This document shows positions 1-64,000 of a DNA stretch of 64,000 nucleotides, one piece after another. The first letter of the stretch is position 1. Every line of letters starts with the position of its first letter. The notes below the pieces were generated by a model. It saw only the letters and a list, made by a program, of their open reading frames with translations. It had not been told where the DNA came from and did no database searches. This DNA comes from Pseudacidovorax intermedius (lineage in GTDB: Bacteria > Pseudomonadota > Gammaproteobacteria > Burkholderiales > Burkholderiaceae_C): the NCBI RefSeq assembly GCF_003350475.1, contig NZ_QQAV01000001.1:736836-800835 (forward strand), in the 5' to 3' direction. Both the position numbers and the translations under genes were made by a program.

Positions 1-389
1 AGCGGCACGGCGAAGGGCGTGTGCCAGCCCAGCGTGAGCGCGCCCATGAGACCGAAGGGCAGCATGAGCGCGGCCTCCAGCAGCAACGGCAGCGCGTAGA
101 CATGGGCCAGCCGGTAGTGGCGGCCCCAGTTGATCTGGATGGCCGCGGTGGCCGCCCCGGCCAGGAAGGCCAGGATGGCGCCCAGCGCGCCCAGCAGCAA
201 TGTCATGTCGCCCATCACCAGCGAATCGGCCACCTGCGAGGTGAAGCCCGTCATGTGCGAGGTGTAGCGATGCAGCACCAGGAAGCCGCCCGCGTTGATG
301 GCGCCGGCATTGAAGGCCAGGAGCAGGCCCAGCGCACGGTTGGTCGACGGGGCGCGGTGGCGGCCGGTCAGGTGGCGCAGGCGGCGCAT
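1..389 (-). CDS. YoaK family (DUF1275) membrane protein, 3' end cut by the window
   Basis: Reading from an ATG at 389 towards position 1 gives an open frame of 129 codons that runs off the window. The protein begins MRRLRHLTG and continues through a segment resembling NAGAINAGGFLVLHRYTSHM, which is the conserved N-terminal signature of YoaK/DUF1275 integral membrane proteins. Alternating hydrophobic stretches (about residues 16-30, 50-75, 90-115) fit several transmembrane helices. The function of the family is not established. The start lies 16 bases after the glcE stop codon on the same strand, so it is probably cotranscribed with glcE. Only about the first half of the usual length of roughly 220-240 residues is visible. 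Family assignment is fairly secure; role unknown. Confidence 0.75.
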   Translation of the reverse strand, partial: MRRLRHLTGRHRAPSTNRALGLLLAFNAGAINAGGFLVLHRYTSHMTGFTSQVADSLVMGDMTLLLGALGAILAFLAGAATAAIQINWGRHYRLAHVYALPLLLEAALMLPFGLMGALTLGWHTPFAVP

Positions 390-405
390 GAAGAAGGGAC
401 GGGGC

Positions 406-1509
406 TCAGAGTCCGGCCACCAGCCGGCCCGGATTGAAGATGCCGGCGGGATCGAAGGCAGCCTTGAGCGCGCGGTGGATGCCCATCAGCGCAGGCGGCA
501 GCGACGCAGGCTCGGCCCGCCGGCCTGCCGCGGGGCGAAAGGCGGCCGCCCAGCCACCGGCGGCGCGCACCGCCTCGGTCAGATCCGCGGCACCGCCAGA
601 GGGCACGGCGTACCAGCGCTGTGCGCCATGCCATTCGATCAGCGGCGCGGCCAGGCCGGCGGCCGCCAGCACGGGCGCCGTCTGCGGCACGCTGGCACGC
701 CAGAGGTCCAGGCCCTGCGCCGCGGCATCGGTGAAGAAGGCATGGCGCTGGTCGCGCAGGCTGCGCCACAGGGCGTCGGCCGCATCGGGCGGCAGCACCT
801 CGCCGCCGAGCTGGCGTCCCGCGGCCTGCACGGCGGCGATCGCGCCGCGCAGCCGCAGGTGCAGCCGACCGACGGCCGCGCCCGGCCCGGCCTGCCAGAC
901 GCTGGCATTCAGCGGCAGCGGTTGCCCACCCCAGGCATTGAGCAGTCGAAGGGCTTCGGCCTGGCTGCAATCGAAGACGCGCGTGACCTCCGCAGGGGCC
1001 ACTGGCAGCACCTTGAGGCTGAGTTCGGCGATCACACCCAGCGTGCCCCAGGCGCCGGCCAGCACGCGCGAGACGTCGTAGCCCGCCACGTTCTTCATCA
1101 CCTGGCCGCCGAAGGTGAGCAGTTCGCCACGGCCGTTGATCAGGCTGGCCCCCAGCACATAGTCGCGCACCAAGCCGACGCTGGCACGGGCCGGGCCGGC
1201 CAGTCCGGCCGACACCATGCCGCCCACGGTGCCGCCTTCGCCGAAGTGCGGCGGCTCGAAGGGCAGGCACTGGCCGTGGGCCTGCAGCAGTGCCTCCAGC
1301 TCGGCCAGCGGCGTGCCGGCCTGCACGGTCACCACCAGCTCGCTGGGCTCGTAGCTGGTGAGGCCCGCCAGTGTGTCGAGCGTCAGCAGCTCGCCATCGA
1401 GCGGCCCGCCGTGGAAATCCTTGGTGCCCGCGCCGCGCAGGCGCAAAGGACGCTTCTGGGCCGCCGCGGCGCGCACGCGCTCGGCGATCTGGGACTGGGC
1501 GGGGGTCAT
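406..1509 (-). CDS. glcE: Glycolate oxidase FAD-binding subunit GlcE
   Basis: The 367-residue protein has the FAD-binding PCMH layout of GlcE: an N-terminal RPLRLRGAGTKDF motif, the flavin-binding stretch EPPHFGEGGTVGGMVSAGLAGP near residues 84-105 and VMKNVAGYDVSRVLAGAWGTLGVI near 137-160. In the GlcDEF complex, GlcE works with catalytic GlcD and iron-sulfur GlcF at the inner membrane to oxidise glycolate to glyoxylate. The length matches the family (about 350-370). glcD is not the gene immediately upstream; that place is taken by an SMP-30 lactonase, and a YoaK-type membrane gene follows, so the usual D-E-F order is interrupted here. glcF may lie outside the window. No clear ribosome binding site precedes the ATG. 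Confidence 0.9.
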   Translation of the reverse strand: MTPAQSQIAERVRAAAAQKRPLRLRGAGTKDFHGGPLDGELLTLDTLAGLTSYEPSELVVTVQAGTPLAELEALLQAHGQCLPFEPPHFGEGGTVGGMVSAGLAGPARASVGLVRDYVLGASLINGRGELLTFGGQVMKNVAGYDVSRVLAGAWGTLGVIAELSLKVLPVAPAEVTRVFDCSQAEALRLLNAWGGQPLPLNASVWQAGPGAAVGRLHLRLRGAIAAVQAAGRQLGGEVLPPDAADALWRSLRDQRHAFFTDAAAQGLDLWRASVPQTAPVLAAAGLAAPLIEWHGAQRWYAVPSGGAADLTEAVRAAGGWAAAFRPAAGRRAEPASLPPALMGIHRALKAAFDPAGIFNPGRLVAGL

Positions 1510-1570
1510 CCGCGGGATGGTACGTCAGGGTCTCTCTTGGAAGTCTTGATTCGCACCGTCCCCTGACCTG

Positions 1571-2530
1571 TCAGTCCTCGAAAAAGGCGACGGGCCGGCC
1601 GGGTGCGTCCATACGCCGCCAGAGCACCTGCCCGGCCATCGGCTGCCGTGCCAGCTCGTCGGCCGGGCGGCCCTTGCGGGCGGTGGTGACGAAGAGCGTG
1701 CACAGGTCGTCGCCCCCGAAGCAGGGCATGGTGGGGCAGCGCGCGGGCACCGGCAGCACGTCGGTGGTGCGGCCCTGCGCGTCCAGCGCCTGCAACTGGC
1801 CGCCCTCGAACATGGCCACCCAGTAGCGGCCATCGGCGTCCATCGTCGCGCCGTCCGGACGGCCGTCGTAGGGCTGGGCTGAGCCGGGGGTCCAGCCGGC
1901 CGGCTTGGGATCGAACTGGCGGAACAGGCGCTCGCCCGCCAGCCCGTGCGGCTCGGCCACCCAGTCGTACTGCCGCACGGCATGGGCATTGGTGTCGGCC
2001 CAGTACACCCGCGACAGCTCGGGCACCAACACCAGGCCGTTGGCGGTGATGGCCTCGCCGGCCATGCGCTGCACGCGAGGCTCGCCGCCGCCGCGGGCAT
2101 CGATGCAGTAGAGCGCGGCGATGGGCCGGTCCTTGGGCTCCTGCAGCGTGCCGGCCCACAGGCGCCCCTGCGGGTCGCACTTGCCGTCGTTGAAGCGCAT
2201 GGTGGCCGTGTCATGGTCGAAGGCAGCGATGCAATGCAGCGCGCCGCCCCATTCGCGGGCACGGTAGATGCCGTCGCGCAGTGCGATCACCAGCCCGCCG
2301 CGGCGGGCTGGCGCCATGCAGCCGGGCTCCTGCGGCAAGGACCAGCGCTCGACCACGGCTTCGCCGCTGGCGATGTCGCCGCGCGTGCGCAGCGCCTGGC
2401 GCCCCGGGATGTCCAGCCAGTACAGCGCGCGCTCGTCCGGATGCCAGAAGGGCGATTCGCCCAGGGCACAGTCGCTGCCCGGCAGGGCCGTCCAGCCCTG
2501 GGGATCGTTGGGGGGGATGAGGTCAGGCAT
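1571..2530 (-). CDS. SMP-30/gluconolactonase/LRE family protein
   Basis: A 319-residue beta-propeller protein. The opening region contains LGESPFWHPDERALYWLDIPG, the metal-binding glutamate signature of the SMP-30/regucalcin/gluconolactonase family; later NGLVLVPELSRVYWADTNAHAVRQYD and PDGATMDADGRYWVAMFEGG match the conserved metal-site strands. The family hydrolyses sugar lactones or related esters with a bound divalent cation; the substrate here cannot be read from sequence. I chose the ATG at 2530 because residues encoded upstream of it are proline-rich and unlike the family, although the frame stays open to 2623. There is no signal peptide, so it is probably cytoplasmic. It lies upstream of glcE on the same strand with a 61-base gap. 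Confidence 0.85.
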   Translation of the reverse strand: MPDLIPPNDPQGWTALPGSDCALGESPFWHPDERALYWLDIPGRQALRTRGDIASGEAVVERWSLPQEPGCMAPARRGGLVIALRDGIYRAREWGGALHCIAAFDHDTATMRFNDGKCDPQGRLWAGTLQEPKDRPIAALYCIDARGGGEPRVQRMAGEAITANGLVLVPELSRVYWADTNAHAVRQYDWVAEPHGLAGERLFRQFDPKPAGWTPGSAQPYDGRPDGATMDADGRYWVAMFEGGQLQALDAQGRTTDVLPVPARCPTMPCFGGDDLCTLFVTTARKGRPADELARQPMAGQVLWRRMDAPGRPVAFFED

Positions 2531-2640
2531 GCCCGGAATTATTGGGGGCGAGGCACCGGGCACTGCAGGCGCCGGCCCAAAAAAAATGGCCCGCTCATGC
2601 CGAAGCACTTGCGGGCCGAACATCCAAAGGAGACTCTCGC

Positions 2641-2690
2641 TAAAACATTCTTTCGTCCGTCACGCCGCCCTCAAGGGGGCGCCGTGACGA
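2641..2690 (-). terminator. Terminator-like hairpin after amtB
   Basis: Positions 2658-2671 pair with 2676-2689 in a 14-position stem (outer CGTCACG/CGTGACG, one C-C mismatch, then CGCCC/GGGCG). It starts 11 bases beyond the amtB stop on the minus strand and is followed by a short T-rich stretch (GTTTTA at the transcript 3' side). The T tract is spaced from the stem, so termination may be partial. Confidence 0.6.
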
Positions 2691-2700
2691 CGGCGGTCGA

Positions 2701-4239
2701 TCAGCGGTTGTAGGCCGTCTCGCCGTGGGCGGTGATGTCGAGGCCTTCGCGCTCTTCCTCTTCGCTCACACGCAGGCCCACGGTCAGGTCGGCGATCTTG
2801 TAGGCGATGAAGGAGACGACGCCAGACCACACGATGGTCAGCAGCACGCCCTTGAGCTGGATCCAGACCTGGGCGCCGATGCCGTTGGAGCCGACGGTGG
2901 CCGTGACCCAGTCGGTCACGAGGCCGGGGCCGCCCAGCGCCTGGGTGTTGAACACACCGGTCAGCAGGGCACCCACGATGCCGCCCACGCCGTGCACGCC
3001 GAACACGTCCAGCGAGTCGTCGGCGCCGAGCAGGCGCTTGAGGCCCGACACGCCCCACAGGCAGGCGAAGCCGGCGATGAAGCCCATGACGATGGCGCCC
3101 ATCAGGCCGACGTTGCCGGCGGCCGGGGTGATGGCCACCAGGCCGGCGACAGCACCGGAGGCGGCGCCCAGCATCGAGGCCTTGCCCTTGTGCAGCGCTT
3201 CACCCAGCGACCAGGCCAGCACGGCGGCGGCGGTGGCGGAGAAGGTGTTGATGAAGGCGAGCACGGCGCTGTTGCCGGCTTCCAGGGCCGAACCGGCGTT
3301 GAAGCCGAACCAGCCCACCCACAGCAGCGAGGCACCGACCATGGTCAGCGTCAGCGAGTGCGGCGTGAAGGCTTCCTTGCCGAAGCCGATGCGCTTGCCG
3401 ATCACGTAGGCACCCACCAGACCGGCGACGGCGGCGTTGATGTGCACCACGGTGCCGCCCGCGAAGTCGAGCGCGCCCCATTGCCAGATCAGGCCGGCCT
3501 TGGCGTTGGTGGCGTCCACCACGTCGGCGGCGGTGTAGGCGTCCGGACCCATCCAGAACCAGACCATGTGAGCCAGCGGGGTGTAGCTGAAGGTGAACCA
3601 GATCACCATGAACACCAGCACGCCGGAGAACTTGGCGCGCTCGGCGAAGGCACCCACGATCAGGCAGCAGGTGATGCCGGCGAAGGTGGCCTGGAAGGCG
3701 GCGAACAGCAGCTCGGGGATGTAGACGCCCTTGCTGAAGGTCGCGCCAGGCGCGAAGGCGCCGGTGGCCGGGTCGAAGATGCCCTTCAGGAACAGCCGGT
3801 CGAAGCCGCCGATGAAGGCATTGCCCTCGGTGAAGGCCAGGCTGTAGCCGTAGATGCACCACAGCACCACGATCAGCGAGAAGGTGACGAACACCTGCAT
3901 CAGCACGCTGAGCATGTTCTTGCTGCGCACCAGGCCGCCGTAGAACAGGGCCAGGCCGGGCACGGTCATCAGGATCACGAGCAGCGTGGACACCAGCATC
4001 CAGGCCACGTCGCCCTTGTCGATCTTGGGAGCAGGTGCGGCAGCAGCGGCGGCATCGGCCGGTGCTGCAGCGGGTGCTGCGGCGGCGGGCGCGGCCGGAG
4101 CGGCGGCTGCAGGCGCAGCGGCGGCCGGCGCGGACGCCGCCGGGGCCTCGGTGCTGGCGGCTGGCGCCTGCGCGAAGCTGGACACGCCAGCCGTAAGGAC
4201 GCTCAGGCCGAGCGCCAGGGATACAAGGAACTTCTTCAT
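2701..4239 (-). CDS. amtB: Ammonium transporter (Amt/MEP/Rh family)
   Basis: 512 residues. An N-terminal signal sequence (MKKFLVSLALGLSVLTAGVSSFAQA) is followed by a 50-residue Ala/Pro-rich linker and then the 11-helix Amt fold. Diagnostic segments are KGDVAWMLVSTLLVILMTVPGLALFYGG at the first helix, DFAGGTVVHINAAVAGLVGA (first pore histidine) and DDSLDVFGVHGVGGIVGALLTG (second pore histidine). The protein moves ammonium across the inner membrane and is blocked by GlnK when nitrogen is plentiful. It is the last gene of a porin-glnK-amtB unit, 36 bases after glnK, so it should share the sigma-54 type promoter at 5591-5607. The cleavable signal plus low-complexity linker is common in betaproteobacterial Amt proteins but absent from the shorter E. 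coli one. Confidence 0.95.
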   Translation of the reverse strand: MKKFLVSLALGLSVLTAGVSSFAQAPAASTEAPAASAPAAAAPAAAAPAAPAAAAPAAAPADAAAAAAPAPKIDKGDVAWMLVSTLLVILMTVPGLALFYGGLVRSKNMLSVLMQVFVTFSLIVVLWCIYGYSLAFTEGNAFIGGFDRLFLKGIFDPATGAFAPGATFSKGVYIPELLFAAFQATFAGITCCLIVGAFAERAKFSGVLVFMVIWFTFSYTPLAHMVWFWMGPDAYTAADVVDATNAKAGLIWQWGALDFAGGTVVHINAAVAGLVGAYVIGKRIGFGKEAFTPHSLTLTMVGASLLWVGWFGFNAGSALEAGNSAVLAFINTFSATAAAVLAWSLGEALHKGKASMLGAASGAVAGLVAITPAAGNVGLMGAIVMGFIAGFACLWGVSGLKRLLGADDSLDVFGVHGVGGIVGALLTGVFNTQALGGPGLVTDWVTATVGSNGIGAQVWIQLKGVLLTIVWSGVVSFIAYKIADLTVGLRVSEEEEREGLDITAHGETAYNR

Positions 4240-4275
4240 CTTGGTCTTTCTTGTGCCTTCTTCTGCTGCGTCGGT

Positions 4276-5548
<1,273 letters not shown>

Positions 5549-5590
5549 CGGGTAACTCCTCGCAAGTGGTGTTCGTTGGAGTTCCCCTCA

Positions 5591-5607
5591 AAGCAGGGAG
5601 CGTGCCA
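5591..5607 (-). promoter_or_regulatory. Sigma-54 (-24/-12) promoter of the porin-glnK-amtB operon
   Basis: On the minus strand the sequence reads TGGCACG-CTCC-CTGCTT, against the consensus TGGCACG-N4-TTGCW: the -24 element is perfect and the -12 element has a single change. The distance to the porin ATG (5548) leaves a leader of about 30-35 bases. An interrupted palindrome GGTGC-AAC-GCACC at 5716-5728, about 130 bases upstream, sits where an NtrC-type activator could bind, but it does not match the standard NtrC layout. Confidence 0.75.
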
Positions 5608-5749
5608 AAAGACAGCCACGTCCTACGCATGTGAAGTGCTCCACGCCCCCACAAGAAAAATTTGCGAGCGCTTCATGCAGGGGCCGGGCTCCTGTTCAAT
5701 GCATGGAACAGGATCGGTGCAACGCACCAAATCAGGGAGAAGATAAGCG

Positions 5750-7288
5750 ATGAGCCTTTCTTTGGTGCAGACGCGCGCTTTGGTGGCGCTTGAATCCGCG
5801 CCAGTCACCGTCGAGGTGCATCTGGCCAATGGCCTGCCCAGCTTCACGCTGGTCGGATTGGCCGATGTGGAGGTCAAGGAGGCCCGCGAGCGGGTGCGCT
5901 CCGCCATCCAGAACTCGGGGCTGGCCTTTCCGCACGACCGCCGCATCACGGTGAACCTGGCGCCGGCCGACCTGCCGAAGGATTCCGGCCGCTTCGACCT
6001 GCCCATCGCACTGGGCATCCTGGCGGCGAGCGGACAGATCGACGGTGCGCGACTGGCGGGCCACGAATTCGCGGGTGAGCTGTCGCTTTCGGGTGACCTG
6101 CGCCCCGTGCGCGGCGCCCTGGCCACCGCGCTGGCGGCCGGGGGCCCATCGCCACGCCCCGTCCTGGTGCTGCCACTCGCCAGCGCGCGGGAGGCCGCGC
6201 TGGTCCCTGGCGCCGCGGTCTATGGCGCGGCGCACCTGCTCGACGTGGTGCGCCCCTTCCTGCCGCCCGACACGCTGGCGCAGGTGGAAGACGGCCCGGG
6301 CTGGGTGCGCATGGTTCCGCCAGAGCTGGCGGGTCATGCGCCCGACGGACCGGACCTGGCGGACGTGAAGGGCCAGGCCGCCGCCCGCCGCGCATTGGAG
6401 ATCGCAGCCGCCGGCGGCCACAGCCTGCTGATGGTGGGGCCTCCGGGCGCCGGCAAGTCGATGCTGGCGCAGCGGCTGGCCGGCCTGCTGCCACCGATGG
6501 ACGTGCAGGAGGCCCTGGAGAGTGCCGCCATCGCCAGCCTGGCCGGCCGCTTCGATCCGCAGCGCTTCATGCAGCGCGTGGTGGCCAGCCCCCACCACAC
6601 GGCGAGTGCGGTGGCGCTGGTGGGCGGCGGCTCGCCACCGCGGCCGGGCGAGATCTCGCTGGCGCACCACGGCGTGCTCTTCCTGGACGAGCTGCCCGAA
6701 TTCCCCCGCGCCGCCCTGGAGGCGCTGCGCGAGCCGCTGGAGACCGGCACCATCTCCATCGTTCGGGCCGCGCGGCGCGCGCAGTTCCCGGCGCGCTTTC
6801 AGCTGGTGGCGGCGATGAATCCCTGTCCCTGCGGCCACCTGGGCTCGCGCCTGCATGCCTGTCGCTGCTCGCCCGACCAGGTGGCGCGCTACCAGGCGCG
6901 CATCAGCGGCCCGCTGCTGGACCGCATCGACCTGCATGTGGACGTGCAGGCCATCGACCCGCGGGAGCTGCTGGGCGCGACGCCCGGCGAGGCGAGCGCC
7001 ACGGTGCGCGAGCGCGTGGCCGCGGCCCGCGCACTCGCAGTGCAGCGCCAGGGCAGTGCCAACCAGTCGCTGGCCGGCCAGGCGCTGGACGCCCACGTCC
7101 GGGCCGATGCCGCCGCCCTCGCCTTTTTGCAGAAGGCCGCCACGCGCCTGGGCTGGAGCGCACGCGCCACGCACCGCACCCTGCGGGTGGCCCGCACCAT
7201 CGCCGACCTGGCCGGCACCGAGACCGTGGGCGCCCTGCATGTGGGCGAAGCCATGCAGTACCGGCGCACGCTGAGCGCGACGCCCTGA
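5750..7288 (+). CDS. comM: YifB/ComM family Mg-chelatase-like AAA+ ATPase
   Basis: 512 residues, the normal length for YifB. The N-terminal Lon-protease-like fold (SLSLVQTRALVALESAPVTVEVHLANGLPSFTLVGL) is followed by the AAA+ core: Walker A GPPGAGKSM near residues 229-237, Walker B GVLFLDELPEF near 307-317, then NPCPCGHLGSRLHACRC and the RISGPLLDRIDLHV sensor region, and a C-terminal Mg-chelatase helical domain ending in LSATP. In competent bacteria ComM is a hexameric helicase that drives branch migration of incoming donor DNA. The ATG at 5750 has AGGGAGAAG as ribosome binding site. Its stop lies only 6 bases from the convergent nicB stop. Confidence 0.93.
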   Translation: MSLSLVQTRALVALESAPVTVEVHLANGLPSFTLVGLADVEVKEARERVRSAIQNSGLAFPHDRRITVNLAPADLPKDSGRFDLPIALGILAASGQIDGARLAGHEFAGELSLSGDLRPVRGALATALAAGGPSPRPVLVLPLASAREAALVPGAAVYGAAHLLDVVRPFLPPDTLAQVEDGPGWVRMVPPELAGHAPDGPDLADVKGQAAARRALEIAAAGGHSLLMVGPPGAGKSMLAQRLAGLLPPMDVQEALESAAIASLAGRFDPQRFMQRVVASPHHTASAVALVGGGSPPRPGEISLAHHGVLFLDELPEFPRAALEALREPLETGTISIVRAARRAQFPARFQLVAAMNPCPCGHLGSRLHACRCSPDQVARYQARISGPLLDRIDLHVDVQAIDPRELLGATPGEASATVRERVAAARALAVQRQGSANQSLAGQALDAHVRADAAALAFLQKAATRLGWSARATHRTLRVARTIADLAGTETVGALHVGEAMQYRRTLSATP

Positions 7289-7294
7289 TTTCCC

Positions 7295-10200
7295 TCAGCG
7301 CCCGGCTGGGGCGCCATGCCCCGGCGCCGCCCGCACACGCGCCACTTGCGCGGGCAGGTCGGCCCAGGCCGGCGCCTGCGGCGCGAAGCGGGCGCGCATG
7401 TAGCCGGCCAGTTCGGCGATCTGCGCATCGTCCAGCGCCTCGCGGAAGGCGGGCATGAAGCCGATGTCCCGCGTGGGCGGCGTGCGCACGCCATCGAGGA
7501 TGGTGCGGATCAGGTTGTCCGGCCGCGCGCTGGTGAGCTGGCTGTTCAGGGCGAGCGGCACGTTCGCGCCCAGCAGCGTGGGGCCGTCGCCGTCGTGGTG
7601 GCAGGCCGCACAGGCGGACTCGAACATGCGCTGCGGCGCGCCCAGCAAGGCGCCCTGCCCGGCGGCGGCGCGCTGCACGGCCTGGGCGGCCAGCGCCTGC
7701 GGCTCGGCCGCAGGCGGCGGGTTGAAGCTGGCCAGGTAAGTGGCCATGGCGCGCACGTCGGTATCGGGCAGCTGCTGCAGGCCGTGGACAACCTCGGCCA
7801 TCGGTCCACCCGCGATGCCGTGCCGCGGCGAATGACCGTGGCGCAGGTAGGCATAGAGGCCCTCGGCATCCCACGGCACGGCGTTGGTGGACCGCGCGGT
7901 GAGGGCGGGTGCCTCCCAGCCGTCGATCAGCGCGCCGGACAGGAAGTCAGTGCCGGCTTTCTCTGCACCCAAGGCATTGCGTGGGCTGTGGCAGGCGGCG
8001 CAGTGGCCCAAGCCGTTGACCAGATAGGCGCCGCGGTTCCATTCGGCGCTCTGGCCGGCGACCGGCTGGTAGGGCGTGGCGTCGTGGAACAGACCGTTCC
8101 ATCCCGCCATGAGGGGGCGAAGGTTGAAGGGGAAGCGCAGGTCGTTGGCCGGCATCACGGCCGTGCCGCCGTCCTCGCGCGCGCCGGCTTTCACCGCTTG
8201 CAGCGACATGAAGTAGGCGTAGAGCGCCTGCAGGTCGTCGTCGCTGGTCTTGGCGAAGGCGGTGTACGGGAAGGCCGGGTACAGATGACGGCCGTCGCGC
8301 GAGATGCCCTCGCGCATCGCACGCTGGAAGGCGGTGAAGGACCAGCGGCCCAGCCCGGTCTCGGCATCGGGCGTCAGGTTGGTCGTGTGGATCGTGCCGA
8401 ATGGCGTGTGCATGGCCCGGCCGCCGGCATTGGGCAGGCCGCCTTCGGCGGTGTGACAGACGGCGCAGTCGCCCGCCGCGGCCAGCTGGCGGCCGCGCTC
8501 GATGGTCTGGGCGCTGTAGGCCGGCGCGCTGAAGTTGACCGGCGCGATGGCCGGACGCCAGCCGAGCAGGCCAGCCACGGTGCCGATGCCGCCGACGAGC
8601 AGGCCGGCGATGAGGGCCGGCCAGCCTTTGCGACGCGGGGCGACGGTGTTGCTACTTCCCCCTTTGGGGGAAGGCTGGGATGGGGACTGCGGCGCTTGCC
8701 CTGCCGACGGCGTGGTGGACTGGCCCCCACCCCCGCTCTCCCCCACAGGGGGAGGGAGTGAAGACAGCGCGGCCAGCACCTTCTCGGGCGTGAAGGGCGG
8801 CTCGCGCAGGCGCACACCCGTCGCATCGAAGATGGCATTGGCGATGGCGGCCGTGCCCGGCACCGACGCCGACTCGCCGGCGCCCAGCGGCGATTCGCCG
8901 GGGCGCGGCATCTGCAGCACCTCGATGACCGGCACCTCGCGGAAATGCAGGATCGGATAGCTGCCCCATTCGCGCGTGGCGACCACGCCGGCGGGCGGCA
9001 TGCCGGGCAGCGGCATCTTCACCGGGAGCTGGGAGGCCGCGCTCCCGGCCGGCGGCGCGGCGGGGGCGAAACGCACCTCCTCCTTCAGCGCCCGGCTGGT
9101 GGTCTGGATGACATTGCCGTGCACCTGGTGCTCGACCCCGGCAGGGTTGACGGTCAGGCCCGCATCGTGGCCGACGACCACGCGGCGCACGTGCACTTCG
9201 CCGGTCCGGCGGTTGACCTCCACATCAGCCACCCAGGCCGCCCAGGCCGCGCCGAAGCCGGGCCACTTGCTGTGGATGTAGCGGGCGTATGCAAAGCCCT
9301 GTCCAAAAAGGATGTCGCCGCCGGGCCCGACCCGAGACTGCGGCGGCCGCGAGGGATGGTCGCCATGCGCATCCTCCTGCGGCCCGGTGCGCCAGCGCCA
9401 GCCGGCCTTCTGCGCCGTGGCCTGGATCAGCTCGCGCGCCCGCTCGTCGGGCAGGTGGCGCAGGCGGAACTGCACCGGGTCGACGCCCGCGGCCGTGGCC
9501 AGCTCGTCGATGAAGCTCTCGTGCGCGAAGGAATTGGGCAGGGCCGAAACGCCGCGCAGCCAAGAGGCCCGCACGATGGGCGCCATGTCGTGCACCTGCA
9601 CGCGCAGGTGGTCGTAGGCATAGGGCGGCTGCGCGGTGCGGTCGCCCATCTCGTAGGCCTGAGCCAGCGGCTCCACGGTGCGGGTGAGCAGCAGGGCCAG
9701 CGTGGGCGCGCCGTTGCTCGGGTAGCTGGTCTGGAAGTCGTAGGCCGCGATGCCGCCTTCGGGCGACAGCGCGCCGGCCACCTCCATCAGCTGCGCCGTG
9801 CCCTTGGGCTCCCACAGGTGCTCCTGCTCGCGGCTGAGCTGCACGCGCACCGGTGCACCAACCGCGCGGGCCAGCAGCGCGGCATCGGCCGCCACATCGT
9901 CGGCGCCGTTTCGGCCATAGCAGCCGGCGGCCTCCAGGCGGACCACGTCGACTTCGACGTCCTGCAGGGCCAGCAGGCGGGCCAGGTCGGCGCGCAGCAC
10001 ATGCGGGTTCTGTGTGCCGGCCCAGCAGCGCAGTCGCACGGGGCCGGGTCCGGGGCTGGGCGCGCCTTCGCGGCCTGCGCCCTCCTGACCATCACCAGCG
10101 CCACGCCCGTTGGCTCTGTCGTGCCTGCTGTCATCGCCATCGTCCGGCACCCACTGCGCCACCGCGCACGACGGCCCGATGGAGGCATGCAGCTGGTACG

Positions 10201-11227
10201 GCCACAGATAGGTGCGTCGCAGCGTGCCATCGCCCTGCAACGCAGCCTCGACGTCGCCCTCATCGACCAGCGTGCGCGTCGTCGCGGGGTTGGCGCGGAT
10301 GGCATCGGCCACCTTGCCCGCGCCGGCCAGGTCGGGCATGCCGGGCCAGGCCTTCCAGCGGACGCGCAACTCGCGCATGGCCTGTTCGGCGTGCTCCTCA
10401 CGCTCGGCCACCACGCCGACGAAGTCGCGGATGACGACCACGGCGCGGATGCCGGGAATGTGGGCGATGGACGATTCGTCCACCGACTCCAGCGTGTTGC
10501 CGATGAAGTCGCCATGGTCGGCGCCCGCGTAGGGCGGGCGGATCACGCGGCCATGCAGCATGCCGGGCACGTGCATGTCGTGCACGAAGGCCAGCTCGCC
10601 GGCCAGCTTGGCGGGAATGTCGATGCGCGGCTGCGGCGTGCCGACCACGCGGTAGTCCTCGGGCCGCTTGAGCGGCGTGGCCGGGTCCAGCCGCAGCACG
10701 GTGCGCTGGTGGGCAAGCAGCTCGGCGATGGGCAGGTCGATGCCTTCGGCCACGATACGTCCGCCCTCGATGGCCAGTTCGCTGGTCGCGCGGCCCACCC
10801 GCTCGGCGGCGCGCGCCAGCAGCCAGTGCCGCGCCTGCGCCGCCGCCAGCCGCAGCGGCTGTGCATGGATCTGGATCGAGGCGCTGGCGATGGTGGCGCC
10901 CTGGTTGGGCACCTGCGCCGTGTGGCCCAGCGCCATCGCGACGCAGGCCATGGGCACATCGAGCTCCTCGGCCACGATCTGCGCCAAGGCGGTCTGGATG
11001 CCGGTGCCCAGGTCCACATGGCCGTTGAGCGCCGTGACGCTGCCGTCGTCCCAGACGGCGAGCAGGACTTCGTCGCCCTCGGCCGGATTGCCGGGCACGG
11101 CGGCGGGCTGGCCCTTGGCGGGCGGCGGCGGAACCGGCGTGTCGCGCACGACGACCAACACGCCCACGGCGCCGAGGAAGTCGGCGCGCGTGCGGGGCTG
11201 GGCGGCGCGTCGCGGGTCGGCGGTCAC
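7295..11227 (-). CDS. nicB: Nicotinate dehydrogenase-type molybdopterin and triheme cytochrome c subunit (NicB-like)
   Basis: 1310 residues in three parts. Residues about 1-820 form the molybdopterin-binding subunit of the xanthine dehydrogenase/aldehyde oxidase superfamily (VDLGTGIQTALAQIVAEEL, GHTAQVPNQGATIAS, GCYGRNGADDVAADA, PNSFAHESFIDELA). Residues about 864-886 are a membrane span (GWPALIAGLLVGGIGTVAGLL). The C-terminal part carries three heme motifs, CAVCH near 921, CAACH near 1076 and CAACH near 1205. This is the architecture of NicB, which with the [2Fe-2S] subunit NicA hydroxylates nicotinate at C6 and passes electrons to the respiratory chain. The GTG start overlaps the nicA stop (GTGA). 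Odd features: a hydrophilic low-complexity insert near residues 357-392 and a repeat-derived linker near 821-861. Related enzymes act on isoquinoline or aldehydes; the neighbouring nicotinamidase, Hnr and enamidase genes make nicotinate the best guess. Confidence 0.85.
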   Translation of the reverse strand: MTADPRRAAQPRTRADFLGAVGVLVVVRDTPVPPPPAKGQPAAVPGNPAEGDEVLLAVWDDGSVTALNGHVDLGTGIQTALAQIVAEELDVPMACVAMALGHTAQVPNQGATIASASIQIHAQPLRLAAAQARHWLLARAAERVGRATSELAIEGGRIVAEGIDLPIAELLAHQRTVLRLDPATPLKRPEDYRVVGTPQPRIDIPAKLAGELAFVHDMHVPGMLHGRVIRPPYAGADHGDFIGNTLESVDESSIAHIPGIRAVVVIRDFVGVVAEREEHAEQAMRELRVRWKAWPGMPDLAGAGKVADAIRANPATTRTLVDEGDVEAALQGDGTLRRTYLWPYQLHASIGPSCAVAQWVPDDGDDSRHDRANGRGAGDGQEGAGREGAPSPGPGPVRLRCWAGTQNPHVLRADLARLLALQDVEVDVVRLEAAGCYGRNGADDVAADAALLARAVGAPVRVQLSREQEHLWEPKGTAQLMEVAGALSPEGGIAAYDFQTSYPSNGAPTLALLLTRTVEPLAQAYEMGDRTAQPPYAYDHLRVQVHDMAPIVRASWLRGVSALPNSFAHESFIDELATAAGVDPVQFRLRHLPDERARELIQATAQKAGWRWRTGPQEDAHGDHPSRPPQSRVGPGGDILFGQGFAYARYIHSKWPGFGAAWAAWVADVEVNRRTGEVHVRRVVVGHDAGLTVNPAGVEHQVHGNVIQTTSRALKEEVRFAPAAPPAGSAASQLPVKMPLPGMPPAGVVATREWGSYPILHFREVPVIEVLQMPRPGESPLGAGESASVPGTAAIANAIFDATGVRLREPPFTPEKVLAALSSLPPPVGESGGGGQSTTPSAGQAPQSPSQPSPKGGSSNTVAPRRKGWPALIAGLLVGGIGTVAGLLGWRPAIAPVNFSAPAYSAQTIERGRQLAAAGDCAVCHTAEGGLPNAGGRAMHTPFGTIHTTNLTPDAETGLGRWSFTAFQRAMREGISRDGRHLYPAFPYTAFAKTSDDDLQALYAYFMSLQAVKAGAREDGGTAVMPANDLRFPFNLRPLMAGWNGLFHDATPYQPVAGQSAEWNRGAYLVNGLGHCAACHSPRNALGAEKAGTDFLSGALIDGWEAPALTARSTNAVPWDAEGLYAYLRHGHSPRHGIAGGPMAEVVHGLQQLPDTDVRAMATYLASFNPPPAAEPQALAAQAVQRAAAGQGALLGAPQRMFESACAACHHDGDGPTLLGANVPLALNSQLTSARPDNLIRTILDGVRTPPTRDIGFMPAFREALDDAQIAELAGYMRARFAPQAPAWADLPAQVARVRAAPGHGAPAGR
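8645..8764. repeat. REPIN-like GC-rich element lying in frame inside nicB
   Basis: Two perfect short hairpins flank about 64 bases: CTTCCCCC-TTT-GGGGGAAG at 8655-8673 and CTCCCCC-ACA-GGGGGAG at 8738-8754, each continuing into purine/pyrimidine-biased arms. Two inverted REP-type hairpins around a short spacer are the layout of a REPIN or mini mobile repeat, and elements of this look are common between genes in Comamonadaceae. Here the element is translated and supplies the linker (GESGGGGQSTTPSAGQ... to ...QPSPKGGSSNTV) between the molybdenum domain and the membrane span of NicB. Confidence 0.65.
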
Positions 11228-11715
11228 CGCGGCGCCTCCGGCACAGCCGCAGCGCCGAGCCGGGCCGCGGCCAGGCTCACCGCACGCAGGATCTCCACAT
11301 GCGTGCCGCAGCGGCACAGGTTGCCCGACAGCTCGCTGCGAATGCGCGCCTCGTCGGCCTGCGGCTCACGCGCGAGCAGTGCCGCGGCCTGCATCACCAT
11401 GCCATTCAGGCAGTAGCCACACTGGGCGGCCTGCGCCTCCTCGAAGGCCTGCTGCACGGGATGGAAGTGCCCGCGCCGACCCAGGCCTTCCAGGGTGGTG
11501 ATGGCGCGCCCCGCCACGCCCTGCGCGGGAATGACGCAGGCCCGCGCCGCGGTGCCGTCCACATGCACCGTGCAGGCGCCGCACTGGCCCAGGCCGCAGC
11601 CGTACTTGGGGCCGTTCAGGCCCAGGTCGTTGCGCAGCAGGTGCAGCAGCGAGGTCTGACGCGGGACATCGCCCGTGAAGGGCTGGCCGTTGACGGTGAG
11701 CTGGAGCGCGGGCAA
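11224..11715 (-). CDS. nicA: Nicotinate dehydrogenase [2Fe-2S] subunit (NicA-like)
   Basis: 163 residues with both cluster motifs of the molybdenum hydroxylase small subunit: the ferredoxin-like set GCGLGQCGACTVHVDGTAARAC near residues 39-61 and the helical-domain set CGYCLNGMVM ... SGNLCRCGTH. Such subunits carry two [2Fe-2S] clusters and pass electrons from the molybdenum site to the cytochrome part. The start is a TTG at 11715, and no better start with a good ribosome binding site is visible, so the first residue is uncertain by a few codons. The stop overlaps the GTG of nicB by GTGA, suggesting translational coupling and a 1:1 complex. It follows the nicotinamidase gene by 20 bases. Confidence 0.88.
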   Translation of the reverse strand: MPALQLTVNGQPFTGDVPRQTSLLHLLRNDLGLNGPKYGCGLGQCGACTVHVDGTAARACVIPAQGVAGRAITTLEGLGRRGHFHPVQQAFEEAQAAQCGYCLNGMVMQAAALLAREPQADEARIRSELSGNLCRCGTHVEILRAVSLAAARLGAAAVPEAPR

Positions 11716-11735
11716 GGCAGGTCGCTCGAACCTTC

Positions 11736-12464
11736 TCAGGCGACGTCGGCCGACTGGATGCGCTTGACACCCTTGGCCGTCATCTGCTGCCAGGCCTTGG
11801 CCAGCGAGCCATTGAGGTCGATGGCGCGGGTGGCGTCCTCGATCACGTAGACGTTGAAGCCGGCGGCGCGTGCATCCAGCGCCGTCCAGGCCACGCAGAA
11901 GTCGGTGGCCAGGCCCGTGACGTACACGGTCTTGATGCCGCGCGCCTTGAGGTAGCCGGCCAGGCCGGTGACCGTCTTGCGATCGGCCTCCTGGAAGGCG
12001 GAGTAGCTGTCCACGCCCTGGTTGTAGCCCTTGCGGATGATCAGCTGCGCGGTGGGCAGCTTCAGGTCCTTGTGCAGGGCCGCGTCGTCAGTGCCCTGCA
12101 CGCAGTGGTCGGGCCACAGCACCTGGTTGCCATAGTTGAGCTTGATGCTGTCGAAGGCCTTGGTGCCGTTGTGGGCGCTGGCGAAGGAGGTATGGCCCGG
12201 CGTGTGCCAGTCCTGCGTGACGACGATGTTCTGGAACTTGGGCGCCAGCGCGTTGATGACAGGCACCACGTCGGCGCCGCCCTTGACCGGCAGCGTGCCG
12301 CCATCGACGAAGCAGTTCTGCACGTCGACCACGATCAGCGCGGCCTGGGCGCTGGGGCTGATCTTCTTGGCGTCGGCCGCGAACAGCGGCGGCGCGATGG
12401 CCGCGGCGCCGAAGGCGGCGGCAGCCTGCAGGAAGTGGCGGCGTGGGGTGGCGGTGCGCAGCAT
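11736..12464 (-). CDS. pncA: Nicotinamidase (isochorismatase family) with twin-arginine signal
   Basis: 242 residues. The mature domain is a PncA-type nicotinamidase: catalytic Asp in ALIVVDVQNCF (residue 47), metal ligands in TQDWHTPGH, general base Lys in LIIRKGYNQG and nucleophile Cys in GLATDFCVAWTA. It converts nicotinamide to nicotinate and ammonia. Unlike ordinary cytoplasmic PncA it starts with TPRRHFLQAAAAFGAAAIAPPLFAADA, a twin-arginine motif plus hydrophobic stretch and a cleavage site near AADA, so the enzyme is probably exported folded to the periplasm. A GGAGGGA ribosome binding site precedes the ATG. It lies 30 bases after livF and 20 before nicA, which places it inside the niacin operon as its entry enzyme. 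Confidence 0.9.
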   Translation of the reverse strand: MLRTATPRRHFLQAAAAFGAAAIAPPLFAADAKKISPSAQAALIVVDVQNCFVDGGTLPVKGGADVVPVINALAPKFQNIVVTQDWHTPGHTSFASAHNGTKAFDSIKLNYGNQVLWPDHCVQGTDDAALHKDLKLPTAQLIIRKGYNQGVDSYSAFQEADRKTVTGLAGYLKARGIKTVYVTGLATDFCVAWTALDARAAGFNVYVIEDATRAIDLNGSLAKAWQQMTAKGVKRIQSADVA

Positions 12465-12494
12465 GGTCAGTCCCTCCGAGGACAGGTTTGGAAA

Positions 12495-13229
12495 TCAGAC
12501 GCTGAGGTAGGCCCGGCGGACTTCGTCGTTGGCGGCCAGCTCGTCCATGGTCGCCTGGTAGCGGATCTGGCCTTTCTCCAGCACGTAGGCGCGGTCCGAG
12601 ACGAGTTCGGCGAAGTGCATGTTCTGCTCCGACAGCAGGATGGACACGCCCTGGGCCTTGAGCTCCAGGATCATGTGGGCCATCTGCTCCACGATGACGG
12701 GCGCGACGCCTTCGGAGGGTTCGTCGAGCAGCACGAGGTAGGGATTGCCCATGAGCGTGCGGGCGACGGTGAGCATCTGCTGCTCACCGCCACTCATGCG
12801 ACCGCCGGGGCGGTCCGGCATCTCGCCGAGGTTAGGGAAGAGCTTGAACAGCTTCTCGGGCGTCCACAGCGGCGCGGCACCGCCGTCGGCCCATTGGCGG
12901 CCGGCCTGGCGGCCGACTTCGAGGTTTTCCATGACGGTGAGGTCGGTGAAGACACGCCGGTCTTCGGGCACGAAGCCCAGGCCCAGGCGGGCGGCATGGT
13001 GCGGCTCGGTCTTGGAGATGTCGTGGCCCAGGAAGCGGATGCTGCCGCGGCGCTTGGCGAGCATGCCCATGAGGGCCTTGAGCGTGGTCGACTTGCCGGC
13101 GCCGTTGCGGCCCATGAGGGCGACGACCTCGCCGCGGCGCACTTCCAGGTCCACGTCGTAGAGGATCTGGGCGGCGCCGTACCAGGCGCAGAGGGACTTG
13201 GCTTCGAGCAGGACGGGCGGGGTGCTCAC
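12495..13229 (-). CDS. livF: Branched-chain amino acid-type ABC transporter ATP-binding protein (LivF-like)
   Basis: 244 residues. Walker A GRNGAGKSTTLKALMG near residues 40-55, signature RMSGGEQQMLTVARTLM, Walker B YLVLLDEPSEGVAP and switch histidine region SEQN are all present, and the length matches LivF. It would energise the LivHM-type permease encoded upstream. The start is a GTG at 13229. It is separated from livG by 784 bases filled with inverted repeats, although in most such operons livG and livF touch or overlap, so the repeats appear to have been inserted here. The substrate is inferred from context to be a pyridine compound rather than an amino acid. Confidence 0.92.
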   Translation of the reverse strand: MSTPPVLLEAKSLCAWYGAAQILYDVDLEVRRGEVVALMGRNGAGKSTTLKALMGMLAKRRGSIRFLGHDISKTEPHHAARLGLGFVPEDRRVFTDLTVMENLEVGRQAGRQWADGGAAPLWTPEKLFKLFPNLGEMPDRPGGRMSGGEQQMLTVARTLMGNPYLVLLDEPSEGVAPVIVEQMAHMILELKAQGVSILLSEQNMHFAELVSDRAYVLEKGQIRYQATMDELAANDEVRRAYLSV

Positions 13230-13392
13230 TGGTGGGGCCTTGTTTTGGGTGTCGTTGCGATCATCGTGATCGCTGTGATCGTTTGGGTCAGGATGACGGT
13301 CACCATCGCATGCGTGGCCACTGTTTCACTGGCGGTGCGGGCGGTGGGGGCGGCGCGGCGGGGCCGGGCTGCCAGGGGCTCAGACGGTGGCG

Positions 13393-13560
13393 GTCGATGC
13401 TGCGCATCGACTCCGCTGCGATGCTCGGTCAGGAGGCGCGTCGCATAACTCGCTGCGCTGCCTGCGGCAGCTCCGCTCAGACAAATGCGACGAGTCAGAT
13501 CACAAAGCGCGCGTGTCTTCGCACGCGCGCCGCCCCCTGCCCTGCGCTTCTCGCCACCAC
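13393..13560 (+). repeat. Structured dispersed repeat, copy 1 (direct orientation)
   Basis: This copy holds, in order, a hairpin GTCGATGC-TGC-GCATCGAC at 13393-13411, a 43-base core at 13443-13485 (starting GCATAACTCGCTGCG, ending CAGACAAA) and a hairpin GCGCGCGTG-TCTTCG-CACGCGCGC at 13507-13530. The core is identical, in inverted orientation, to 13851-13893. It lies in the non-coding gap 13230-14013 between livG and livF; no gene in that gap is convincing. Confidence 0.8.
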
Positions 13561-13735
13561 CGAAATCGCCCCTGGCAGCCCGGCCCCGCCGCGCGGATAC
13601 CTTGCGCTCGATGGGGCGCACGAATGCCTGCTGCGCTGGCGAGGCAACAGCGCGAACTGAGATCGGGACCGGGGCGCTGGTGGGGGCAGAGGCGGAAGCG
13701 TCAGCGTCACCGCCGTAACTGACCACGGCGTGTCC

Positions 13736-13986
13736 CGCCCTGGCCGGGGCCTGGCCTGGGGCGGCTGCGTGTGCGTCGCCGAGAAGCGGAGGCTGGTCGG
13801 GCTGCGGGCCTGCCGGAGGACAGGCCCGCTTCGTGAACTGACTCGCGGCGTTTGTCTGAGCGGAGCTGCCGCAGGCAGCGCAGCGAGTTATGCCGCGGCC
13901 CGGCCGGCCGAGCATCGCAGGGGAGTCGGCCCGCAGGGCCGACCGACGAACTCGCAGCCGCCCCAGGCCAGGCCCCGGCCAGGGCG
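13736..13986 (-). repeat. Structured dispersed repeat, copy 2, bounded by a 34-base perfect inverted repeat
   Basis: Bases 13736-13769 and 13953-13986 are perfect 34-base inverted repeats, giving a 251-base unit. Inside lie the 43-base core (13851-13893) and two hairpins: GCGGGCCTG/CAGGCCCGC at 13804-13829 and GTCGGCCC-GCA-GGGCCGAC at 13925-13943. Relative to copy 1 the hairpin arms differ in sequence but keep pairing. No target-site duplication is obvious. The remaining parts of the gap, 13230-13392 and 13561-13735, show nothing I can name. Confidence 0.75.
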
Positions 13987-14013
13987 CGCCCCGAACAGAA
14001 GCCACCAAACAAT

Positions 14014-14778
14014 TCATGCAGCCTTCTTCTCGAAGGTCTTGCCAGACCCGAAGTACACCTCCTGCACCTTCGGATGGTCCCGGATCTCCAGCGGCTTGCC
14101 CTCGGCGATCAGGCGCCCGCGCGCCAGCACGATCATGCGGTCGGCATACGCGAACACCACGTCCATGCTGTGCTCGGTGAACAACACCGCCATGCCGCGG
14201 TCGATCACCAGTTGCTTGGTCAGTGCCATCAGCGAATTGCGTTCCTTCGGCGCCATGCCGGCCGTGGGCTCGTCCATCAGCAGCAGCTTGGGGTCGTTGG
14301 CCATGGCGATGGCCAGCTCCACGCGCTTGACGTCGCCATAGGCCAGCACGCTGCACGGCCGGTCGGCCTGCGACTTCATGCCCACCTGGTCGAGCAGCGC
14401 CAGCGCCTCGTCGCGCTTGTGGTCGGACGCCCGCCGCCACATGGCGAACAGCTTGGCGTCGTGCGACAGCAGCGCCATCTGCACGTTCTCGACCACCGTC
14501 AGCGACGAGAAGGTCTCGGCGATCTGGAAGGTGCGGCCCACGCCCAGGCGCCAGATCTCGCGCGGCTTCTTGCCCACCAGCTCGGTGCCATCCAGCGTGA
14601 TCGAGCCCTGGTCGGCCTTGAGCTGGCCATTGACCATGTTGAAGGTGGTGGACTTGCCGGCGCCATTGGGGCCGATCAGCGCCAGCAGCTCGCCCTTGGC
14701 CAGCGTGAAGCTGATGCCGTCGACGGCCTTCACGCCGCCGAAGGACTTGCCCAGGTTCTGGACATGCAGCAGGGACAT
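14014..14778 (-). CDS. livG: Branched-chain amino acid-type ABC transporter ATP-binding protein (LivG-like)
   Basis: 254 residues beginning MSLLHVQNLGKSFGGVKAVDGISF. Walker A is GPNGAGKSTTFNMVNG, the signature is in VLAYGDVKRVELAIAMANDP (a LivG-like variant of LSYGxQR), and Walker B is LLLMDEPTAGM. The ATG at 14778 is preceded by GGAGG and overlaps the stop of a 15-codon reading frame by one base. Reading on upstream gives an arginine-rich extension with no family similarity. It pairs with LivF to drive the fused LivHM permease. The C-terminal VYFGSGKTF region is the typical LivG tail. Confidence 0.93.
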   Translation of the reverse strand: MSLLHVQNLGKSFGGVKAVDGISFTLAKGELLALIGPNGAGKSTTFNMVNGQLKADQGSITLDGTELVGKKPREIWRLGVGRTFQIAETFSSLTVVENVQMALLSHDAKLFAMWRRASDHKRDEALALLDQVGMKSQADRPCSVLAYGDVKRVELAIAMANDPKLLLMDEPTAGMAPKERNSLMALTKQLVIDRGMAVLFTEHSMDVVFAYADRMIVLARGRLIAEGKPLEIRDHPKVQEVYFGSGKTFEKKAA

Positions 14779-14825
14779 CAGAGCACCTCCAGGCCGATGA
14801 AGAACAAGTTGAAGGGTCGGCTCAT
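14778..14825 (-). CDS. Possible 15-residue coupling peptide between livHM and livG
   Basis: An ATG overlaps the livHM stop (ATGA at 14825-14822) and opens the short frame MSRPFNLFFIGLEVL, whose TGA overlaps the livG ATG (TGATG). It fills the whole gap between the two genes and contains the livG ribosome binding site GGAGG. This could pass terminating ribosomes from livHM to livG. It may equally be chance in GC-rich DNA; no homologue is recognised. Confidence 0.3.
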   Translation of the reverse strand: MSRPFNLFFIGLEVL

Positions 14826-16777
14826 CGCGCACCCTCCCCCGCCGCAGCCGCGGCCTGCATCGGCGCCTTCGCGGCCTCGTCGGCGGCCACGTCGTCGCGC
14901 CGGCCACGCCACTTGTCGGCCAGTTGCTTGATCGAGCCCGCGATGCCCTGCGGGAACAGCAGCACCAGAATCAGGATGATGGCGCCCAGCATGGCGCGCC
15001 AGTAGTCGGTGTTGCGCGCCACCATGTCGTGCAGCCAGGTGAAGGTGAAGGCGCCCACCACCGGGCCGGCCAGCGTCTGGATGCCGCCCAGCAGCACCAT
15101 CACCAGACCGTCGACCGAGCGGCCCACCGCCAGGGTCTCGGGCGAGATGCTGCCCTTGGAATAGGCGAACAGCCCGCCTGCCAGGCCCGCCACCGCGCCG
15201 GCCACCACGAAGGCCGCCCACTGCATGCGCTTGACGTCGATGCCGATGGCATCGGCACGCAACACCGAGTCGCGGCCCGCGCGCAGCGCATAGCCGAAGG
15301 GCGAGAACAGCACGCGGCGCAGCCACCACAGGCCACCGCCCACCAGCACCAGCGTGAGCCAGTAGTAGGCGCGCTTGTCATTGAGCCATTCCGACGGCCA
15401 CACGCCCGTGAGGCCGTTGCTGCCGCCGGTGAAGCTGTCCCACTGGTAGACGATGGCCCAGGTGATCTGTGCGAAGGCCAGCGTGAGCATGGCCAGGTAC
15501 ACGCCCGACAACCGCACGGCAAACCAGCCATAGACCAGCGCGCCCAGGCCCGCGACCACCGGCGCCAGCACCAGCGTCAGTTCCATCGGCAGGCCCGCGG
15601 CACGCGCCAGCAGCGCGGCCCCGTAGGCACCGAGGCCGAAGTAGGCGGCATGGCCGAAGGAATGCATGCCCGCCGGGCCCATGATGAAGTGCAGGCTGGC
15701 CGCGAACAGCGCCGCGATCAGCAGGTCGATCATCAGCACCGTGGTGTAGGGCGAGCTGGCCGTCAGCACCGGCATGGCGGCCAGCACCAGGGCCAACACG
15801 CCGACGGCGGCCACATAGGAGCCGCCCGCGCGGCGCAGCGGCTCTTCCTGCATGCCCACGTAGCGGCTCGGCGCCTGTGGCCGGCCCATCAGGCCCCAGG
15901 GCCGCCAGACCAGCACCGCGGCCATGACCAGGAAGTCGACCACCAGCGTGAGCTTGGAAAAGGAAATGGCGATGCCCGCGATCTCGACCACGCCCAGCCA
16001 GATACACAGCGCCTTGATCTCGGCGATGAGCAAGGCGGCCACGTAGGCGCCGGGCAGCGAGCCCATGCCGCCCACCACCACCACCACGAAGGCCGCGCCG
16101 ATGGTGTTGAGGTCCATCTCCAGCGTGGCCGGTTCGCGCGGCAACTGCAGCGCACCGCCCAGGCCGGCCAGCAGCGCGCCCAGCGCGAACACGGCCGTGA
16201 ACAGCCAGGCCTGGTTGACGCCCAGGGCGCTGACCATTTCGCGGTCTTGCGTGGCGGCGCGCACCAGCGTGCCGAAGCGGGTGCGGGTGAGCAGCAGCCA
16301 CACCAGGCCCAGCACGACCGGTCCGACGACGATCAGGAACAGGTCGTAGGCCGGAAACTGCCGACCCAGGATCTCGACCGAGCCACGCAGGCCCGGCGCA
16401 CGCGGGCCCAGCAGCTCGTCGGGGCCCCACAGCCACAGCACCGCGTCCTTGATGACCAGCACCAAGGCGAAGGTGGCCAGCAGCTGGAAGAGCTCGGGCG
16501 CCTTGTAGATGCGCCGCAGCAGCACAACCTCGATCAGCCCGCCGAGCACGCCGACCGCGATGGCCGCCAGCGGCAGCGCCACCCAGAAGCCCGCGCCACC
16601 CAGCTTGTCGGCCAAGGTGTAGGCGACATAGATGCCCACCATGAAGAAGGAGCCATGCGCGAAGTTGACGATGCGCGTCACGCCGAAGATCAGCGACAGG
16701 CCCGCCGCGACCAGGAACAGCGAAGACGCAGACGCCAGCCCGTTGAGGAGCTGGACGATCAGGCCGGAAAAACTCAT
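14822..16777 (-). CDS. livHM: Fused branched-chain amino acid-type ABC permease (LivH-LivM)
   Basis: 651 residues. Residues about 1-295 are a LivH-type permease (GLSLIFGVTRIVNFAHGSFFMVG, GMGSLPGAYVAALLIAEIKAL); residues about 330-630 are a LivM-type permease (SLHFIMGPAGMHSFGHAAYFGLGAYGAALLAR, GVYLAMLTLAFAQITWAIV, GGIQTLAGPVVGAF). The halves are normally separate genes of about 290 and 330-400 residues, so this is a clean fusion with a short cytoplasmic linker (GRPQAPSRYVGMQEEPLRR). Some 16-18 transmembrane helices are expected. The protein would form the inner membrane channel, fed by LivK and powered by LivG/LivF. The ATG follows the livK stop by 30 bases on the same strand. Confidence 0.93.
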   Translation of the reverse strand: MSFSGLIVQLLNGLASASSLFLVAAGLSLIFGVTRIVNFAHGSFFMVGIYVAYTLADKLGGAGFWVALPLAAIAVGVLGGLIEVVLLRRIYKAPELFQLLATFALVLVIKDAVLWLWGPDELLGPRAPGLRGSVEILGRQFPAYDLFLIVVGPVVLGLVWLLLTRTRFGTLVRAATQDREMVSALGVNQAWLFTAVFALGALLAGLGGALQLPREPATLEMDLNTIGAAFVVVVVGGMGSLPGAYVAALLIAEIKALCIWLGVVEIAGIAISFSKLTLVVDFLVMAAVLVWRPWGLMGRPQAPSRYVGMQEEPLRRAGGSYVAAVGVLALVLAAMPVLTASSPYTTVLMIDLLIAALFAASLHFIMGPAGMHSFGHAAYFGLGAYGAALLARAAGLPMELTLVLAPVVAGLGALVYGWFAVRLSGVYLAMLTLAFAQITWAIVYQWDSFTGGSNGLTGVWPSEWLNDKRAYYWLTLVLVGGGLWWLRRVLFSPFGYALRAGRDSVLRADAIGIDVKRMQWAAFVVAGAVAGLAGGLFAYSKGSISPETLAVGRSVDGLVMVLLGGIQTLAGPVVGAFTFTWLHDMVARNTDYWRAMLGAIILILVLLFPQGIAGSIKQLADKWRGRRDDVAADEAAKAPMQAAAAAGEGAR

Positions 16778-16807
16778 GGCAAGGCTCTCTTCAGGGGGCA
16801 GCAGTCG

Positions 16808-18022
16808 TCAGTCCGCGCTGCGGGACTTCTTCACGTCAGCCGCGGGCGGCTGGAAGCGGGCATCGGCGCCGTCGTAGTAGACGTAGTCCACCATCACGCC
16901 CTTTCCGCCCTCGTTCTTGGTCTTGCCCACGAAGGCGCCCATGGTCGACTGGTGGTCCTCGGCGCGGTAGCTGATCTTGCCGAAGGGGCTGTCCACCTGC
17001 AGGCCCTTGAAGGCGGCGACCAGCTTGTCGGCGTCGGTGCTGCCGGCCTTGGCGATGCCGGCGGCGGCCGACTTGATCATGCTGTAGCCCACCACCGAGC
17101 CCAGGCGCGGGTAGTCCTTGAACTTGGCCTGGTAGGCGTCGAGGAAGGCCTTGTGCTCGGGCGTCTTGATGCCGTAGTACGGGTAGCCGGTCACGATCCA
17201 GCCATCGGGCGCTTCGTCCTTGAGCGGGTCGAGGTACTCGGGCTCGCCGGTCAGCACGCTGACCACGGTGCGGTCCTTGAACAGGCCGCGGGTGTTGCCC
17301 TCGCGCACGAACTTCGACAGGTCGGCGCCGAACAGCACGTTGAAGATGGCGTCGGGCTTGGCATCCGCCAGGGCCTGCACCACGCTGCCCGCGTCGACCT
17401 TGCCCAGCGGCGTGGCCTGCTCGGTGACGAACTCCACGTCGGGCTGCGCGGCCTTCAGCAGGTTCTTGAAGGCGGCCACGGCCGACTGGCCGTATTCGTA
17501 GTTGGGGTAGACCAGCGCCCAGCGCTTCTTCTTCTGCTTGACGGCCTCGGGCACCAGCATCGCGGCCTGCATGTAGGTGCCGGGGCGCAGGCGGAAGGTG
17601 TACTGGTTGCCGCCCTGCCAGGTCATCTTGTCGGTCAGCGGCTCGCCGGCCAGGTAGAAGAATTTTTTCTGCTTGGCGAAGTCGGCCAGCGCGAGGCCGG
17701 TGTTGGACAGGAAGGCGCCGGCCAGCACGTCCACCTTCTCGCGGGAGACCAGTTCCTCGGCCATGCGAACGGCGTCGCCCGGGTTGGCGTTGTCGTCGCG
17801 GGTGATCAGCTCGATCTTCTTGCCGTTGACGCCGCCCTTGGCGTTGATCTCGTCCACGGCCAGCTCCATGCCCTTCTTGTAGGGCTCCAGGAAGGCCGGC
17901 TGGGCCTTGTAGCTGTTGACCTCGCCGATCTTGATGACGTTCTGGGCGTGGGCCGGCATCAGCGTGCCGGCAGCCAGGGCCAGCGCCGCGGCGGCACCGA
18001 AATGGAGGCGGAAGGGTTGCAT
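16808..18022 (-). CDS. ABC transporter periplasmic substrate-binding protein (LivK-like)
   Basis: 404 residues with a signal peptide MQPFRLHFGAAAALALAAGTLMPAHAQ, followed by a type I periplasmic binding fold of the Leu/Ile/Val family (IKIGEVNSYKAQPAFLEPYKKGMELAVDEINAKGGVNGKKIELITRDDNANPGDAVRMAEELVSREKVDVLAG). I chose the ATG at 18022 because it opens the signal peptide; the upstream frame encodes unrelated arginine-rich sequence. Family members bind amino acids, amides, urea or aromatic acids. Its place inside the niacin cluster suggests nicotinate, nicotinamide or 6-hydroxynicotinate as ligand (inference). It heads the transport part of the operon. Confidence 0.9.
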   Translation of the reverse strand: MQPFRLHFGAAAALALAAGTLMPAHAQNVIKIGEVNSYKAQPAFLEPYKKGMELAVDEINAKGGVNGKKIELITRDDNANPGDAVRMAEELVSREKVDVLAGAFLSNTGLALADFAKQKKFFYLAGEPLTDKMTWQGGNQYTFRLRPGTYMQAAMLVPEAVKQKKKRWALVYPNYEYGQSAVAAFKNLLKAAQPDVEFVTEQATPLGKVDAGSVVQALADAKPDAIFNVLFGADLSKFVREGNTRGLFKDRTVVSVLTGEPEYLDPLKDEAPDGWIVTGYPYYGIKTPEHKAFLDAYQAKFKDYPRLGSVVGYSMIKSAAAGIAKAGSTDADKLVAAFKGLQVDSPFGKISYRAEDHQSTMGAFVGKTKNEGGKGVMVDYVYYDGADARFQPPAADVKKSRSAD

Positions 18023-18092
18023 GGGGAACTCCTCGTCGGATGGGATGGAAAACCGGGGGAAATGAAGCAGGCGAAGAATAGCCGCGCCGCGT

Positions 18093-18677
18093 TCAGCGAA
18101 GGCCGTCCACGCCCTTGATCTCGGACACCTGCAGACCGCCGATGCGCGGCAGCGGACGGCCGCTGTCGGTGACGGCCACGGCCACCACGATCTCGCCCGC
18201 GCGCGGGGCATCGCTCACGCGCGCCTCGACGGCGTCGAAATGGCTGCGCACGAAGGCCGCGTCCTTGTGGCCCAGCGGCACATCGATGGCGGTGCCCAGC
18301 GTGCCCTGCTTCTTGGCCGAGGGCACCAGCGCGGCGCCCTTCTCGACCGCCACACGCAGCGGCGCGCCCAGCTTGGGATGCAGGATGGCGGCGGCATGCT
18401 CCAACTCGCCGGCCTCGCCGACGATGGCGGCCTTGCCGTAGCTCTGCGCCTGGCCGGGCTCGATGCCCAGGGCCTTCACGGCCTTCTGCCCGAGCAGGCC
18501 GCCGAGTTCCTCGCCGATGGCGATCAGTTCGTCGAGGTTCTCGCTATAGCGGCCGGCGTAGGGGTTGGCGATGACGGCGATGGCGACGGCACGGCGCGTG
18601 GGCGGGTCGATGGTCTGGCCCATCTCCTTGCGGGTTTCGTCGACTTGCACGATGAGCTTGCGGATGTCTGCGGGCAT
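18093..18677 (-). CDS. Amino acid synthesis family protein (DUF1185), first paralogue
   Basis: 194 residues starting MPADIRKLIVQVDETRKEMGQTIDPPTRRAVAIAVIANPYAGRYSENLDELIAIGEELG, a clear match to the DUF1185/AA_synth family. AAGGAGAA lies just before the ATG. Structures of this family show a variant of the trimeric chorismate-mutase fold, but no reaction is established; the name amino acid synthesis comes from weak early annotation. Conserved stretches seen here are NPYAGRY, YGKAAIVGEAGELEHAAAI and GTAIDVPLGHKDAAFVRSHFD. It lies 26 bases after a second paralogue of the same family in the niacin operon, and the two may form one hetero-oligomer. A role in handling a ring-cleavage product is a guess. 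Confidence 0.88.
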   Translation of the reverse strand: MPADIRKLIVQVDETRKEMGQTIDPPTRRAVAIAVIANPYAGRYSENLDELIAIGEELGGLLGQKAVKALGIEPGQAQSYGKAAIVGEAGELEHAAAILHPKLGAPLRVAVEKGAALVPSAKKQGTLGTAIDVPLGHKDAAFVRSHFDAVEARVSDAPRAGEIVVAVAVTDSGRPLPRIGGLQVSEIKGVDGLR

Positions 18678-18703
18678 GAGTTCTCCTTGTTGTCTACGGC
18701 GCC

Positions 18704-19345
18704 TCAGCGCAGGCCGTTCCATTGGCTGATGTCCTCGGCCTTGAGGCCGCCGACGCGGGCATGCACGCGGTAGCCGGTGGTCATGGCGAGGATGAAGACG
18801 ATCTCGTCGGCCGCGGGCGCGCCGGGCACGCGCACCTCGATGGCGTCGAACTGGCCGCGCACATAGCTGGCGTTGATGTTGGTGAGCGGCACATCGAGCG
18901 CGGCGCCGGGGGGGCCCACCTTCTTGGTGGACGGCACGATGGAGAGCGCGTTGCCCGGCTGCCCGCTCTTGGCCTCACCCTGGCCGGCGGTGTAGGCCGC
19001 ACGGTCGCCCTTCCAGCCCAGCAGCTCTCGCATGGCGTAGCCGCCGGGCACATGCCAGAGGGCACCATGCTCCAGCTCGCCCGCCGCGCCGACGATGGCG
19101 CCCTTGCCGTAGGTGGCGATGGCCTCGCGCGGCACGTCCATGGCGGCCAGCAGGCGCTGGGCCATGTCCACGCCCACCGGGTCCAGCAGCGTCATCATGG
19201 GCAGGATGTCCGGCTCGTAGCGGCCGGCGAAGGGATTGGCGAGCACGGCACCGATGGCACCGCGCACCAGCGGCTGCTCGGCGCGGGGGCCGAACTCGTG
19301 GTGAATGTGCTCGACCTGGGTGAAGACGCGGCGGATGTCGATCAT
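18704..19345 (-). CDS. Amino acid synthesis family protein (DUF1185), second paralogue
   Basis: 213 residues, MIDIRRVFTQVEHIHHEFGPRAEQPLVRGAIGAVLANPFAGRYEPDILPMMTLLDPVG. It aligns along its length with the neighbouring 194-residue protein: NPFAGRY versus NPYAGRY, TYGKGAIVGAAGELEHGALWHVPGGYAMREL versus SYGKAAIVGEAGELEHAAAILHPKLGAPLR, GAALDVPLTNINASYVRGQFDAIEVRV versus GTAIDVPLGHKDAAFVRSHFDAVEARV. Overall identity looks moderate, so the duplication is old. Probably cytoplasmic, no signal peptide. It sits between the UPF0280 gene (24 bases) and the other paralogue (26 bases). No function is established for the family. Confidence 0.88.
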   Translation of the reverse strand: MIDIRRVFTQVEHIHHEFGPRAEQPLVRGAIGAVLANPFAGRYEPDILPMMTLLDPVGVDMAQRLLAAMDVPREAIATYGKGAIVGAAGELEHGALWHVPGGYAMRELLGWKGDRAAYTAGQGEAKSGQPGNALSIVPSTKKVGPPGAALDVPLTNINASYVRGQFDAIEVRVPGAPAADEIVFILAMTTGYRVHARVGGLKAEDISQWNGLR

Positions 19346-19369
19346 CGTGGTGAAGGGGTGTGCAATTCG

Positions 19370-20260
19370 TTAAGCAAATACTGAACCAACGGACGGCGCC
19401 GCCAGGGTCTCGTTCCGTGTCGACAGCACTCTCCATTGCCCTTGGCACACGATCACGGCAGCGTGGATGAGGCCGTGCGACTGCAGTTCCGTCGCGCGTC
19501 GCAGCCCCGATTCGACCGCATCGCGCACCACGCTGGGGGGCAGCGGCGGAACCTGCACGGTGACGGGCAGCGCACCGAGGTCGCTGTCGTCCTTGCATTC
19601 GTTGGCGGGGCGGCGCTCGATGGCAGGGTGGTCCGCATCGACGGCGTTGGCGACGATGGATGCCGCCGCATCGGCCTGCGCGGCAGTGGCCGCAAGGATG
19701 GTGACGCTGTCGGCGATGCCCAGCGAAAAGCTGCGTCCGCGCCAGCCACTGGTGGCGACGCCGCGCACCGGGTCGGCGGCGGCAACGCTGAACTGCCCGT
19801 CGGTGCGCAGGCGCTGCGCGTCCTGCGGCGCGAAGCGGGCCAGGTCAGCATAGAGGCCGACGCGCGCCTCGGTGCCGGGCGCGAGATGCAGCGCGATGTC
19901 GCCGCCGTTGTTGATCCAGGCGCGGGCAATGCCGGGCCGCTGGTAGAAGGCGATCAACTCCTGGGCCACCGAGCCGGCCACCGCCGCCATCGGGGTGATG
20001 AAGGCCGGCAGGAAGGGCAGGCAGGCCGCCTGCATGCGGCGCGCCACTGGGCTGCGCAGGCTTGCATGTTCCGACACCGGCCGGCGCAACGAAGGCAGCT
20101 CGGCGACCAGCTCGTCCAGCAGGCCTTCGAAGCGCGCCCACGCCGCCTCGTGCGCCTCGGCCACGGCACGCACTTCACCCTCGGCCTGGACCACGAGGTC
20201 CATGGGACCGTGGTGCCAGTGCCAGCGCTGGGCATCGAGGGCGTGGCGTTGGGCGGGCAT
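19370..20260 (-). CDS. UPF0280 family protein (ApbE-like fold)
   Basis: 296 residues from the ATG at 20260; a TTG four codons earlier is an alternative. Segments FLPAFITPMAAVAGSVAQELIAFYQRPGIARAWINNGGDIALHLAPGT and GVATSGWRGRSFSLGIADSVTILAATAAQADAAASIVANAVDAD match UPF0280, whose members resemble the flavin-transferring ApbE family (compare the NNGGDIALHL motif with the ApbE DxGG region). No activity is established. It lies 23 bases after the hnr stop and 24 before the DUF1185 pair in one operon. If it retains flavin transfer, a flavin-dependent reductase nearby could be a target; this is speculation. Confidence 0.85.
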   Translation of the reverse strand: MPAQRHALDAQRWHWHHGPMDLVVQAEGEVRAVAEAHEAAWARFEGLLDELVAELPSLRRPVSEHASLRSPVARRMQAACLPFLPAFITPMAAVAGSVAQELIAFYQRPGIARAWINNGGDIALHLAPGTEARVGLYADLARFAPQDAQRLRTDGQFSVAAADPVRGVATSGWRGRSFSLGIADSVTILAATAAQADAAASIVANAVDADHPAIERRPANECKDDSDLGALPVTVQVPPLPPSVVRDAVESGLRRATELQSHGLIHAAVIVCQGQWRVLSTRNETLAAPSVGSVFA

Positions 20261-20283
20261 GCGTCGCGGCAAAGAGGGGCCGG

Positions 20284-21903
20284 TCAGCCCAGCATGGGCT
20301 TGTGACCCAGCGGCCAGGGGTTGTCGCTGGCCTGGCCGACGAAGCGGCGGGCGAGCGGCGCGCCGTCATCCTGCCAGGCGCCGCGGCGCAGCGCCTGTTC
20401 CAGCGACATCACATGCTCCATGTGGCCGCCCAGGTCCGCGTAGTCCTGCAGCCGCATGCTGAATTCAATGGGCGCGATGATGGCCGGCGTGGGCACGGTG
20501 CCGAAGCTGTTGTCGGGCATGCGCATCACGTCGGCCATGACGGTGATGCCTCCGCCCGGCCACACATAGGCCGGCGCGCCGCCGCAGGTCACGTTGACCA
20601 GCGCGCGCTTGATGGCGCGGGTGAGCAGGATGGGGTTCTCGGTCACGCCCGCACGCAGGCTGCCGCCCGCACCGCCCAGAAAGAGCACCGTGGTGAGCGA
20701 AGGCTCGCAGTTCTCGCCGATGCGCTCGACCACCTTGCGCACGGCCTCGGGCATGGGCTGCGGAACGGGGCGCAGCTCGTCGTCCAGCACGTACCACTCG
20801 GCCTGCTCGCCAGTGGTGGAGGTCATCAGCAGCTTGAGGCCCGGCCTGGCCACGCCGGGCTCCCAGCCTTCGATGATGGCCAGCGGATCGGCGATGTCGG
20901 TGCCGCCCCAGCCGCTGCCCGGATTGGCCACCTGGAAGTAGCGCCCCGGCGTGGACTTGCGCCCGCGCATCTGGATGCCCGAGGGCGGCATGGCCAGGCA
21001 GCGGCCAGCCTGGTGTTCGGTGAGCACGCCGGTGATGTGGTCGTCGACCACCACCACCTCGTCGGCCAGACCCAGCAGCTGCTTGGCGAAGATGCCCACC
21101 GTGGCCGAGCCGCAGCCCACGCGCATGCGCTGCTCTTCCACGCCGTTGACGATGGGCGCGCGGCCGGCCTGGATGACCAGGCTGGCGCCACCGTCGATGG
21201 TGCATTCGGCCGCCTGCTTGTTGCACAGCCGCTGCATCATCTCCAGCGTCATCCGGCCTTCCTTCTTGCTGCCGCCGGTGAGGTGGTGCACACCGCCCAG
21301 CGACAGCATCTGCGAGCCGTATTCGGCGGTGGTCACATGGCCCACCACTTCGCCCTTGTAGCGGACGTTGGCCTGCTCGCTGCCGAGGAAGCGGTCGGTG
21401 TCGATCTTCACCTTCACGCTGCAGTAGCTGAAGATGCCTTCGGTGACCACGGTGACCATGTCCACGCCCTGGGCCTTGGAGGCCACGATGAAGGGCGCCG
21501 GCTTGTAGTCGGGATAGGTGGTGGAGCTGCCGATGCCGGTGACGAAGACCTGGTCGGCCAGCAGCAGGTCGCCGTTCCAGTCGTCCTGCGACGCATCGGC
21601 CGGCGCCTTTTCGGCCGCGGGGCGGGCGAAGGGCACGAGTGCGGGCTCGGGCGAGTCCAGTTCGCGCCGCAGCATGACCACGGGGTCGACGCGCACCAGC
21701 ACGCCCTCGCGGTTGGCATAGCGGTCGCAGGCGCCGGTGCGGCCGTCGGAGATCTGGCACAGCACCGGGCAGGCGTTGCATTCGACCTTGCTCGTGCTCA
21801 TGCGCTCGTTGCGCGCGGGCGCGCGGCCCAGGCCATCGGGCGTGGTGGGCAGGGCCGGCACGTCGATGCCGGGCAGGCCGTCGGTCTTGGTGTGTTCTGT
21901 CAT
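20284..21903 (-). CDS. hnr: 6-Hydroxynicotinate reductase (Hnr-like)
   Basis: 539 residues from the ATG at 21903. An N-terminal iron-sulfur motif C-x2-C-x3-C-x9-C (CNACPVLC...GACDRY, residues 42-59) is followed by a large catalytic region with GIGSSTTYPDYKPAPFIVAS, VTEGIFSYCSVKVKIDTDRFLG, LGGVHHLTGGSKKEGRMTLEMM and GGSLRAGVTENPILLTRAI, as in the reductase of Eubacterium barkeri and its proteobacterial relatives. The enzyme reduces 6-hydroxynicotinate to 1,4,5,6-tetrahydro-6-oxonicotinate using reduced ferredoxin. It is the first gene of the long minus-strand operon and diverges from fpr-tetR-ena. The next enzyme of the route, enamidase, is encoded on the other strand. Family assignment rests on recognised motifs and on context. 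Confidence 0.85.
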   Translation of the reverse strand: MTEHTKTDGLPGIDVPALPTTPDGLGRAPARNERMSTSKVECNACPVLCQISDGRTGACDRYANREGVLVRVDPVVMLRRELDSPEPALVPFARPAAEKAPADASQDDWNGDLLLADQVFVTGIGSSTTYPDYKPAPFIVASKAQGVDMVTVVTEGIFSYCSVKVKIDTDRFLGSEQANVRYKGEVVGHVTTAEYGSQMLSLGGVHHLTGGSKKEGRMTLEMMQRLCNKQAAECTIDGGASLVIQAGRAPIVNGVEEQRMRVGCGSATVGIFAKQLLGLADEVVVVDDHITGVLTEHQAGRCLAMPPSGIQMRGRKSTPGRYFQVANPGSGWGGTDIADPLAIIEGWEPGVARPGLKLLMTSTTGEQAEWYVLDDELRPVPQPMPEAVRKVVERIGENCEPSLTTVLFLGGAGGSLRAGVTENPILLTRAIKRALVNVTCGGAPAYVWPGGGITVMADVMRMPDNSFGTVPTPAIIAPIEFSMRLQDYADLGGHMEHVMSLEQALRRGAWQDDGAPLARRFVGQASDNPWPLGHKPMLG

Positions 21904-21979
21904 CGTGGGCTTTCGTGCAACGCGGCCTGTGTGTGCAACAAGCATGCCGGAAATCGGCTTGGCGGCGATGCACCGTTTG

Positions 21980-22017
21980 TGTAGCATCCGCTCCATATTC
22001 ATGTTGTGATTGCTACA
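21980..22017. promoter_or_regulatory. Candidate operator in the hnr/fpr divergent region
   Basis: TGTAGCA at 21980-21986 and TGCTACA at 22011-22017 are a perfect 7-base inverted repeat with half-sites 31 bases apart, about three helical turns. It lies 77 bases before hnr and about 175 before fpr, inside the 289-base divergent region. The TetR-family protein encoded at 22972 is the obvious candidate ligand. No core promoter elements could be assigned with confidence. Confidence 0.4.
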
Positions 22018-22192
22018 TGAAACGAATCTAGCGGCCCGGCGCGATGCTTGCATGGGTGTTTTCCAGAGTGCACGACTCCCCTTCCTGGTGCGTCGTGAAC
22101 GAAAATGGGCAGCACCAGCCAGTGGCGCCGCAAGCCTCGCGCGCATGCCCTCGTGCCACCCGCCAGCTTCCCTTTCATTTGGTTATTAGCTT

Positions 22193-22966
22193 ATGAGTGC
22201 CTTCGCCGAAGAACGCGTCCTGACCGTCCACCACTGGACCGACCGCCTGTTCAGCTTCACCACCACGCGCGATCCTGCCCTGCGCTTTTCCAACGGGCAC
22301 TTCACGATGATCGGCCTCAAGGTCGACGGCAAGCCGCTGCTGCGTGCCTACAGCATCGTGAGCGCAAACTACGAGGAGCACCTCGAGTTCCTGAGCATCA
22401 AGGTGCCCGACGGCCCGCTCACCTCGCGCCTGCAGCACATCAAGGTCGGCGACACCATCGTGGTCGGCCGCAAGCCCACCGGCACGCTGCTGATCGACTA
22501 CACCCTGCCCGGGAAGCGGCTGTACCTGTTCGGCACCGGCACCGGCGTCGCGCCCTTCCTGAGCGTGATCCGCGACCCCGAGACCTACGAGAAGTTCGAG
22601 AAGGTCATCCTGGTGCACGGCGTGCGCGAGGTGGCCGAGCTGGCCTACCACGACACCATTACGCAGGACCTGCCGCACCACGAGTTCCTGGGCGAGATGG
22701 TGAGCGAGCAACTGCTGTACTACCCCACCGTCACGCGCGAGCCCTTCCGCAACCAGGGCCGCATCACCGACCTGATCACCAGCAACAAGCTCACCGACGA
22801 CCTGGGCCTGCCGCCGCTCAATCCCGCCGAAGACCGCGTGATGCTGTGCGGCAGCCCCATGCTGCTGGCCGACATGAAGCTGATCCTGGAGCAGCGCGGC
22901 TTCCACGAAGGCAACACGACCACCCCCGGCGACTACGTTGTCGAACGTGCCTTTGTAGAGAAGTAA
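22193..22966 (+). CDS. fpr: Ferredoxin--NADP(+) reductase
   Basis: 257 residues. The FAD-binding motif RAYSIVS (residues 56-62) and NADP-binding GTGTGVAPFLSVIRD, plus the C-terminal MLCGSPMLLADMKLILEQRGFHEGNTTTPGDYVVERAFVEK with its aromatic-poor bacterial tail, identify a subclass II bacterial Fpr. It moves electrons between NADPH and ferredoxin or flavodoxin in the cytoplasm. Its start has only a weak ribosome binding site. Fpr is a common housekeeping gene in Burkholderiales, but here it opens the fpr-tetR-ena group divergent from hnr; since characterised Hnr depends on reduced ferredoxin, Fpr could supply that electron carrier (inference). Confidence 0.93.
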   Translation: MSAFAEERVLTVHHWTDRLFSFTTTRDPALRFSNGHFTMIGLKVDGKPLLRAYSIVSANYEEHLEFLSIKVPDGPLTSRLQHIKVGDTIVVGRKPTGTLLIDYTLPGKRLYLFGTGTGVAPFLSVIRDPETYEKFEKVILVHGVREVAELAYHDTITQDLPHHEFLGEMVSEQLLYYPTVTREPFRNQGRITDLITSNKLTDDLGLPPLNPAEDRVMLCGSPMLLADMKLILEQRGFHEGNTTTPGDYVVERAFVEK

Positions 22967-22971
22967 CCCAG

Positions 22972-23730
22972 GTGGCCACGCGCAAGACGCCCGCCAAGCC
23001 GCAGCGCAAGACCGGCGTGCGCGAGGCGCAGGCGCAGGCCTCGCGCGAGGCCATCCTGCGTGCGGCCACCAAGGTGTTCGCCAGGTACGGCTACGAGGGC
23101 GGCAGCGTGGAGAAGATCTCGCGCGCGGCCAAGTCGTACGACCGGATGATCTACTACTACTTCGGCAGCAAGGAAGGCCTGTTCGTGGCCGTGCTGGAGG
23201 GCATCTACCAGCGCATGGACGAGGCCGAGGCCGCCATGGCGCTGGACATGGCCCGCCCGGTCGAAGCGCTGACCGAGGTGATCCGCTTCGTGCTGGGCTA
23301 CTACCGGCGCAATCCCGACTTCGTCACCCTGCTCAACACCGAGAACCTGCACAAGGGCCGGCACATCGCCAAGTCGGTGCGCGCGCGCGAATACTCGTCG
23401 CGGGCGGTGGCGGTGATCGCCTCGATCCTGGAGAGCGGTATGGCCCAGGGCCTGTTCCGCCCCGACCTGGCCGCGCGCGACGTCTACCTGCTGATCGCGG
23501 CGACGGGCTACTTCTACATGTCCAACCGCTACACGCTCGCCAGCTTTCTGGGCGAGCAGCTCGATGCGCCCGAGGCCGCCCAGCACTGGGAGGCCTTCGT
23601 GACCGAGACGGTGCTGCGCGCCGTGCGGCTGGACGACAGCACGGAATCTCTCCCACCCCACGAGGAAACCCAAAAATGGCAGAAGTCGCCACCGCCGGCA
23701 AGTCGGGCAAGGTCGTCATCCAGAACATAG
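22972..23730 (+). CDS. TetR family transcriptional regulator
   Basis: 252 residues from a GTG at 22972, five bases after the fpr stop. The N-terminal helix-turn-helix reads ASREAILRAATKVFARYGYEGGSVEKISRAAKSYDRMIYYYFGSKEGLFVAVLEG, a typical TetR DNA-binding domain preceded by a basic tail; the C-terminal ligand-binding part is helical and unremarkable. The last 55 bases overlap the start of ena in another frame. The stop at 23728 was the first in frame, and the end (WQKSPPPASRARSSSRT) looks like readthrough past the ancestral end. The likely role is ligand-responsive control of the niacin genes, possibly through the inverted repeat at 21980-22017. Confidence 0.88.
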   Translation: MATRKTPAKPQRKTGVREAQAQASREAILRAATKVFARYGYEGGSVEKISRAAKSYDRMIYYYFGSKEGLFVAVLEGIYQRMDEAEAAMALDMARPVEALTEVIRFVLGYYRRNPDFVTLLNTENLHKGRHIAKSVRAREYSSRAVAVIASILESGMAQGLFRPDLAARDVYLLIAATGYFYMSNRYTLASFLGEQLDAPEAAQHWEAFVTETVLRAVRLDDSTESLPPHEETQKWQKSPPPASRARSSSRT

Positions 23731-24875
23731 GGCTGCTGCTCTCGGGCGACATCGACCAGCCCATCCTGCAGGCCGACACCATCGTGGTCCAGGATGGCCT
23801 GATCGCCGCCGTGGGCCGCTACAAGGACTGCGATGTCGAAGGCGCCACCACCGTCATCGACGCGCGCCAGACCTGCGTGGCGCCGGGCCTGATCGACAGC
23901 CACGTGCACCCCGTGGCCGGCGACTGGACGCCGCGCCAGAGCCAGCTCAACTGGATCGAGTCCAGCATGAACGGCGGCGTCACCACCATGATCTCCGCCG
24001 GGGAGGTGCACTACCCCGGCCGGCCCAAGGACATCGTGGGCCTGAAGGCCCTGGCCATCACCGCGCAGCGCGCCTTCGACGCCTTCCGTCCCGGCGGCGT
24101 GAAGGTGCTGGCCGGCGCACCGGTCATCGAGAAAGGCATGGTCGAGAGCGACTTCAAGGAACTGGCCGAGGCCGGCGTCGGCCTGCTGGGCGAGGTGGGC
24201 CTGGGCAGCGTCAAGGCAGGCTACGAGGCCAAGGAGATGGTGGCCTGGGCCCGCAAGTACGGCATCCAGAGCACCATCCACACAGGCGGCCCATCGATTC
24301 CCGGCTCGGGCCTGATCGACAAGGACGTGGTGCTGGAGGCCGATGCCGACATCATCGGCCACATCAACGGCGGCCACACCTCGCTGCCCGAGGCGCACGT
24401 GTGCGAGCTGTGCGAGAAGAGCACCCGCGGCATCGAGATCGTGCACAACGGCAACGAGCGCGTGGCCATCGCGGCGGCCAAGGCGGCGCTGGAGCTCAAG
24501 TGCCCGCACCGCGTGATCCTGGGCACCGACGGCCCCGCCGGCTCGGGCGTGCAGCCGCTGGGCATCCTTCGCATGATCGCCATGCTCTCGTCGCTGGCCA
24601 ACATCCCGGCCGAGCTGGTGTTCTGCTTCGCCACCGGCAACACGGCCCGCATGCGCAAGCTCAACTGCGGCCTGATCGATAAGGGCTACGCCGCCGACTT
24701 CGTGTTCATGGACCGTGCCCAGCACACGGCCGGCCGCACGCTGCTGGAAAGCGTGCAGCTCGGCGACCTGCCGGGCGTGGGCATGGTGATGATCGACGGC
24801 ATCGTGCGCTGCGGCCGCAGCCGCAACACGCCGCCAGCCACGGAAGTGCCCGTGGTGGTGTCCGGCGCGCATTGA
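23676..24875 (+). CDS. ena: Enamidase (1,4,5,6-tetrahydro-6-oxonicotinate hydrolase)
   Basis: 399 residues of the amidohydrolase superfamily. Metal ligands are the HxH of GLIDSHVHPVAGDW (His76 and His78), later HTGGPSIPGSG, GHINGGHTSLPE and the C-terminal Asp in LGTDGPAGSGVQPLGILRM. Strings such as GGVTTMISAGEVHYPGRPKD and FCFATGNTARMRKLNCGLIDKG match the Eubacterium barkeri enamidase, which opens the reduced ring to 2-formylglutarate plus ammonia. GAGGAAA eight bases upstream of the ATG is a strong ribosome binding site. The gene overlaps tetR and ends convergently with gtrA. Its presence with hnr defines the reductive niacin route. Confidence 0.88.
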   Translation: MAEVATAGKSGKVVIQNIGLLLSGDIDQPILQADTIVVQDGLIAAVGRYKDCDVEGATTVIDARQTCVAPGLIDSHVHPVAGDWTPRQSQLNWIESSMNGGVTTMISAGEVHYPGRPKDIVGLKALAITAQRAFDAFRPGGVKVLAGAPVIEKGMVESDFKELAEAGVGLLGEVGLGSVKAGYEAKEMVAWARKYGIQSTIHTGGPSIPGSGLIDKDVVLEADADIIGHINGGHTSLPEAHVCELCEKSTRGIEIVHNGNERVAIAAAKAALELKCPHRVILGTDGPAGSGVQPLGILRMIAMLSSLANIPAELVFCFATGNTARMRKLNCGLIDKGYAADFVFMDRAQHTAGRTLLESVQLGDLPGVGMVMIDGIVRCGRSRNTPPATEVPVVVSGAH

Positions 24876-24897
24876 GCCAACGCGCCCGCCTGGCTCA
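24873..24897. terminator. Convergent hairpin between ena and gtrA
   Basis: TGAGCCA at 24873-24879 pairs with TGGCTCA at 24891-24897 around an 11-base loop. The arms contain the stop codons of both convergent genes. There is no T tract on either side, so it is at best a weak bidirectional terminator. Confidence 0.35.
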
Positions 24898-25290
24898 GCG
24901 TTTGAAGACCAGGTAGCGCGCCGACAGGTAGTTGACGCCCATGCCGGCGACGCTGCCGGCCGCCACGCCGAGCAGCGGCGCGGCGGGCCCGTTCAGCGTG
25001 TGCAGCACGGCCACATAGGCCGCGTAGTTGACGAGCGCGCCGCCCAGCATGGCGGCGAGGTAGCGCAGGTATTCGTGCCACAGCGGCAGGCGCCGCGCGC
25101 CATCGGCAAAGGTGAAGCGCCGGTTGATCAGCCAGGTGGCCGTGGCCGCGCCCCAGAAGGACAGCACCCGCCCCGCATACCAGCCCACATGCGGCGCCAG
25201 CAGGTACAGCAGGCCGGCATCGACGCCGAAACCGATGACGCCGGCAATGCCGAAGCTCAGCAGCCGACGCAGCAGCGGGCCTGAGATCAC
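24895..25290 (-). CDS. gtrA: GtrA family membrane protein
   Basis: 131 residues, four predicted transmembrane helices (about 8-29, 36-54, 75-97, 104-124), with the family signature FGIAGVIGFGVDAGLLYLL and TWLINRRFTFADG. GtrA proteins are thought to flip undecaprenyl- or dolichyl-linked sugars made by a partner GT2 enzyme. It follows a GT2 gene (34 bases) and a GT39-like gene on the same strand, which is the normal three-gene arrangement for surface polysaccharide or lipid modification. The start is a GTG. Confidence 0.88.
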   Translation of the reverse strand: MISGPLLRRLLSFGIAGVIGFGVDAGLLYLLAPHVGWYAGRVLSFWGAATATWLINRRFTFADGARRLPLWHEYLRYLAAMLGGALVNYAAYVAVLHTLNGPAAPLLGVAAGSVAGMGVNYLSARYLVFKR

Positions 25291-25324
25291 TCGCGCACTT
25301 TCGCAGAAGCGGCCTGGCGGGCGC

Positions 25325-26272
25325 TCACGGTGCGCTCACCGGCGTTGCCAGACGCGCCGCGCCGGGAATGGCGAGGTAAGCGATGCGCTTGACCTCGCGC
25401 CGCCCCAGCGTGACGGTGCGCAGCACGGCGCCGCAGCTGGCCGACAGCATGGCGGCGAGCATCAGGCCGGTGGCCAGCACCGCCGTCGGCAGGCGCGGCA
25501 CGAGGCCGGTATGGAGATAGGTCAGCACCAGCGGCAGGGCCAGGCCCAGTGAGGCCAGCGCCAGCACGGCCGCCACGATCACGAAGAACAACAGCGGCCG
25601 CTCGCTCACGAACAGCTTGGTGATGGTGACCAGGATGCGCCAGCCATCCCGGTAGGTCGACAGCTTGCTCTCCGAGCCCTCGGGCCGCGACAGGTAACGC
25701 ACAGGCAGCTCGCCCCAGGGCATGCGAAGTTCCAGCGCATGCACCGTGAGCTCGGTCTCGGTCTCGAAGCCCTGCGACAGCGCCGGGAAGGACTTCACAT
25801 ACCGGCGCGAAAAAACCCGCAGCCCCGACAGCATGTCGCTGAACTCGCCACCGAAGAGCTTGACCACGGCCCCCGTCAGCATGCGGTTGCCGAGGCGATG
25901 GCCGCGGCGGTAGGTCTGCGCGTCCTGTTGGTCGTCCTGCCGGGCACCCACCACCATGTCGAGGTTGCCCTGCACCAGCATGTCGATCATCTCGGGCAGC
26001 CGGGCCAGGTCGTAGGTGGCGTCGCCGTCGACCATGATGTAGATGTCGGCCTCGACGTCGGCGAACATGCGCCGCACCACGTTGCCCTTGCCGCGCAGGC
26101 GCACGGTGGTCACCCGCGCCCCATGAGCCCGGGCCACGGCGGCGGTGTCGTCGCTGGACGCGTTGTCGAACACATGCACCTGGGCCTGCGGCAGATGGGT
26201 GCGGAAGCCCTCGATCACCTGGGCGATGGCCAGGGCTTCGTTGTAGCAGGGGATGACGGCGGCAATGCGCAT
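25325..26272 (-). CDS. Glycosyltransferase family 2 (polyprenyl-phosphate sugar synthase-like)
   Basis: 315 residues. The GT-A fold begins MRIAAVIPCYNEALAIAQVIEGF, with the acidic metal-binding motif YIMVDGDATYDL and the WRILVTITKLFVSERPLLFF transition into two C-terminal transmembrane helices (about 228-250 and 263-285). This matches GT2 enzymes that transfer a sugar from a nucleotide donor to undecaprenyl phosphate. It is encoded between the GT39-like membrane transferase and GtrA, so the three probably make, flip and use a lipid-linked sugar. Donor sugar unknown. Confidence 0.85.
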   Translation of the reverse strand: MRIAAVIPCYNEALAIAQVIEGFRTHLPQAQVHVFDNASSDDTAAVARAHGARVTTVRLRGKGNVVRRMFADVEADIYIMVDGDATYDLARLPEMIDMLVQGNLDMVVGARQDDQQDAQTYRRGHRLGNRMLTGAVVKLFGGEFSDMLSGLRVFSRRYVKSFPALSQGFETETELTVHALELRMPWGELPVRYLSRPEGSESKLSTYRDGWRILVTITKLFVSERPLLFFVIVAAVLALASLGLALPLVLTYLHTGLVPRLPTAVLATGLMLAAMLSASCGAVLRTVTLGRREVKRIAYLAIPGAARLATPVSAP

Positions 26273-26321
26273 GCGGGCAGATCGGTGGTGGTGACGAGGC
26301 GGCGGAAGAGCGGCAGAGGCA

Positions 26322-28091
26322 TCAGGACGGGTCCGGGACGATCCGGTACGCCTTCACGCCATCGCGCTCGACCAGCAGCGTGAAGTGGTGCTCGAAGCCG
26401 GGCTTGCCATCGACATAGGGCCCGAGCGCCGTCTGGACGACGATGGTACCGAAGCCGTGCTGCACCAACCTGCGCGCCATCTCGGGGGCGGGCAGCAGCA
26501 GGAAATCGACGTAGCGGTAGGGGCCGAACACATCACCCCAGACCGGGTTGGGCGCGAAGTAGATCGCGTCGCTCAGGCCCACCTGATAGAGGCGGCCGGG
26601 CTGCGGATGCGCGCGCAGCCAGCTCAGCACCACGTAACCCGGCACGTTGCGGGCCAGGAAGGCCTCCCGCGTCTCGGGTGTGGGCGCAATCTGGCGGATG
26701 TGGTTCCACAGCCGCACCCCGCCGGCCACGACGAGCACGGACAGAAAGACGACGCCGAGCCCGGCCACCGACCGTGCGCGCGCCCGGTCGCCGACGCGCC
26801 GCTGCAGCGCGGCAGCGGCCCAGCGCCACAGCTGGCACCAGCCGATCGCGCCCAGCCAGGCCAGGATCGGGAACGAGGCCGCCATGTAGCGCGGATAGCG
26901 CGAGGTGGCCAGCCATACGAGGACCGACCAAGCGCCGAACAGCGCCGCGGCGCGCACCGCGGGCCGCGTCTTCCAGACCGCCGCGAAGGGCACCAGCAGC
27001 GCCGGCCACAGCATGACGTTGGGCAGCGCGGCATGGGCACGCACGTCGTCGACCTGGCGCTGATAGTCGTCCAGGTTCCAGTTGGTGAAGCCGAACACCT
27101 TGGCGCCGATGGGATTGAACGGGTCGCCGGTCTGCAGCCAGTTGCGGCCGAACCAGTAGATGCAGGGCAGCAGAAAGCAGCCCAGCGCCAGCAGCCAGGG
27201 CCCCGGCCGGCGCTCGCGCCAGGCCACGCACACGGCCACCAGCGGCAGGAAGGTGAGCGCCTGGTACTTGCTGCCTGCCGCCACGCCCAGGTAGAAGGCG
27301 GCCAGGCCCAGCCAGCGCGCCGGCCGCCGCGGCTGCGCCGGCGTGACCGGCGTGCTCCACCACAGCCAGAGCACGGTGAAGGCCGACACCACGAACAGCG
27401 CCACGCCCATGTCGATGAGGGCGTTGAAGAACTCGCCCATCATCAGCCACACCGCCGCCGCAATCGCAGCGCAGATGCGGTCGGTGTGCGTCACAGCCAG
27501 GCGCCACACCAGCGCGGCCGCCAGCCAGCCGCCCAGCGCGTGCAGCAGATGCGGGAACACGTCCCCCGCGAGCGGCAGGGCCGCCGCATAGAGCAGGTCG
27601 TAGTTGTAGGGGAACCAGGGATAGCGCAGCCAGTCGTGGATGCCCAGCGCGCCGTTCTCGGCCACCTGCCGCGCATAGGGCAGGTGGTACATCATCTCGT
27701 CGAAGGCATGCGGCGGTGCCATCGGCTCGAAGAGGCTGATGACGAAGGCACCGATGGCGACCACGGTCGCCACGCGCTCGGCGCGGCCCAGCGGCGGGCC
27801 TGACGGCAGGGCGCGCAGCAGCCGCCACTGCGCGGGCAGGCGCCAGAGCGCCAGCACCAGCCCGATGGCCAGCAGCGTCAGCGTGCCCGGCGGCTTCAGC
27901 AGGCCCGCGATGCCCAGCGCCTGCAGCGCCACGATGGCCAGGCCCAGGCCGGTGGCGGCGGACAGCGCCATGCGCAGCCAGGGGTCCTCGCGACCGGGCG
28001 TGTCGCCGGCGCTTGCCCACATGCGCCGCATCAACGCGTCGCCCGCGCCCCAGAGTGCCAACAGCACCACGGCCAGACCGGCCAGGTGCAC
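26322..28091 (-). CDS. Integral membrane glycosyltransferase, GT39/ArnT-like
   Basis: 589 residues with about 11-12 hydrophobic helices and a C-terminal soluble domain (from about residue 480). The segment PMAPPHAFDEMMYHLPYARQVAENGALGIHDWLRYPWFPYNYDLLYAAAL carries the DEMxYH acidic motif of the first periplasmic loop seen in GT-C transferases. Such enzymes move a sugar from a lipid carrier to a lipid or protein acceptor in the periplasm. The start is the GTG at 28091; the frame is open only a little further upstream and holds no ATG, so the first residues are uncertain. It forms an apparent operon with the GT2 and GtrA genes. Acceptor unknown. Confidence 0.8.
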   Translation of the reverse strand: MHLAGLAVVLLALWGAGDALMRRMWASAGDTPGREDPWLRMALSAATGLGLAIVALQALGIAGLLKPPGTLTLLAIGLVLALWRLPAQWRLLRALPSGPPLGRAERVATVVAIGAFVISLFEPMAPPHAFDEMMYHLPYARQVAENGALGIHDWLRYPWFPYNYDLLYAAALPLAGDVFPHLLHALGGWLAAALVWRLAVTHTDRICAAIAAAVWLMMGEFFNALIDMGVALFVVSAFTVLWLWWSTPVTPAQPRRPARWLGLAAFYLGVAAGSKYQALTFLPLVAVCVAWRERRPGPWLLALGCFLLPCIYWFGRNWLQTGDPFNPIGAKVFGFTNWNLDDYQRQVDDVRAHAALPNVMLWPALLVPFAAVWKTRPAVRAAALFGAWSVLVWLATSRYPRYMAASFPILAWLGAIGWCQLWRWAAAALQRRVGDRARARSVAGLGVVFLSVLVVAGGVRLWNHIRQIAPTPETREAFLARNVPGYVVLSWLRAHPQPGRLYQVGLSDAIYFAPNPVWGDVFGPYRYVDFLLLPAPEMARRLVQHGFGTIVVQTALGPYVDGKPGFEHHFTLLVERDGVKAYRIVPDPS

Positions 28092-28178
28092 GGCCGTGAA
28101 GCTCAGCTTCTGCAGAATGGCAGCCTCCAGTGGGGATCAAGAAGTTCAGGCGAGCGGCACCGCTCGGCGGACCTCGCC

Positions 28179-28281
28179 AGAGCACCCGCGGAACTGGCTT
28201 CGCCAGGCCGCCGGGTGTGCCCCCCCTCCAAGCCGAAGGCGCCAGAGAGGGGGGGAGCCGCGAAGCGGCTTGGGGGGGAGT
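28179..28281 (-). repeat. 3'-end structured repeat, copy 1 (after metH)
   Basis: About 103 bases ending at the metH stop. It holds an outer stem CACCCGCGG/CCGCCGGGTG with inner hairpin CTGGC-TTC-GCCAG, a C-rich/G-rich pair (CCCCCTC/GAGGGGG) around GCC-GAA-GGC, and AGCCGC-GAA-GCGGCT. Related copies lie at 35037-35140 and 38077-38178. Base changes between copies preserve pairing. Confidence 0.8.
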
Positions 28282-31029
<2,748 letters not shown>

Positions 31030-31057
31030 GGACGGCACACCTGGGGGCGGGAATCAG

Positions 31058-31181
31058 GTGAGCGTCGTTGCAGCCGGCGCCTGGCGGCCGGCGTCCGGCC
31101 CCGCCAAGCCTCACGGTCCGGGCCGCTCGGGCGCCACCGCAGGTGGTGTGCCAGGGCCCGCCGTTGCAACGCTCCTTGCGC
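31058..31181 (-). ncRNA. S-adenosylhomocysteine (SAH) riboswitch upstream of metH
   Basis: Read on the minus strand, the leader holds the SAH riboswitch signatures in the right order: AGGAGCGTTGCAACGG near its 5' end (31161-31176), a central GAGGCTTGG, and GCAACGACGCTCACC closing it at 31058-31072. The GAGCGTTGCAACG and CAACGACGCTC pieces form the core stem and pseudoknot partners. The element starts right after a TATAAAAT box and ends about 30 bases before metH. SAH riboswitches turn on recycling genes such as ahcY and metH when SAH accumulates. Confidence 0.85.
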
Positions 31182-31192
31182 GGGGAGCGCGG

Positions 31193-31200
31193 ATTTTATA
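31193..31200 (-). promoter_or_regulatory. -10 box of the metH transcript
   Basis: TATAAAAT on the minus strand, about 12 bases before the first conserved riboswitch base, so transcription would begin at the riboswitch itself. A good -35 element at 17-base spacing is not visible. The remaining bases up to 31270 hold nothing else I recognise. Confidence 0.5.
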
Positions 31201-31270
31201 GGGCTCGACCCGGGATAACCCCGAAAGACCGGCGCGCGCCCCGGCCTCCGTCAGCGCAGCGCTACGGCCC

Positions 31271-31711
31271 TCAGGCAGCGCCGGCAGGTCGCGCCGCCGC
31301 CGAGGCGGGCAGCCCGAACACCGCGTCGAACACCCAGTTGAAGACGAAGGTGTAGACCAGGAAGAACACCACCAGGGCCAGGTCCATCACCAGCGCCTCC
31401 CACAGGCTGATCTCCAGCCACCAGGCGATGGTGGGCACCAGCAGCATCACCAGCCCGCCCTCGAAGCCGATGGCGTGCGCCACCCGGCGGCCCAGGCTGC
31501 GGCCGCGCTTGGCCTGGCGCGCCTCCCAGCGCTCGAACAGGGTGTTGAACAGCAGGTTCCAGGCGATGGCGATGGCCGACGCCATCACCGCCACCACGCC
31601 GGAATGGCCCACGCCCTGCCCCGACATCCACGCCAGCCCCAGGCTGGCCACCACGATGGCGATGCCTTCATAGAGGCTGATGTAGACGACGCGGCGCTTG
31701 ATGCCCTGCAT
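31271..31711 (-). CDS. PACE family efflux transporter (tandem BTP domains)
   Basis: 146 residues with four transmembrane helices in two repeated pairs: IKRRVVYISLYEGIAIVVASLGLAWMSG ... AIAIAWNLLFNTLFERWEARQAKRGR and RRVAHAIGFEGGLVMLLVPTIAWWL ... ALVVFFLVYTFVFNWVFDAVFG. The conserved E in helix 1, the WN..FN..FE motif and the second-repeat equivalents are those of proteobacterial antimicrobial compound efflux proteins (AceI-like), which export biocides such as chlorhexidine or short diamines. I chose the ATG at 31711 because it opens the first repeat; the upstream open frame is unrelated. A LysR-type regulator is divergently encoded, the usual arrangement for PACE genes. Confidence 0.88.
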   Translation of the reverse strand: MQGIKRRVVYISLYEGIAIVVASLGLAWMSGQGVGHSGVVAVMASAIAIAWNLLFNTLFERWEARQAKRGRSLGRRVAHAIGFEGGLVMLLVPTIAWWLEISLWEALVMDLALVVFFLVYTFVFNWVFDAVFGLPASAAARPAGAA

Positions 31712-31757
31712 GGCTTTCTTCTTTCTGTTTGCTCGAAACACGTGGGTTGACGGTGTC

Positions 31758-31813
31758 ACTTTATTTCTCCCGCACTGACACATAAAGTCAGCTTCTTTCA
31801 GATTCACTGAAAG
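31758..31813. promoter_or_regulatory. Two inverted repeats in the PACE/LysR divergent region
   Basis: ACTTTAT (31758-31764) and ATAAAGT (31782-31788) form a perfect inverted repeat with a 17-base spacer; CTTTCAG-ATTCA-CTGAAAG (31795-31813) is a second with a 5-base spacer, ending seven bases before the LysR ATG. LysR regulators typically bind one recognition and one activation site in such a divergent region, so these are the natural operator candidates. Confidence 0.5.
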
Positions 31814-31819
31814 ATCGGC

Positions 31820-32713
31820 ATGCTCAACAGCGACGATGTCGCCCTTTTCCTCGCGGTGCTCGACCACGGTTCGTTCTCGGCGGCCGCCCGCGCCTTGCGG
31901 CGCGTGCCCTCGGCGGTGAGCATGGGCATCGCTCAGCTCGAGGCCGAGCTGGACCTGCAACTCTTCGACCGTAGCGGCCGCGAGCCACGCCCCACCGCCG
32001 CTGCCCGCTCGCTGGAACCACAGGCCCGGCTGCTCGCCGCCCAGCTCAAGGCGCTGGAGGTGCAGGCCCTGGCCCTGACGCAGGGGCTGGAGGAGCGGCT
32101 GACGCTCGCCATCGCGCCCGAACTGCTGAGCGGCCCCTGGAGCCAGCCGCTGGCCGCATTGGCGCAGTCGCATCCCTCGCTGGAGGTGGAAGTGCTGGCG
32201 GCCCCGCAGGCCGATGCGCTCGCGCTGCTACACAGCGGCCGGGCGCAGCTCGCACTGGTCTTCGAGCGGCCCAGCCTCGACGGCCGCGAGGGCTTCCAGG
32301 AGGTGGCGACCGAGACGCTGGTCGCCGTGATGGCGCCGGACCATCCGGTGCTGGTCGCCGCCGGCGGCCGCCTGCGGGAGCAGCACCTGATCGACACGCG
32401 CCAGATCGTGGTGGCCGGCCGCGACCCGGCGCAGCGAGATCCGCGCACCGTCTTCGCCCGCCACACCTGGCGCACCGACAACGCGCTGGCGGCGCTGAGC
32501 CTGTTGACGGCCGGCCTGGGCTGGGGCTGGTTGCCCAGGCCCTTCGTGCAGCCGCATGTGGCGGCGGGCGCGCTGGTGGAGATCCCGTTCGAGAACCTCA
32601 GCAACCGGCTGGACCTGTGGGTGGACGTGGTGTGGTCCAAGGAGCGCCCGCTCGGGCTGGGCGCGCGGCAGGTGATCGAGGCGCTGCGGCGCAAGCGGCC
32701 AGACGAAGGGTGA
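31820..32713 (+). CDS. LysR family transcriptional regulator
   Basis: 297 residues. The N-terminal winged helix reads MLNSDDVALFLAVLDHGSFSAAARALRRVPSAVSMGIAQLEAELDLQLFDRSGREPRPT, typical of LysR; the substrate-binding domain starts near residue 90 (LTLAIAPELL). It is divergent from the PACE efflux gene with 108 bases between the start codons and probably controls it in response to an exported compound, as AceR does for AceI (known for that pair, inferred here). Two inverted repeats lie in the shared region. Confidence 0.9.
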   Translation: MLNSDDVALFLAVLDHGSFSAAARALRRVPSAVSMGIAQLEAELDLQLFDRSGREPRPTAAARSLEPQARLLAAQLKALEVQALALTQGLEERLTLAIAPELLSGPWSQPLAALAQSHPSLEVEVLAAPQADALALLHSGRAQLALVFERPSLDGREGFQEVATETLVAVMAPDHPVLVAAGGRLREQHLIDTRQIVVAGRDPAQRDPRTVFARHTWRTDNALAALSLLTAGLGWGWLPRPFVQPHVAAGALVEIPFENLSNRLDLWVDVVWSKERPLGLGARQVIEALRRKRPDEG

Positions 32714-32763
32714 GGCCGTGCGCCTCGCCGGCGCCCGCAAAGCGCCGATGCGCCGGCACGGCC
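32714..32763. terminator. Convergent stem-loop between LysR and moaC
   Basis: GGCCGTGC (32714-32721) pairs with GCACGGCC (32756-32763); inside, CGGCGC and GCGCCG can form a second stem. It sits directly after the LysR stop and before the convergent moaC stop. No T tract follows. Confidence 0.4.
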
Positions 32764-32792
32764 GGACTTCGATGATTCGAGAGCAGGCGCGC

Positions 32793-33281
32793 TCAGGCCG
32801 ACGGGGCGATGTACGAGCCCGACTTGCCGCCGTGCTTCTCCAGCACCTGCACACCGTCGATCACCATGCCGCGGTCGGCGGCCTTGCACATGTCGTAGAT
32901 GGTCAGCAGCGCCACCTGCACAGCGGTCAGCGCTTCCATCTCCACGCCCGTCGGGCCGACCGTCTCGACCGTCGCGCGGCAGCGCACGGCGGGCTCGGCG
33001 CCCGGCTCGGTCTCGAACTCGACCGCCACGCGGGTGATGGCCAGCGGATGGCAAAGCGGGATCAGGTCGCTGGTCTTCTTGGCCGCCTGGATGCCGGCGA
33101 TGCGCGCCACGCCCAGCACGTCGCCCTTCTTGGCTGTGCCCGATTCGACCAGCGCCAGCGTGGCCGCCTGCATGCGGATGCGCCCTTGCGCGATCGCGAT
33201 GCGGTGCGTGGCCGGCTTGGCCGCCACGTCCACCATGTGGGCCTGGCCCTGGGCGTCGAAATGGGTGAGGGGTGAGGACAT
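32793..33281 (-). CDS. moaC: Cyclic pyranopterin monophosphate synthase MoaC
   Basis: 162 residues, the usual length. Conserved MoaC strings are [22 protein letters not shown], the active-site [51 protein letters not shown] and [12 protein letters not shown]. It turns the MoaA product into cyclic pyranopterin monophosphate, an early step of molybdenum cofactor synthesis in the cytoplasm. The ATG at 33281 was chosen because it opens the conserved domain. It is the only cofactor-synthesis gene in the window; the NicB and other molybdenum enzymes depend on this pathway. Confidence 0.95.
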
Positions 33282-33334
33282 GGGGCTGAACGATCCGGCG
33301 GGAGGCGCATCATACGGGCCGGAAAAAGCCACCG

Positions 33335-34981
33335 ATGCCGCGTCCGATGCCGTCTTCTGCCACCCTCCGCGACATGCCTGCCCCGCCGTCCACCGCTGCG
33401 CGCGGTATCTCTTCGCTGTCTGGGCCGCGACGACCGCGGCGGGGTGCGCGTGTCGCGCTGGCCGTGGCCCTGGCGGCCGCCCAGCTCGCTGCTGTGCCCC
33501 TCCATGCCCAGACCCTGACGCCCGCCCGCCCGCTGCCCGGCCTGGGCGATGGCGCCGAAATGAGCACCGGCACCGAGCGCGAACTGGGCGACCGCATCGC
33601 CCGCGAGCTCTACCGCGATCCGGACTTCGTGGACGACCCGGTGCTCGCCGACTACGTCCAGGGCATCTGGCAGCCGCTGCTTGCCGCGGCCCGCCAACGC
33701 GGCGAGCTCACGCCCGAGCTGGACGAACGCTTCGCCTGGGTGCTGCTGATCGGCCGCGACCGCAGCATCAATGCCTTCGCGCTGCCTGGCGGCTACCTGG
33801 GCGTGAACACCGGGCTCATCGCCATCGTGGGCAGCCGCGACGAACTGGCTTCGGTGCTGGCACATGAACTCACCCACGTCACGCAGCGGCACATCTCCCG
33901 CATGCTCACGCAGCAGAGCCGGCAGATGCCGCTGATGCTGGCGGCCATGCTGCTGGGCGGCCTGGCGATGAGCAAGAGCGGCCGCAGCGGCGGCGACCTG
34001 GGCTCGGCCATGATGGTCGGCGGCCAGGCCATGGCCATGCAGAAGCAGCTGGACTTCTCGCGCGACATGGAGCGCGAGGCCGACCGCATCGGCTTCGGCG
34101 TGATGAGCCAGGCCGGCTTCGCGCCGCAGGGCGCCGCCGTCATGTTCGAGAAGCTGCAGTACGCCTCGCGGCTGAACGACAACGGCAGCTATCCCTACCT
34201 GCGCAGCCACCCGCTGACCAGCGAGCGCATCACCGAGATGCAGGCGCGCGTGCAGTTCCGCGAAGGGGCGCCACCACCGACCGTGGCCCTGACACCCGAG
34301 CACGCCATGATCGCGGCCCGTGCCCGCGTGCTGGGCCGCCCGGGCGTGGACCTGCTGCGCCAGTGGGTGCAGGCCGCGCAGGGCAGCACGGCACCGGCCA
34401 GTGCGGCCACGGCCGGCACCCTCTATGCGGGCGCCATGGCCGCCAAGGAACTGCGCGATCTGGCCGCCGCCCGCAGCCTGGCGCAGAAGCTGCGCACGCA
34501 GGTCGGCACGGCCGGCGAACCGGCCCGGCTGGCGCGGCTGCTGGCGGCCGAGATCGAGATGGGCGCCGGCAATGCGCCCGCAGCCGTCGCCCTGCTCGAC
34601 GTGCGCGCCAAGACGCGGGGCGAGATGCTGATGGCCGGCCAGGCCGCCCTGCTGACCCGGACCCATGCCGCGGAGGCCGCGCCGGTGCTGCGCGACTGGG
34701 TGGCCACGCATCCGCGCGACGCCACCGTCTGGCGCCTGCTCGGGGGCCTGTACGACGTGGAAGGCGACACGCTGCGCGCCATCCGCGCCGAAGCGGAGTC
34801 CCAGGTGGCCCAGCTGGACTACGTGGCGGCGCGCGACCGCTTCCGCGCCGCGCAGGACTACGTGCGAGAGACCACCGCCAAGGGCGGCCGCATCGACCAC
34901 ATCGAGGCCTCGATCGTGGACGTGCGCGCACGCGAGATCGAACGCCTCGCCCGCGAGCAGATGGAAGAGAAGCCGATGTAG
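33335..34981 (+). CDS. M48 family metalloprotease with TPR region (BepA-like)
   Basis: 548 residues. A signal sequence ([22 protein letters not shown], after an N-terminal extension of about 37 residues) leads to the M48 catalytic domain: zinc motif HELTH near residue 179 in [17 protein letters not shown], and the third ligand in [18 protein letters not shown]. Residues from about 325 on form helical TPR-type repeats. This matches BepA/YfgC, a periplasmic protease-chaperone that checks assembly of outer membrane proteins such as LptD. ATG codons at 33335 and 33374 are both possible; the later one gives a more normal signal peptide. It diverges from moaC. Confidence 0.9.
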
Positions 34982-35036
34982 GCTGGCCGCGTCAGCGCCG
35001 CAGCAACAAGGATCGAGTGGCCGCGGAGCAGGCCAT

Positions 35037-35140
35037 GCCAGGGCACCCGAGGAACCGGCTTTGTCGGGCCTCTGGGTGCGCCCCCCTCCAAGCCGAAGGC
35101 GCCAGTGAGGGGGGAGCCGCAAAGCGGCATGGGGGGTGTT
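35037..35140 (-). repeat. 3'-end structured repeat, copy 2
   Basis: Related to 28179-28281. Here the outer stem is CACCCGAGG/CCTCTGGGTG, the inner hairpin CCGGC-TTT-GTCGG, then GCC-GAA-GGC and GCCGC-AAA-GCGGC. It ends seven bases from the stop codon of the minus-strand holin-like gene and also follows the convergent M48 protease gene. Confidence 0.8.
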
Positions 35141-35147
35141 TCACTAT

Positions 35148-35495
35148 TCAGCGGCGGCTGGCGCCGATGGCGGCCTCGATGATCACGCCGAAGATCGAGT
35201 ACAGCAGCGAGCCGAACAGCGCCGCCCAGAAGCCGTCGACATGGAAGCCCGGCAGCAGTCCCGAGGCCATCCAGAAGATGAGCGCATTGACGACGAAGAG
35301 GAACAGTCCGAGGGTGACCAGCGTGACCGGGAGGGTCAGGATCACCAGCACGGGCCGCACGAAGACGTTGAGCAGTGCGAGCACGGCCGCGGCGATCATC
35401 GCGCTGCCGAATCCCGAGATCTGCACCCCGCCGTAGAGGTAGGTGACCATCAGCAGCGCCAAGGCGCTGAGCACCCATTTGAGGATCAATCGCAT
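35148..35495 (-). CDS. Phage holin family (4TM) small membrane protein
   Basis: 115 residues, almost entirely four transmembrane helices: MRLILKWVLSALALLMVTYLYGGVQISGFGSAMIAAAVLALLNVFVRPVLVILTLPVTLVTLGLFLFVVNALIFWMASGLLPGF. The NxFVRPVLVxLTLPxTxxTLGLFLFVxNAxxF core is the signature of the widespread 4-TM family labelled phage holin IV in databases. Despite the name it is a chromosomal protein with no phage genes nearby and no known role. The ATG at 35495 begins the conserved region. A dispersed repeat follows its stop. Confidence 0.82.
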   Translation of the reverse strand: MRLILKWVLSALALLMVTYLYGGVQISGFGSAMIAAAVLALLNVFVRPVLVILTLPVTLVTLGLFLFVVNALIFWMASGLLPGFHVDGFWAALFGSLLYSIFGVIIEAAIGASRR

Positions 35496-35556
35496 GGCGC
35501 CAGCATAGCCGGTGGACCTGACGACGGGCCGCATGCCGGCCGGGCCGGCACGCCGC

Positions 35557-36030
35557 TCAGTCGGCCAGGCCAGGCGCCAGCAGCAGGAAGGCAGCGAGCC
35601 CCGCCAGGCCACCCGGCAGCGCACGTGCGCCCGGCACGAGCGGACGGCGAGGCGCCGGCTCGGCCGCCGCGGGCACCAACGGCTCCATGGTCGAGCCGAT
35701 GCGGGGGCGGCGCGCATCCACCACGCGGGCGGCGCCGTGCTCCAGATGCAGCCGCTGGGTCAGCTCGACCAGCGGCCCCTTGGCCAGCACGGCCGTCGCC
35801 TGCGCACCCTCGCGGGCCAGCAGCGGCGCCAGCGCTTCCTGCACGCGGGCGAACCACTTGGCGCGCCAGTTCTCGCGCGCGCTGTGGCTCACCCACTTGC
35901 TGATGCGGTGGGTCATGCGCGGTGCGCAGGCCACCACGATCCAGTGCCGGCCCGGCGCGGCCGGTGCCAGCTGGTCCAGGTGTTCCACGGCATAGGCCGC
36001 GTCGTCCACGTACAGGATGATCTTGTCCAT
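35557..36030 (-). CDS. Hypothetical protein with C-terminal membrane segment
   Basis: 157 residues, MDKIILYVDDAAYAVEHLDQLAPAAPGRHWIVVACAPRMTHRISKWVSHSARENWRAKWFARVQEALAPLLAREG. The alternating beta/alpha pattern of the first 110 residues looks like a small Rossmann-type or universal-stress-like fold, but I do not recognise a named family. A proline/alanine-rich linker (VPAAAEPAPRRP) leads to a hydrophobic segment GGLAGLAAFLLLAPGLAD at the C terminus. AAGGAG lies upstream of the ATG at 36030. It is encoded between the holin-like and TerC genes on the same strand. Confidence 0.65.
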   Translation of the reverse strand: MDKIILYVDDAAYAVEHLDQLAPAAPGRHWIVVACAPRMTHRISKWVSHSARENWRAKWFARVQEALAPLLAREGAQATAVLAKGPLVELTQRLHLEHGAARVVDARRPRIGSTMEPLVPAAAEPAPRRPLVPGARALPGGLAGLAAFLLLAPGLAD

Positions 36031-36112
36031 CGAGGGGCTCCTTGGGCCGGGAAAGTGGGGATGACAGAAGGAGGCCGGCCCACCGAAAAGGTTCAGCCGG
36101 CCTCGGGCGCGA

Positions 36113-36838
36113 TCAGTGCACGGCCACCTGCTTGCTGCGGCGGGCCAGCACGGCCTTGCCGATGGCCAGCACCAGCAGCGCACCGGCAATCTGGGCACCG
36201 TACCTGATCACGTCGGTCTGCGGCAGCTTGAACATCCACTGCCAGCGGTCGGGGTTGGCCAGCACCGGGTCGGTGACCAGCATGCCGCCGGCGATCCAGC
36301 CCAGCAGCATGCCGCCCAGCGTGATGATCAGCGGATAGCGCTCCATCAGCTTGATGACCAGCTGGCTGCCCCAGACGATGATCGGGATCGAGATCACGAG
36401 GCCCAGCACCACCAGCAGCAGCGAGTGCTCGCCCGCGTTCTGGGCGGCGCCGGCGATCGCGATGACGTTGTCCACGCTCATCACCAGGTCGGCCACGATG
36501 ATGGTCTTGATGGCGGCGAACAGGCGGTCGCTGCTCGCCACTTCGCCGTGGCCCTCTTCATCGGGCGCCAGCAGCTTGATGCCGATCCACACCAGCAGCA
36601 GTGCGCCGACCAGCTTCAGGAAGGGCAGGTTCAGCAGCGTCATCGCGAAGGCGATGAGCACCACCCGCAGGATGATGGCACCGGCGGTGCCCCAGATGAT
36701 GCCCTTGGTGCGCTGCGCGGGCGGCAGCTTGCGGCAGGCCAGCGCGATCACGACCGCGTTGTCGCCACCCAGCAGGATGTCGATGATGATGATCTGCCCG
36801 AGTGCGACCCAGAACTCGGGAGAAGTCAGAAAGTCCAT
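36113..36838 (-). CDS. TerC family membrane protein (manganese exporter-like)
   Basis: 241 residues with seven or so helices. The conserved acidic motifs WVALGQIIIIDILLGGDNAVVIALACRKL and IIVADLVMSVDNVIAIAGAA (GDN and VDN) are those of TerC/Alx/MntX-type proteins. Several family members export Mn2+ and help load exoenzymes with it. GAGGAA lies before the ATG at 36838. A yybP-ykoY riboswitch occupies the leader, which strongly supports a manganese-related role here. Confidence 0.92.
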   Translation of the reverse strand: MDFLTSPEFWVALGQIIIIDILLGGDNAVVIALACRKLPPAQRTKGIIWGTAGAIILRVVLIAFAMTLLNLPFLKLVGALLLVWIGIKLLAPDEEGHGEVASSDRLFAAIKTIIVADLVMSVDNVIAIAGAAQNAGEHSLLLVVLGLVISIPIIVWGSQLVIKLMERYPLIITLGGMLLGWIAGGMLVTDPVLANPDRWQWMFKLPQTDVIRYGAQIAGALLVLAIGKAVLARRSKQVAVH

Positions 36839-36982
36839 AGATTCCTCAATACCTGTGACCGATGAGCAGGCGGCTGGCGCCTGCCGGGGAGGGCAGCCCG
36901 CTGCGGGCTGATCGAGGAAGGTGCACCGAGGGGTGCACCATGGAACCGAAGGACGGCCTTGATCAGCCCGAAGCGGGCTCAT

Positions 36983-37110
36983 CAAAGGTCTTGCTCGGAA
37001 CGGCTCCTTTGCGGATACCGGACCCGGAACTGCCGGAAGCTTGCGCTTCGTACTGACGACAGGACCGACAGCGCCGGCGTGGGGCCGGGCCGGGAGCTAC
37101 TCCCCTTCGA
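36983..37110 (-). ncRNA. yybP-ykoY (Mn2+) riboswitch upstream of the TerC gene
   Basis: On the minus strand the leader contains AAGGGGAGTAGC (37095-37106), CGTCAGTACG near its middle and GAGCAAGACCTTTG (36984-36997) at the 3' end, the conserved parts of the yybP-ykoY aptamer. It is followed within the 140-base remainder of the leader by three hairpins: AGCCCG-CTT-CGGGCT at 36965-36979, GGTGCACC arms at 36920-36939 and AGCCCGC arms near 36896-36910. These could form the expression platform. The riboswitch activates export genes when Mn2+ binds. Confidence 0.85.
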
Positions 37111-37118
37111 ACGGCGCG

Positions 37119-37148
37119 ATTGGAACACAGCGCCCTTGCGAGGCGCAA
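37119..37148 (-). promoter_or_regulatory. Candidate promoter of the riboswitch-TerC transcript
   Basis: Minus strand TTGCGC (37143-37148) and TCCAAT (37119-37124) with an 18-base spacer, placing the start near 37112, just ahead of the first conserved riboswitch base. Both hexamers deviate from consensus. Confidence 0.4.
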
Positions 37149-37234
37149 GGCGGGAACCATGGCGATAAGATCGCCCGCCCTCATTTCGATCAAGACGGCA
37201 TTCTGGCCGTCGCGGTCGCCACGTTTCCTCCTGC

Positions 37235-37711
37235 ATGGCCGGCATCCACATCACCGACATCGAGGCCGCCATCAACCACTGGCGGCGACTGAAGCCCTCG
37301 CCCGATGGCATCAGCCTGGCGCCCGAGGTGCGCGCGCTGGCCGAGGTCTATGCGCTGATGGTCTTCCACCGCGAGGACGAGGCCGACGAGTTCGGCTTTC
37401 CGCCGAAGGCCTGGGCGGCGTGGACGGCCTGGTATGAGACCACCCCCGACACGCCGTGCATCGCCATCTGCTCGACCAGCCAGGGCGACGACGAATGCAA
37501 GGGCTGCGGACGCAGCTTCGACGAGGTGCAGCATTGGCCGGCCATGAGCCCGGCCGAGAAGCGGCAGACCTGGCGCCGCATCACCATGCAGGACACGGCG
37601 TGGCGCTTCAACCGCTATGCCGAACGTGCGCGCGAGGCGGATGCGCCTGCTGCAGACGAGCCGCCGCCCTCGGACCCTGCCGCGCCGGCGGGCGGCGATC
37701 CGACGCCCTGA
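37235..37711 (+). CDS. DUF3717 and DUF1289-type domain protein
   Basis: 158 residues. The N-terminal half (MAGIHITDIEAAINHWRRLKPSPDGISLAPEVRALAEVYALMVFHRED) matches DUF3717, a Burkholderiales family. The second half (DTPCIAICSTSQGDDECKGCGRSFDEVQHWPAMSPAEKRQTWRRI) has the PCxxxC...CxGCxRxxDEVxxWxxMSxxEK pattern of DUF1289, whose cysteines are thought to bind a metal or iron-sulfur cluster. The C terminus is Pro/Ala-rich and disordered. No function is known. It is divergent from the TerC leader and directly upstream of a broken DUF2007 gene. Confidence 0.8.
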   Translation: MAGIHITDIEAAINHWRRLKPSPDGISLAPEVRALAEVYALMVFHREDEADEFGFPPKAWAAWTAWYETTPDTPCIAICSTSQGDDECKGCGRSFDEVQHWPAMSPAEKRQTWRRITMQDTAWRFNRYAERAREADAPAADEPPPSDPAAPAGGDPTP

Positions 37712-37729
37712 GCGGATCCCCGCACGCCC

Positions 37730-38013
37730 ATGCGCCGCCTGGCCCAGGCCCCCAATCTGGCATTGGCCACCCTGTGGGGCTGTCGGTGAGCGTGCAGCGC
37801 GAGTACCTGGGCGCCGCCGCCGGCCAGCTGCCGCCGGACCAGTGCCTGCCGGAGTTGTGGATCGAGCACAACGACGACCACAGCCGCGCCCTGCGCCTGC
37901 TGGGCGCGCTGCAGCGGCCGCCGCAGCGCCAGTGGCACTGCCGCTGCGGGGAATTCGTGGAAGGCGGCTTCGAGCAGTGCTGGAACTGCGGCGCGCCGAT
38001 GCCGGGGCTTTGA
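37730..38013 (+). pseudogene. DUF2007-type gene broken by a frameshifting deletion
   Basis: An ATG at 37730 opens MRRLAQAPNLALATLW, the typical start of this small Burkholderiales protein, but then runs into TGA at 37787. The rest of the protein (LSVSVQREYLGAAAGQLPPDQCLPELWIEHNDDHSRALRLLGAL... ending CRCGEFVEGGFEQCWNCGAPMPGL) continues in another frame up to 38013. Both parts are recognisable halves of one family, and about seven residues between ATLW and GLSVSV appear to be missing, so a deletion of 3n+1 bases near 37778 is the simplest explanation. The C-terminal CxC...CxxC pair looks like a zinc ribbon. A downstream GTG could allow a 75-residue product. A sequencing error is possible. Confidence 0.65.
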
Positions 38014-38076
38014 GCGCCCTACCGCCCCCCAGCAGCTCTACGTAGGCAGTCGCCGAGGGCTCTCGGCGCAGGCCAC

Positions 38077-38178
38077 GCCAGGGCACCCGAGGAACTGGCT
38101 CCGCCAGGCCTCTGGGTGCGCCCCCTCCGAGCCGAAGGCGACAGAGAGGGGGGAGCCGCGAAGCGGCATGGGGGGTGT
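38077..38178 (-). repeat. 3'-end structured repeat, copy 3 (after yaeQ)
   Basis: Third copy of the element at 28179 and 35037: outer stem CACCCGAGG/CCTCTGGGTG, inner hairpin CTGGC-TCC-GCCAG, then the C-rich/G-rich stem and AGCCGC-GAA-GCGGC. It abuts the yaeQ stop codon (38179) on the minus strand. Confidence 0.8.
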
Positions 38179-38738
38179 TCATTTCAAGCGCTGGGGCTCG
38201 ATGTCCACCGATCGTTCGGCGTCGCCGAGCATGAGCACGCCTTCCTGGACCGTGGCTTGCAGTTGCATGCTGCGCTGGGCCAGGGCCGAGAGTTGCTGCG
38301 AGGCCGCCGTGGGAATGCGCCACACCTGCAGGTTCTGCGGCCGGGTCAGCTTGGTCTCGATGCCGCGCCACCAGACTTCGGCGGAGCTGGCAAAGGCATA
38401 GACGACCACCTGGTCGGCCTTGCCGCAGGCCTTGCTGACCGGCTTGTCCTCGGGCTGGCCCACCTCGATCCACAGCCGCGTGCGGCCGGTGAAGTCGCGC
38501 AGCCAGACATCGGGCTCGTCCGGGTCGGACAGGCCGGCGCCGAAGGCCAGCTGGCCGTCGCCGCCGCACATGGCCTGCAGCTGGTGCGCCTGCAGGGCCA
38601 GGGCCGCCAGGCGGATCATCATGCGCTCGTCGGTCTCGCTCGGGTGGCGGGCCAGGGTCAGCGCATGGTCGGCGTAGTAGCCGTGGTCGATGTCGGCCAC
38701 GGCCAGGTTGGCCTTGAAGATGGTGGACTTGAGCGCCA

Positions 38739-38739
<1 letters not shown>
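38179..38739 (-). CDS. yaeQ: YaeQ family protein
   Basis: 186 residues, MALKSTIFKANLAVADIDHGYYADHALTLARHPSETDERMMIRLAALALQA, a full-length match to YaeQ (about 180 residues). Members adopt a PD-(D/E)XK nuclease-like fold; here DVWLRDFTGRTRLWIEVGQPEDKPVSKACGKADQVVVYAF contains the E-x-G/K-like core. Biochemical function is not settled; older reports linked YaeQ to haemolysin expression through RfaH. The ATG overlaps the purB stop (TGATG), so it is translationally coupled to purB. Confidence 0.9.
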
Positions 38740-40193
<1,454 letters not shown>

Positions 40194-40247
40194 CTAGAAT
40201 CCGCCGCGCCCCGCCTCCCCTGGCCCACTTTCGAGGATCCTGCCTGC

Positions 40248-40862
40248 ATGAAACTCATCGGATCGACGTCCAGCCCCTACGTGCGTAAGGTGCGCGTCGT
40301 CATGGCCGAGAAGCGCCTGGACTACGAGTTCGTGCAGGAAGACGTGTGGGCCGACGACACCACCATTGCCACCTCCAACCCCCTGGGCAAGGTGCCCTGC
40401 CTGGTGATGGACGGCGGCGACGCCATGTTCGACTCGCGCGTGATCGTCGAGTACCTCGACACCCTGTCGCCGGTGGGCAAGCTCATCCCCGCCTCGGGCC
40501 GCGAGCGCGCCGAGGTGAAGACCTGGGAAGCCCTGGCCGACGGCGTGATGGACGCTGGCGTGCTCTGGCGCATGGAAGCCGTCTGGCCCAAGCGCGCCGA
40601 CCGCGAGCGCAGCCAGGCCTGGATGGACCGCCAGTGCGGCAAGGTCGAGGCCGGCATCGCCGCCATGGCCAAGGGCCTGGGCGACAAACCCTTCTGCAGC
40701 GGCATCCACCTGAGCCTCTCGGACATCGCGGTCGTCTGCGCCCTGGACTGGATCGGCTTCCGCTTCCCCGACCTGGACTGGCGGGCGGAGCATCCCTCGC
40801 TGGCCCGCCTGTGCGAAAAGCTCCACCAGCGGCCGAGCATCAAGGACACCGCCCCCCGCTGA
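40248..40862 (+). CDS. Glutathione S-transferase family protein
   Basis: 204 residues. The N-terminal thioredoxin-like domain reads MKLIGSTSSPYVRKVRVVMAEKRLDYEFV ... NPLGKVPCLVMDGGDAMFDSRVIVEYLD, with the serine start of catalysis in SSPYVRK and the cis-proline VPCL and glutathione-contacting DSR; the C-terminal domain is all-helical with SDIAVVCALDWIGFRFP. It resembles E. coli YibF-type proteins, whose substrate is unknown. ATG at 40248. A TAGAAT box at 40195-40200 may be its -10 element. It diverges from purB. Confidence 0.9.
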   Translation: MKLIGSTSSPYVRKVRVVMAEKRLDYEFVQEDVWADDTTIATSNPLGKVPCLVMDGGDAMFDSRVIVEYLDTLSPVGKLIPASGRERAEVKTWEALADGVMDAGVLWRMEAVWPKRADRERSQAWMDRQCGKVEAGIAAMAKGLGDKPFCSGIHLSLSDIAVVCALDWIGFRFPDLDWRAEHPSLARLCEKLHQRPSIKDTAPR

Positions 40863-40890
40863 GCGCCGCGCGCCGACGCTACACCACCGG

Positions 40891-40924
40891 CAAAGAAAAA
40901 GGCGCGATGGAGAAATCGCGCCTT
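40891..40924 (-). terminator. Strong intrinsic terminator on the minus strand
   Basis: AAGGCGCGAT (40899-40908) and ATCGCGCCTT (40915-40924) form a perfect 10-base stem with a 6-base loop; on the minus strand the stem is followed by TTTTTCTTT. There is no T tract on the plus strand, so it does not terminate the glutathione transferase gene. No minus-strand protein gene ends here, which implies an RNA transcribed from the right. Confidence 0.75.
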
Positions 40925-40965
40925 GAGGGCAGCATCGCGGCGAGACAAGGCACCGATGCCAATTG

Positions 40966-41080
40966 TTAAAAAGATGCTGCGAGATATCCCGACACGAAGG
41001 AGGGAGGGAGGGAGGAGGAGAAGAGTCGCCTCGGGATGCTTCGACCGGCTCTGAATCCGGAAGACCTCGCAGCATCGAAA
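40966..41080 (-). ncRNA. Structured small RNA candidate with anti-Shine-Dalgarno loop
   Basis: Minus strand GATGCTGCGAG (41076-41066) pairs perfectly over 11 bases with CTCGCAGCATC (40983-40973), and the stem runs straight into TTTTTAAC, an intrinsic terminator. Enclosed are a hairpin CTTCCGG/CCGG-TC-GAAG (41062-41039) and a second stem ATCCCGA/TCGGGAT (41037-41031 with 40992-40986). The loop of the latter holds a CU tract (41021-40998) with repeated CCUCC, complementary to ribosome binding sites. The layout resembles described betaproteobacterial anti-Shine-Dalgarno small RNAs. The promoter was not found. It occupies the 411-base gap 40863-41273, which otherwise holds only the terminator at 40891-40924. 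Confidence 0.55.
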
Positions 41081-41273
41081 ACCGTTGAGCGGAATGGTCC
41101 GCGCTCACCCTTTCTCCGAGCGTAGGCCGACTTCCATGGTTCCCGTGGGAGTCTGTAAATTTCCGTAAGGCCGTCTCCGCAATACGGCGGAAGACCCCGC
41201 GGCGGCTCGGACAACGGCACCGATGCGCCCGGGTGGCCGGGACAATGCAAGGCTTACCCACAGACCTTCGGAC

Positions 41274-42137
41274 ATGCTTTACCCCGATCTTTTCAAGCAG
41301 CTCGAATCGGTTCGCTGGGACATGGCGACCGACATCCCCTGGCAGGACTTCGACGGCGCGCGCCTGTCCGACGAACAGGCGCAGACCATCAAGATGAACG
41401 CCATCACGGAATGGGCCGCGCTGCCGGCGACCGAGATGTTCCTGCGTGACAACCGGCACGACAGCGACTTCAGTGCCTTCATGTCCATCTGGTTCTTCGA
41501 GGAACAGAAGCACTCGCTGGTGCTGATGGAATACCTGCGCCGCTTCCGGCCCGACTGCGTGCCCAGCGAGGAAGAACTCCACCAGGTGCGCTTCGACTTC
41601 GACCCCGCACCTCCGTTGGAGACGCTGATGCTGCACTTCTGCGGCGAGATCCGGCTGAACCACTGGTACCGCCGCGCGGCCGAATGGCACAGCGAACCGG
41701 TCATCAAGCACATCTACACCACGCTCTCGCAGGACGAGGCGCGCCACGGCGGCGCCTACCTGCGCTACATGCGCCGCGCACTCGAGAAGTGCGGCGACGA
41801 GGCGCGTGCGGCCTTCGCCAAGGTGGGCGTGCTGATGGCCAGCGCCCGCCGCACCGCCCAGGCGCTGCACCCGACCAACCTGCATGTCAACAAGGCGCTG
41901 TTCCCACGCGACACGGTGCAAAGCCGCATGCCCGATCCGGACTGGCTGGAGCACTGGCTCGACCAGCAGATCCGTTTCGACGCGGTGTGGGAAGGCAAGG
42001 TGGGCGAGCGCATCCTGCACAACCTGGGGCTGTTGTTCAACCGCAGTTTCAAGACGGTGCAGGACCTGAATCGCTATCGCAAGGAACTGACGAGTCGGCT
42101 CGGCTCGCCGGCCGGCCCCGCCCCGCAGGGCACCTGA
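41274..42137 (+). CDS. Ferritin-like diiron protein, acyl-ACP desaturase-like
   Basis: 287 residues, MLYPDLFKQLESVRWDMATDIPWQDFDGARLSDEQAQTIK. Iron-ligand motifs of a diiron four-helix bundle are visible: AITEWAALPATEMFLRDN (Glu), WFFEEQKHSLVLMEYL (EExxH) and the second pair CGEIRLNHWYRRAAEWHSEP and LSQDEARHGGAYLRYMRRAL (DExxH). This is the pattern of acyl-ACP desaturases and related AurF-type oxygenases, which use a carboxylate-bridged diiron centre. The substrate is unknown. I chose the ATG at 41274 because it opens the conserved region. It is a single gene, convergent with rlpA. Confidence 0.78.
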   Translation: MLYPDLFKQLESVRWDMATDIPWQDFDGARLSDEQAQTIKMNAITEWAALPATEMFLRDNRHDSDFSAFMSIWFFEEQKHSLVLMEYLRRFRPDCVPSEEELHQVRFDFDPAPPLETLMLHFCGEIRLNHWYRRAAEWHSEPVIKHIYTTLSQDEARHGGAYLRYMRRALEKCGDEARAAFAKVGVLMASARRTAQALHPTNLHVNKALFPRDTVQSRMPDPDWLEHWLDQQIRFDAVWEGKVGERILHNLGLLFNRSFKTVQDLNRYRKELTSRLGSPAGPAPQGT

Positions 42138-42195
42138 GCCGCACTCGGCCGCTGCGCCCGGATCGGCCCGAGGCGGAAGCCGCCGGGCCAGGCCT

Positions 42196-43464
42196 TCAGC
42201 GGCGTTCCACCGCGAAGGGCGACAGGCCCAGCGCACCGCGCAGGGGTCCGACCGCCGCCTGCGCGGCGTCGCGCGTGGCATAGGGGCCGACCTGCACCTT
42301 GTGCGCCCCCGCTTCTTCGACGATGCGCAGGCGGCCCGCCAGTTCGGGCTGGGAGGCGGCCACGCGCGCCAGCAGCGTCTGCGCCCCATCGCGCTCGCGG
42401 AAGGCACCGAGTTGCATCCATACGCCTGCAGCGATGGCTGACGAGGCAGACGCTGCCGCGCCTGCGGCGGACGGTGGCGACACGCCAGGGGCGGCCGCCG
42501 AACCGGGCAGCGTTGCGTCCGGTGCAGCGGGCGAGGCTGGCGCAGCGGGCGCCGGCACAGGCGCGGGCGTCATCGGCGCCAGCGGCGCGACTTCCATGTT
42601 GCGGAAACGCGGCGGCGGCTCGGCGGGCAGTGACGCTGCAGGCGCAATCGCTGCTGGCAGCTCGGGCGCCGCTGACGCAGGCGCCGCATCGCTGGCCACG
42701 GCCGTGGACGCCTGCGCCAGCCGCCAGACCGGCACGGGTGCGGACGCCGAAGGCGATGCCGCTGCACCCGACGGCACGGCCGCGACCGGCTGCACCCAGG
42801 CCGCCGGCACTGGCACGGCCTCGGCCTGCGCCGACGACGCCACCGCTCGTGACGACGCGACGGCCGTCGGCGCCGCGGCCAGCTGCGTGTCCGACGGCCG
42901 GCGCCAGGCGCCGGTGCGGATCGCCTCGTTGGTCAGCCGCTCCACTTCCACCGGCGCGACGCCGCGCAGCAGGTCCAGCCGCAGCGCCGCGGTGTAGCTC
43001 AGGTCGATGATGCGGTCGTCGCGGAAGGGGCCGCGGTCATTCACCCGCACGATCACCTCGCGCCCGTTGGCCGGGTTGCGCACCCGCGCGTAGCTGGGCA
43101 GCGGCATGGTGCGGTGCGCAGCCGTCATGGCGTACATGTCGTAGGGCTCACCGGTGGCGGTGGAGCGCGCATGGAAGCCCTGGCCATACCAGGAGGCCAG
43201 ACCACGCTCGACGAGCGGGCGGTCGTCGGTGATGGGCGTGTAGCTGCGGCCGGCGACGGTGTAGGGACGGCTGGTCCCGCCCGCGCCGCGGATGGGCTCC
43301 ACACGGGGCTCGGCATCGGGCGTCTGGGCCAGCCCCGGGGGCGGGTTGCGGGGTGGGCCGTCGCGCGGCGCGCTGGCGCATCCGGCCAGCACGACGGCGG
43401 CGCAGGCCGCCGTCCAGGTCGTCCATCGGACCGGAAAGCCGATCGGCCGGCGGCGACGCAACAC
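42196..43464 (-). CDS. rlpA: RlpA family septal lytic transglycosylase lipoprotein with SPOR domain
   Basis: 422 residues. A GTG start gives an N-terminal segment RWTTWTAACAAVVLAGCASAP with lipobox LAGC, so it is an outer membrane lipoprotein. The double-psi barrel domain (about residues 85-170) contains GLASWYGQGFHARSTATGEPYDMYAMTAAHRTMPLPSYARVRNPANGREVIVRVNDRGPF, with the catalytic Glu and Asp of RlpA. A 150-residue Ala/Pro/Ser-rich linker leads to a C-terminal SPOR domain (VWMQLGAFRERDGAQTLLARVA ... YATRDAAQAAVGPL) that binds denuded peptidoglycan at the division septum. It starts four bases after the glnE stop on the same strand. Confidence 0.92.
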   Translation of the reverse strand: MLRRRRPIGFPVRWTTWTAACAAVVLAGCASAPRDGPPRNPPPGLAQTPDAEPRVEPIRGAGGTSRPYTVAGRSYTPITDDRPLVERGLASWYGQGFHARSTATGEPYDMYAMTAAHRTMPLPSYARVRNPANGREVIVRVNDRGPFRDDRIIDLSYTAALRLDLLRGVAPVEVERLTNEAIRTGAWRRPSDTQLAAAPTAVASSRAVASSAQAEAVPVPAAWVQPVAAVPSGAAASPSASAPVPVWRLAQASTAVASDAAPASAAPELPAAIAPAASLPAEPPPRFRNMEVAPLAPMTPAPVPAPAAPASPAAPDATLPGSAAAPGVSPPSAAGAAASASSAIAAGVWMQLGAFRERDGAQTLLARVAASQPELAGRLRIVEEAGAHKVQVGPYATRDAAQAAVGPLRGALGLSPFAVERR

Positions 43465-43468
43465 CGGT

Positions 43469-46306
43469 TCAGCCAAAGACCGCCTCCCACAGCGCCAGCA
43501 TGGCGGCGCGCTCGCCGGCCGCCAGTTCGGGCGGCACCTGCGTGGGCGCCTCGTCCAGGCGTGCGCGGTGCTGCAGGCGGCGCAGCTCGCGGTAGGCATC
43601 GCCGGCGACATGGCCGACGCCGGCCGGCAGCAGTCCGGCAGCCTCCGAGCGCTGCAGCAGCGCGATGTTGCCCACGTTGTCCAGCAGCGCCGGCACCTCG
43701 CCCGAATGGGCCAGCACCAGGTACTGCACGGCGAACTCGGCATCCACCATGCCGCCGGCGCTGTGCTTGACGTCGAAGCGACCGGGGCGCACCGGGTGGG
43801 CGGCACGCACCTTCTCGCGCATGGCGACGATCTCCTTGCGCAGGGCGGCGCGGTCGCGCGGTGCGGCGATGACGGCGTGGCGCACCGCGTTGAAGCGCGC
43901 GCCCAGCTCCGCGCTGCCCAGCACATAGCGCGCGCGGGTCATGGCCTGGTGTTCCCAGGTCCAGGCCGTGTTGCTGCCGCGGCCCAACTGGTACTTCTCG
44001 TAGGCGTCGAAGGTGATGGTCAGCAGGCCCGAGTTGCCATTGGGCCGCAGCGCGGTGTCGATCTCGAACAGGTCGCCTTCGCGCGTCTTGATGGTCAGCC
44101 AGTTGATGAGCTTGCGCACATAGGCGGCATAGACCTCGGGCGCGCGCTCGTCCTCGTCGTCGTAGACGAACACGATGTCCAGGTCGCTGCCATAGCCCAG
44201 CTCCTTGCCACCCAGCTTGCCGTAGCCGATGACGGCGAAGCGCGGCAGCTCGCGGTGGCGGTTGCGCACGTGGGGCCAGCACCAGCGGGCGGTGATGGCC
44301 AGCACGGTGTCGGCCAGGGCGCTCAGGTCGTCGGCCACCTGCTCGACCGTCAGCCGGCCTTCGAGGTCGCGCGCCAGGATGCGGAAGACCTCGGCATGGT
44401 GGGCACGGCGCAGCAGGTTCATCAGCGCCTCCTCGTCGGCCTCGCCGGTGCGCGAGAGCGAGCGGTGGCGGGCGTCCAGTTCGGCGTCGAACTCGATGGC
44501 CGAGAAGCGCGCGGCCAGCATGTCGGGGCTGGCGAGTTCGTCGATCACGCCGGGGTGCTGCAGCAGGTAGCGCGCCGGCCATTTGGCCGCGCCCAGCAGG
44601 CGCAGCAGGCGCTCGTGCACGCCGGGGCGCTCGACCAGCAGCGCCAGGTAGCTCTCGCGGCGCAGCAGCGGCTCGATCCAGTCGGCCCAGCGCAGGGCGG
44701 CATCGACCGGATGGGCGCAGCGGTCGCCCGCGGTCGACGCCTCGGCCTCCTGCAGCCAGCGGCCGGTGCGGATCACCAGCTGGCGCAGCCGGGCGCGAGC
44801 CTCGTCGCGCAGGGCGGCGATGCGCGGGTTGTCGGCCCACTGGCGCACGCGCTCCGCGAAGGGGGCGGGCAGGCTGGCCAGTAGTTCGCCCAGGTCCTGC
44901 GGCGCCGAGCGCGGGCCGGTGCCGCCACGCTGGCAGCTGCCGCCGCTGCAGCGCTTTTCGCCGCCCAGCAGCGTGTCGAACTCCTGCGCGACGAACTCGC
45001 GGTAGGTGTCCAGCTTTTCGAGGAAGGCGCAGCAGTCCGGGAAGCCCAGCGTGGCGGAGATCCAGCGCAGGTCCTCATCCGCCACGGGCAGCATGTGGGT
45101 CTGCTGGTCGTCCAGGTACTGGATGCGGTGCTCCACCTGGCGCAGGAAGCGGTAGGCGCGGTCGAGCTCGTCGGCGGTGGCCTGGGGCATGAGGCCGGCA
45201 CGCGCTAGGCGCTGCAGGGCGTCGAGCGTGGGACGGGTGCGCAGTTCGGGAAACTGCCCGCCACGCACCACCTGCAGCAGCTGGACGATGAATTCGATCT
45301 CGCGGATGCCGCCGCGCGAAAGCTTGACGTCGTTGGCCCGCTCGGGCCGGCCGGCGCTGCGGCGCATGGCCTGCTCGCGGATCTGCCGGTGCAGCGAACG
45401 CAGCGCGTCGAACACGCTGTAGTCGAGGTAGCGGCGGAAGACGAAGGGCAGCACCACGCCGCGCAGGGCCTGGGCGCTGCCCGATTCGATGGCGGCCGTC
45501 GGCGCGACCACGCGGCTCTTGAGCCAGGCGAAGCGCTCCCATTCGCGGCCCTGGACCTGGAAGTACTCCTCCAGCGCGTCGAGCGAGACCACGCTGGGCC
45601 CCGAGTTGCCGTTGGGCCGCAGCGCCAGGTCGACGCGAAAGACAAAGCCGTGCTCGGTGGTGTCGCCCACCAGCTGGTAGATGCGCTTGACCGCGCGGCC
45701 GAAGTAATCCTGGTTGGCGATGCTGCCGCGGCCCTGGGCGTCGCCCGCGGTGTCGCCGTCCTGGTCGTACAGGTAGATGAGGTCGATGTCGCTGGAGACG
45801 TTGAGCTCGCGCGCGCCCAGCTTGCCCATGCCCACGATCCACAGCTGGGCCCGCTGGCCGTCGGCGGTGCGCGGCGCGCCGTGCACGGCATCAAGCTCGG
45901 CGCAGGCCTCGCGGCAGGCGGTGTCGAGGGCGAACTCGGCCAGCTCGGTCACGGCCTGCAGCACTTCCTCGAGCGGCGCGCCTTCATCGCAATCGCGGGC
46001 AATCAAGCGCTCCATGACCAGCTGGCGCACGATGCGCAGCGCATCGCCCGTGGGCCGGCCGGCCGCGCGCAATGCGGCCAGCGCGCTCTCCATATGGGGG
46101 CGGCGGGGCGCCCCGGGGGGCAGCAGCGTCAGTTCGTCGGCATAGCGCCGGCGCAGCCGCTGCACGAAACGAGAGCCCGATGAAAGCCCTCGCGAGGGCG
46201 GCATGGCGGCCGACGAGACAGCCGACTGCGCATGCTCCGAAATCGGACGGTTTGAGGGGCCTTCTCCGCCGGCCGGCTCGGAACCGGGCCAGGGGCGGCC
46301 GGTCAT
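43469..46306 (-). CDS. glnE: Bifunctional glutamine synthetase adenylyltransferase/deadenylase GlnE
   Basis: 945 residues from the ATG at 46306, close to the 946 of E. coli GlnE. Two nucleotidyltransferase domains are complete: the adenylyl-removing site GMGKLGARELNVSSDIDLIYLYD near residues 160-182 and the adenylylating site GYGKLGGKELGYGSDLDIVFVYDDED near 692-717, each followed by its PII-responsive helical region. The enzyme adjusts glutamine synthetase activity in response to PII proteins, linking it functionally to glnK in this window. A later ATG at 46204 would give 911 residues; GGAAA before 46306 favours the longer form. Only 25 bases separate it from the divergent yhdP start. Confidence 0.95.
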   Translation of the reverse strand: MTGRPWPGSEPAGGEGPSNRPISEHAQSAVSSAAMPPSRGLSSGSRFVQRLRRRYADELTLLPPGAPRRPHMESALAALRAAGRPTGDALRIVRQLVMERLIARDCDEGAPLEEVLQAVTELAEFALDTACREACAELDAVHGAPRTADGQRAQLWIVGMGKLGARELNVSSDIDLIYLYDQDGDTAGDAQGRGSIANQDYFGRAVKRIYQLVGDTTEHGFVFRVDLALRPNGNSGPSVVSLDALEEYFQVQGREWERFAWLKSRVVAPTAAIESGSAQALRGVVLPFVFRRYLDYSVFDALRSLHRQIREQAMRRSAGRPERANDVKLSRGGIREIEFIVQLLQVVRGGQFPELRTRPTLDALQRLARAGLMPQATADELDRAYRFLRQVEHRIQYLDDQQTHMLPVADEDLRWISATLGFPDCCAFLEKLDTYREFVAQEFDTLLGGEKRCSGGSCQRGGTGPRSAPQDLGELLASLPAPFAERVRQWADNPRIAALRDEARARLRQLVIRTGRWLQEAEASTAGDRCAHPVDAALRWADWIEPLLRRESYLALLVERPGVHERLLRLLGAAKWPARYLLQHPGVIDELASPDMLAARFSAIEFDAELDARHRSLSRTGEADEEALMNLLRRAHHAEVFRILARDLEGRLTVEQVADDLSALADTVLAITARWCWPHVRNRHRELPRFAVIGYGKLGGKELGYGSDLDIVFVYDDEDERAPEVYAAYVRKLINWLTIKTREGDLFEIDTALRPNGNSGLLTITFDAYEKYQLGRGSNTAWTWEHQAMTRARYVLGSAELGARFNAVRHAVIAAPRDRAALRKEIVAMREKVRAAHPVRPGRFDVKHSAGGMVDAEFAVQYLVLAHSGEVPALLDNVGNIALLQRSEAAGLLPAGVGHVAGDAYRELRRLQHRARLDEAPTQVPPELAAGERAAMLALWEAVFG

Positions 46307-46331
46307 AATTTCCGACACAGCGCGATCCTTC

Positions 46332-49300
46332 ATGAATGTCACGACGCCATCTCCTCCACGTCTGCTCAGGATCGCAGCTGCCGCAGCACGCTGGCTGCTG
46401 GCCCTGGTGGTGGCCGGCTGGTTGCTCGTCGGCCTGTGCGTCGTCGTCCTACACGCGTGGATTGTGCCGCGGATCGGCGAGTGGCGCGGCGCGCTGGAGG
46501 CGCAAGCCAGCCGTCTCGCAGGGGTACCCGTTCGCATCGGCTCGCTGGAGGCGTACTCCAGGAGCCTGTTTCCGACCATCGAGCTGCACGACGTCGTGCT
46601 GGAAGACCCTGGCCGCGGCGAGGCGTTGCGGCTGGCGCGCGTGGTGGCCAGCGTGTCGCCGCGCTCGCTGTGGCACCGCGGCTTCGAGCAGCTCTACATC
46701 GAGCGGCCCGAGCTCGACGTGCGGCGCGATGCCGACGGCCGGCTGCGCATCGCCGGCGTGGTGCTCAACCCCGACGACCGCAAGGACGACAGCCCGGGCG
46801 CCGACTGGCTCTTCTCCCAGCGCGAGGTGGTGGTCGAGCACGGCACGGTGCGCTGGACCGACGAGACACGCGATGCGCCCACGCTCACGTTGGCAGACGT
46901 GCGCTTCGTGGTGCGCAACGGCGTGCGCAGCCACGCGATGCGGCTGGACGCCACGCCGCCCGAGGGCTGGGGGCAGCGCTTTTCCATCAACGGCCGCTTT
47001 CGCCAGCCGCTGCTGAGCCTGCGCAGCGGCGACTGGCGCGACTGGAGCGGCCAGCTCTATGCCGACCTGCCGCACATCGACGTCACGCGGCTGGGCCAGT
47101 ACGTCAAGCTGGATGCGCGCATCCGCGAGGGTGAGGGCGCGGTCCGGGCCTGGATCGACGTCGAGTCGGGCCGGGCCGTCGGCGGCGCGGCCGACCTGGC
47201 CCTGTCGCGCATCGACGCCGTGCTCGGCGCCCAGCTCGAACCGCTGCAGTTGCGCGACCTGACGGGGCGCCTGGCGGTACGCGCCACCGACCAGCTGTTC
47301 GAGTTCTCGACCCAGAACCTGCAGTTCGCCACCGGCGACGGACAGCGCTGGCCCGGCGGCAACTTCTGGCTGCGCACGCACCCGGCCAACGGCCGCACGC
47401 CCGAAAGCGGCGCCCTGCGCGCGGACCAGCTGGACCTGGGCGCGATGGCCCTCATTGCCGACCGGCTGCCCATCGGCAGCCAGGTGCGGCGCCTGCTCTC
47501 GGTGCGGGCGCCGCGCGGCCTGCTCGAACACATCGAGGGCAGCTGGCAGGGCCCGGCCGATTCGCCCACGCGCTACCAGGCCAAATTGCGCGTGAAGGGC
47601 CTGGCGGTGGCCGCGGACGGGCGCAACGCCACGCCCGATGGCCACCACCTGGGCTCGCCGGGCGTGCGCGGACTGGACGCCGAGGTGGACCTGAATCAGG
47701 CCGGCGGCACGGCCCGGGTGCAGATCCGCAATGGCGCGGTCGACGTGCCGGGCGTGTTCGAGGAGCCGTCGGTGCCGGTCGACCGGCTCGACACCTCCCT
47801 CCGCTGGAGCCGCAAGGACGAGGACATCGAGGTGCAGCTGCCCGATCTGCGCCTGGCCAATGCCGACGCGGAAGGCAGCGCGCAGATCCGCTGGCACACC
47901 GGCGAGCCTGCCCCCGCCGGGCAAGGCCGCTTTCCGGGCGTGCTCGATCTCACGGCGCAGCTCACCCGCGCCGACGGCACGCGCGTGCACCGCTACCTGC
48001 CGCTGGGCATCCCGGCCGAGACGCGCCATTACGTGCGCGACGCGGTGGTCAAGGGCCGCGCCAGCGACGTGCAGTTCCGCATCCGCGGCGACCTGCACCA
48101 TGTGCCTTCGGCGGCGCCGCAGGACGCCTTCCGCATCACAGCCCAGGTGCAGGACGTGCACTTCAACTACGTGCCGCATGTGCCCACCGGCCACGCGGCC
48201 TGGCCGGCCGTTACCGGCCTGTCGGGCGAACTGGTGTTCGACCGGCAGACGATGCAGGTGCTGAACGCCCGCGGGCGCATGGCGGGGGCGCCCTCCATCG
48301 AACTGGTCAAGGGCGAGGCCCGCATTCCCGACCTCGCCCATGCGCCCCGGCTGCTGCTGCAGTTGCAGGCCCGCGGCCCGGTGGCCGACCTGTTGCGCCA
48401 GGGCGCGCCGCTCACCGGCGACGCCCGCAGCTTCATCGGGGGCATCCAGGCCAGCGGAAACGCCGACTACCGCTTCGACATGGACATGCCGCTCACGCAG
48501 ATGGCGCAGACGCAGGTCAAGGCCAGCGTCGCCCTGCCGGGCAACGACGTGCGGCTGGTGCCGAATTCGCCATCGTTCACGCAGGTCAAGGGCACGCTGC
48601 AGTTCACCGACAGCGGCTTCTCGCTGGCCGGCGTGCAGGCCCAGTTGGCCGGCGGCTCCATCCGCATCGAAGGCCAGGGCGGCTACGGCGGCACCACCAA
48701 GCCGCTTGCGCTCAAGGCCCAGGGCCAGTTCACGGCCGAAGGCCTGCGCACGGTGGAAGGCCAGCCCGAACTCAACGGCCTGGCCGGCAGGCTGCAGGGT
48801 GGCAGCAGCTACACGGCCAGCCTGCAGCTGCAGAACGGCGTGCCCGACTTCCAGTTCGAAAGCAGCCTGCAGGGCCTGGGCATGGACCTGCCGGCACCCC
48901 TGGGCAAATCTGCCGAAGCGACGCGCCCGCTTCGCCTCGGCCTGCGCCAGGCCGAGGAAGCGCGCCGCGGCCGCACCGAGACCATCGACGTGCGCCTGGG
49001 CGACGTGGCCTCGGCCGAGTACGTGCGCGAGCTCGACACGCCGCAGCCCACTGTGGTGCGCGGCGCGCTGCGTGTCGGCACGGCCGTGGCCGGCTCGAAG
49101 ACGCTGCCGGCCAACGGCGTGCTGGCGCAGATCCACCTGGACGACATCGACGTGGACGCCTGGCGCGCCCTGGCGACCCAGAAGGCGCCGGCCGCCCCGA
49201 CCACGCCCGCGCCGCCGGGCACCGCCCAGGCGGTGGCCGCCTCGCCCTGGCTGCCCAACCGCGTTGCGCTGCAGGCCGGCCGCCTGCAGGTGGCCGGCCG

Positions 49301-50381
49301 CACGCTGCACGACCTGACGGTGGACGGCACCATCGAAGGCAATGTGTACAAGGCCAAGGTGCAGGCCCGCGAGCTGAGCGGCAGCGTCGAGTACCGCAAC
49401 CAGGCGCCCGCCCAGGTGAAGGCGCGGCTGGCCTATCTGCGCATCGCGCCGGGCGAGTCGCGCGAGCAGGTGGAGTCGCTGCTCGACACCGCCCCGCCCG
49501 AGGACCTGCCGGCCCTGGACGTGGTGGTGGACGACCTGGAACTGCTCGGCCGCCACCTGGGCCGGGCCGAGATCGTGGCCGCCACGCAGGCAGCCGAAGG
49601 TGGCCGGCGCGAGTGGCGGCTCGACAAGCTGGCCTTCACGCTGCCCGAGGCGCGCCTGGACGCCAAGGGCCGCTGGGCGCCCCCCACCTCGGCCGGCGCC
49701 AAGCGCCACATGACGCTGGACTTCATCCTCGACATGCAGGACGCGGGCGCTCTGCTCGGCCGCTTCGGCATGCCCGGCGTGCTGGCCTCCGGCAAGGGCC
49801 GGCTGGGCGGCGACGTGCATTGGCAAGGCTCGCCGTTCGACCTCGACCTGGCCTCGCTGGGCGGCAACCTGCACCTGGACGTCGCCAGCGGCCAGTTTCT
49901 CAAGGCCGAGCCCGGCATCGCCAAGCTGCTGGGCGTGATCAACCTGCAGGCGCTGCCGCGCCGGCTGACGCTGGACTTCCGCGACCTGTTCAGCGCCGGC
50001 TTCGCCTTCGACCAGATCCGCGGCGACGCGCGCATCGCCAACGGCATCGCCAGCACCAACAACCTGCAGATGAAGGGCGTGAATGCCGCCGTCTTCATGG
50101 ACGGCTCGGCCGACATCGCGCACGAGACGCAGCAGCTGCGCGTGGTGGTGATTCCCGAGATCAACGCCGGCACGGCGGCGCTGGTGGCCACGGCCATCAA
50201 CCCGGCGGTCGGCCTGGGCACCTTCCTGGCGCAGATGGTGCTGAGCCGCCCGCTGGTGGCCGCCACCACGCAGGAGTTCCTGATCGACGGCACCTGGGCC
50301 GATCCGCGCGTGGTCAAGGTGCCGCGCGCAGCGGCACAACCGGGCGCCGGTACCGCCACCGACAACGAATCCAAACCATGA
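46332..50381 (+). CDS. yhdP: YhdP family AsmA-like envelope protein
   Basis: 1349 residues. After an N-terminal membrane anchor (LLALVVAGWLLVGLCVVVLHAWIV, about residues 22-45) the protein is a long periplasmic beta-rich rod with the DUF3971 and AsmA-type ends (IDVTRLGQYVKLDARIREGEG..., and near the C terminus GVINLQALPRRLTLDFRDLFSAGFAFDQIRGDARIANGIASTNNLQMKGVNAAVFMDGSADI). YhdP, TamB and YdbH are the three AsmA-like proteins that move phospholipids to the outer membrane in E. coli. The ATG at 46332 opens the membrane anchor. The stop overlaps the following amidase gene (ATGA). Confidence 0.94.
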   Translation: MNVTTPSPPRLLRIAAAAARWLLALVVAGWLLVGLCVVVLHAWIVPRIGEWRGALEAQASRLAGVPVRIGSLEAYSRSLFPTIELHDVVLEDPGRGEALRLARVVASVSPRSLWHRGFEQLYIERPELDVRRDADGRLRIAGVVLNPDDRKDDSPGADWLFSQREVVVEHGTVRWTDETRDAPTLTLADVRFVVRNGVRSHAMRLDATPPEGWGQRFSINGRFRQPLLSLRSGDWRDWSGQLYADLPHIDVTRLGQYVKLDARIREGEGAVRAWIDVESGRAVGGAADLALSRIDAVLGAQLEPLQLRDLTGRLAVRATDQLFEFSTQNLQFATGDGQRWPGGNFWLRTHPANGRTPESGALRADQLDLGAMALIADRLPIGSQVRRLLSVRAPRGLLEHIEGSWQGPADSPTRYQAKLRVKGLAVAADGRNATPDGHHLGSPGVRGLDAEVDLNQAGGTARVQIRNGAVDVPGVFEEPSVPVDRLDTSLRWSRKDEDIEVQLPDLRLANADAEGSAQIRWHTGEPAPAGQGRFPGVLDLTAQLTRADGTRVHRYLPLGIPAETRHYVRDAVVKGRASDVQFRIRGDLHHVPSAAPQDAFRITAQVQDVHFNYVPHVPTGHAAWPAVTGLSGELVFDRQTMQVLNARGRMAGAPSIELVKGEARIPDLAHAPRLLLQLQARGPVADLLRQGAPLTGDARSFIGGIQASGNADYRFDMDMPLTQMAQTQVKASVALPGNDVRLVPNSPSFTQVKGTLQFTDSGFSLAGVQAQLAGGSIRIEGQGGYGGTTKPLALKAQGQFTAEGLRTVEGQPELNGLAGRLQGGSSYTASLQLQNGVPDFQFESSLQGLGMDLPAPLGKSAEATRPLRLGLRQAEEARRGRTETIDVRLGDVASAEYVRELDTPQPTVVRGALRVGTAVAGSKTLPANGVLAQIHLDDIDVDAWRALATQKAPAAPTTPAPPGTAQAVAASPWLPNRVALQAGRLQVAGRTLHDLTVDGTIEGNVYKAKVQARELSGSVEYRNQAPAQVKARLAYLRIAPGESREQVESLLDTAPPEDLPALDVVVDDLELLGRHLGRAEIVAATQAAEGGRREWRLDKLAFTLPEARLDAKGRWAPPTSAGAKRHMTLDFILDMQDAGALLGRFGMPGVLASGKGRLGGDVHWQGSPFDLDLASLGGNLHLDVASGQFLKAEPGIAKLLGVINLQALPRRLTLDFRDLFSAGFAFDQIRGDARIANGIASTNNLQMKGVNAAVFMDGSADIAHETQQLRVVVIPEINAGTAALVATAINPAVGLGTFLAQMVLSRPLVAATTQEFLIDGTWADPRVVKVPRAAAQPGAGTATDNESKP

Positions 50382-51196
50382 AGATCGCCGCCATCCAGAT
50401 GGTCTCGGGCCCCGTGCGCGAGGACAACCTCGCGCGGGCCCGCGCCCTGCTCGCCCAGGCCGCCGAGGCCGGCGCCGAACTGGCCGCGCTGCCCGAGTAT
50501 TTCTGCCTCATGGGTCACCGCGACACCGACAAGCTGCCGCTGCGCGAAGCACCGGGCCAGGGGCCGGTGCAGGACTTCCTGGCGGCCTGCGCCCGCGAGT
50601 TCGGCCTGTGGATCGTGGGCGGCACGCTGCCCCTGCAGGCGGCGGACGAGGCCCATGTGTTCAACACCTCGCTCGCCTATGCGCCGACGGGCGAATGCGT
50701 GGCGCGCTACGACAAGATCCACCTCTTCTGCTTCGACAACGGCCGCGAGCGCTATGACGAGGCGCGCGTGATCGCGCCGGGCGGCACCCCGACGCTGTTC
50801 GAGCTGCCCTCGCGCGATGGCCACCGCTGGAAGGTGGGCCTGTCGGTCTGCTACGACCTGCGCTTTCCGGAGCTCTACCGCCAGTTGTCGGCGCAGGGCG
50901 CCGAACTGCTGCTGGTGCCCGCGGCCTTCACGCACACCACCGGACAGGCCCACTGGGAACTGCTGCTTCGCGCCCGCGCCGTCGAAAACCTGGCCTTCGT
51001 GGCCGCGCCGGCCCAGGGCGGCCGGCACGAGAACGGCCGGCGCACCTGGGGCCAGACGCTGGTGGCCGAACCCTGGGGCCAGACGCTGGCCGAACGCCGC
51101 GACGAGGGCGAAGGCGTGGTGATCGCCGAGCTGGACATCGCGCGCCTGATCGCCTGCCGCGAACAGCTGCCGGCGCTGGGTCACCGCGTGCTGTGA
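50378..51196 (+). CDS. Carbon-nitrogen hydrolase, Nit1-type (deaminated glutathione amidase-like)
   Basis: 272 residues. The nitrilase-superfamily triad is present: Glu40 in AALPEYFC, Lys in CVARYDKIHLFCFD and Cys in VGLSVCYDLRFPELYRQL, with the FDNGRERYDEARVIAPG insert typical of Nit1/YbeM-type enzymes. Those hydrolyse the amide of deaminated glutathione, a metabolite repair reaction, in the cytoplasm. The ATG overlaps the yhdP stop. In many related genomes tldD follows this gene; here a two-component system follows instead. Confidence 0.9.
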   Translation: MKIAAIQMVSGPVREDNLARARALLAQAAEAGAELAALPEYFCLMGHRDTDKLPLREAPGQGPVQDFLAACAREFGLWIVGGTLPLQAADEAHVFNTSLAYAPTGECVARYDKIHLFCFDNGRERYDEARVIAPGGTPTLFELPSRDGHRWKVGLSVCYDLRFPELYRQLSAQGAELLLVPAAFTHTTGQAHWELLLRARAVENLAFVAAPAQGGRHENGRRTWGQTLVAEPWGQTLAERRDEGEGVVIAELDIARLIACREQLPALGHRVL

Positions 51197-51212
51197 GCCA
51201 GGCCCTTCGTCG

Positions 51213-53285
51213 ATGAGCGCCAGCCTGCCCGCCGCCGAGCTGCCGATCGAGGCCGCCGCATTGCCGCCCCCCGGCTGGCGGCGCCTGCGCTCGATGTGGC
51301 GCCGCTGGTTCCTGTGGGTGCTGATGGCGCTGCTGGTGATGGGCCTGCTCATCACGGTGGTCTGGCTGGCGGGGCGCCACGAGATCGAGCAGGTGCAGCA
51401 GCGGCTGGAGCGCGACACCGCCGACGCGACGTCCGAACTGCGGTCGGCCCTTGCGCGCAACCTGCAGAGCCTGCAGGCCACCGACGCCGACCCGCAGCGC
51501 TTTGCCGCCGAGGCGGCGCAGCTGCTGCGCGGCCACCGCGAGTGGCTGCGCATCGAGCGGCGCGACGCCTCGCTGGTGCTGCAGACGGCCGAGGACACGC
51601 CCTACCGGCCGCATCCGCTGGACCTGCAGCAGCGCCCGTCCAGCCTGCCGGAGCTGGTGCAGGCCTGCACCGCGGCCGAGCGCCAGCGCGGCGGCGCCTA
51701 CGCGCCCTCGCACTACCTGCCGCTGCCCGGCGGCGGCGGCATCGAGGTGCTGGAGGTCTGCCTGCCCTCGCGCCACGGCGGCTACCTGATCGCCCTCTAT
51801 TCGCTGCGCGGCGTGCTCTCCGAGATGCTGGATGCGAGCATGACCCGCGGCCAGGAGGTCTCGCTGCTGGAGCTGGACGGCACGCGCCTGGCCAGCATCG
51901 GCACCGCGCGGCGCGCCGGCAACCGCGTGTTCACGGCGCAGCAGGCGCTGGAGCTGCCCGGCCTCACGCTGATGCTGCGCGTGGACGGCTGGCGCAGCGC
52001 ACCGGATCTCTTCCCCAACCTGCTCACCGGCCTGGTCACGGCCATGTCGATCGCGCTGGTGTCGGTGCTGGTGCTGCTGGCGCGCGACACGCGCCGGCGG
52101 CTGCGCGTGGAACACGACCTGTCGAACACCCTGGCCTTCCGCAAGGCGATGGAGGACTCGGTGCTCACGGGGCTGCGCGCGCGCGACCTGGACGGCCGCG
52201 TCACCTACGTCAATGCCGCCTTCTGCGACATGGTGGGCTTCACGGCCGAAGAGCTGCTGGGCCGCGCCGACGAGATGCCCTACTGGCCGCCGGAACTGTC
52301 GGCCGAATACCGCAACCGCCAGCACATGCGTCAGGCCAGCGGCGGCACCGCGCGCGAGGGCTACGAGTCGGTCTTCCGCCGCAAGGACGGCAGTCGCTTC
52401 CCGGTGCTGATCTTCGAGACGCCGCTGATCGATGACCGGCGCGTGCAGACCGGCTGGATGAGCGCCATCGTCGACCTGAGCGAGCAGCGCCGCATCGAGG
52501 AGATGTCGCGCGCCAGCCAGGAGCGGCTGCAGGCCACGGCACGCCTGGCCACGGTGGGCGAGATGGCCTCGCTGCTGAGCCACGAACTCAACCAGCCCCT
52601 GGCCGCCATCGCCAGCTATGCGACCGGCTCGATCAACCTGCTCGAAAGCCCGCCGCTGCCCGGCCAGGAGGCCGAGGACCGCCATCAGCTGGCGCTGGCC
52701 ATGCGCCGCATCGCCGAGCAGGCCGAGCGCGCAGGCCGCGTGATCCGCAGCGTGCACGACTTCGTGCGCCGCCGCGAGCGTGCGCGCGAGCCGGTGACGC
52801 CGCTGCAGCTCTTCGAGGCCGTGATGCCGCTGGTGCAATTGCAGGCCCGCAAGCTGGACGTGCGCGTCGAACTGCAGGTGCCTGCCAACCTGCCGCCGGT
52901 GCTGTGCGACCGCTCGCTGGTCGAACAGGTGCTGCTCAACCTCGCGCGCAACGGCATGCAGGCCATGGACCGGTCCGAGCTGCGCCGCCGCGTGCTCACC
53001 CTGAGCGCAGAACCCGCGGACGGCAGCGCTGTCGACACGCGCCGCTGGATCGCCTTCAGCGTGGCCGACGAGGGCTGCGGCATCGACGCAGAGGTGCAGG
53101 AGCGCCTGTTCACCCCCTTCTTCACCACCCGCCGCGACGGCATGGGCCTCGGCCTGAGCCTGTGTCGTACGGTGGTCGAGCAGCACGGCGGCGCGCTCGG
53201 ACACGCGCCCAACCGCCCGCGCGGCACCGTCTTCCGCTTCACGCTGCCGACGGGCCGCGGCGAGGCGGCGCCCCTTTCCTTCTGA
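51213..53285 (+). CDS. PAS-domain sensor histidine kinase
   Basis: 690 residues. A membrane span near residues 30-52 (FLWVLMALLVMGLLITVVWLAG), a periplasmic domain of about 210 residues, a second span near 270-292 (LLTGLVTAMSIALVSVLVLLA), a PAS domain with PAC-like end (TYVNAAFCDMVGFTAEELLGRADEM ... SVFRRKDGSRFPVLIFETPL) and a transmitter: H-box ATVGEMASLLSHELNQPLAAIASYATGS with His near 456, N-box LLNLARNGMQAMD, G1 VADEGCGID and G2 GMGLGLSLC. This is the FixL/DctB/TtrS style of kinase. It pairs with the FixJ-type regulator five bases downstream. No target gene is adjacent, so the signal is unknown. Confidence 0.92.
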   Translation: MSASLPAAELPIEAAALPPPGWRRLRSMWRRWFLWVLMALLVMGLLITVVWLAGRHEIEQVQQRLERDTADATSELRSALARNLQSLQATDADPQRFAAEAAQLLRGHREWLRIERRDASLVLQTAEDTPYRPHPLDLQQRPSSLPELVQACTAAERQRGGAYAPSHYLPLPGGGGIEVLEVCLPSRHGGYLIALYSLRGVLSEMLDASMTRGQEVSLLELDGTRLASIGTARRAGNRVFTAQQALELPGLTLMLRVDGWRSAPDLFPNLLTGLVTAMSIALVSVLVLLARDTRRRLRVEHDLSNTLAFRKAMEDSVLTGLRARDLDGRVTYVNAAFCDMVGFTAEELLGRADEMPYWPPELSAEYRNRQHMRQASGGTAREGYESVFRRKDGSRFPVLIFETPLIDDRRVQTGWMSAIVDLSEQRRIEEMSRASQERLQATARLATVGEMASLLSHELNQPLAAIASYATGSINLLESPPLPGQEAEDRHQLALAMRRIAEQAERAGRVIRSVHDFVRRRERAREPVTPLQLFEAVMPLVQLQARKLDVRVELQVPANLPPVLCDRSLVEQVLLNLARNGMQAMDRSELRRRVLTLSAEPADGSAVDTRRWIAFSVADEGCGIDAEVQERLFTPFFTTRRDGMGLGLSLCRTVVEQHGGALGHAPNRPRGTVFRFTLPTGRGEAAPLSF

Positions 53286-53290
53286 CCCCC

Positions 53291-53926
53291 ATGCAACCCC
53301 TCATCGACGCCCTCATCTTCATCGTCGACGACGACGCGAGCGTGCGCGAGGCCCTGGCCTGGCTGCTGCGCTCGCGCCGCCTGGCCAGCGAGCATTTCGC
53401 CAGTGCCGACGCCTTCACCGCCCGGCTGGACGAAAGCACCGCCTTCCGCAACCAGCCGCGCTGCCTGCTGCTGGACGTGCGCATGCCCGGCACCAGCGGC
53501 CTGGCGCTGTTCGACCGGCTGGCCGGCGCCGGCCAGTTGGACGAGATGCCCGTGATCTTCCTCACCGGCCATGCCGACGTGCCCACGGCGGTCGACGCCG
53601 TCAAGCGCGGCGCCTTCGACTTCTGCGAGAAGCCCTTCTCGGACAACGCCCTGGTGGACCGCGTGGAGGAGGCGCTGCGCCTGTCGCAGGCCGCCATCGA
53701 CGTGCGGCAGGCGCGCCAGCGCATCCAGCAGCGGCTGGAGGAGCTGACCGAGCGCGAGCGCGAGGTCTTGCGCCGCGTGGTGCGCGGCCTACCCAACAAG
53801 CTGATCGCCGACGAGCTGTCGATCAGCGTCCGCACGGTGGAAGTGCACCGGGCGCGCGTGTTCGACAAGATGGAAGTGAAGTCGGCCGTCGAGCTGGCCA
53901 ACCTGCTGCGCGGCGCGGACGCCTGA
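53291..53926 (+). CDS. FixJ/LuxR-type response regulator
   Basis: 211 residues. Receiver domain with acidic pocket IVDDDASVRE, phosphoacceptor Asp62 in LLLDVRMPG, Thr in IFLTGHADV and Lys in FCEKPF; then a Q-linker (QARQRIQQRLEEL) and a LuxR-type helix-turn-helix LTEREREVLRRVVRGLPNKLIADELSISVRTVEVHRARVFDKM. It should be phosphorylated by the kinase encoded directly upstream. The family includes FixJ, TtrR and DctR; which process it controls cannot be told from the surroundings. A loose inverted repeat (about 53960-54000) lies in the convergent gap to the OmpA-like gene. Confidence 0.93.
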   Translation: MQPLIDALIFIVDDDASVREALAWLLRSRRLASEHFASADAFTARLDESTAFRNQPRCLLLDVRMPGTSGLALFDRLAGAGQLDEMPVIFLTGHADVPTAVDAVKRGAFDFCEKPFSDNALVDRVEEALRLSQAAIDVRQARQRIQQRLEELTEREREVLRRVVRGLPNKLIADELSISVRTVEVHRARVFDKMEVKSAVELANLLRGADA

Positions 53927-54037
53927 TTGCGCCGCGCACGGCCAGACGCGACAACGCCGCGGCCAGTCCCGAGGGTCCGGTCCACGGCGTGTTGCCGTCC
54001 GCCCTCCCCGGGGGCCGCAGACGGCGATGGAGATCGA

Positions 54038-54706
54038 TCAGCCGCGGTTGGGTGCGCGCTCGCCGACGTAGATCTCGACGCGGCGGTTCTGCGCGCGGCC
54101 GGCATCGGTGGCGTTGCTGGCGATGGGCTCGCGCGAGCCACGGCCGTCGATCTGGATGGCCCGGGCGGGCACGCCGCGCGAGGTCAGGTAGTCGCGGGTG
54201 GCGGCGGCGCGCTGCACCGACAGCGGATCGTTGATGGCGTCGGTGCCGGTGTTGTCGGTGTGGCCGATGATGCGCACTTCGGCATTCGGGTTGTTGCGCA
54301 GGCCGGTCGCGAACTGGTCCAGCACGCCCGCCAGCGTCGGGCGGATGTTGGCGCGGCCGGTGTCGAAACCGGCGTCGCTCGGGATGGCCAGCTTCAGCTC
54401 GTTGTTGGCGGTCTGGGACACGGCGATGCCGGTGCCCTGGGTGGCCTGCTCCATCTGGCGCTTCTGCGCTTCCATGCGCTGCGACCACAGGTAGCCGCCC
54501 AGCGCGCCAACGCCAGCGCCGATGGCCGCGCCGGTGGCGGCAGTGCGGCTGTTGCCGGTGGCCGCGCCGATGGCCGCGCCGCCCAGCGCGCCGATGCCAG
54601 CGCCCATGCCGGTGTTGCGCTGCGTGTCGCTCATGCCGGCGCAGCCGGTGAGGAAGACGGCCAGGGCGGCGGAGCTGAGGACGAGCTTGCCCGAGAGTTT
54701 CTGCAT
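54038..54706 (-). CDS. OmpA family lipoprotein with glycine-zipper region
   Basis: 222 residues. The signal MQKLSGKLVLSSAALAVFLTGCAGM has lipobox LTGC. It is followed by a glycine-zipper stretch (GMGAGIGALGGAAIGAATGNSRTAATGAAIGAGVGALGGYLW) and a C-terminal OmpA-like peptidoglycan-binding domain (FDTGRANIRPTLAGVLDQFATGLRNNPNAEVRIIGHTDNTGTDAINDPLSVQRAAATRDYLTSRGVPARAIQIDGRGSREPIASNATDAGRAQNRRVEI) with the conserved Asp and Arg contacts. This is the YiaD-type layout and probably tethers the outer membrane to the cell wall. AAGGAGAAAC lies upstream of the ATG. Confidence 0.92.
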   Translation of the reverse strand: MQKLSGKLVLSSAALAVFLTGCAGMSDTQRNTGMGAGIGALGGAAIGAATGNSRTAATGAAIGAGVGALGGYLWSQRMEAQKRQMEQATQGTGIAVSQTANNELKLAIPSDAGFDTGRANIRPTLAGVLDQFATGLRNNPNAEVRIIGHTDNTGTDAINDPLSVQRAAATRDYLTSRGVPARAIQIDGRGSREPIASNATDAGRAQNRRVEIYVGERAPNRG

Positions 54707-54852
54707 GGTTGTTTCTCCTTGGATGGCACCCGCCTCACCATGGCCGGGACGTCCGTCCACCCGGCGGGTTGGCGCCATTATGGGAGGCGCCCAGGGCGAC
54801 GGCGAGACAGGGAGGATGGCCTGCCAGCGCCGATGAAAACCTGACACACGCC

Positions 54853-54880
54853 TTTATCCATCAATCTTGACCGCTATCAA
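54853..54880 (-). promoter_or_regulatory. Candidate sigma-70 promoter of the OmpA-like lipoprotein gene
   Basis: Minus strand TTGATA (54875-54880) and GATAAA (54853-54858), 16-base spacer, about 150 bases before the ATG. It lies in the AT-richer part of an otherwise GC-rich leader. Confidence 0.35.
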
Positions 54881-54958
54881 AAGTGAATCGCTTGCCCCTT
54901 GGCACCGCCGAGGTCGCATGCCCTTCCCACAGGCGGCTGGCCGACTGTCCGACAGGGT

Positions 54959-55087
54959 TCAGGGCTTCTTGTCGGGGTCCTCGTCCGGCGGCAGTTCACC
55001 CCCGCGGCGACCGTGGAACATGGTCCACCACACAATCAGCACCAGCACCGCCAGTGCGGCGAATGCTTCCAGCAAAATCAAGTACAT
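54959..55087 (-). CDS. Small single-pass membrane protein
   Basis: 42 residues, MYLILLEAFAALAVLVLIVWWTMFHGRRGGELPPDEDPDKKP: one N-terminal transmembrane helix and a short charged cytoplasmic tail. The composition is coherent for a real small membrane protein and a similar gene is often found next to mltA in related genera (recollection, not checked). Its ATG overlaps the ATG of mltA on the opposite strand. No named family recognised. Confidence 0.5.
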   Translation of the reverse strand: MYLILLEAFAALAVLVLIVWWTMFHGRRGGELPPDEDPDKKP

Positions 55088-56366
55088 GCGTCCCAATGCT
55101 CCACAAGTTTCACGGCTGTTCCTCCTGCAGGGCCGCCTTGCCACCGCGCCGGGACAGGCGCCCTCGCGGGACGGCACGCCGCTGCGGCGGCAGGGCGCGG
55201 GACGCTGGCGCGGCCTGGCGGCCCTGACCGCGGCGGCCATCGTAGCGGTGCTGGCCGGCTGCGCCTCGGCGCCGGTGCCCCCGGCCCGCACCGTCGCGCC
55301 CACGGCGCCCCCGCCCCAGCCGCCGCTGGCACCACTCACCGGGCCACTCACCCATCCCAAGAGCCGCTGGGTGCCAGTGGACTGGTCCGAGCTGCCCGGC
55401 GTGCAGGACGATGCGATGCACGAGGCCTGGATCGTGCTCATGGCCAACTGCCAGCGTCCCAATGCCGTGATCTCGCCGCTGTGCCAGGAGCTGCGCCGGC
55501 TGTCGATCGGCACGCCCGAGGAGCAGCGCGCCTTCCTGATGGAGCGGTTGCAGCCCTACCGCGTGGAGGCGGCCGATGGCCAGTCGCAGGGCATGCTCAC
55601 CAGCTACTACGAGCCGGTCTTCGAGGCCAGCCGCACGCCCTCCTCCGCCTATGCCGTGCCGCTCTACCAGACCCCGGCCGGCTGGGCGCCGCGCCGGCCC
55701 TGGTACACCCGCCAGCAGATCGACACCCTGCCCGAGGCCCAGGCCGCACTGCGGGGGCGCGAGATCGCCTGGCTGTCCGACCCGGTCGATGCACTGATGC
55801 TGCACATCCAGGGCTCGGGCCGGCTGCAGATCACCGAGCCCGACGGCAGCCGCCGCACGGTGCGCCTGGCCTTCGCCGGCACCAACGAGCAGCCCTACCG
55901 CAGCGTGCAGCAGTGGCTGGCCAGCCAGGGCGTCTCGCCCATCGGCCGCTGGCCGGAGGACGTGAAGGACTGGGCGCGCCAGAACCCCCAGCGCGTGCAG
56001 CAGATGCTGTGGAGCAATCCGCGCTACGTGTTCTTCCGTGAAGAGCCGCTGACCGAGCTGGACGCCGCCTTCGGCCCGCGCGGCGCCCAGGGCGTGCCGC
56101 TGACGGCGGGCCGTTCCATCGCGGTGGACCGCGAGTCCATCCCCTACGGCACCCCCGTGTGGCTGGCCACCAGCGGGCCGGTGGCGCAGATGTCGCGGCT
56201 GGTGGTGGCGCAGGACACGGGCAGCGCCATCCTGGGTGCCGTGCGCGCCGACTTCTTCGCTGGCACCGGCGCCGAGGCCGGCCGCTTCGCGGCGCGCATG
56301 AAGCAGCCGCTGCGGCTGTGGGCGCTGTGGCCGCGCGGGGTGGACCCCTCGGGCGCCGGATTCTGA
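55086..56366 (+). CDS. mltA: Membrane-bound lytic murein transglycosylase A
   Basis: 426 residues from the ATG at 55086, the only start near a signal region; it gives an unusually long basic n-region before LAALTAAAIVAVLAGCASAP with lipobox LAGC. The MltA barrel follows (GMLTSYYEPVFEASRTPSSAYAVPLYQ, LMLHIQGSGRLQITEPDG) and the 3D domain with the catalytic Asp in LVVAQDTGSAILGAVRADFFAGTG. The enzyme cleaves the glycan strand of peptidoglycan to 1,6-anhydro products from the outer membrane. The gene is divergent from the small membrane protein, with the two start codons overlapping. Confidence 0.93.
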   Translation: MRPNAPQVSRLFLLQGRLATAPGQAPSRDGTPLRRQGAGRWRGLAALTAAAIVAVLAGCASAPVPPARTVAPTAPPPQPPLAPLTGPLTHPKSRWVPVDWSELPGVQDDAMHEAWIVLMANCQRPNAVISPLCQELRRLSIGTPEEQRAFLMERLQPYRVEAADGQSQGMLTSYYEPVFEASRTPSSAYAVPLYQTPAGWAPRRPWYTRQQIDTLPEAQAALRGREIAWLSDPVDALMLHIQGSGRLQITEPDGSRRTVRLAFAGTNEQPYRSVQQWLASQGVSPIGRWPEDVKDWARQNPQRVQQMLWSNPRYVFFREEPLTELDAAFGPRGAQGVPLTAGRSIAVDRESIPYGTPVWLATSGPVAQMSRLVVAQDTGSAILGAVRADFFAGTGAEAGRFAARMKQPLRLWALWPRGVDPSGAGF

Positions 56367-56522
56367 GCGACCCCGGCCGGCCTGGCGCTTATCGCAAAAA
56401 ACTGCCACCAGGCTGACCATTTCACGCCGCTGTCATCGAGCGGCGCCATCGTCACGGCTTTCGGCCGACGCCCGCCTCACGGACGGCGCCGGCCTTGTTC
56501 TCCCCCGTTAGAGAGTCCGACG

Positions 56523-58526
56523 ATGACGACCCACGACAGCATCCTTTCCGTCCCCACGCGCCGCAAGGCGCTGAAGCTCTTCGGCACCGCGCCGCTGCTG
56601 CCGCTGGGCGGCGCTGCCCTGCTGACCGCCTGCGGCGGCGGCAGCGACGGCAACTTCAACTTCGCGGGCGTGACGCCCAGCCCGGCGCCTGCCCCTGCGC
56701 CCGTTCCGGCACCCGCCGCGCAGTACGTGTCCACCGAGTTCAGCAGCATGCCCGCGCCATCGCTCGTCAAGCCGGCCGAGATGGCCACCACGACGACCAG
56801 CTCGGTCATGAAGGTCGCGTTCAACGACGGCAGCAGCGTCAGCTACAACCTGGCCTACCAGCCCTACTTCATCAGCGGGCAGATGGTGCCGGACGGCAAG
56901 GGCGGCACCGTCCTAGCCGGCGGCTACTACGACATCAACAACAAGCCGATCATCGACAACTCGGTGGCCGGCAAGGAGCGCCAGTTCTTCTCGGACTGCG
57001 CCGATGGCAGCTCGCTGCTGACGGTGCCGGGCGCCAAGGTGAGCGGCGTCAAGGGCAATGCGGTGTTCGCCGTGGTGCAGTTCGAGTACACCAGCCTGGC
57101 GCAGGATCGCAAGACCGACATGTACGGCAAGCTGCCCTCGCCCATCGCCGTGCTCACGCTCGATCAGGACCCGAAGACAGGCAAGCTGTCGCTGGTCAAG
57201 TACCACAACGTCGACACCTCGGCCGCGCATGGCCTGTGGATCACCTGCGGCGCCAGCCTGTCGCCCTGGGGCACGCACCTGTCGAGCGAGGAGTACGAGC
57301 CGGACGCCTTCACCATCGCCTCCAACACGATGTTCCAGGCCTACAGCAAGAACGTGTTCGGCGATGCCACCAAGGCCAACCCGTACCACTACGGCCATCT
57401 GCCCGAGATCACCGTCAACGCCGACGGCACCGGCAGCTGCAAGAAGCACTACTGCCTGGGCCGCATCTCGCACGAGCTGATCCACGTCATGCCCGACGAG
57501 CGCACCGCGCTGATGGGCGACGACGCCACCAACGGCGGCCTGTTCATGTTCGTGGCCGACAAGGCACGCGACCTGTCGGCCGGCACGCTGTACGTGGCGC
57601 GCTACGACGAGGTGCTGACGGACACCAGCACCGCCAGGCTCACGTGGATCAACCTCGGCCATGCCACGAGCGCGGAGATCGAGGCGCTGGCCAACGCCCT
57701 GGTGCCCACGGACATCATGGACGTGCAGACCGCCGATCCGGCCGACGCGACGTACACCCGGATCATGTACAGCGGCAAGGCCAACTGGATCAAGGTCAAG
57801 ACCAACAAGGACAAGGCCGCGGCCTTCCTGGAAACCCACCGCTATGCCGCCCTCAAGGGCGGCAGCATGGCCTTCACCAAGATGGAAGGCACGACGGTGA
57901 ACGTCAAGGACAAGGTGGCCTACTCGGCGCTTGCCAACGTGCAGAGCTCGATGGTCAACGGCAACAGCGCCTGGATGAGCAGCGCCAACGTGACCTTCCC
58001 CAAGGTGCTGAACTGCGGCGTGGTGCTGGAGCACAAGCTGGGCGGCGGCGCCAAGGATTCCTCCGGCGCGGCCATCGACAGCGAATGGGTGGCGGTGAGC
58101 TCGCGCGTGCTGCTCACGGGCGAGGACCTGAGCACCCCCGACAGCCTGGGCAACACGACCAACCCGGACAAGATCTCCAGCGCCGACAACCTGAAGTTCT
58201 CCGAGAAGATGCGCACGCTCTTCATCGGTGAAGACAGCGGCCACCACGTCAACAACTTCCTCTGGGCGTACAACGTGGACACGAAGAAGCTGTCGCGCAT
58301 CCTGTCGACGCCGGCCGGCGCCGAATCCACCGGCCTGCATGCGGTGGACGAGATCAACGGCTGGACCTACATCATGAGCAACTTCCAGCACCCGGGCGAC
58401 TGGGGAAGCATCCACAGCGTCGTCAAGGGCACGCTGGAGCCGCTGATCCGCTCGAACTACGGCGACGGTTGCGCCGTCGGCTACCTCACGGCAGACCCGG
58501 TCCAGTACCGCCTGATCAAGGGCTGA
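56523..58526 (+). CDS. phoX: PhoX family alkaline phosphatase (DUF839)
   Basis: 667 residues. An N-terminal twin-arginine-like segment (PTRRKALKLFGTAPLLPLGGAALLTACGGG) suggests export, with a lipobox-like LTAC just after it. The PhoX signature follows: HGLWITCGASLSPWGTHLSSEEYEP with the iron-ligand Cys and Glu, KKHYCLGRISHELIHVMPDERTALMGDDATNGGLFMFVADK, and C-terminal NFLWAYNVDTKKLSRIL ... NGWTYIMSNFQHPGDW. PhoX enzymes are periplasmic calcium/iron phosphatases induced by phosphate starvation. I looked for a Pho box in the 156 bases upstream and found only a poor partial match, so phosphate control is not shown. Confidence 0.88.
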   Translation: MTTHDSILSVPTRRKALKLFGTAPLLPLGGAALLTACGGGSDGNFNFAGVTPSPAPAPAPVPAPAAQYVSTEFSSMPAPSLVKPAEMATTTTSSVMKVAFNDGSSVSYNLAYQPYFISGQMVPDGKGGTVLAGGYYDINNKPIIDNSVAGKERQFFSDCADGSSLLTVPGAKVSGVKGNAVFAVVQFEYTSLAQDRKTDMYGKLPSPIAVLTLDQDPKTGKLSLVKYHNVDTSAAHGLWITCGASLSPWGTHLSSEEYEPDAFTIASNTMFQAYSKNVFGDATKANPYHYGHLPEITVNADGTGSCKKHYCLGRISHELIHVMPDERTALMGDDATNGGLFMFVADKARDLSAGTLYVARYDEVLTDTSTARLTWINLGHATSAEIEALANALVPTDIMDVQTADPADATYTRIMYSGKANWIKVKTNKDKAAAFLETHRYAALKGGSMAFTKMEGTTVNVKDKVAYSALANVQSSMVNGNSAWMSSANVTFPKVLNCGVVLEHKLGGGAKDSSGAAIDSEWVAVSSRVLLTGEDLSTPDSLGNTTNPDKISSADNLKFSEKMRTLFIGEDSGHHVNNFLWAYNVDTKKLSRILSTPAGAESTGLHAVDEINGWTYIMSNFQHPGDWGSIHSVVKGTLEPLIRSNYGDGCAVGYLTADPVQYRLIKG

Positions 58527-58569
58527 GCGCGCAGAGGGGAACGGCGCGATGCCGCCCCGCCGCCTCGAA

Positions 58570-58600
58570 GGCGCGTCCGTCAGGACCTGACGGGCGCGTC
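58570..58600. terminator. Bidirectional stem-loop between phoX and the next convergent gene
   Basis: GGCGCGTCCGTCAG (58570-58583) pairs with 58587-58600 over 14 positions (two G-T wobbles), loop of three. It lies midway between the phoX stop and the convergent stop at 58606. T tracts are weak on both sides. Confidence 0.55.
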
Positions 58601-58605
58601 CTTCC

Positions 58606-58911
58606 TCAGGTGACCTTGGAGATGACCCGCGCCACGCGGGCCACACCGCCGGTGCCGCTGGCGGCGCGTGCCACCAGGGCACCGCCGGCCGCCGCCTTGA
58701 CCAGCCGGCCCAGGATCGAGCGGCTCCGGCCCGAGGACAGCAGCAGGGCCACCCCCAGGCCCAGCACCACCAGGTGCTCGCCCGGCAGGTCGGGGCGTCG
58801 GGCATCGAAGGCCTTCATCGCGTCGAGCCAGGATTGCTGGCCGTCGGTGCGGGCGGGCTCGACTGGCGAGTCGGGCGTCTGGGGGAAACCGGGCTGGGTC
58901 ATGGCAGGCAT
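58606..58911 (-). CDS. Small hypothetical membrane-associated protein
   Basis: 101 residues, MPAMTQPGFPQTPDSPVEPARTDGQQSWLDAMKAFDARRPDLPGEHLVVLGLGVALLLSSGRSRSILGRLVKAAAGGALVARAASGTGGVARVARVISKVT. One clear hydrophobic helix (LVVLGLGVALLLSS) and a second, weaker one further on. No named family recognised. ATG codons at 58911 and 58902 are both possible and neither has a good ribosome binding site. It ends convergently with phoX. The 250 bases upstream hold the leader of the divergent exported protein and no further gene. Confidence 0.6.
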   Translation of the reverse strand: MPAMTQPGFPQTPDSPVEPARTDGQQSWLDAMKAFDARRPDLPGEHLVVLGLGVALLLSSGRSRSILGRLVKAAAGGALVARAASGTGGVARVARVISKVT

Positions 58912-59161
58912 CGGAAATAGGCAGAGAAGCGACGCTTGTAGACCGCCGGGCGGCCCCCGCCTGTAGGTGCACGCCCGCTGCCGATGCCCCATGCTGGCGC
59001 ATTCCGGCGCCAAAGCCCGCCCGTGCCGGCGCCTGCTGTCAAGGGGAGCAGTCCCCAGACTGCGCCCGATTCTTGCTGAGCACAATGGCCCGGCCGCCGT
59101 TGCGGCCCGCAAGGCCGGGTCGATCCGGGCCGCGCACCGTCCACCGTTGTTGAAGAAGTCC

Positions 59162-59665
59162 ATGTCCTTCCGGCTCTCCCGTCTTCTTTCCGCCGCCGTC
59201 ACCGCCGGCGCCTGCGTCCTGTCTGCAGGCCCTGCCTCCGCCGCGCCGTTGCCGGACATCCTCATGGCGCCGCAGGGCACCGAATACATGTGCGGTGGCG
59301 TGGGTCGCGAACAGCAGGCCTTCATGGAGATGGTCTCGCCGCGCTGGGGCGCCACCCTCGAGTTCGCGGTCTCGCGCGGCCAGCGCGGCCAGTTCGACGA
59401 GCCCGTGAAGGTGCGCGTGGTCAACAAGTACAACGGCGAACAGGTGCTCGACGCGGTCGCCCATGGTCCGTACATGCTGGCGCGGCTGGCTCCCGGCACC
59501 TACGACGTGCAGGCGACGCTCGGGCCGTTGACGCTCACGCAGACCCTCAACGTGGCGCTGGGCGCCCCGGGACGGACACTGTTCCTGTGGCCGTCCAATT
59601 TCGACATCGCCGCCGCCACGCATCCGCCGCAGGCCCTGGCCCAAGGTCCGCAGGCCGACCACTGA
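59162..59665 (+). CDS. Exported protein with carboxypeptidase-regulatory-like beta domain
   Basis: 167 residues with a signal peptide MSFRLSRLLSAAVTAGACVLSAGPASA. The mature part (GGVGREQQAFMEMVSPRWGATLEFAVSRGQRGQFDEPVKVRVVNKYNGEQVLDAVAHGPYMLARLAPGTYDVQATLGPLTLTQTLNVALG) has the pattern of a small carboxypeptidase-regulatory-like or transthyretin-like beta sandwich found in many uncharacterised periplasmic proteins of Burkholderiales. Function unknown. The ATG at 59162 begins the signal peptide. An inverted repeat begins at its stop codon. Confidence 0.75.
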   Translation: MSFRLSRLLSAAVTAGACVLSAGPASAAPLPDILMAPQGTEYMCGGVGREQQAFMEMVSPRWGATLEFAVSRGQRGQFDEPVKVRVVNKYNGEQVLDAVAHGPYMLARLAPGTYDVQATLGPLTLTQTLNVALGAPGRTLFLWPSNFDIAAATHPPQALAQGPQADH

Positions 59666-59724
59666 CAAGGTGTGAACGACCCCGACATGCCCGCTCGGCC
59701 ACGCCGGATTCATTCACACCTTGT
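59665..59724. repeat. 12-base perfect inverted repeat after the exported-protein gene
   Basis: ACAAGGTGTGAA (59665-59676) and TTCACACCTTGT (59713-59724) are perfect inverted repeats with a 36-base spacer, starting in the last base of the stop codon. The right arm also contains TCACA-CCT-TGTGA. It may be a terminator stem without a T tract or a protein-binding site. Between here and 59878 there is also an ACCCGC/GCGGGT hairpin. Confidence 0.4.
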
Positions 59725-59842
59725 GAGCGCGGGGCGTCCGGGGTCTCCCGCCGGTTGGCTCACACGCCGGCGGTAATTTCTTACCTTTAGCGCTTTTTAT
59801 TACCCGCTTCTGCAAGGACAGCGGGTTTCCCCACGTGCGCAG

Positions 59843-59861
59843 TTTGCTGCGGCGCAGCAAA
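59843..59861. promoter_or_regulatory. 19-base palindrome just before the metallophosphoesterase gene
   Basis: TTTGCTGCG-G-CGCAGCAAA, perfect 9-base arms around one base, ending 16 bases before the ATG at 59878. Such a compact palindrome over the ribosome binding site could be an operator or an RNA hairpin hiding the start. Confidence 0.4.
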
Positions 59862-59877
59862 ATGGCGCCCGCCTGCC

Positions 59878-61062
59878 ATGCCTCTCGCTCCCATCGCCTT
59901 TCTGACCACGCTGCTGCACGTCTTCCTGGCCGTGCGGCTGCTGCCTGCCCTGGCGCAGGCGACCGGCGCCTGGCCGGTCTTCGCGCTGCTGCTGCTGCTG
60001 TCGGCCGTGACCATGCCGCTGCCCTTCCTTCGCCGACTGCCCCTGCCCGACGTGCTGCGCGCCCCGGTGCGCTGGGTCGGCCTGCTGGCCATGGGCTGGT
60101 TCTCCTCGGTGTTCGTGCTGGCGGTGCTGCGCGACATCGGGCTGCTCTCGGCCTGGGCCGTCACGCGGCTCGCCGATCTGTCCATGGACCGCGCCTCGTG
60201 GGAACAGGGCAGCGCCCTGGCCGTCATGGCACTGGCCACGGCCGATTCGCTGGTGGGCTTGTTCTTTGCCCGGCGCACGCCGCCGGTGCGCCGCGTGGAG
60301 GTGCCCATTGCCGGGCTGCCCGCGCGCCTGGCCGGCTTCACCATCGCCCAGTTGAGCGACCTGCATGTGGGCCCGACCATCCGCGCCTCCTACATCGCCC
60401 GGATCGTGGAGGAGGTGAACCGGCTCGGCGCCGACATGGTGGCCATCACCGGCGACCTGGTCGACGGCTCGGTAGCCGAACTGCGCGCGCATGTGGCACC
60501 GCTCGCGCGGCTGCGGGCGCGCCACGGCACCTTCGTGGTGACCGGCAACCACGAGTACTACGCCGGCGCTCATGCCTGGATCGACGAACTGCGCCGCCTG
60601 GGCCTGAAGGTGCTGCTGAACGAGCATGTCGTGCTGCAGACGCGCAGCGTGCACGGCGCGCAGACCGACGAGGAGATCCTCGACAGCGCGCTGCTGGTGG
60701 CCGGCGTGACCGACTACACCGCCGGCCACTTCGACGCCGCGCATGAAAGCGATCCCCAGGAGGCGCTGCGCGATGCGCCTCCGATGGTGGCGACGCGCAT
60801 CCTGCTCGCCCACCAGCCCCGCAGCGCGCCTGCGGCGGCCGAGGCCGGGTTCCAGCTCCAGCTGTCGGGCCACACGCATGGCGGACAGTTCTTTCCCTGG
60901 AACCTGTTCGTGCCGCTGCAACAGCCCTTCACGGCGGGCCTGCACCGGCTGCAGGACATGTGGGTCTACGTGAGCCGGGGCACCGGCTACTGGGGACCGC
61001 CCAAGCGCCTGGGTGCCCCCTCGGAGATCACGCTCGTCACGCTGCGGCGCGCGGACGATTGA
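59878..61062 (+). CDS. Membrane-associated metallophosphoesterase
   Basis: 394 residues. Four hydrophobic helices occupy the first 135 residues (IAFLTTLLHVFLAVRLLPALA, PVFALLLLLSAVTMPLPF, WVGLLAMGWFSSVFVLAVL), then the calcineurin-like phosphoesterase domain: TIAQLSDLHVGPT (Dx H), VAITGDLVDGS (GD), VVTGNHEYYAG (GNHE), ILLAHQPRSA and LSGHTHGGQFFPWNL (GHTHGGQ). This is the YkuE/YaeI-type enzyme, which may act on lipid-linked phosphodiesters. A 19-base palindrome precedes the ATG. The last 26 bases overlap the convergent repair gene. Confidence 0.9.
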   Translation: MPLAPIAFLTTLLHVFLAVRLLPALAQATGAWPVFALLLLLSAVTMPLPFLRRLPLPDVLRAPVRWVGLLAMGWFSSVFVLAVLRDIGLLSAWAVTRLADLSMDRASWEQGSALAVMALATADSLVGLFFARRTPPVRRVEVPIAGLPARLAGFTIAQLSDLHVGPTIRASYIARIVEEVNRLGADMVAITGDLVDGSVAELRAHVAPLARLRARHGTFVVTGNHEYYAGAHAWIDELRRLGLKVLLNEHVVLQTRSVHGAQTDEEILDSALLVAGVTDYTAGHFDAAHESDPQEALRDAPPMVATRILLAHQPRSAPAAAEAGFQLQLSGHTHGGQFFPWNLFVPLQQPFTAGLHRLQDMWVYVSRGTGYWGPPKRLGAPSEITLVTLRRADD

Positions 61063-62596
61063 GGGCGGGGTCCTCGCCGCGCAGATAGCGCCCGGCGAGG
61101 GCGAGGTCGTCCAGCCAGGCGCGCCAGGCCGTGTCCCGCTCGGCCGGGTCGCCCCGCAGCAGCGCCGAAGGATGCAGCGTGACGAGCACCGGCAGATCGT
61201 CCGGTCCGGTGAGCCATTGCCCGCGCTCGCTCATCACCGGCACGGCCCGCCCCACCAGCGCACGGGCGGCCGTGGCGCCCAGGGCCACGAAGGCCTGGGG
61301 ACGCACCAGCGCGATCTCCCGCTCCAGCCACTGCTGGCAGGCCAGCACTTCGCGCTGACCCGGGCTCTTGTGGATGCGGCGCGTGCCGCGCAGCTCGAAC
61401 TTGAAATGCTTCACCGCGTTGGTGAGGAAGAGCGCCTCGCGCGGCCAGCCCAGTTCCTCCAATGCACGGTCCAGCAGGCGGCCGGCCGGGCCGACGAAAG
61501 GATGACCCGCCAGGTCCTCCTGGTCGCCGGGCTGTTCGCCCACCAGCATCAGCGGCGGGCGCAGCGCGCCCTCGCCGAACACGACCTGCGTGGCGTGCTC
61601 GCCGAGCGGGCAGTCGCGGCAGCGATCTGCAGCCGTGGCGAGGGAGGTGAGCGTCAGCGCGGGGTCCTGGGCCGTGTCCACCGGCGGCAGCGGGGCGCGG
61701 GCAGGAATGCGGCGACGCGGCTCGGCCGGCACGGTCTGCACCATCCGGCCCGTGCGCTCGGCCGCCTGCGCCGCCAGGGGCGCGATGAGTTGCGCCTCGG
61801 GCAGGTTCGCCCAGTACTTGCGCGGCATCTCCCGCGCCATCATCGACAGCTTGAGCCGGGCGGGATTGAAGATGTGGGCGTAGTAGGTGAGCCACAGCGC
61901 CTCGCCTTCGTCCGGTCCCGGGGCCTGTTCCCGCGAGGCGCCGGGGCCGAACTCCAGTTCGCCGGGCAGGGCCTCGTCACCCGCCAGGGGCGGCGCGTCC
62001 TTGGGAGAGGGCGTCCAGCGGACGGAGCACTCGGGCGTCAGGATGGCCCAGTGCATCTGCGTGAAGCGCCGCACGAAGAAGGGCGCCACGGCTTCGACGA
62101 TGTGGTGCTCCGGCTCGAACCAGGCCACCGAGAGCGGTGGCTCGCCTTCGGGCTGGCCGACGGGCCGAAAGCGCACGAAGGCCTTCATCTTGTGCATGTC
62201 GCGCCGCACGGACTGGAGCATCTGCCGCGCGCGCAGGCGATCGGGGTCCAGCGGGTCCTGCCGCAGGCCGCGCTCGTGCACCAGCCGCCACAGCAGGCGG
62301 TAGAGCAGCGCGAAGCGTTGCGGGTCCTGATGCAGCACCACCTTTTCGCACAGCGTGATGAAGGCGGGCGGCACCACCAGCCTCCCAGGCCGCGAAGCAT
62401 TGAGCGGCCGATGCGGCGCCGCAGCGGCGACGGGCGCAGGCGCGGCCTCGGCCTGCCACAGCTCCGGCGCGGGGTGGCCCGGTGTCTGCCACACCACCTC
62501 GTCAGGCGGGACCAAGGACGCCAGCAGCGTGCGTGCCTCACGACGGAAGCCCGGCCAATCGATCTCGCTTTCCAGGGTGATGACACGGGGACTCAT
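61037..62596 (-). CDS. UdgX family uracil-DNA glycosylase fused to a DUF4130-type (TIGR03915) domain
   Basis: 519 residues. Residues about 1-265 are the DUF4130/TIGR03915 domain (PPAFITLCEKVVLHQDPQRFALLYRLLWRLVHERGLRQDPLDPDR ... RDMHKMKAFVRFRPV ... AWFEPEHHIVEAVAPFFVRRF). Residues about 315-515 are a UdgX-type uracil-DNA glycosylase: four cysteines for an iron-sulfur cluster beginning with CRDCPLGEHA, motif A GEQPGDQEDLAGHPFVGPAG, the UdgX-specific loop RGTRRIHKSPGQRE with the histidine that attacks the sugar, and VTLHPSALLR. UdgX proteins form a covalent bond with uracil-containing DNA. The ATG at 62596 opens the conserved region. The partner radical-SAM gene is directly upstream on the same strand. 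Confidence 0.9.
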   Translation of the reverse strand: MSPRVITLESEIDWPGFRREARTLLASLVPPDEVVWQTPGHPAPELWQAEAAPAPVAAAAPHRPLNASRPGRLVVPPAFITLCEKVVLHQDPQRFALLYRLLWRLVHERGLRQDPLDPDRLRARQMLQSVRRDMHKMKAFVRFRPVGQPEGEPPLSVAWFEPEHHIVEAVAPFFVRRFTQMHWAILTPECSVRWTPSPKDAPPLAGDEALPGELEFGPGASREQAPGPDEGEALWLTYYAHIFNPARLKLSMMAREMPRKYWANLPEAQLIAPLAAQAAERTGRMVQTVPAEPRRRIPARAPLPPVDTAQDPALTLTSLATAADRCRDCPLGEHATQVVFGEGALRPPLMLVGEQPGDQEDLAGHPFVGPAGRLLDRALEELGWPREALFLTNAVKHFKFELRGTRRIHKSPGQREVLACQQWLEREIALVRPQAFVALGATAARALVGRAVPVMSERGQWLTGPDDLPVLVTLHPSALLRGDPAERDTAWRAWLDDLALAGRYLRGEDPALNRPRAAA

Positions 62597-62775
62597 GGGG
62601 ATGCAAGGTAGGGAGGCGGAAGCGCCCGTTCTGTAGGCAGGTGACCCGCGGCGCACAGGTCGGATTCATGCGCCTGGGTCAGCGGGGGACTGCAGCACGT
62701 GCGCAGACCTGCGTGATGCGCGCGGGCCGGCGCCCGCCGCGTTGCGCGCCCGCCCTGACGCGCCACGCCGGACGC

Positions 62776-64000
62776 TCAGAACAGGCTGGCCTGGACGGGC
62801 GCCGCGGGCGCGGCGAGCGTGGCGCGCAAGGCGGGCGACTCCAGCGCCCGTGCGGGACGATGGCCATCGAGCTGCACGAAGGGCATCACGCGCGCCACGG
62901 GCACGCGCAGGCGGCGCAGGTCCTCGGCCCGCAGGCGTCGGTGGCGACGCGCGGCCACCAGCTGCTGCACGGCCCGCACACCGAGGCCGGGCACGCGCAG
63001 CAGCAGCTCGCGCGGGGCGGTGTTGAGGTCGATGGGAAAGCGCTCGCGGTGCGCGAGCGCCCAGGCCAGCTTGGGGTCGACGTCCAGCGCCAGCATGCCC
63101 TGCTGCGAGGCCGGCACGATCTCGTGGTGCTCGAAGCCATAGAAGCGCATGAGCCAGTCGGCCTGGTAGAGGCGGTGCTCGCGCATCAGCGGGGGCGCTG
63201 CGGGCGGGAGGCGGCTGGCTGCATCGGGAATGGGGCTGAAGGCCGAGTAGTACACGCGCCGAAGCCGGTAGGCGCCGTAGAGGTTGGCGCTGGTGTCGAG
63301 GATGGCCACGTCGGTGGCCGCATCGGCGCCGACGATCATCTGCGTGCTCTGGCCGGCGGGCGCGAAGCGCGGCGCCTTGCCGCGGCGCGGGCCGGTGACG
63401 GGCAGGGAGACGGCCTTGGCCGCGGCCACCGCGTCGTCGCCGGCCTGGCCCTTGGCCTCGCCAATGTGCACCGCCATGCGAGCCATCGAGCGGCGGATGG
63501 CCGTGGCGTCCTTTTCCGGCGCGAGGGCCTCGAGGCCGGCGGGCGTGGGCAGCTCGACATTGATGCTCAGCCGGTCGGCATAGCGTCCGGCGCGGGCCAG
63601 GAGCACCGGATCGGCATCGGGGATGGTCTTGAGGTGGATGTAGCCGCGGAAGTCGTGGTCCTCGCGCAGGATGCGCGCCACCTCCACCAGTTGCTCCATG
63701 GTGTAGTCGGGGCTGCGGATGATGCCGCTGGACAGGAACAGGCCCTCGATGCAGTTGCGGGCGTAGAAGTCGAGCGTGAGGTGCACCACCTCGTCCACCG
63801 AGAAGCGTGCGCGCGGCACGTTGCTGCTCACGCGGTTGATGCAGTAGAGGCAGTCGTACTGGCAGAAGTTGGTGAGCAGGATCTTGAGCAGCGAGATGCA
63901 GCGGCCGTCGGGCGCATAGCTGTGGCAGATGCCCATGCCCTCGGTCGAGCCCATGCCGCGTCCGCCGCGCGAGTCACGCTTGTCCGTGCCGGATGAGGCA
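62776..64000 (-). CDS. Putative DNA modification/repair radical SAM protein (TIGR03916), 5' end cut by the window
   Basis: At least 407 residues; the frame stays open from 63954 to the window edge and encodes SSGTDKRDSRGGRGMGSTEGMGIC, typical family sequence upstream of the first in-window ATG, so the start lies outside. The radical-SAM cluster motif is CQYDCLYC in LLKILLTNFCQYDCLYCINRV; FLSSGIIRSPDYTMEQLV and IHLKTIPDADP follow. A helix-hairpin-helix region near the C terminus (FPIDLNTAPRELLLRVPGLGVRAVQQLVAARRHRRL) indicates DNA binding. This family nearly always occurs next to TIGR03915/UdgX-type genes, as here; the chemistry is unknown. The 179 bases between the two genes contain only GC-rich hairpins. 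Confidence 0.9.
   Translation of the reverse strand, partial: ASSGTDKRDSRGGRGMGSTEGMGICHSYAPDGRCISLLKILLTNFCQYDCLYCINRVSSNVPRARFSVDEVVHLTLDFYARNCIEGLFLSSGIIRSPDYTMEQLVEVARILREDHDFRGYIHLKTIPDADPVLLARAGRYADRLSINVELPTPAGLEALAPEKDATAIRRSMARMAVHIGEAKGQAGDDAVAAAKAVSLPVTGPRRGKAPRFAPAGQSTQMIVGADAATDVAILDTSANLYGAYRLRRVYYSAFSPIPDAASRLPPAAPPLMREHRLYQADWLMRFYGFEHHEIVPASQQGMLALDVDPKLAWALAHRERFPIDLNTAPRELLLRVPGLGVRAVQQLVAARRHRRLRAEDLRRLRVPVARVMPFVQLDGHRPARALESPALRATLAAPAAPVQASLF

Follow-up and report, generated by a model that had tools for sequence, protein, structure and literature searches.

Pairing of UPF0280 with a 6-hydroxynicotinate reductase homologue in a probable reductive nicotinate catabolism island of a betaproteobacterium

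Nicotinate fermentation by Eubacterium barkeri proceeds through hydroxymethyl- and methyleneglutarate, and the 6-hydroxynicotinate reductase (Hnr) of this organism holds a covalently bound flavin. The fermentation was reportedly described by Alhapel et al. in 2006. Passages of PMC3511419 (2012) describe a nicotinate cluster in Azorhizobium caulinodans and Bradyrhizobiaceae, which includes two proteins of unknown function, and a route running via tetrahydro-oxonicotinate to glutarate that is also used for 6-chloronicotinate, a neonicotinoid-derived compound. The island analysed here shares the Hnr and enamidase steps with E. barkeri, and differs from the Azorhizobium/Bradyrhizobiaceae cluster in its betaproteobacterial host, its fused LivHM, its Tat-type nicotinamidase and its TetR regulator. 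It lies in a window of 64,000 nucleotides (the whole stretch of DNA analysed) from a soil bacterium with a Pseudacidovorax-like genome, and comprises the following features.

7295..11317, minus strand: nicB, molybdopterin subunit with a predicted membrane stretch and three CxxCH haem sites, start uncertain (Pfam MoCoBD_1/2 and cytochrome c families)
11224..11715, minus strand: nicA, [2Fe-2S] subunit (Fer2_2, 97.3 bits)
11736..12464, minus strand: pncA, nicotinamidase with a twin-arginine (Tat-like) signal, predicted periplasmic (NF008623)
12495..13229, minus strand: livF, ABC ATPase (ABC_tran)
14014..14778, minus strand: livG, ABC ATPase (LivG/UrtD families below cut-off; name kept on synteny)
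14822..16777, minus strand: livHM, fused permease (BPD_transp_2, two stretches)
16808..18022, minus strand: livK, solute-binding protein (Peripla_BP_6)
18093..18677, minus strand: AAsB, DUF1185 protein (PF06684, 236.5 bits), the type retained in ten single-copy Burkholderiales loci
18704..19345, minus strand: AAsA, second DUF1185 protein (PF06684, 213.2 bits; homologue of PDB 3BYQ, E 6e-43)
19370..20203, minus strand: UPF0280 (COG2122), ApbE-fold protein, proposed Hnr flavin-loading factor (NF003322, fold match, co-occurrence with Hnr)
20284..21801, minus strand: hnr, 6-hydroxynicotinate reductase homologue (annotation of plasmid relatives; invariant Cys and D-H-I-T-G)
21998..22021, no strand: operator-like palindrome TTCATGT-N10-ACATGAA between hnr and fpr
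22193..22966, plus strand: fpr, ferredoxin/flavodoxin-NADP+ reductase-like (FAD and NAD domains; NF008178, 150 bits, below the cut-off of 390)
22963..23730, plus strand: tetR, TetR-family regulator (TetR_N and TetR_C_29)
23676..24875, plus strand: ena, enamidase (PDB 2VUN, E 6e-107)

The order proposed by an earlier sequence-only reading, hnr-UPF0280-DUF1185-DUF1185-livK-livHM-livG-livF-pncA-nicA-nicB facing fpr-tetR-ena, was borne out gene by gene. Its family assignments also stood, the named genes being open frames with the expected matches, except that the Fpr-like reductase scored under its curated cut-off and Hnr gave no family match. Coordinates agreed apart from start codons, the likeliest starts being 21801 for hnr, 20203 for UPF0280, 18022 for livK and about 14778 for livG. 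In a synteny sample of 80 loci, kept of at least 589 confirmed stretches, UPF0280, DUF1185 and the liv genes come after hnr wherever the contig extends, and the arrangement of the island is therefore far beyond chance. Within the same sample (80 loci of at least 589 stretches), ena or tetR is placed differently in 10 loci (eight from Burkholderia or Paraburkholderia, plus L038 and L047), and a single DUF1185 is present in 10.

Both components of a nicotinate hydroxylase, a molybdenum cofactor subunit and a [2Fe-2S] subunit, were found, through profile matches together with a tree in which L004, a near relative standing in for the NicB of this island, groups with NicB of nicC clusters. Via L004, the NicB of the P. 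putida-type nicCDEFX route thus falls in the same clade as that of the island. The CxxCH sites of NicB lie at 951, 1106 and 1236, with a hydrophobic stretch near 901-919. From family knowledge and predicted topology, a membrane-anchored NicAB would convert nicotinate to 6-hydroxynicotinate and pass the electrons through its own cytochrome c domains to the respiratory chain. This cytochrome c-linked NicAB differs from the E. barkeri hydroxylase, which has four subunits according to passages of PMC10331938. PncA scored 180.9 bits against NF008623 (cut-off 174) and carries the motif RRHFL followed by a hydrophobic stretch, a similar motif being present in 35 of 36 homologues. A Tat-exported PncA would convert nicotinamide to nicotinate in the periplasm, and the Liv-type ABC transporter would take up the nicotinate; no report of an exported nicotinamidase was found among open-licence papers.

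For Hnr itself, neither Pfam nor NCBIfam gave a match, and PDB sequences yielded none that was credible. Its 26 plasmid relatives (57-84% identity) are annotated as 6-hydroxynicotinate reductase in 17 cases and as hypothetical in three, with six unannotated, and the protein is therefore termed a putative 6-hydroxynicotinate reductase homologue from its relatives' annotation (17/26) rather than by comparison with the E. barkeri enzyme; the 42% identity given for such a comparison is the value of PMC3511419 for another strain. An alignment of 33 rows contained seven invariant cysteines, four of them within an N-terminal CxxCxxxCx9C motif, and D-H-I-T-G in every row, followed by V (32/33) or Q, one further residue and S/T. 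By homology, Hnr, probably with NADPH via Fpr, would reduce the ring to 1,4,5,6-tetrahydro-6-oxonicotinate. Of 61 loci spanning at least 21 kb, 45 contain Fpr, which is therefore not indispensable, and no ferredoxin gene was seen among the island genes scanned. Ena is identical to the PDB 2VUN enamidase at 174 of 380 aligned residues over its full length (46%), with five histidines and the aspartate of GxDxPxG conserved as candidate metal-site residues, and by homology to this solved enzyme it would convert the lactam to 2-formylglutarate and ammonia. HyuAB substitutes for enamidase in relatives, the two being almost mutually exclusive. Words related to the palindrome at 21998-22021 are enriched about 20-fold in 62 homologous intergenic regions, and TetR probably acts with it to govern the divergent operons; the annotated plasmid relatives mostly have MarR/NicR-like regulators in place of TetR.

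Genes for steps beyond 2-formylglutarate are absent from the island; its conversion to glutarate in Azorhizobium is published, as cited in passages of PMC3511419. Both DUF1185 proteins exceed the PF06684 cut-off, and the family also occurs in clusters resembling other ring-cleavage pathways. The pair most likely acts right after ring opening, on the formyl-dicarboxylate, our guess being, for example, a decarboxylase or tautomerase. Passages of PMC2954203, the DUF1185 crystal paper, suggest a role in amino-acid metabolism, and a term search of that paper returned no 'nicotin'.

Taken together, the island is very probably the front end of nicotinate catabolism of the reductive E. barkeri/Azorhizobium type. 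This part of the sequence-only reading was upheld by NicAB of the nicotinate family (via L004), a full-length enamidase, an Hnr-type reductase with an Fpr-like neighbour and a genome search that found no NicC orthologue, but its description of the gene combination as unusual was not: the cluster type is already published (PMC3511419), and among the Pseudomonadota genomes sampled, 32 of 398 contain Hnr, as do 15 of 15 from the genus (own genome included in both counts; only Hnr searched in the genus). Given this distribution of Hnr in the genus, a recently acquired accessory element is unlikely. Another possibility considered was that nicotinate is not the main substrate and that the same chemistry serves to degrade a different N-heterocycle, either a chlorinated analogue or some other pyridine carboxylate. 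The Hnr-UPF0280-DUF1185 core is portable, since it occurs elsewhere with XDH-type hydroxylases, Rieske oxygenases or HyuAB, and because hnr genes adjoin other hydroxylases in other bacteria, the substrate range of Hnr may extend beyond nicotinate. Here, however, the hydroxylase belongs to the NicB clade (via L004), Ena is close to a nicotinate-pathway enamidase (the 46% identity above) and the operon includes a nicotinamidase above its curated cut-off, which makes this alternative improbable.

It was further possible that the 6-hydroxynicotinate formed by NicAB is channelled to 2,5-dihydroxypyridine and the oxidative route, with Hnr and Ena serving another purpose, given that contig C20 of the genome encodes homologues of NicD, NicF and NicX, the last at about 49% identity. 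The view that nicX, nicD and nicF are all missing here was accordingly rejected, and of the absence of nicC, nicX, nicD and nicF looked for, only that of a NicC orthologue held: the best match in the genome reached 35% identity, whereas the two NicC orthologues in the search are 65% identical to each other. No NicE homologue was detected in two C20 stretches at E 1e-6. Alongside the C20 genes lie a Moco hydroxylase, a Rieske oxygenase, an amidohydrolase-2 and a transporter belonging to that cluster, which we take to be the layout of picolinate degradation. With NicX/D/F thus placed beside a hydroxylase of their own and no NicC orthologue found, a full nicCDEFX cluster does not stand elsewhere in the genome, and the oxidative route is highly improbable; ring reduction rather than P. 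putida-type oxygenation would be used.

The pathway reading is thus well supported but not new, having been described in PMC3511419; among the additions made here is the UPF0280-Hnr pairing, which suggests a probable function for this conserved companion of Hnr. The genomes with UPF0280 are exactly those with Hnr (32/398), with a gap to hnr of at most about 600 bases each time. A further genome, G190, has both on different contigs, and mere neighbourhood is therefore unlikely. UPF0280 scored 389.5 bits against NF003322 (cut-off 290), and it is predicted to fold like the ApbE flavin transferases. Its Pfam ApbE score is 20.5 bits, under the gathering cut-off of 25.6. Compared with ApbE enzymes as treated in passages of the review PMC12052999, it shares the fold, the triad Ser and Asp (Ser152 and Asp178, invariant in 31/31 rows), NxGGD and ATSG, but the segment with the triad histidine is a gap (31 rows), leaving Ser-His-Asp incomplete. 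Similarly, the ApbE target D-x-x-[S/T]-G-A-[S/T] of that review was not found in the 33 Hnr rows, which have D-H-I-T-G-V-x-[S/T] instead.

UPF0280 is probably a dedicated Hnr helper, most likely in flavin loading, and we tentatively propose, as a reading that could quite possibly be right, that proteobacterial COG2122 is a divergent ApbE with a changed catalytic set that attaches FMN to D-H-I-T-G-V-x-[S/T]. It is possible too, if somewhat doubtful, that UPF0280 helps to mature Hnr in a sulfur- or Fe-S-related role rather than by loading flavin; in favour of this are passages of PMC12068725, the missing histidine segment and the lack of the exact ApbE target motif in Hnr. Against this, the ApbE fold is accompanied by NNGGD, the ATSG serine and the ADAAAT aspartate in 31/31 rows, and a genome can have Hnr without canonical ApbE, as the genus genomes G663 and G665 contain Hnr and no canonical ApbE above the family cut-off. 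The covalently bound flavin of E. barkeri Hnr also speaks for flavin loading, although a search of open-licence papers yielded nothing confirming it. A role in homocysteine synthesis with HcyBio (PF01837), the partner of COG2122, was set aside, no HcyBio match being present in this genome at E <= 0.001. Among the open-licence papers listed, none was recognised as linking UPF0280 to Hnr.

If flavin loading is correct, a molecular function would be assigned to UPF0280, a family of unsettled function, and a second flavin transferase lineage with its own target motif would be defined. The strict pairing reduces Hnr flavinylation to a single-experiment question, while the Ena/HyuAB exchange and the contexts of DUF1185 offer direct tests for two more enzyme steps. 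As Hnr is found in all 15 genomes, reductive breakdown of vitamin B3 probably belongs to the core metabolism of this betaproteobacterial genus and would not be confined to anaerobes and rhizobia.

The gene list and order of the sequence-only reading were confirmed by ORF calls and by scans with Pfam and NCBIfam models. The minus strand carries, in order, hnr, the UPF0280 gene, two PF06684 (DUF1185) genes, livK, a fused livHM, livG, livF, pncA, nicA and nicB, and fpr, tetR and ena face the hnr side on the plus strand. Ena aligned over its whole length with the solved enamidase PDB 2VUN (E 6e-107, identity at 174 of 380 aligned positions), five histidines and the aspartate of GxDxPxG being common to both, and PncA passed the curated nicotinamidase cut-off (180.9 bits against 174). 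Hnr matched no Pfam or NCBIfam model and was named from 26 plasmid-record relatives, 57-84% identical, of which 17 are annotated as 6-hydroxynicotinate reductase, 3 as hypothetical and 6 not at all; among the matches listed, the closest named genome was that of Pseudacidovorax sp. NFM-22 (Hnr 98%). The reading of the island as a reductive nicotinate pathway is well supported and was right as originally proposed. The claim that its mix of respiratory and ferredoxin-linked enzymes is unusual had to be dropped, as PMC3511419 shows the same cluster type in 2012 for Azorhizobium, Bradyrhizobium, Rhodopseudomonas and strain SG-6C, and credits it to Alhapel 2006.

At least 589 Hnr-encoding stretches were confirmed in GTDB genomes, and synteny was read in the best 80 of these loci, whose titles name Burkholderiales or betaproteobacteria with the single exception of an 'uncultured bacterium'. 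The suggested conserved co-occurrence was borne out, UPF0280, DUF1185 and liv genes following hnr in these 80 wherever the contig extends, while ena or tetR was placed differently in ten (eight Burkholderia/Paraburkholderia, L038 and L047). Genes of this cluster had reportedly been described for nine proteobacteria by Alhapel 2006. With the window's own genome counted each time, Hnr was present in 32 of 398 sampled Pseudomonadota genomes, in 3 of 274 from a separate sample of the class and in 15/15 genomes of the genus, and is therefore a genus-wide trait here and no stray gene.

The E. barkeri Hnr is said (Alhapel 2006) to hold a covalently bound flavin and Fe-S clusters, and a literature search for covalent flavin in Hnr returned nothing confirming this. 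UPF0280 (COG2122), an ApbE-fold protein, is the proposed flavin-loading factor. Its model, trained on 31 Hnr-linked rows, matched exactly the 32 Hnr genomes among the 398, which are not independent, with none having one gene alone (by genus, 16/213 for both), the best three (Hnr) or six (UPF0280) first-look candidates being scored per genome. A fuller search of three Hnr-free genomes found no UPF0280 at E ≤ 0.001. In all 32 genomes the two genes shared a strand and were no more than about 600 bases apart; among the Hnr loci that extend 1100 bases or more downstream (121, some overlapping one another), UPF0280 followed on that strand within 400 bases in 117 and within 610 in 3. The sole exception, locus L003 of genome G190, has a single UPF0280 on another contig, adjoining both DUF1185 genes and a stretch with weak similarity to NicB. 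At G286:C1:2969820-2971225, the hnr gene is split or broken into two adjoining in-order pieces, and UPF0280 is retained alongside. In other lineages COG2122 serves homocysteine synthesis (PMC5764234). The window also holds a MetH-like ORF (28282-31038) whose matches start at the pterin-binding domain, the homocysteine-binding domain not being matched there; this is probably a MetH of the two-gene type.

Around the Hnr core, the lactam-opening step appeared exchangeable. In the 75 Hnr loci spanning 15 kb or more, Ena occurred without HyuA/B in 65, HyuA or HyuAB (hydantoinase/oxoprolinase type) without Ena in 8, both in 1 (with a distant HyuAB, 41-44% identity) and neither in 1, these counts coming from fetched flanks of a Burkholderiales-dominated set of limited independence. 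Ten of the 26 plasmid Hnr matches were inspected, and six of the eight loci with HyuA or HyuAB in place of Ena (L114, L115, L116, L118, L119, L120, L121 and L162) are annotated plasmid regions; their HyuA or HyuAB are mutually at least 60% identical. HyuA/HyuAB is thus likely a non-orthologous replacement of Ena. Plasmids of marine Rhodobacterales (L115, L118, L121-L123) carry the Hnr core, several times accompanied by XDH-type hydroxylases and Rieske oxygenases, and its substrate there may be other than nicotinate.

Where an Hnr locus extended 3500 bases or more downstream (83 loci), DUF1185 was present in two copies in 70, one in 12 and none in 1, the single copy in ten Burkholderiales loci being of the AAsB type, one of the two island forms. 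PF06684 was found in 59 of the 398 genomes, namely 31 of the 32 with Hnr (absent from G400) and 28 without. Copies of DUF1185 not linked to Hnr were followed up in eleven regions, and some of their neighbours were family-scanned in nine (all except L159 and L163). Three of the eleven (L154, L155, L156) hold further copies from the window's own genome, on contigs C4 and C19. DUF1185 stood with FAA hydrolase, Zn-alcohol dehydrogenase and TctC in L154 and L157, with an FAD-binding hydroxylase-type protein and alpha/beta hydrolase in L155, and with amidohydrolase and aldehyde dehydrogenase in L156; nothing informative was seen among the scanned neighbours in L165. In L158, L160, L161 and L164 it accompanied combinations of alpha/beta hydrolase, aldehyde dehydrogenase, flavin reductase and luciferase-like monooxygenase, which we take to resemble the trigonelline (N-methylnicotinate) pathway. 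Because 2-formylsuccinate and 2-formylglutarate would be analogous ring-opening products of the trigonelline and nicotinate routes, the most economical guess, by analogy, is that DUF1185 would act on a formyl-dicarboxylate. TgnF, the DUF1185-like protein of the trigonelline pathway, is said, second-hand in PMC7913881, to stimulate succinate semialdehyde oxidation. Two reports speak against the guess: the authors of PMC7913881 saw no such stimulation with their own DUF1185 protein, and the DUF1185 crystal paper (PMC2954203) suggests amino-acid metabolism.

To locate canonical nic clusters, NicB was followed in 249 genomes, 18 of which had it at E ≤ 1e-60, and six regions were read. For a NicB tree, 34 rows were picked from 88 loci with a usable fragment (22 at a locus with hnr, 5 with nicC, 6 others, and L131 with hnr on another contig), near relative L004 (93% identity in the fragment) standing in for the window's own NicB. 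One clade took all rows except two of the others, with no separation of hnr-linked from nicC-linked rows, which places the island NicAB in the ordinary nicotinate hydroxylase family. The hnr label costs 4 changes, of which well-supported branches force only 1, so that a single origin of the linkage may be compatible with them. Three CxxCH sites occur in the window's NicB, and its Moco and haem parts are separated by a hydrophobic stretch; a comparable one (mean hydropathy 1.46-2.27) was found in 10 of 13 relatives, those whose fetched DNA reaches the haem site.

The expected absence of nicC, nicX, nicD and nicF held for NicC, no orthologue being found in the genome (best 35% identity, against 65% between two NicC orthologues in the same search), but not for the others, since contig C20 encodes homologues of NicX (about 49%), NicD (55%) and NicF (42%). 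Their neighbours (L172, 1-20000) include an XDH-type Moco hydroxylase, a Rieske oxygenase and reductase, an amidohydrolase-2 protein and a Liv-type transporter, presumably the layout of picolinate degradation. Thus the organism probably degrades picolinate oxygenolytically and nicotinate reductively.

An RRxFL-like motif was seen in the N-terminal region of PncA homologues at 35/36 loci, in a search region that took in some in-frame upstream translation and with no shuffled control, and Tat export of PncA is predicted. Between hnr and fpr, ATGTAG/CTACAT words numbered 133 in a total of 26,732 intergenic bases from 62 loci, against 273 in the 1,122,173 bases making up the rest of these loci, with at least two words in 52 of the 62. 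The window's candidate operator is:

21998-22021, between hnr and fpr, candidate operator TTCATGTTGTGATTGCTACATGAA

Elsewhere in the window, an ORF at 31271-32713 matches the chlorhexidine-efflux (BTP) family and is adjoined, with overlap as called, by a divergent AceR-like LysR regulator scoring below the curated cut-off.

The cluster type itself being already published, what is new, and what gives the finding its value, is the clearly defined role proposed for UPF0280, which can be tested, together with the modular exchanges of genes around the core of Hnr.
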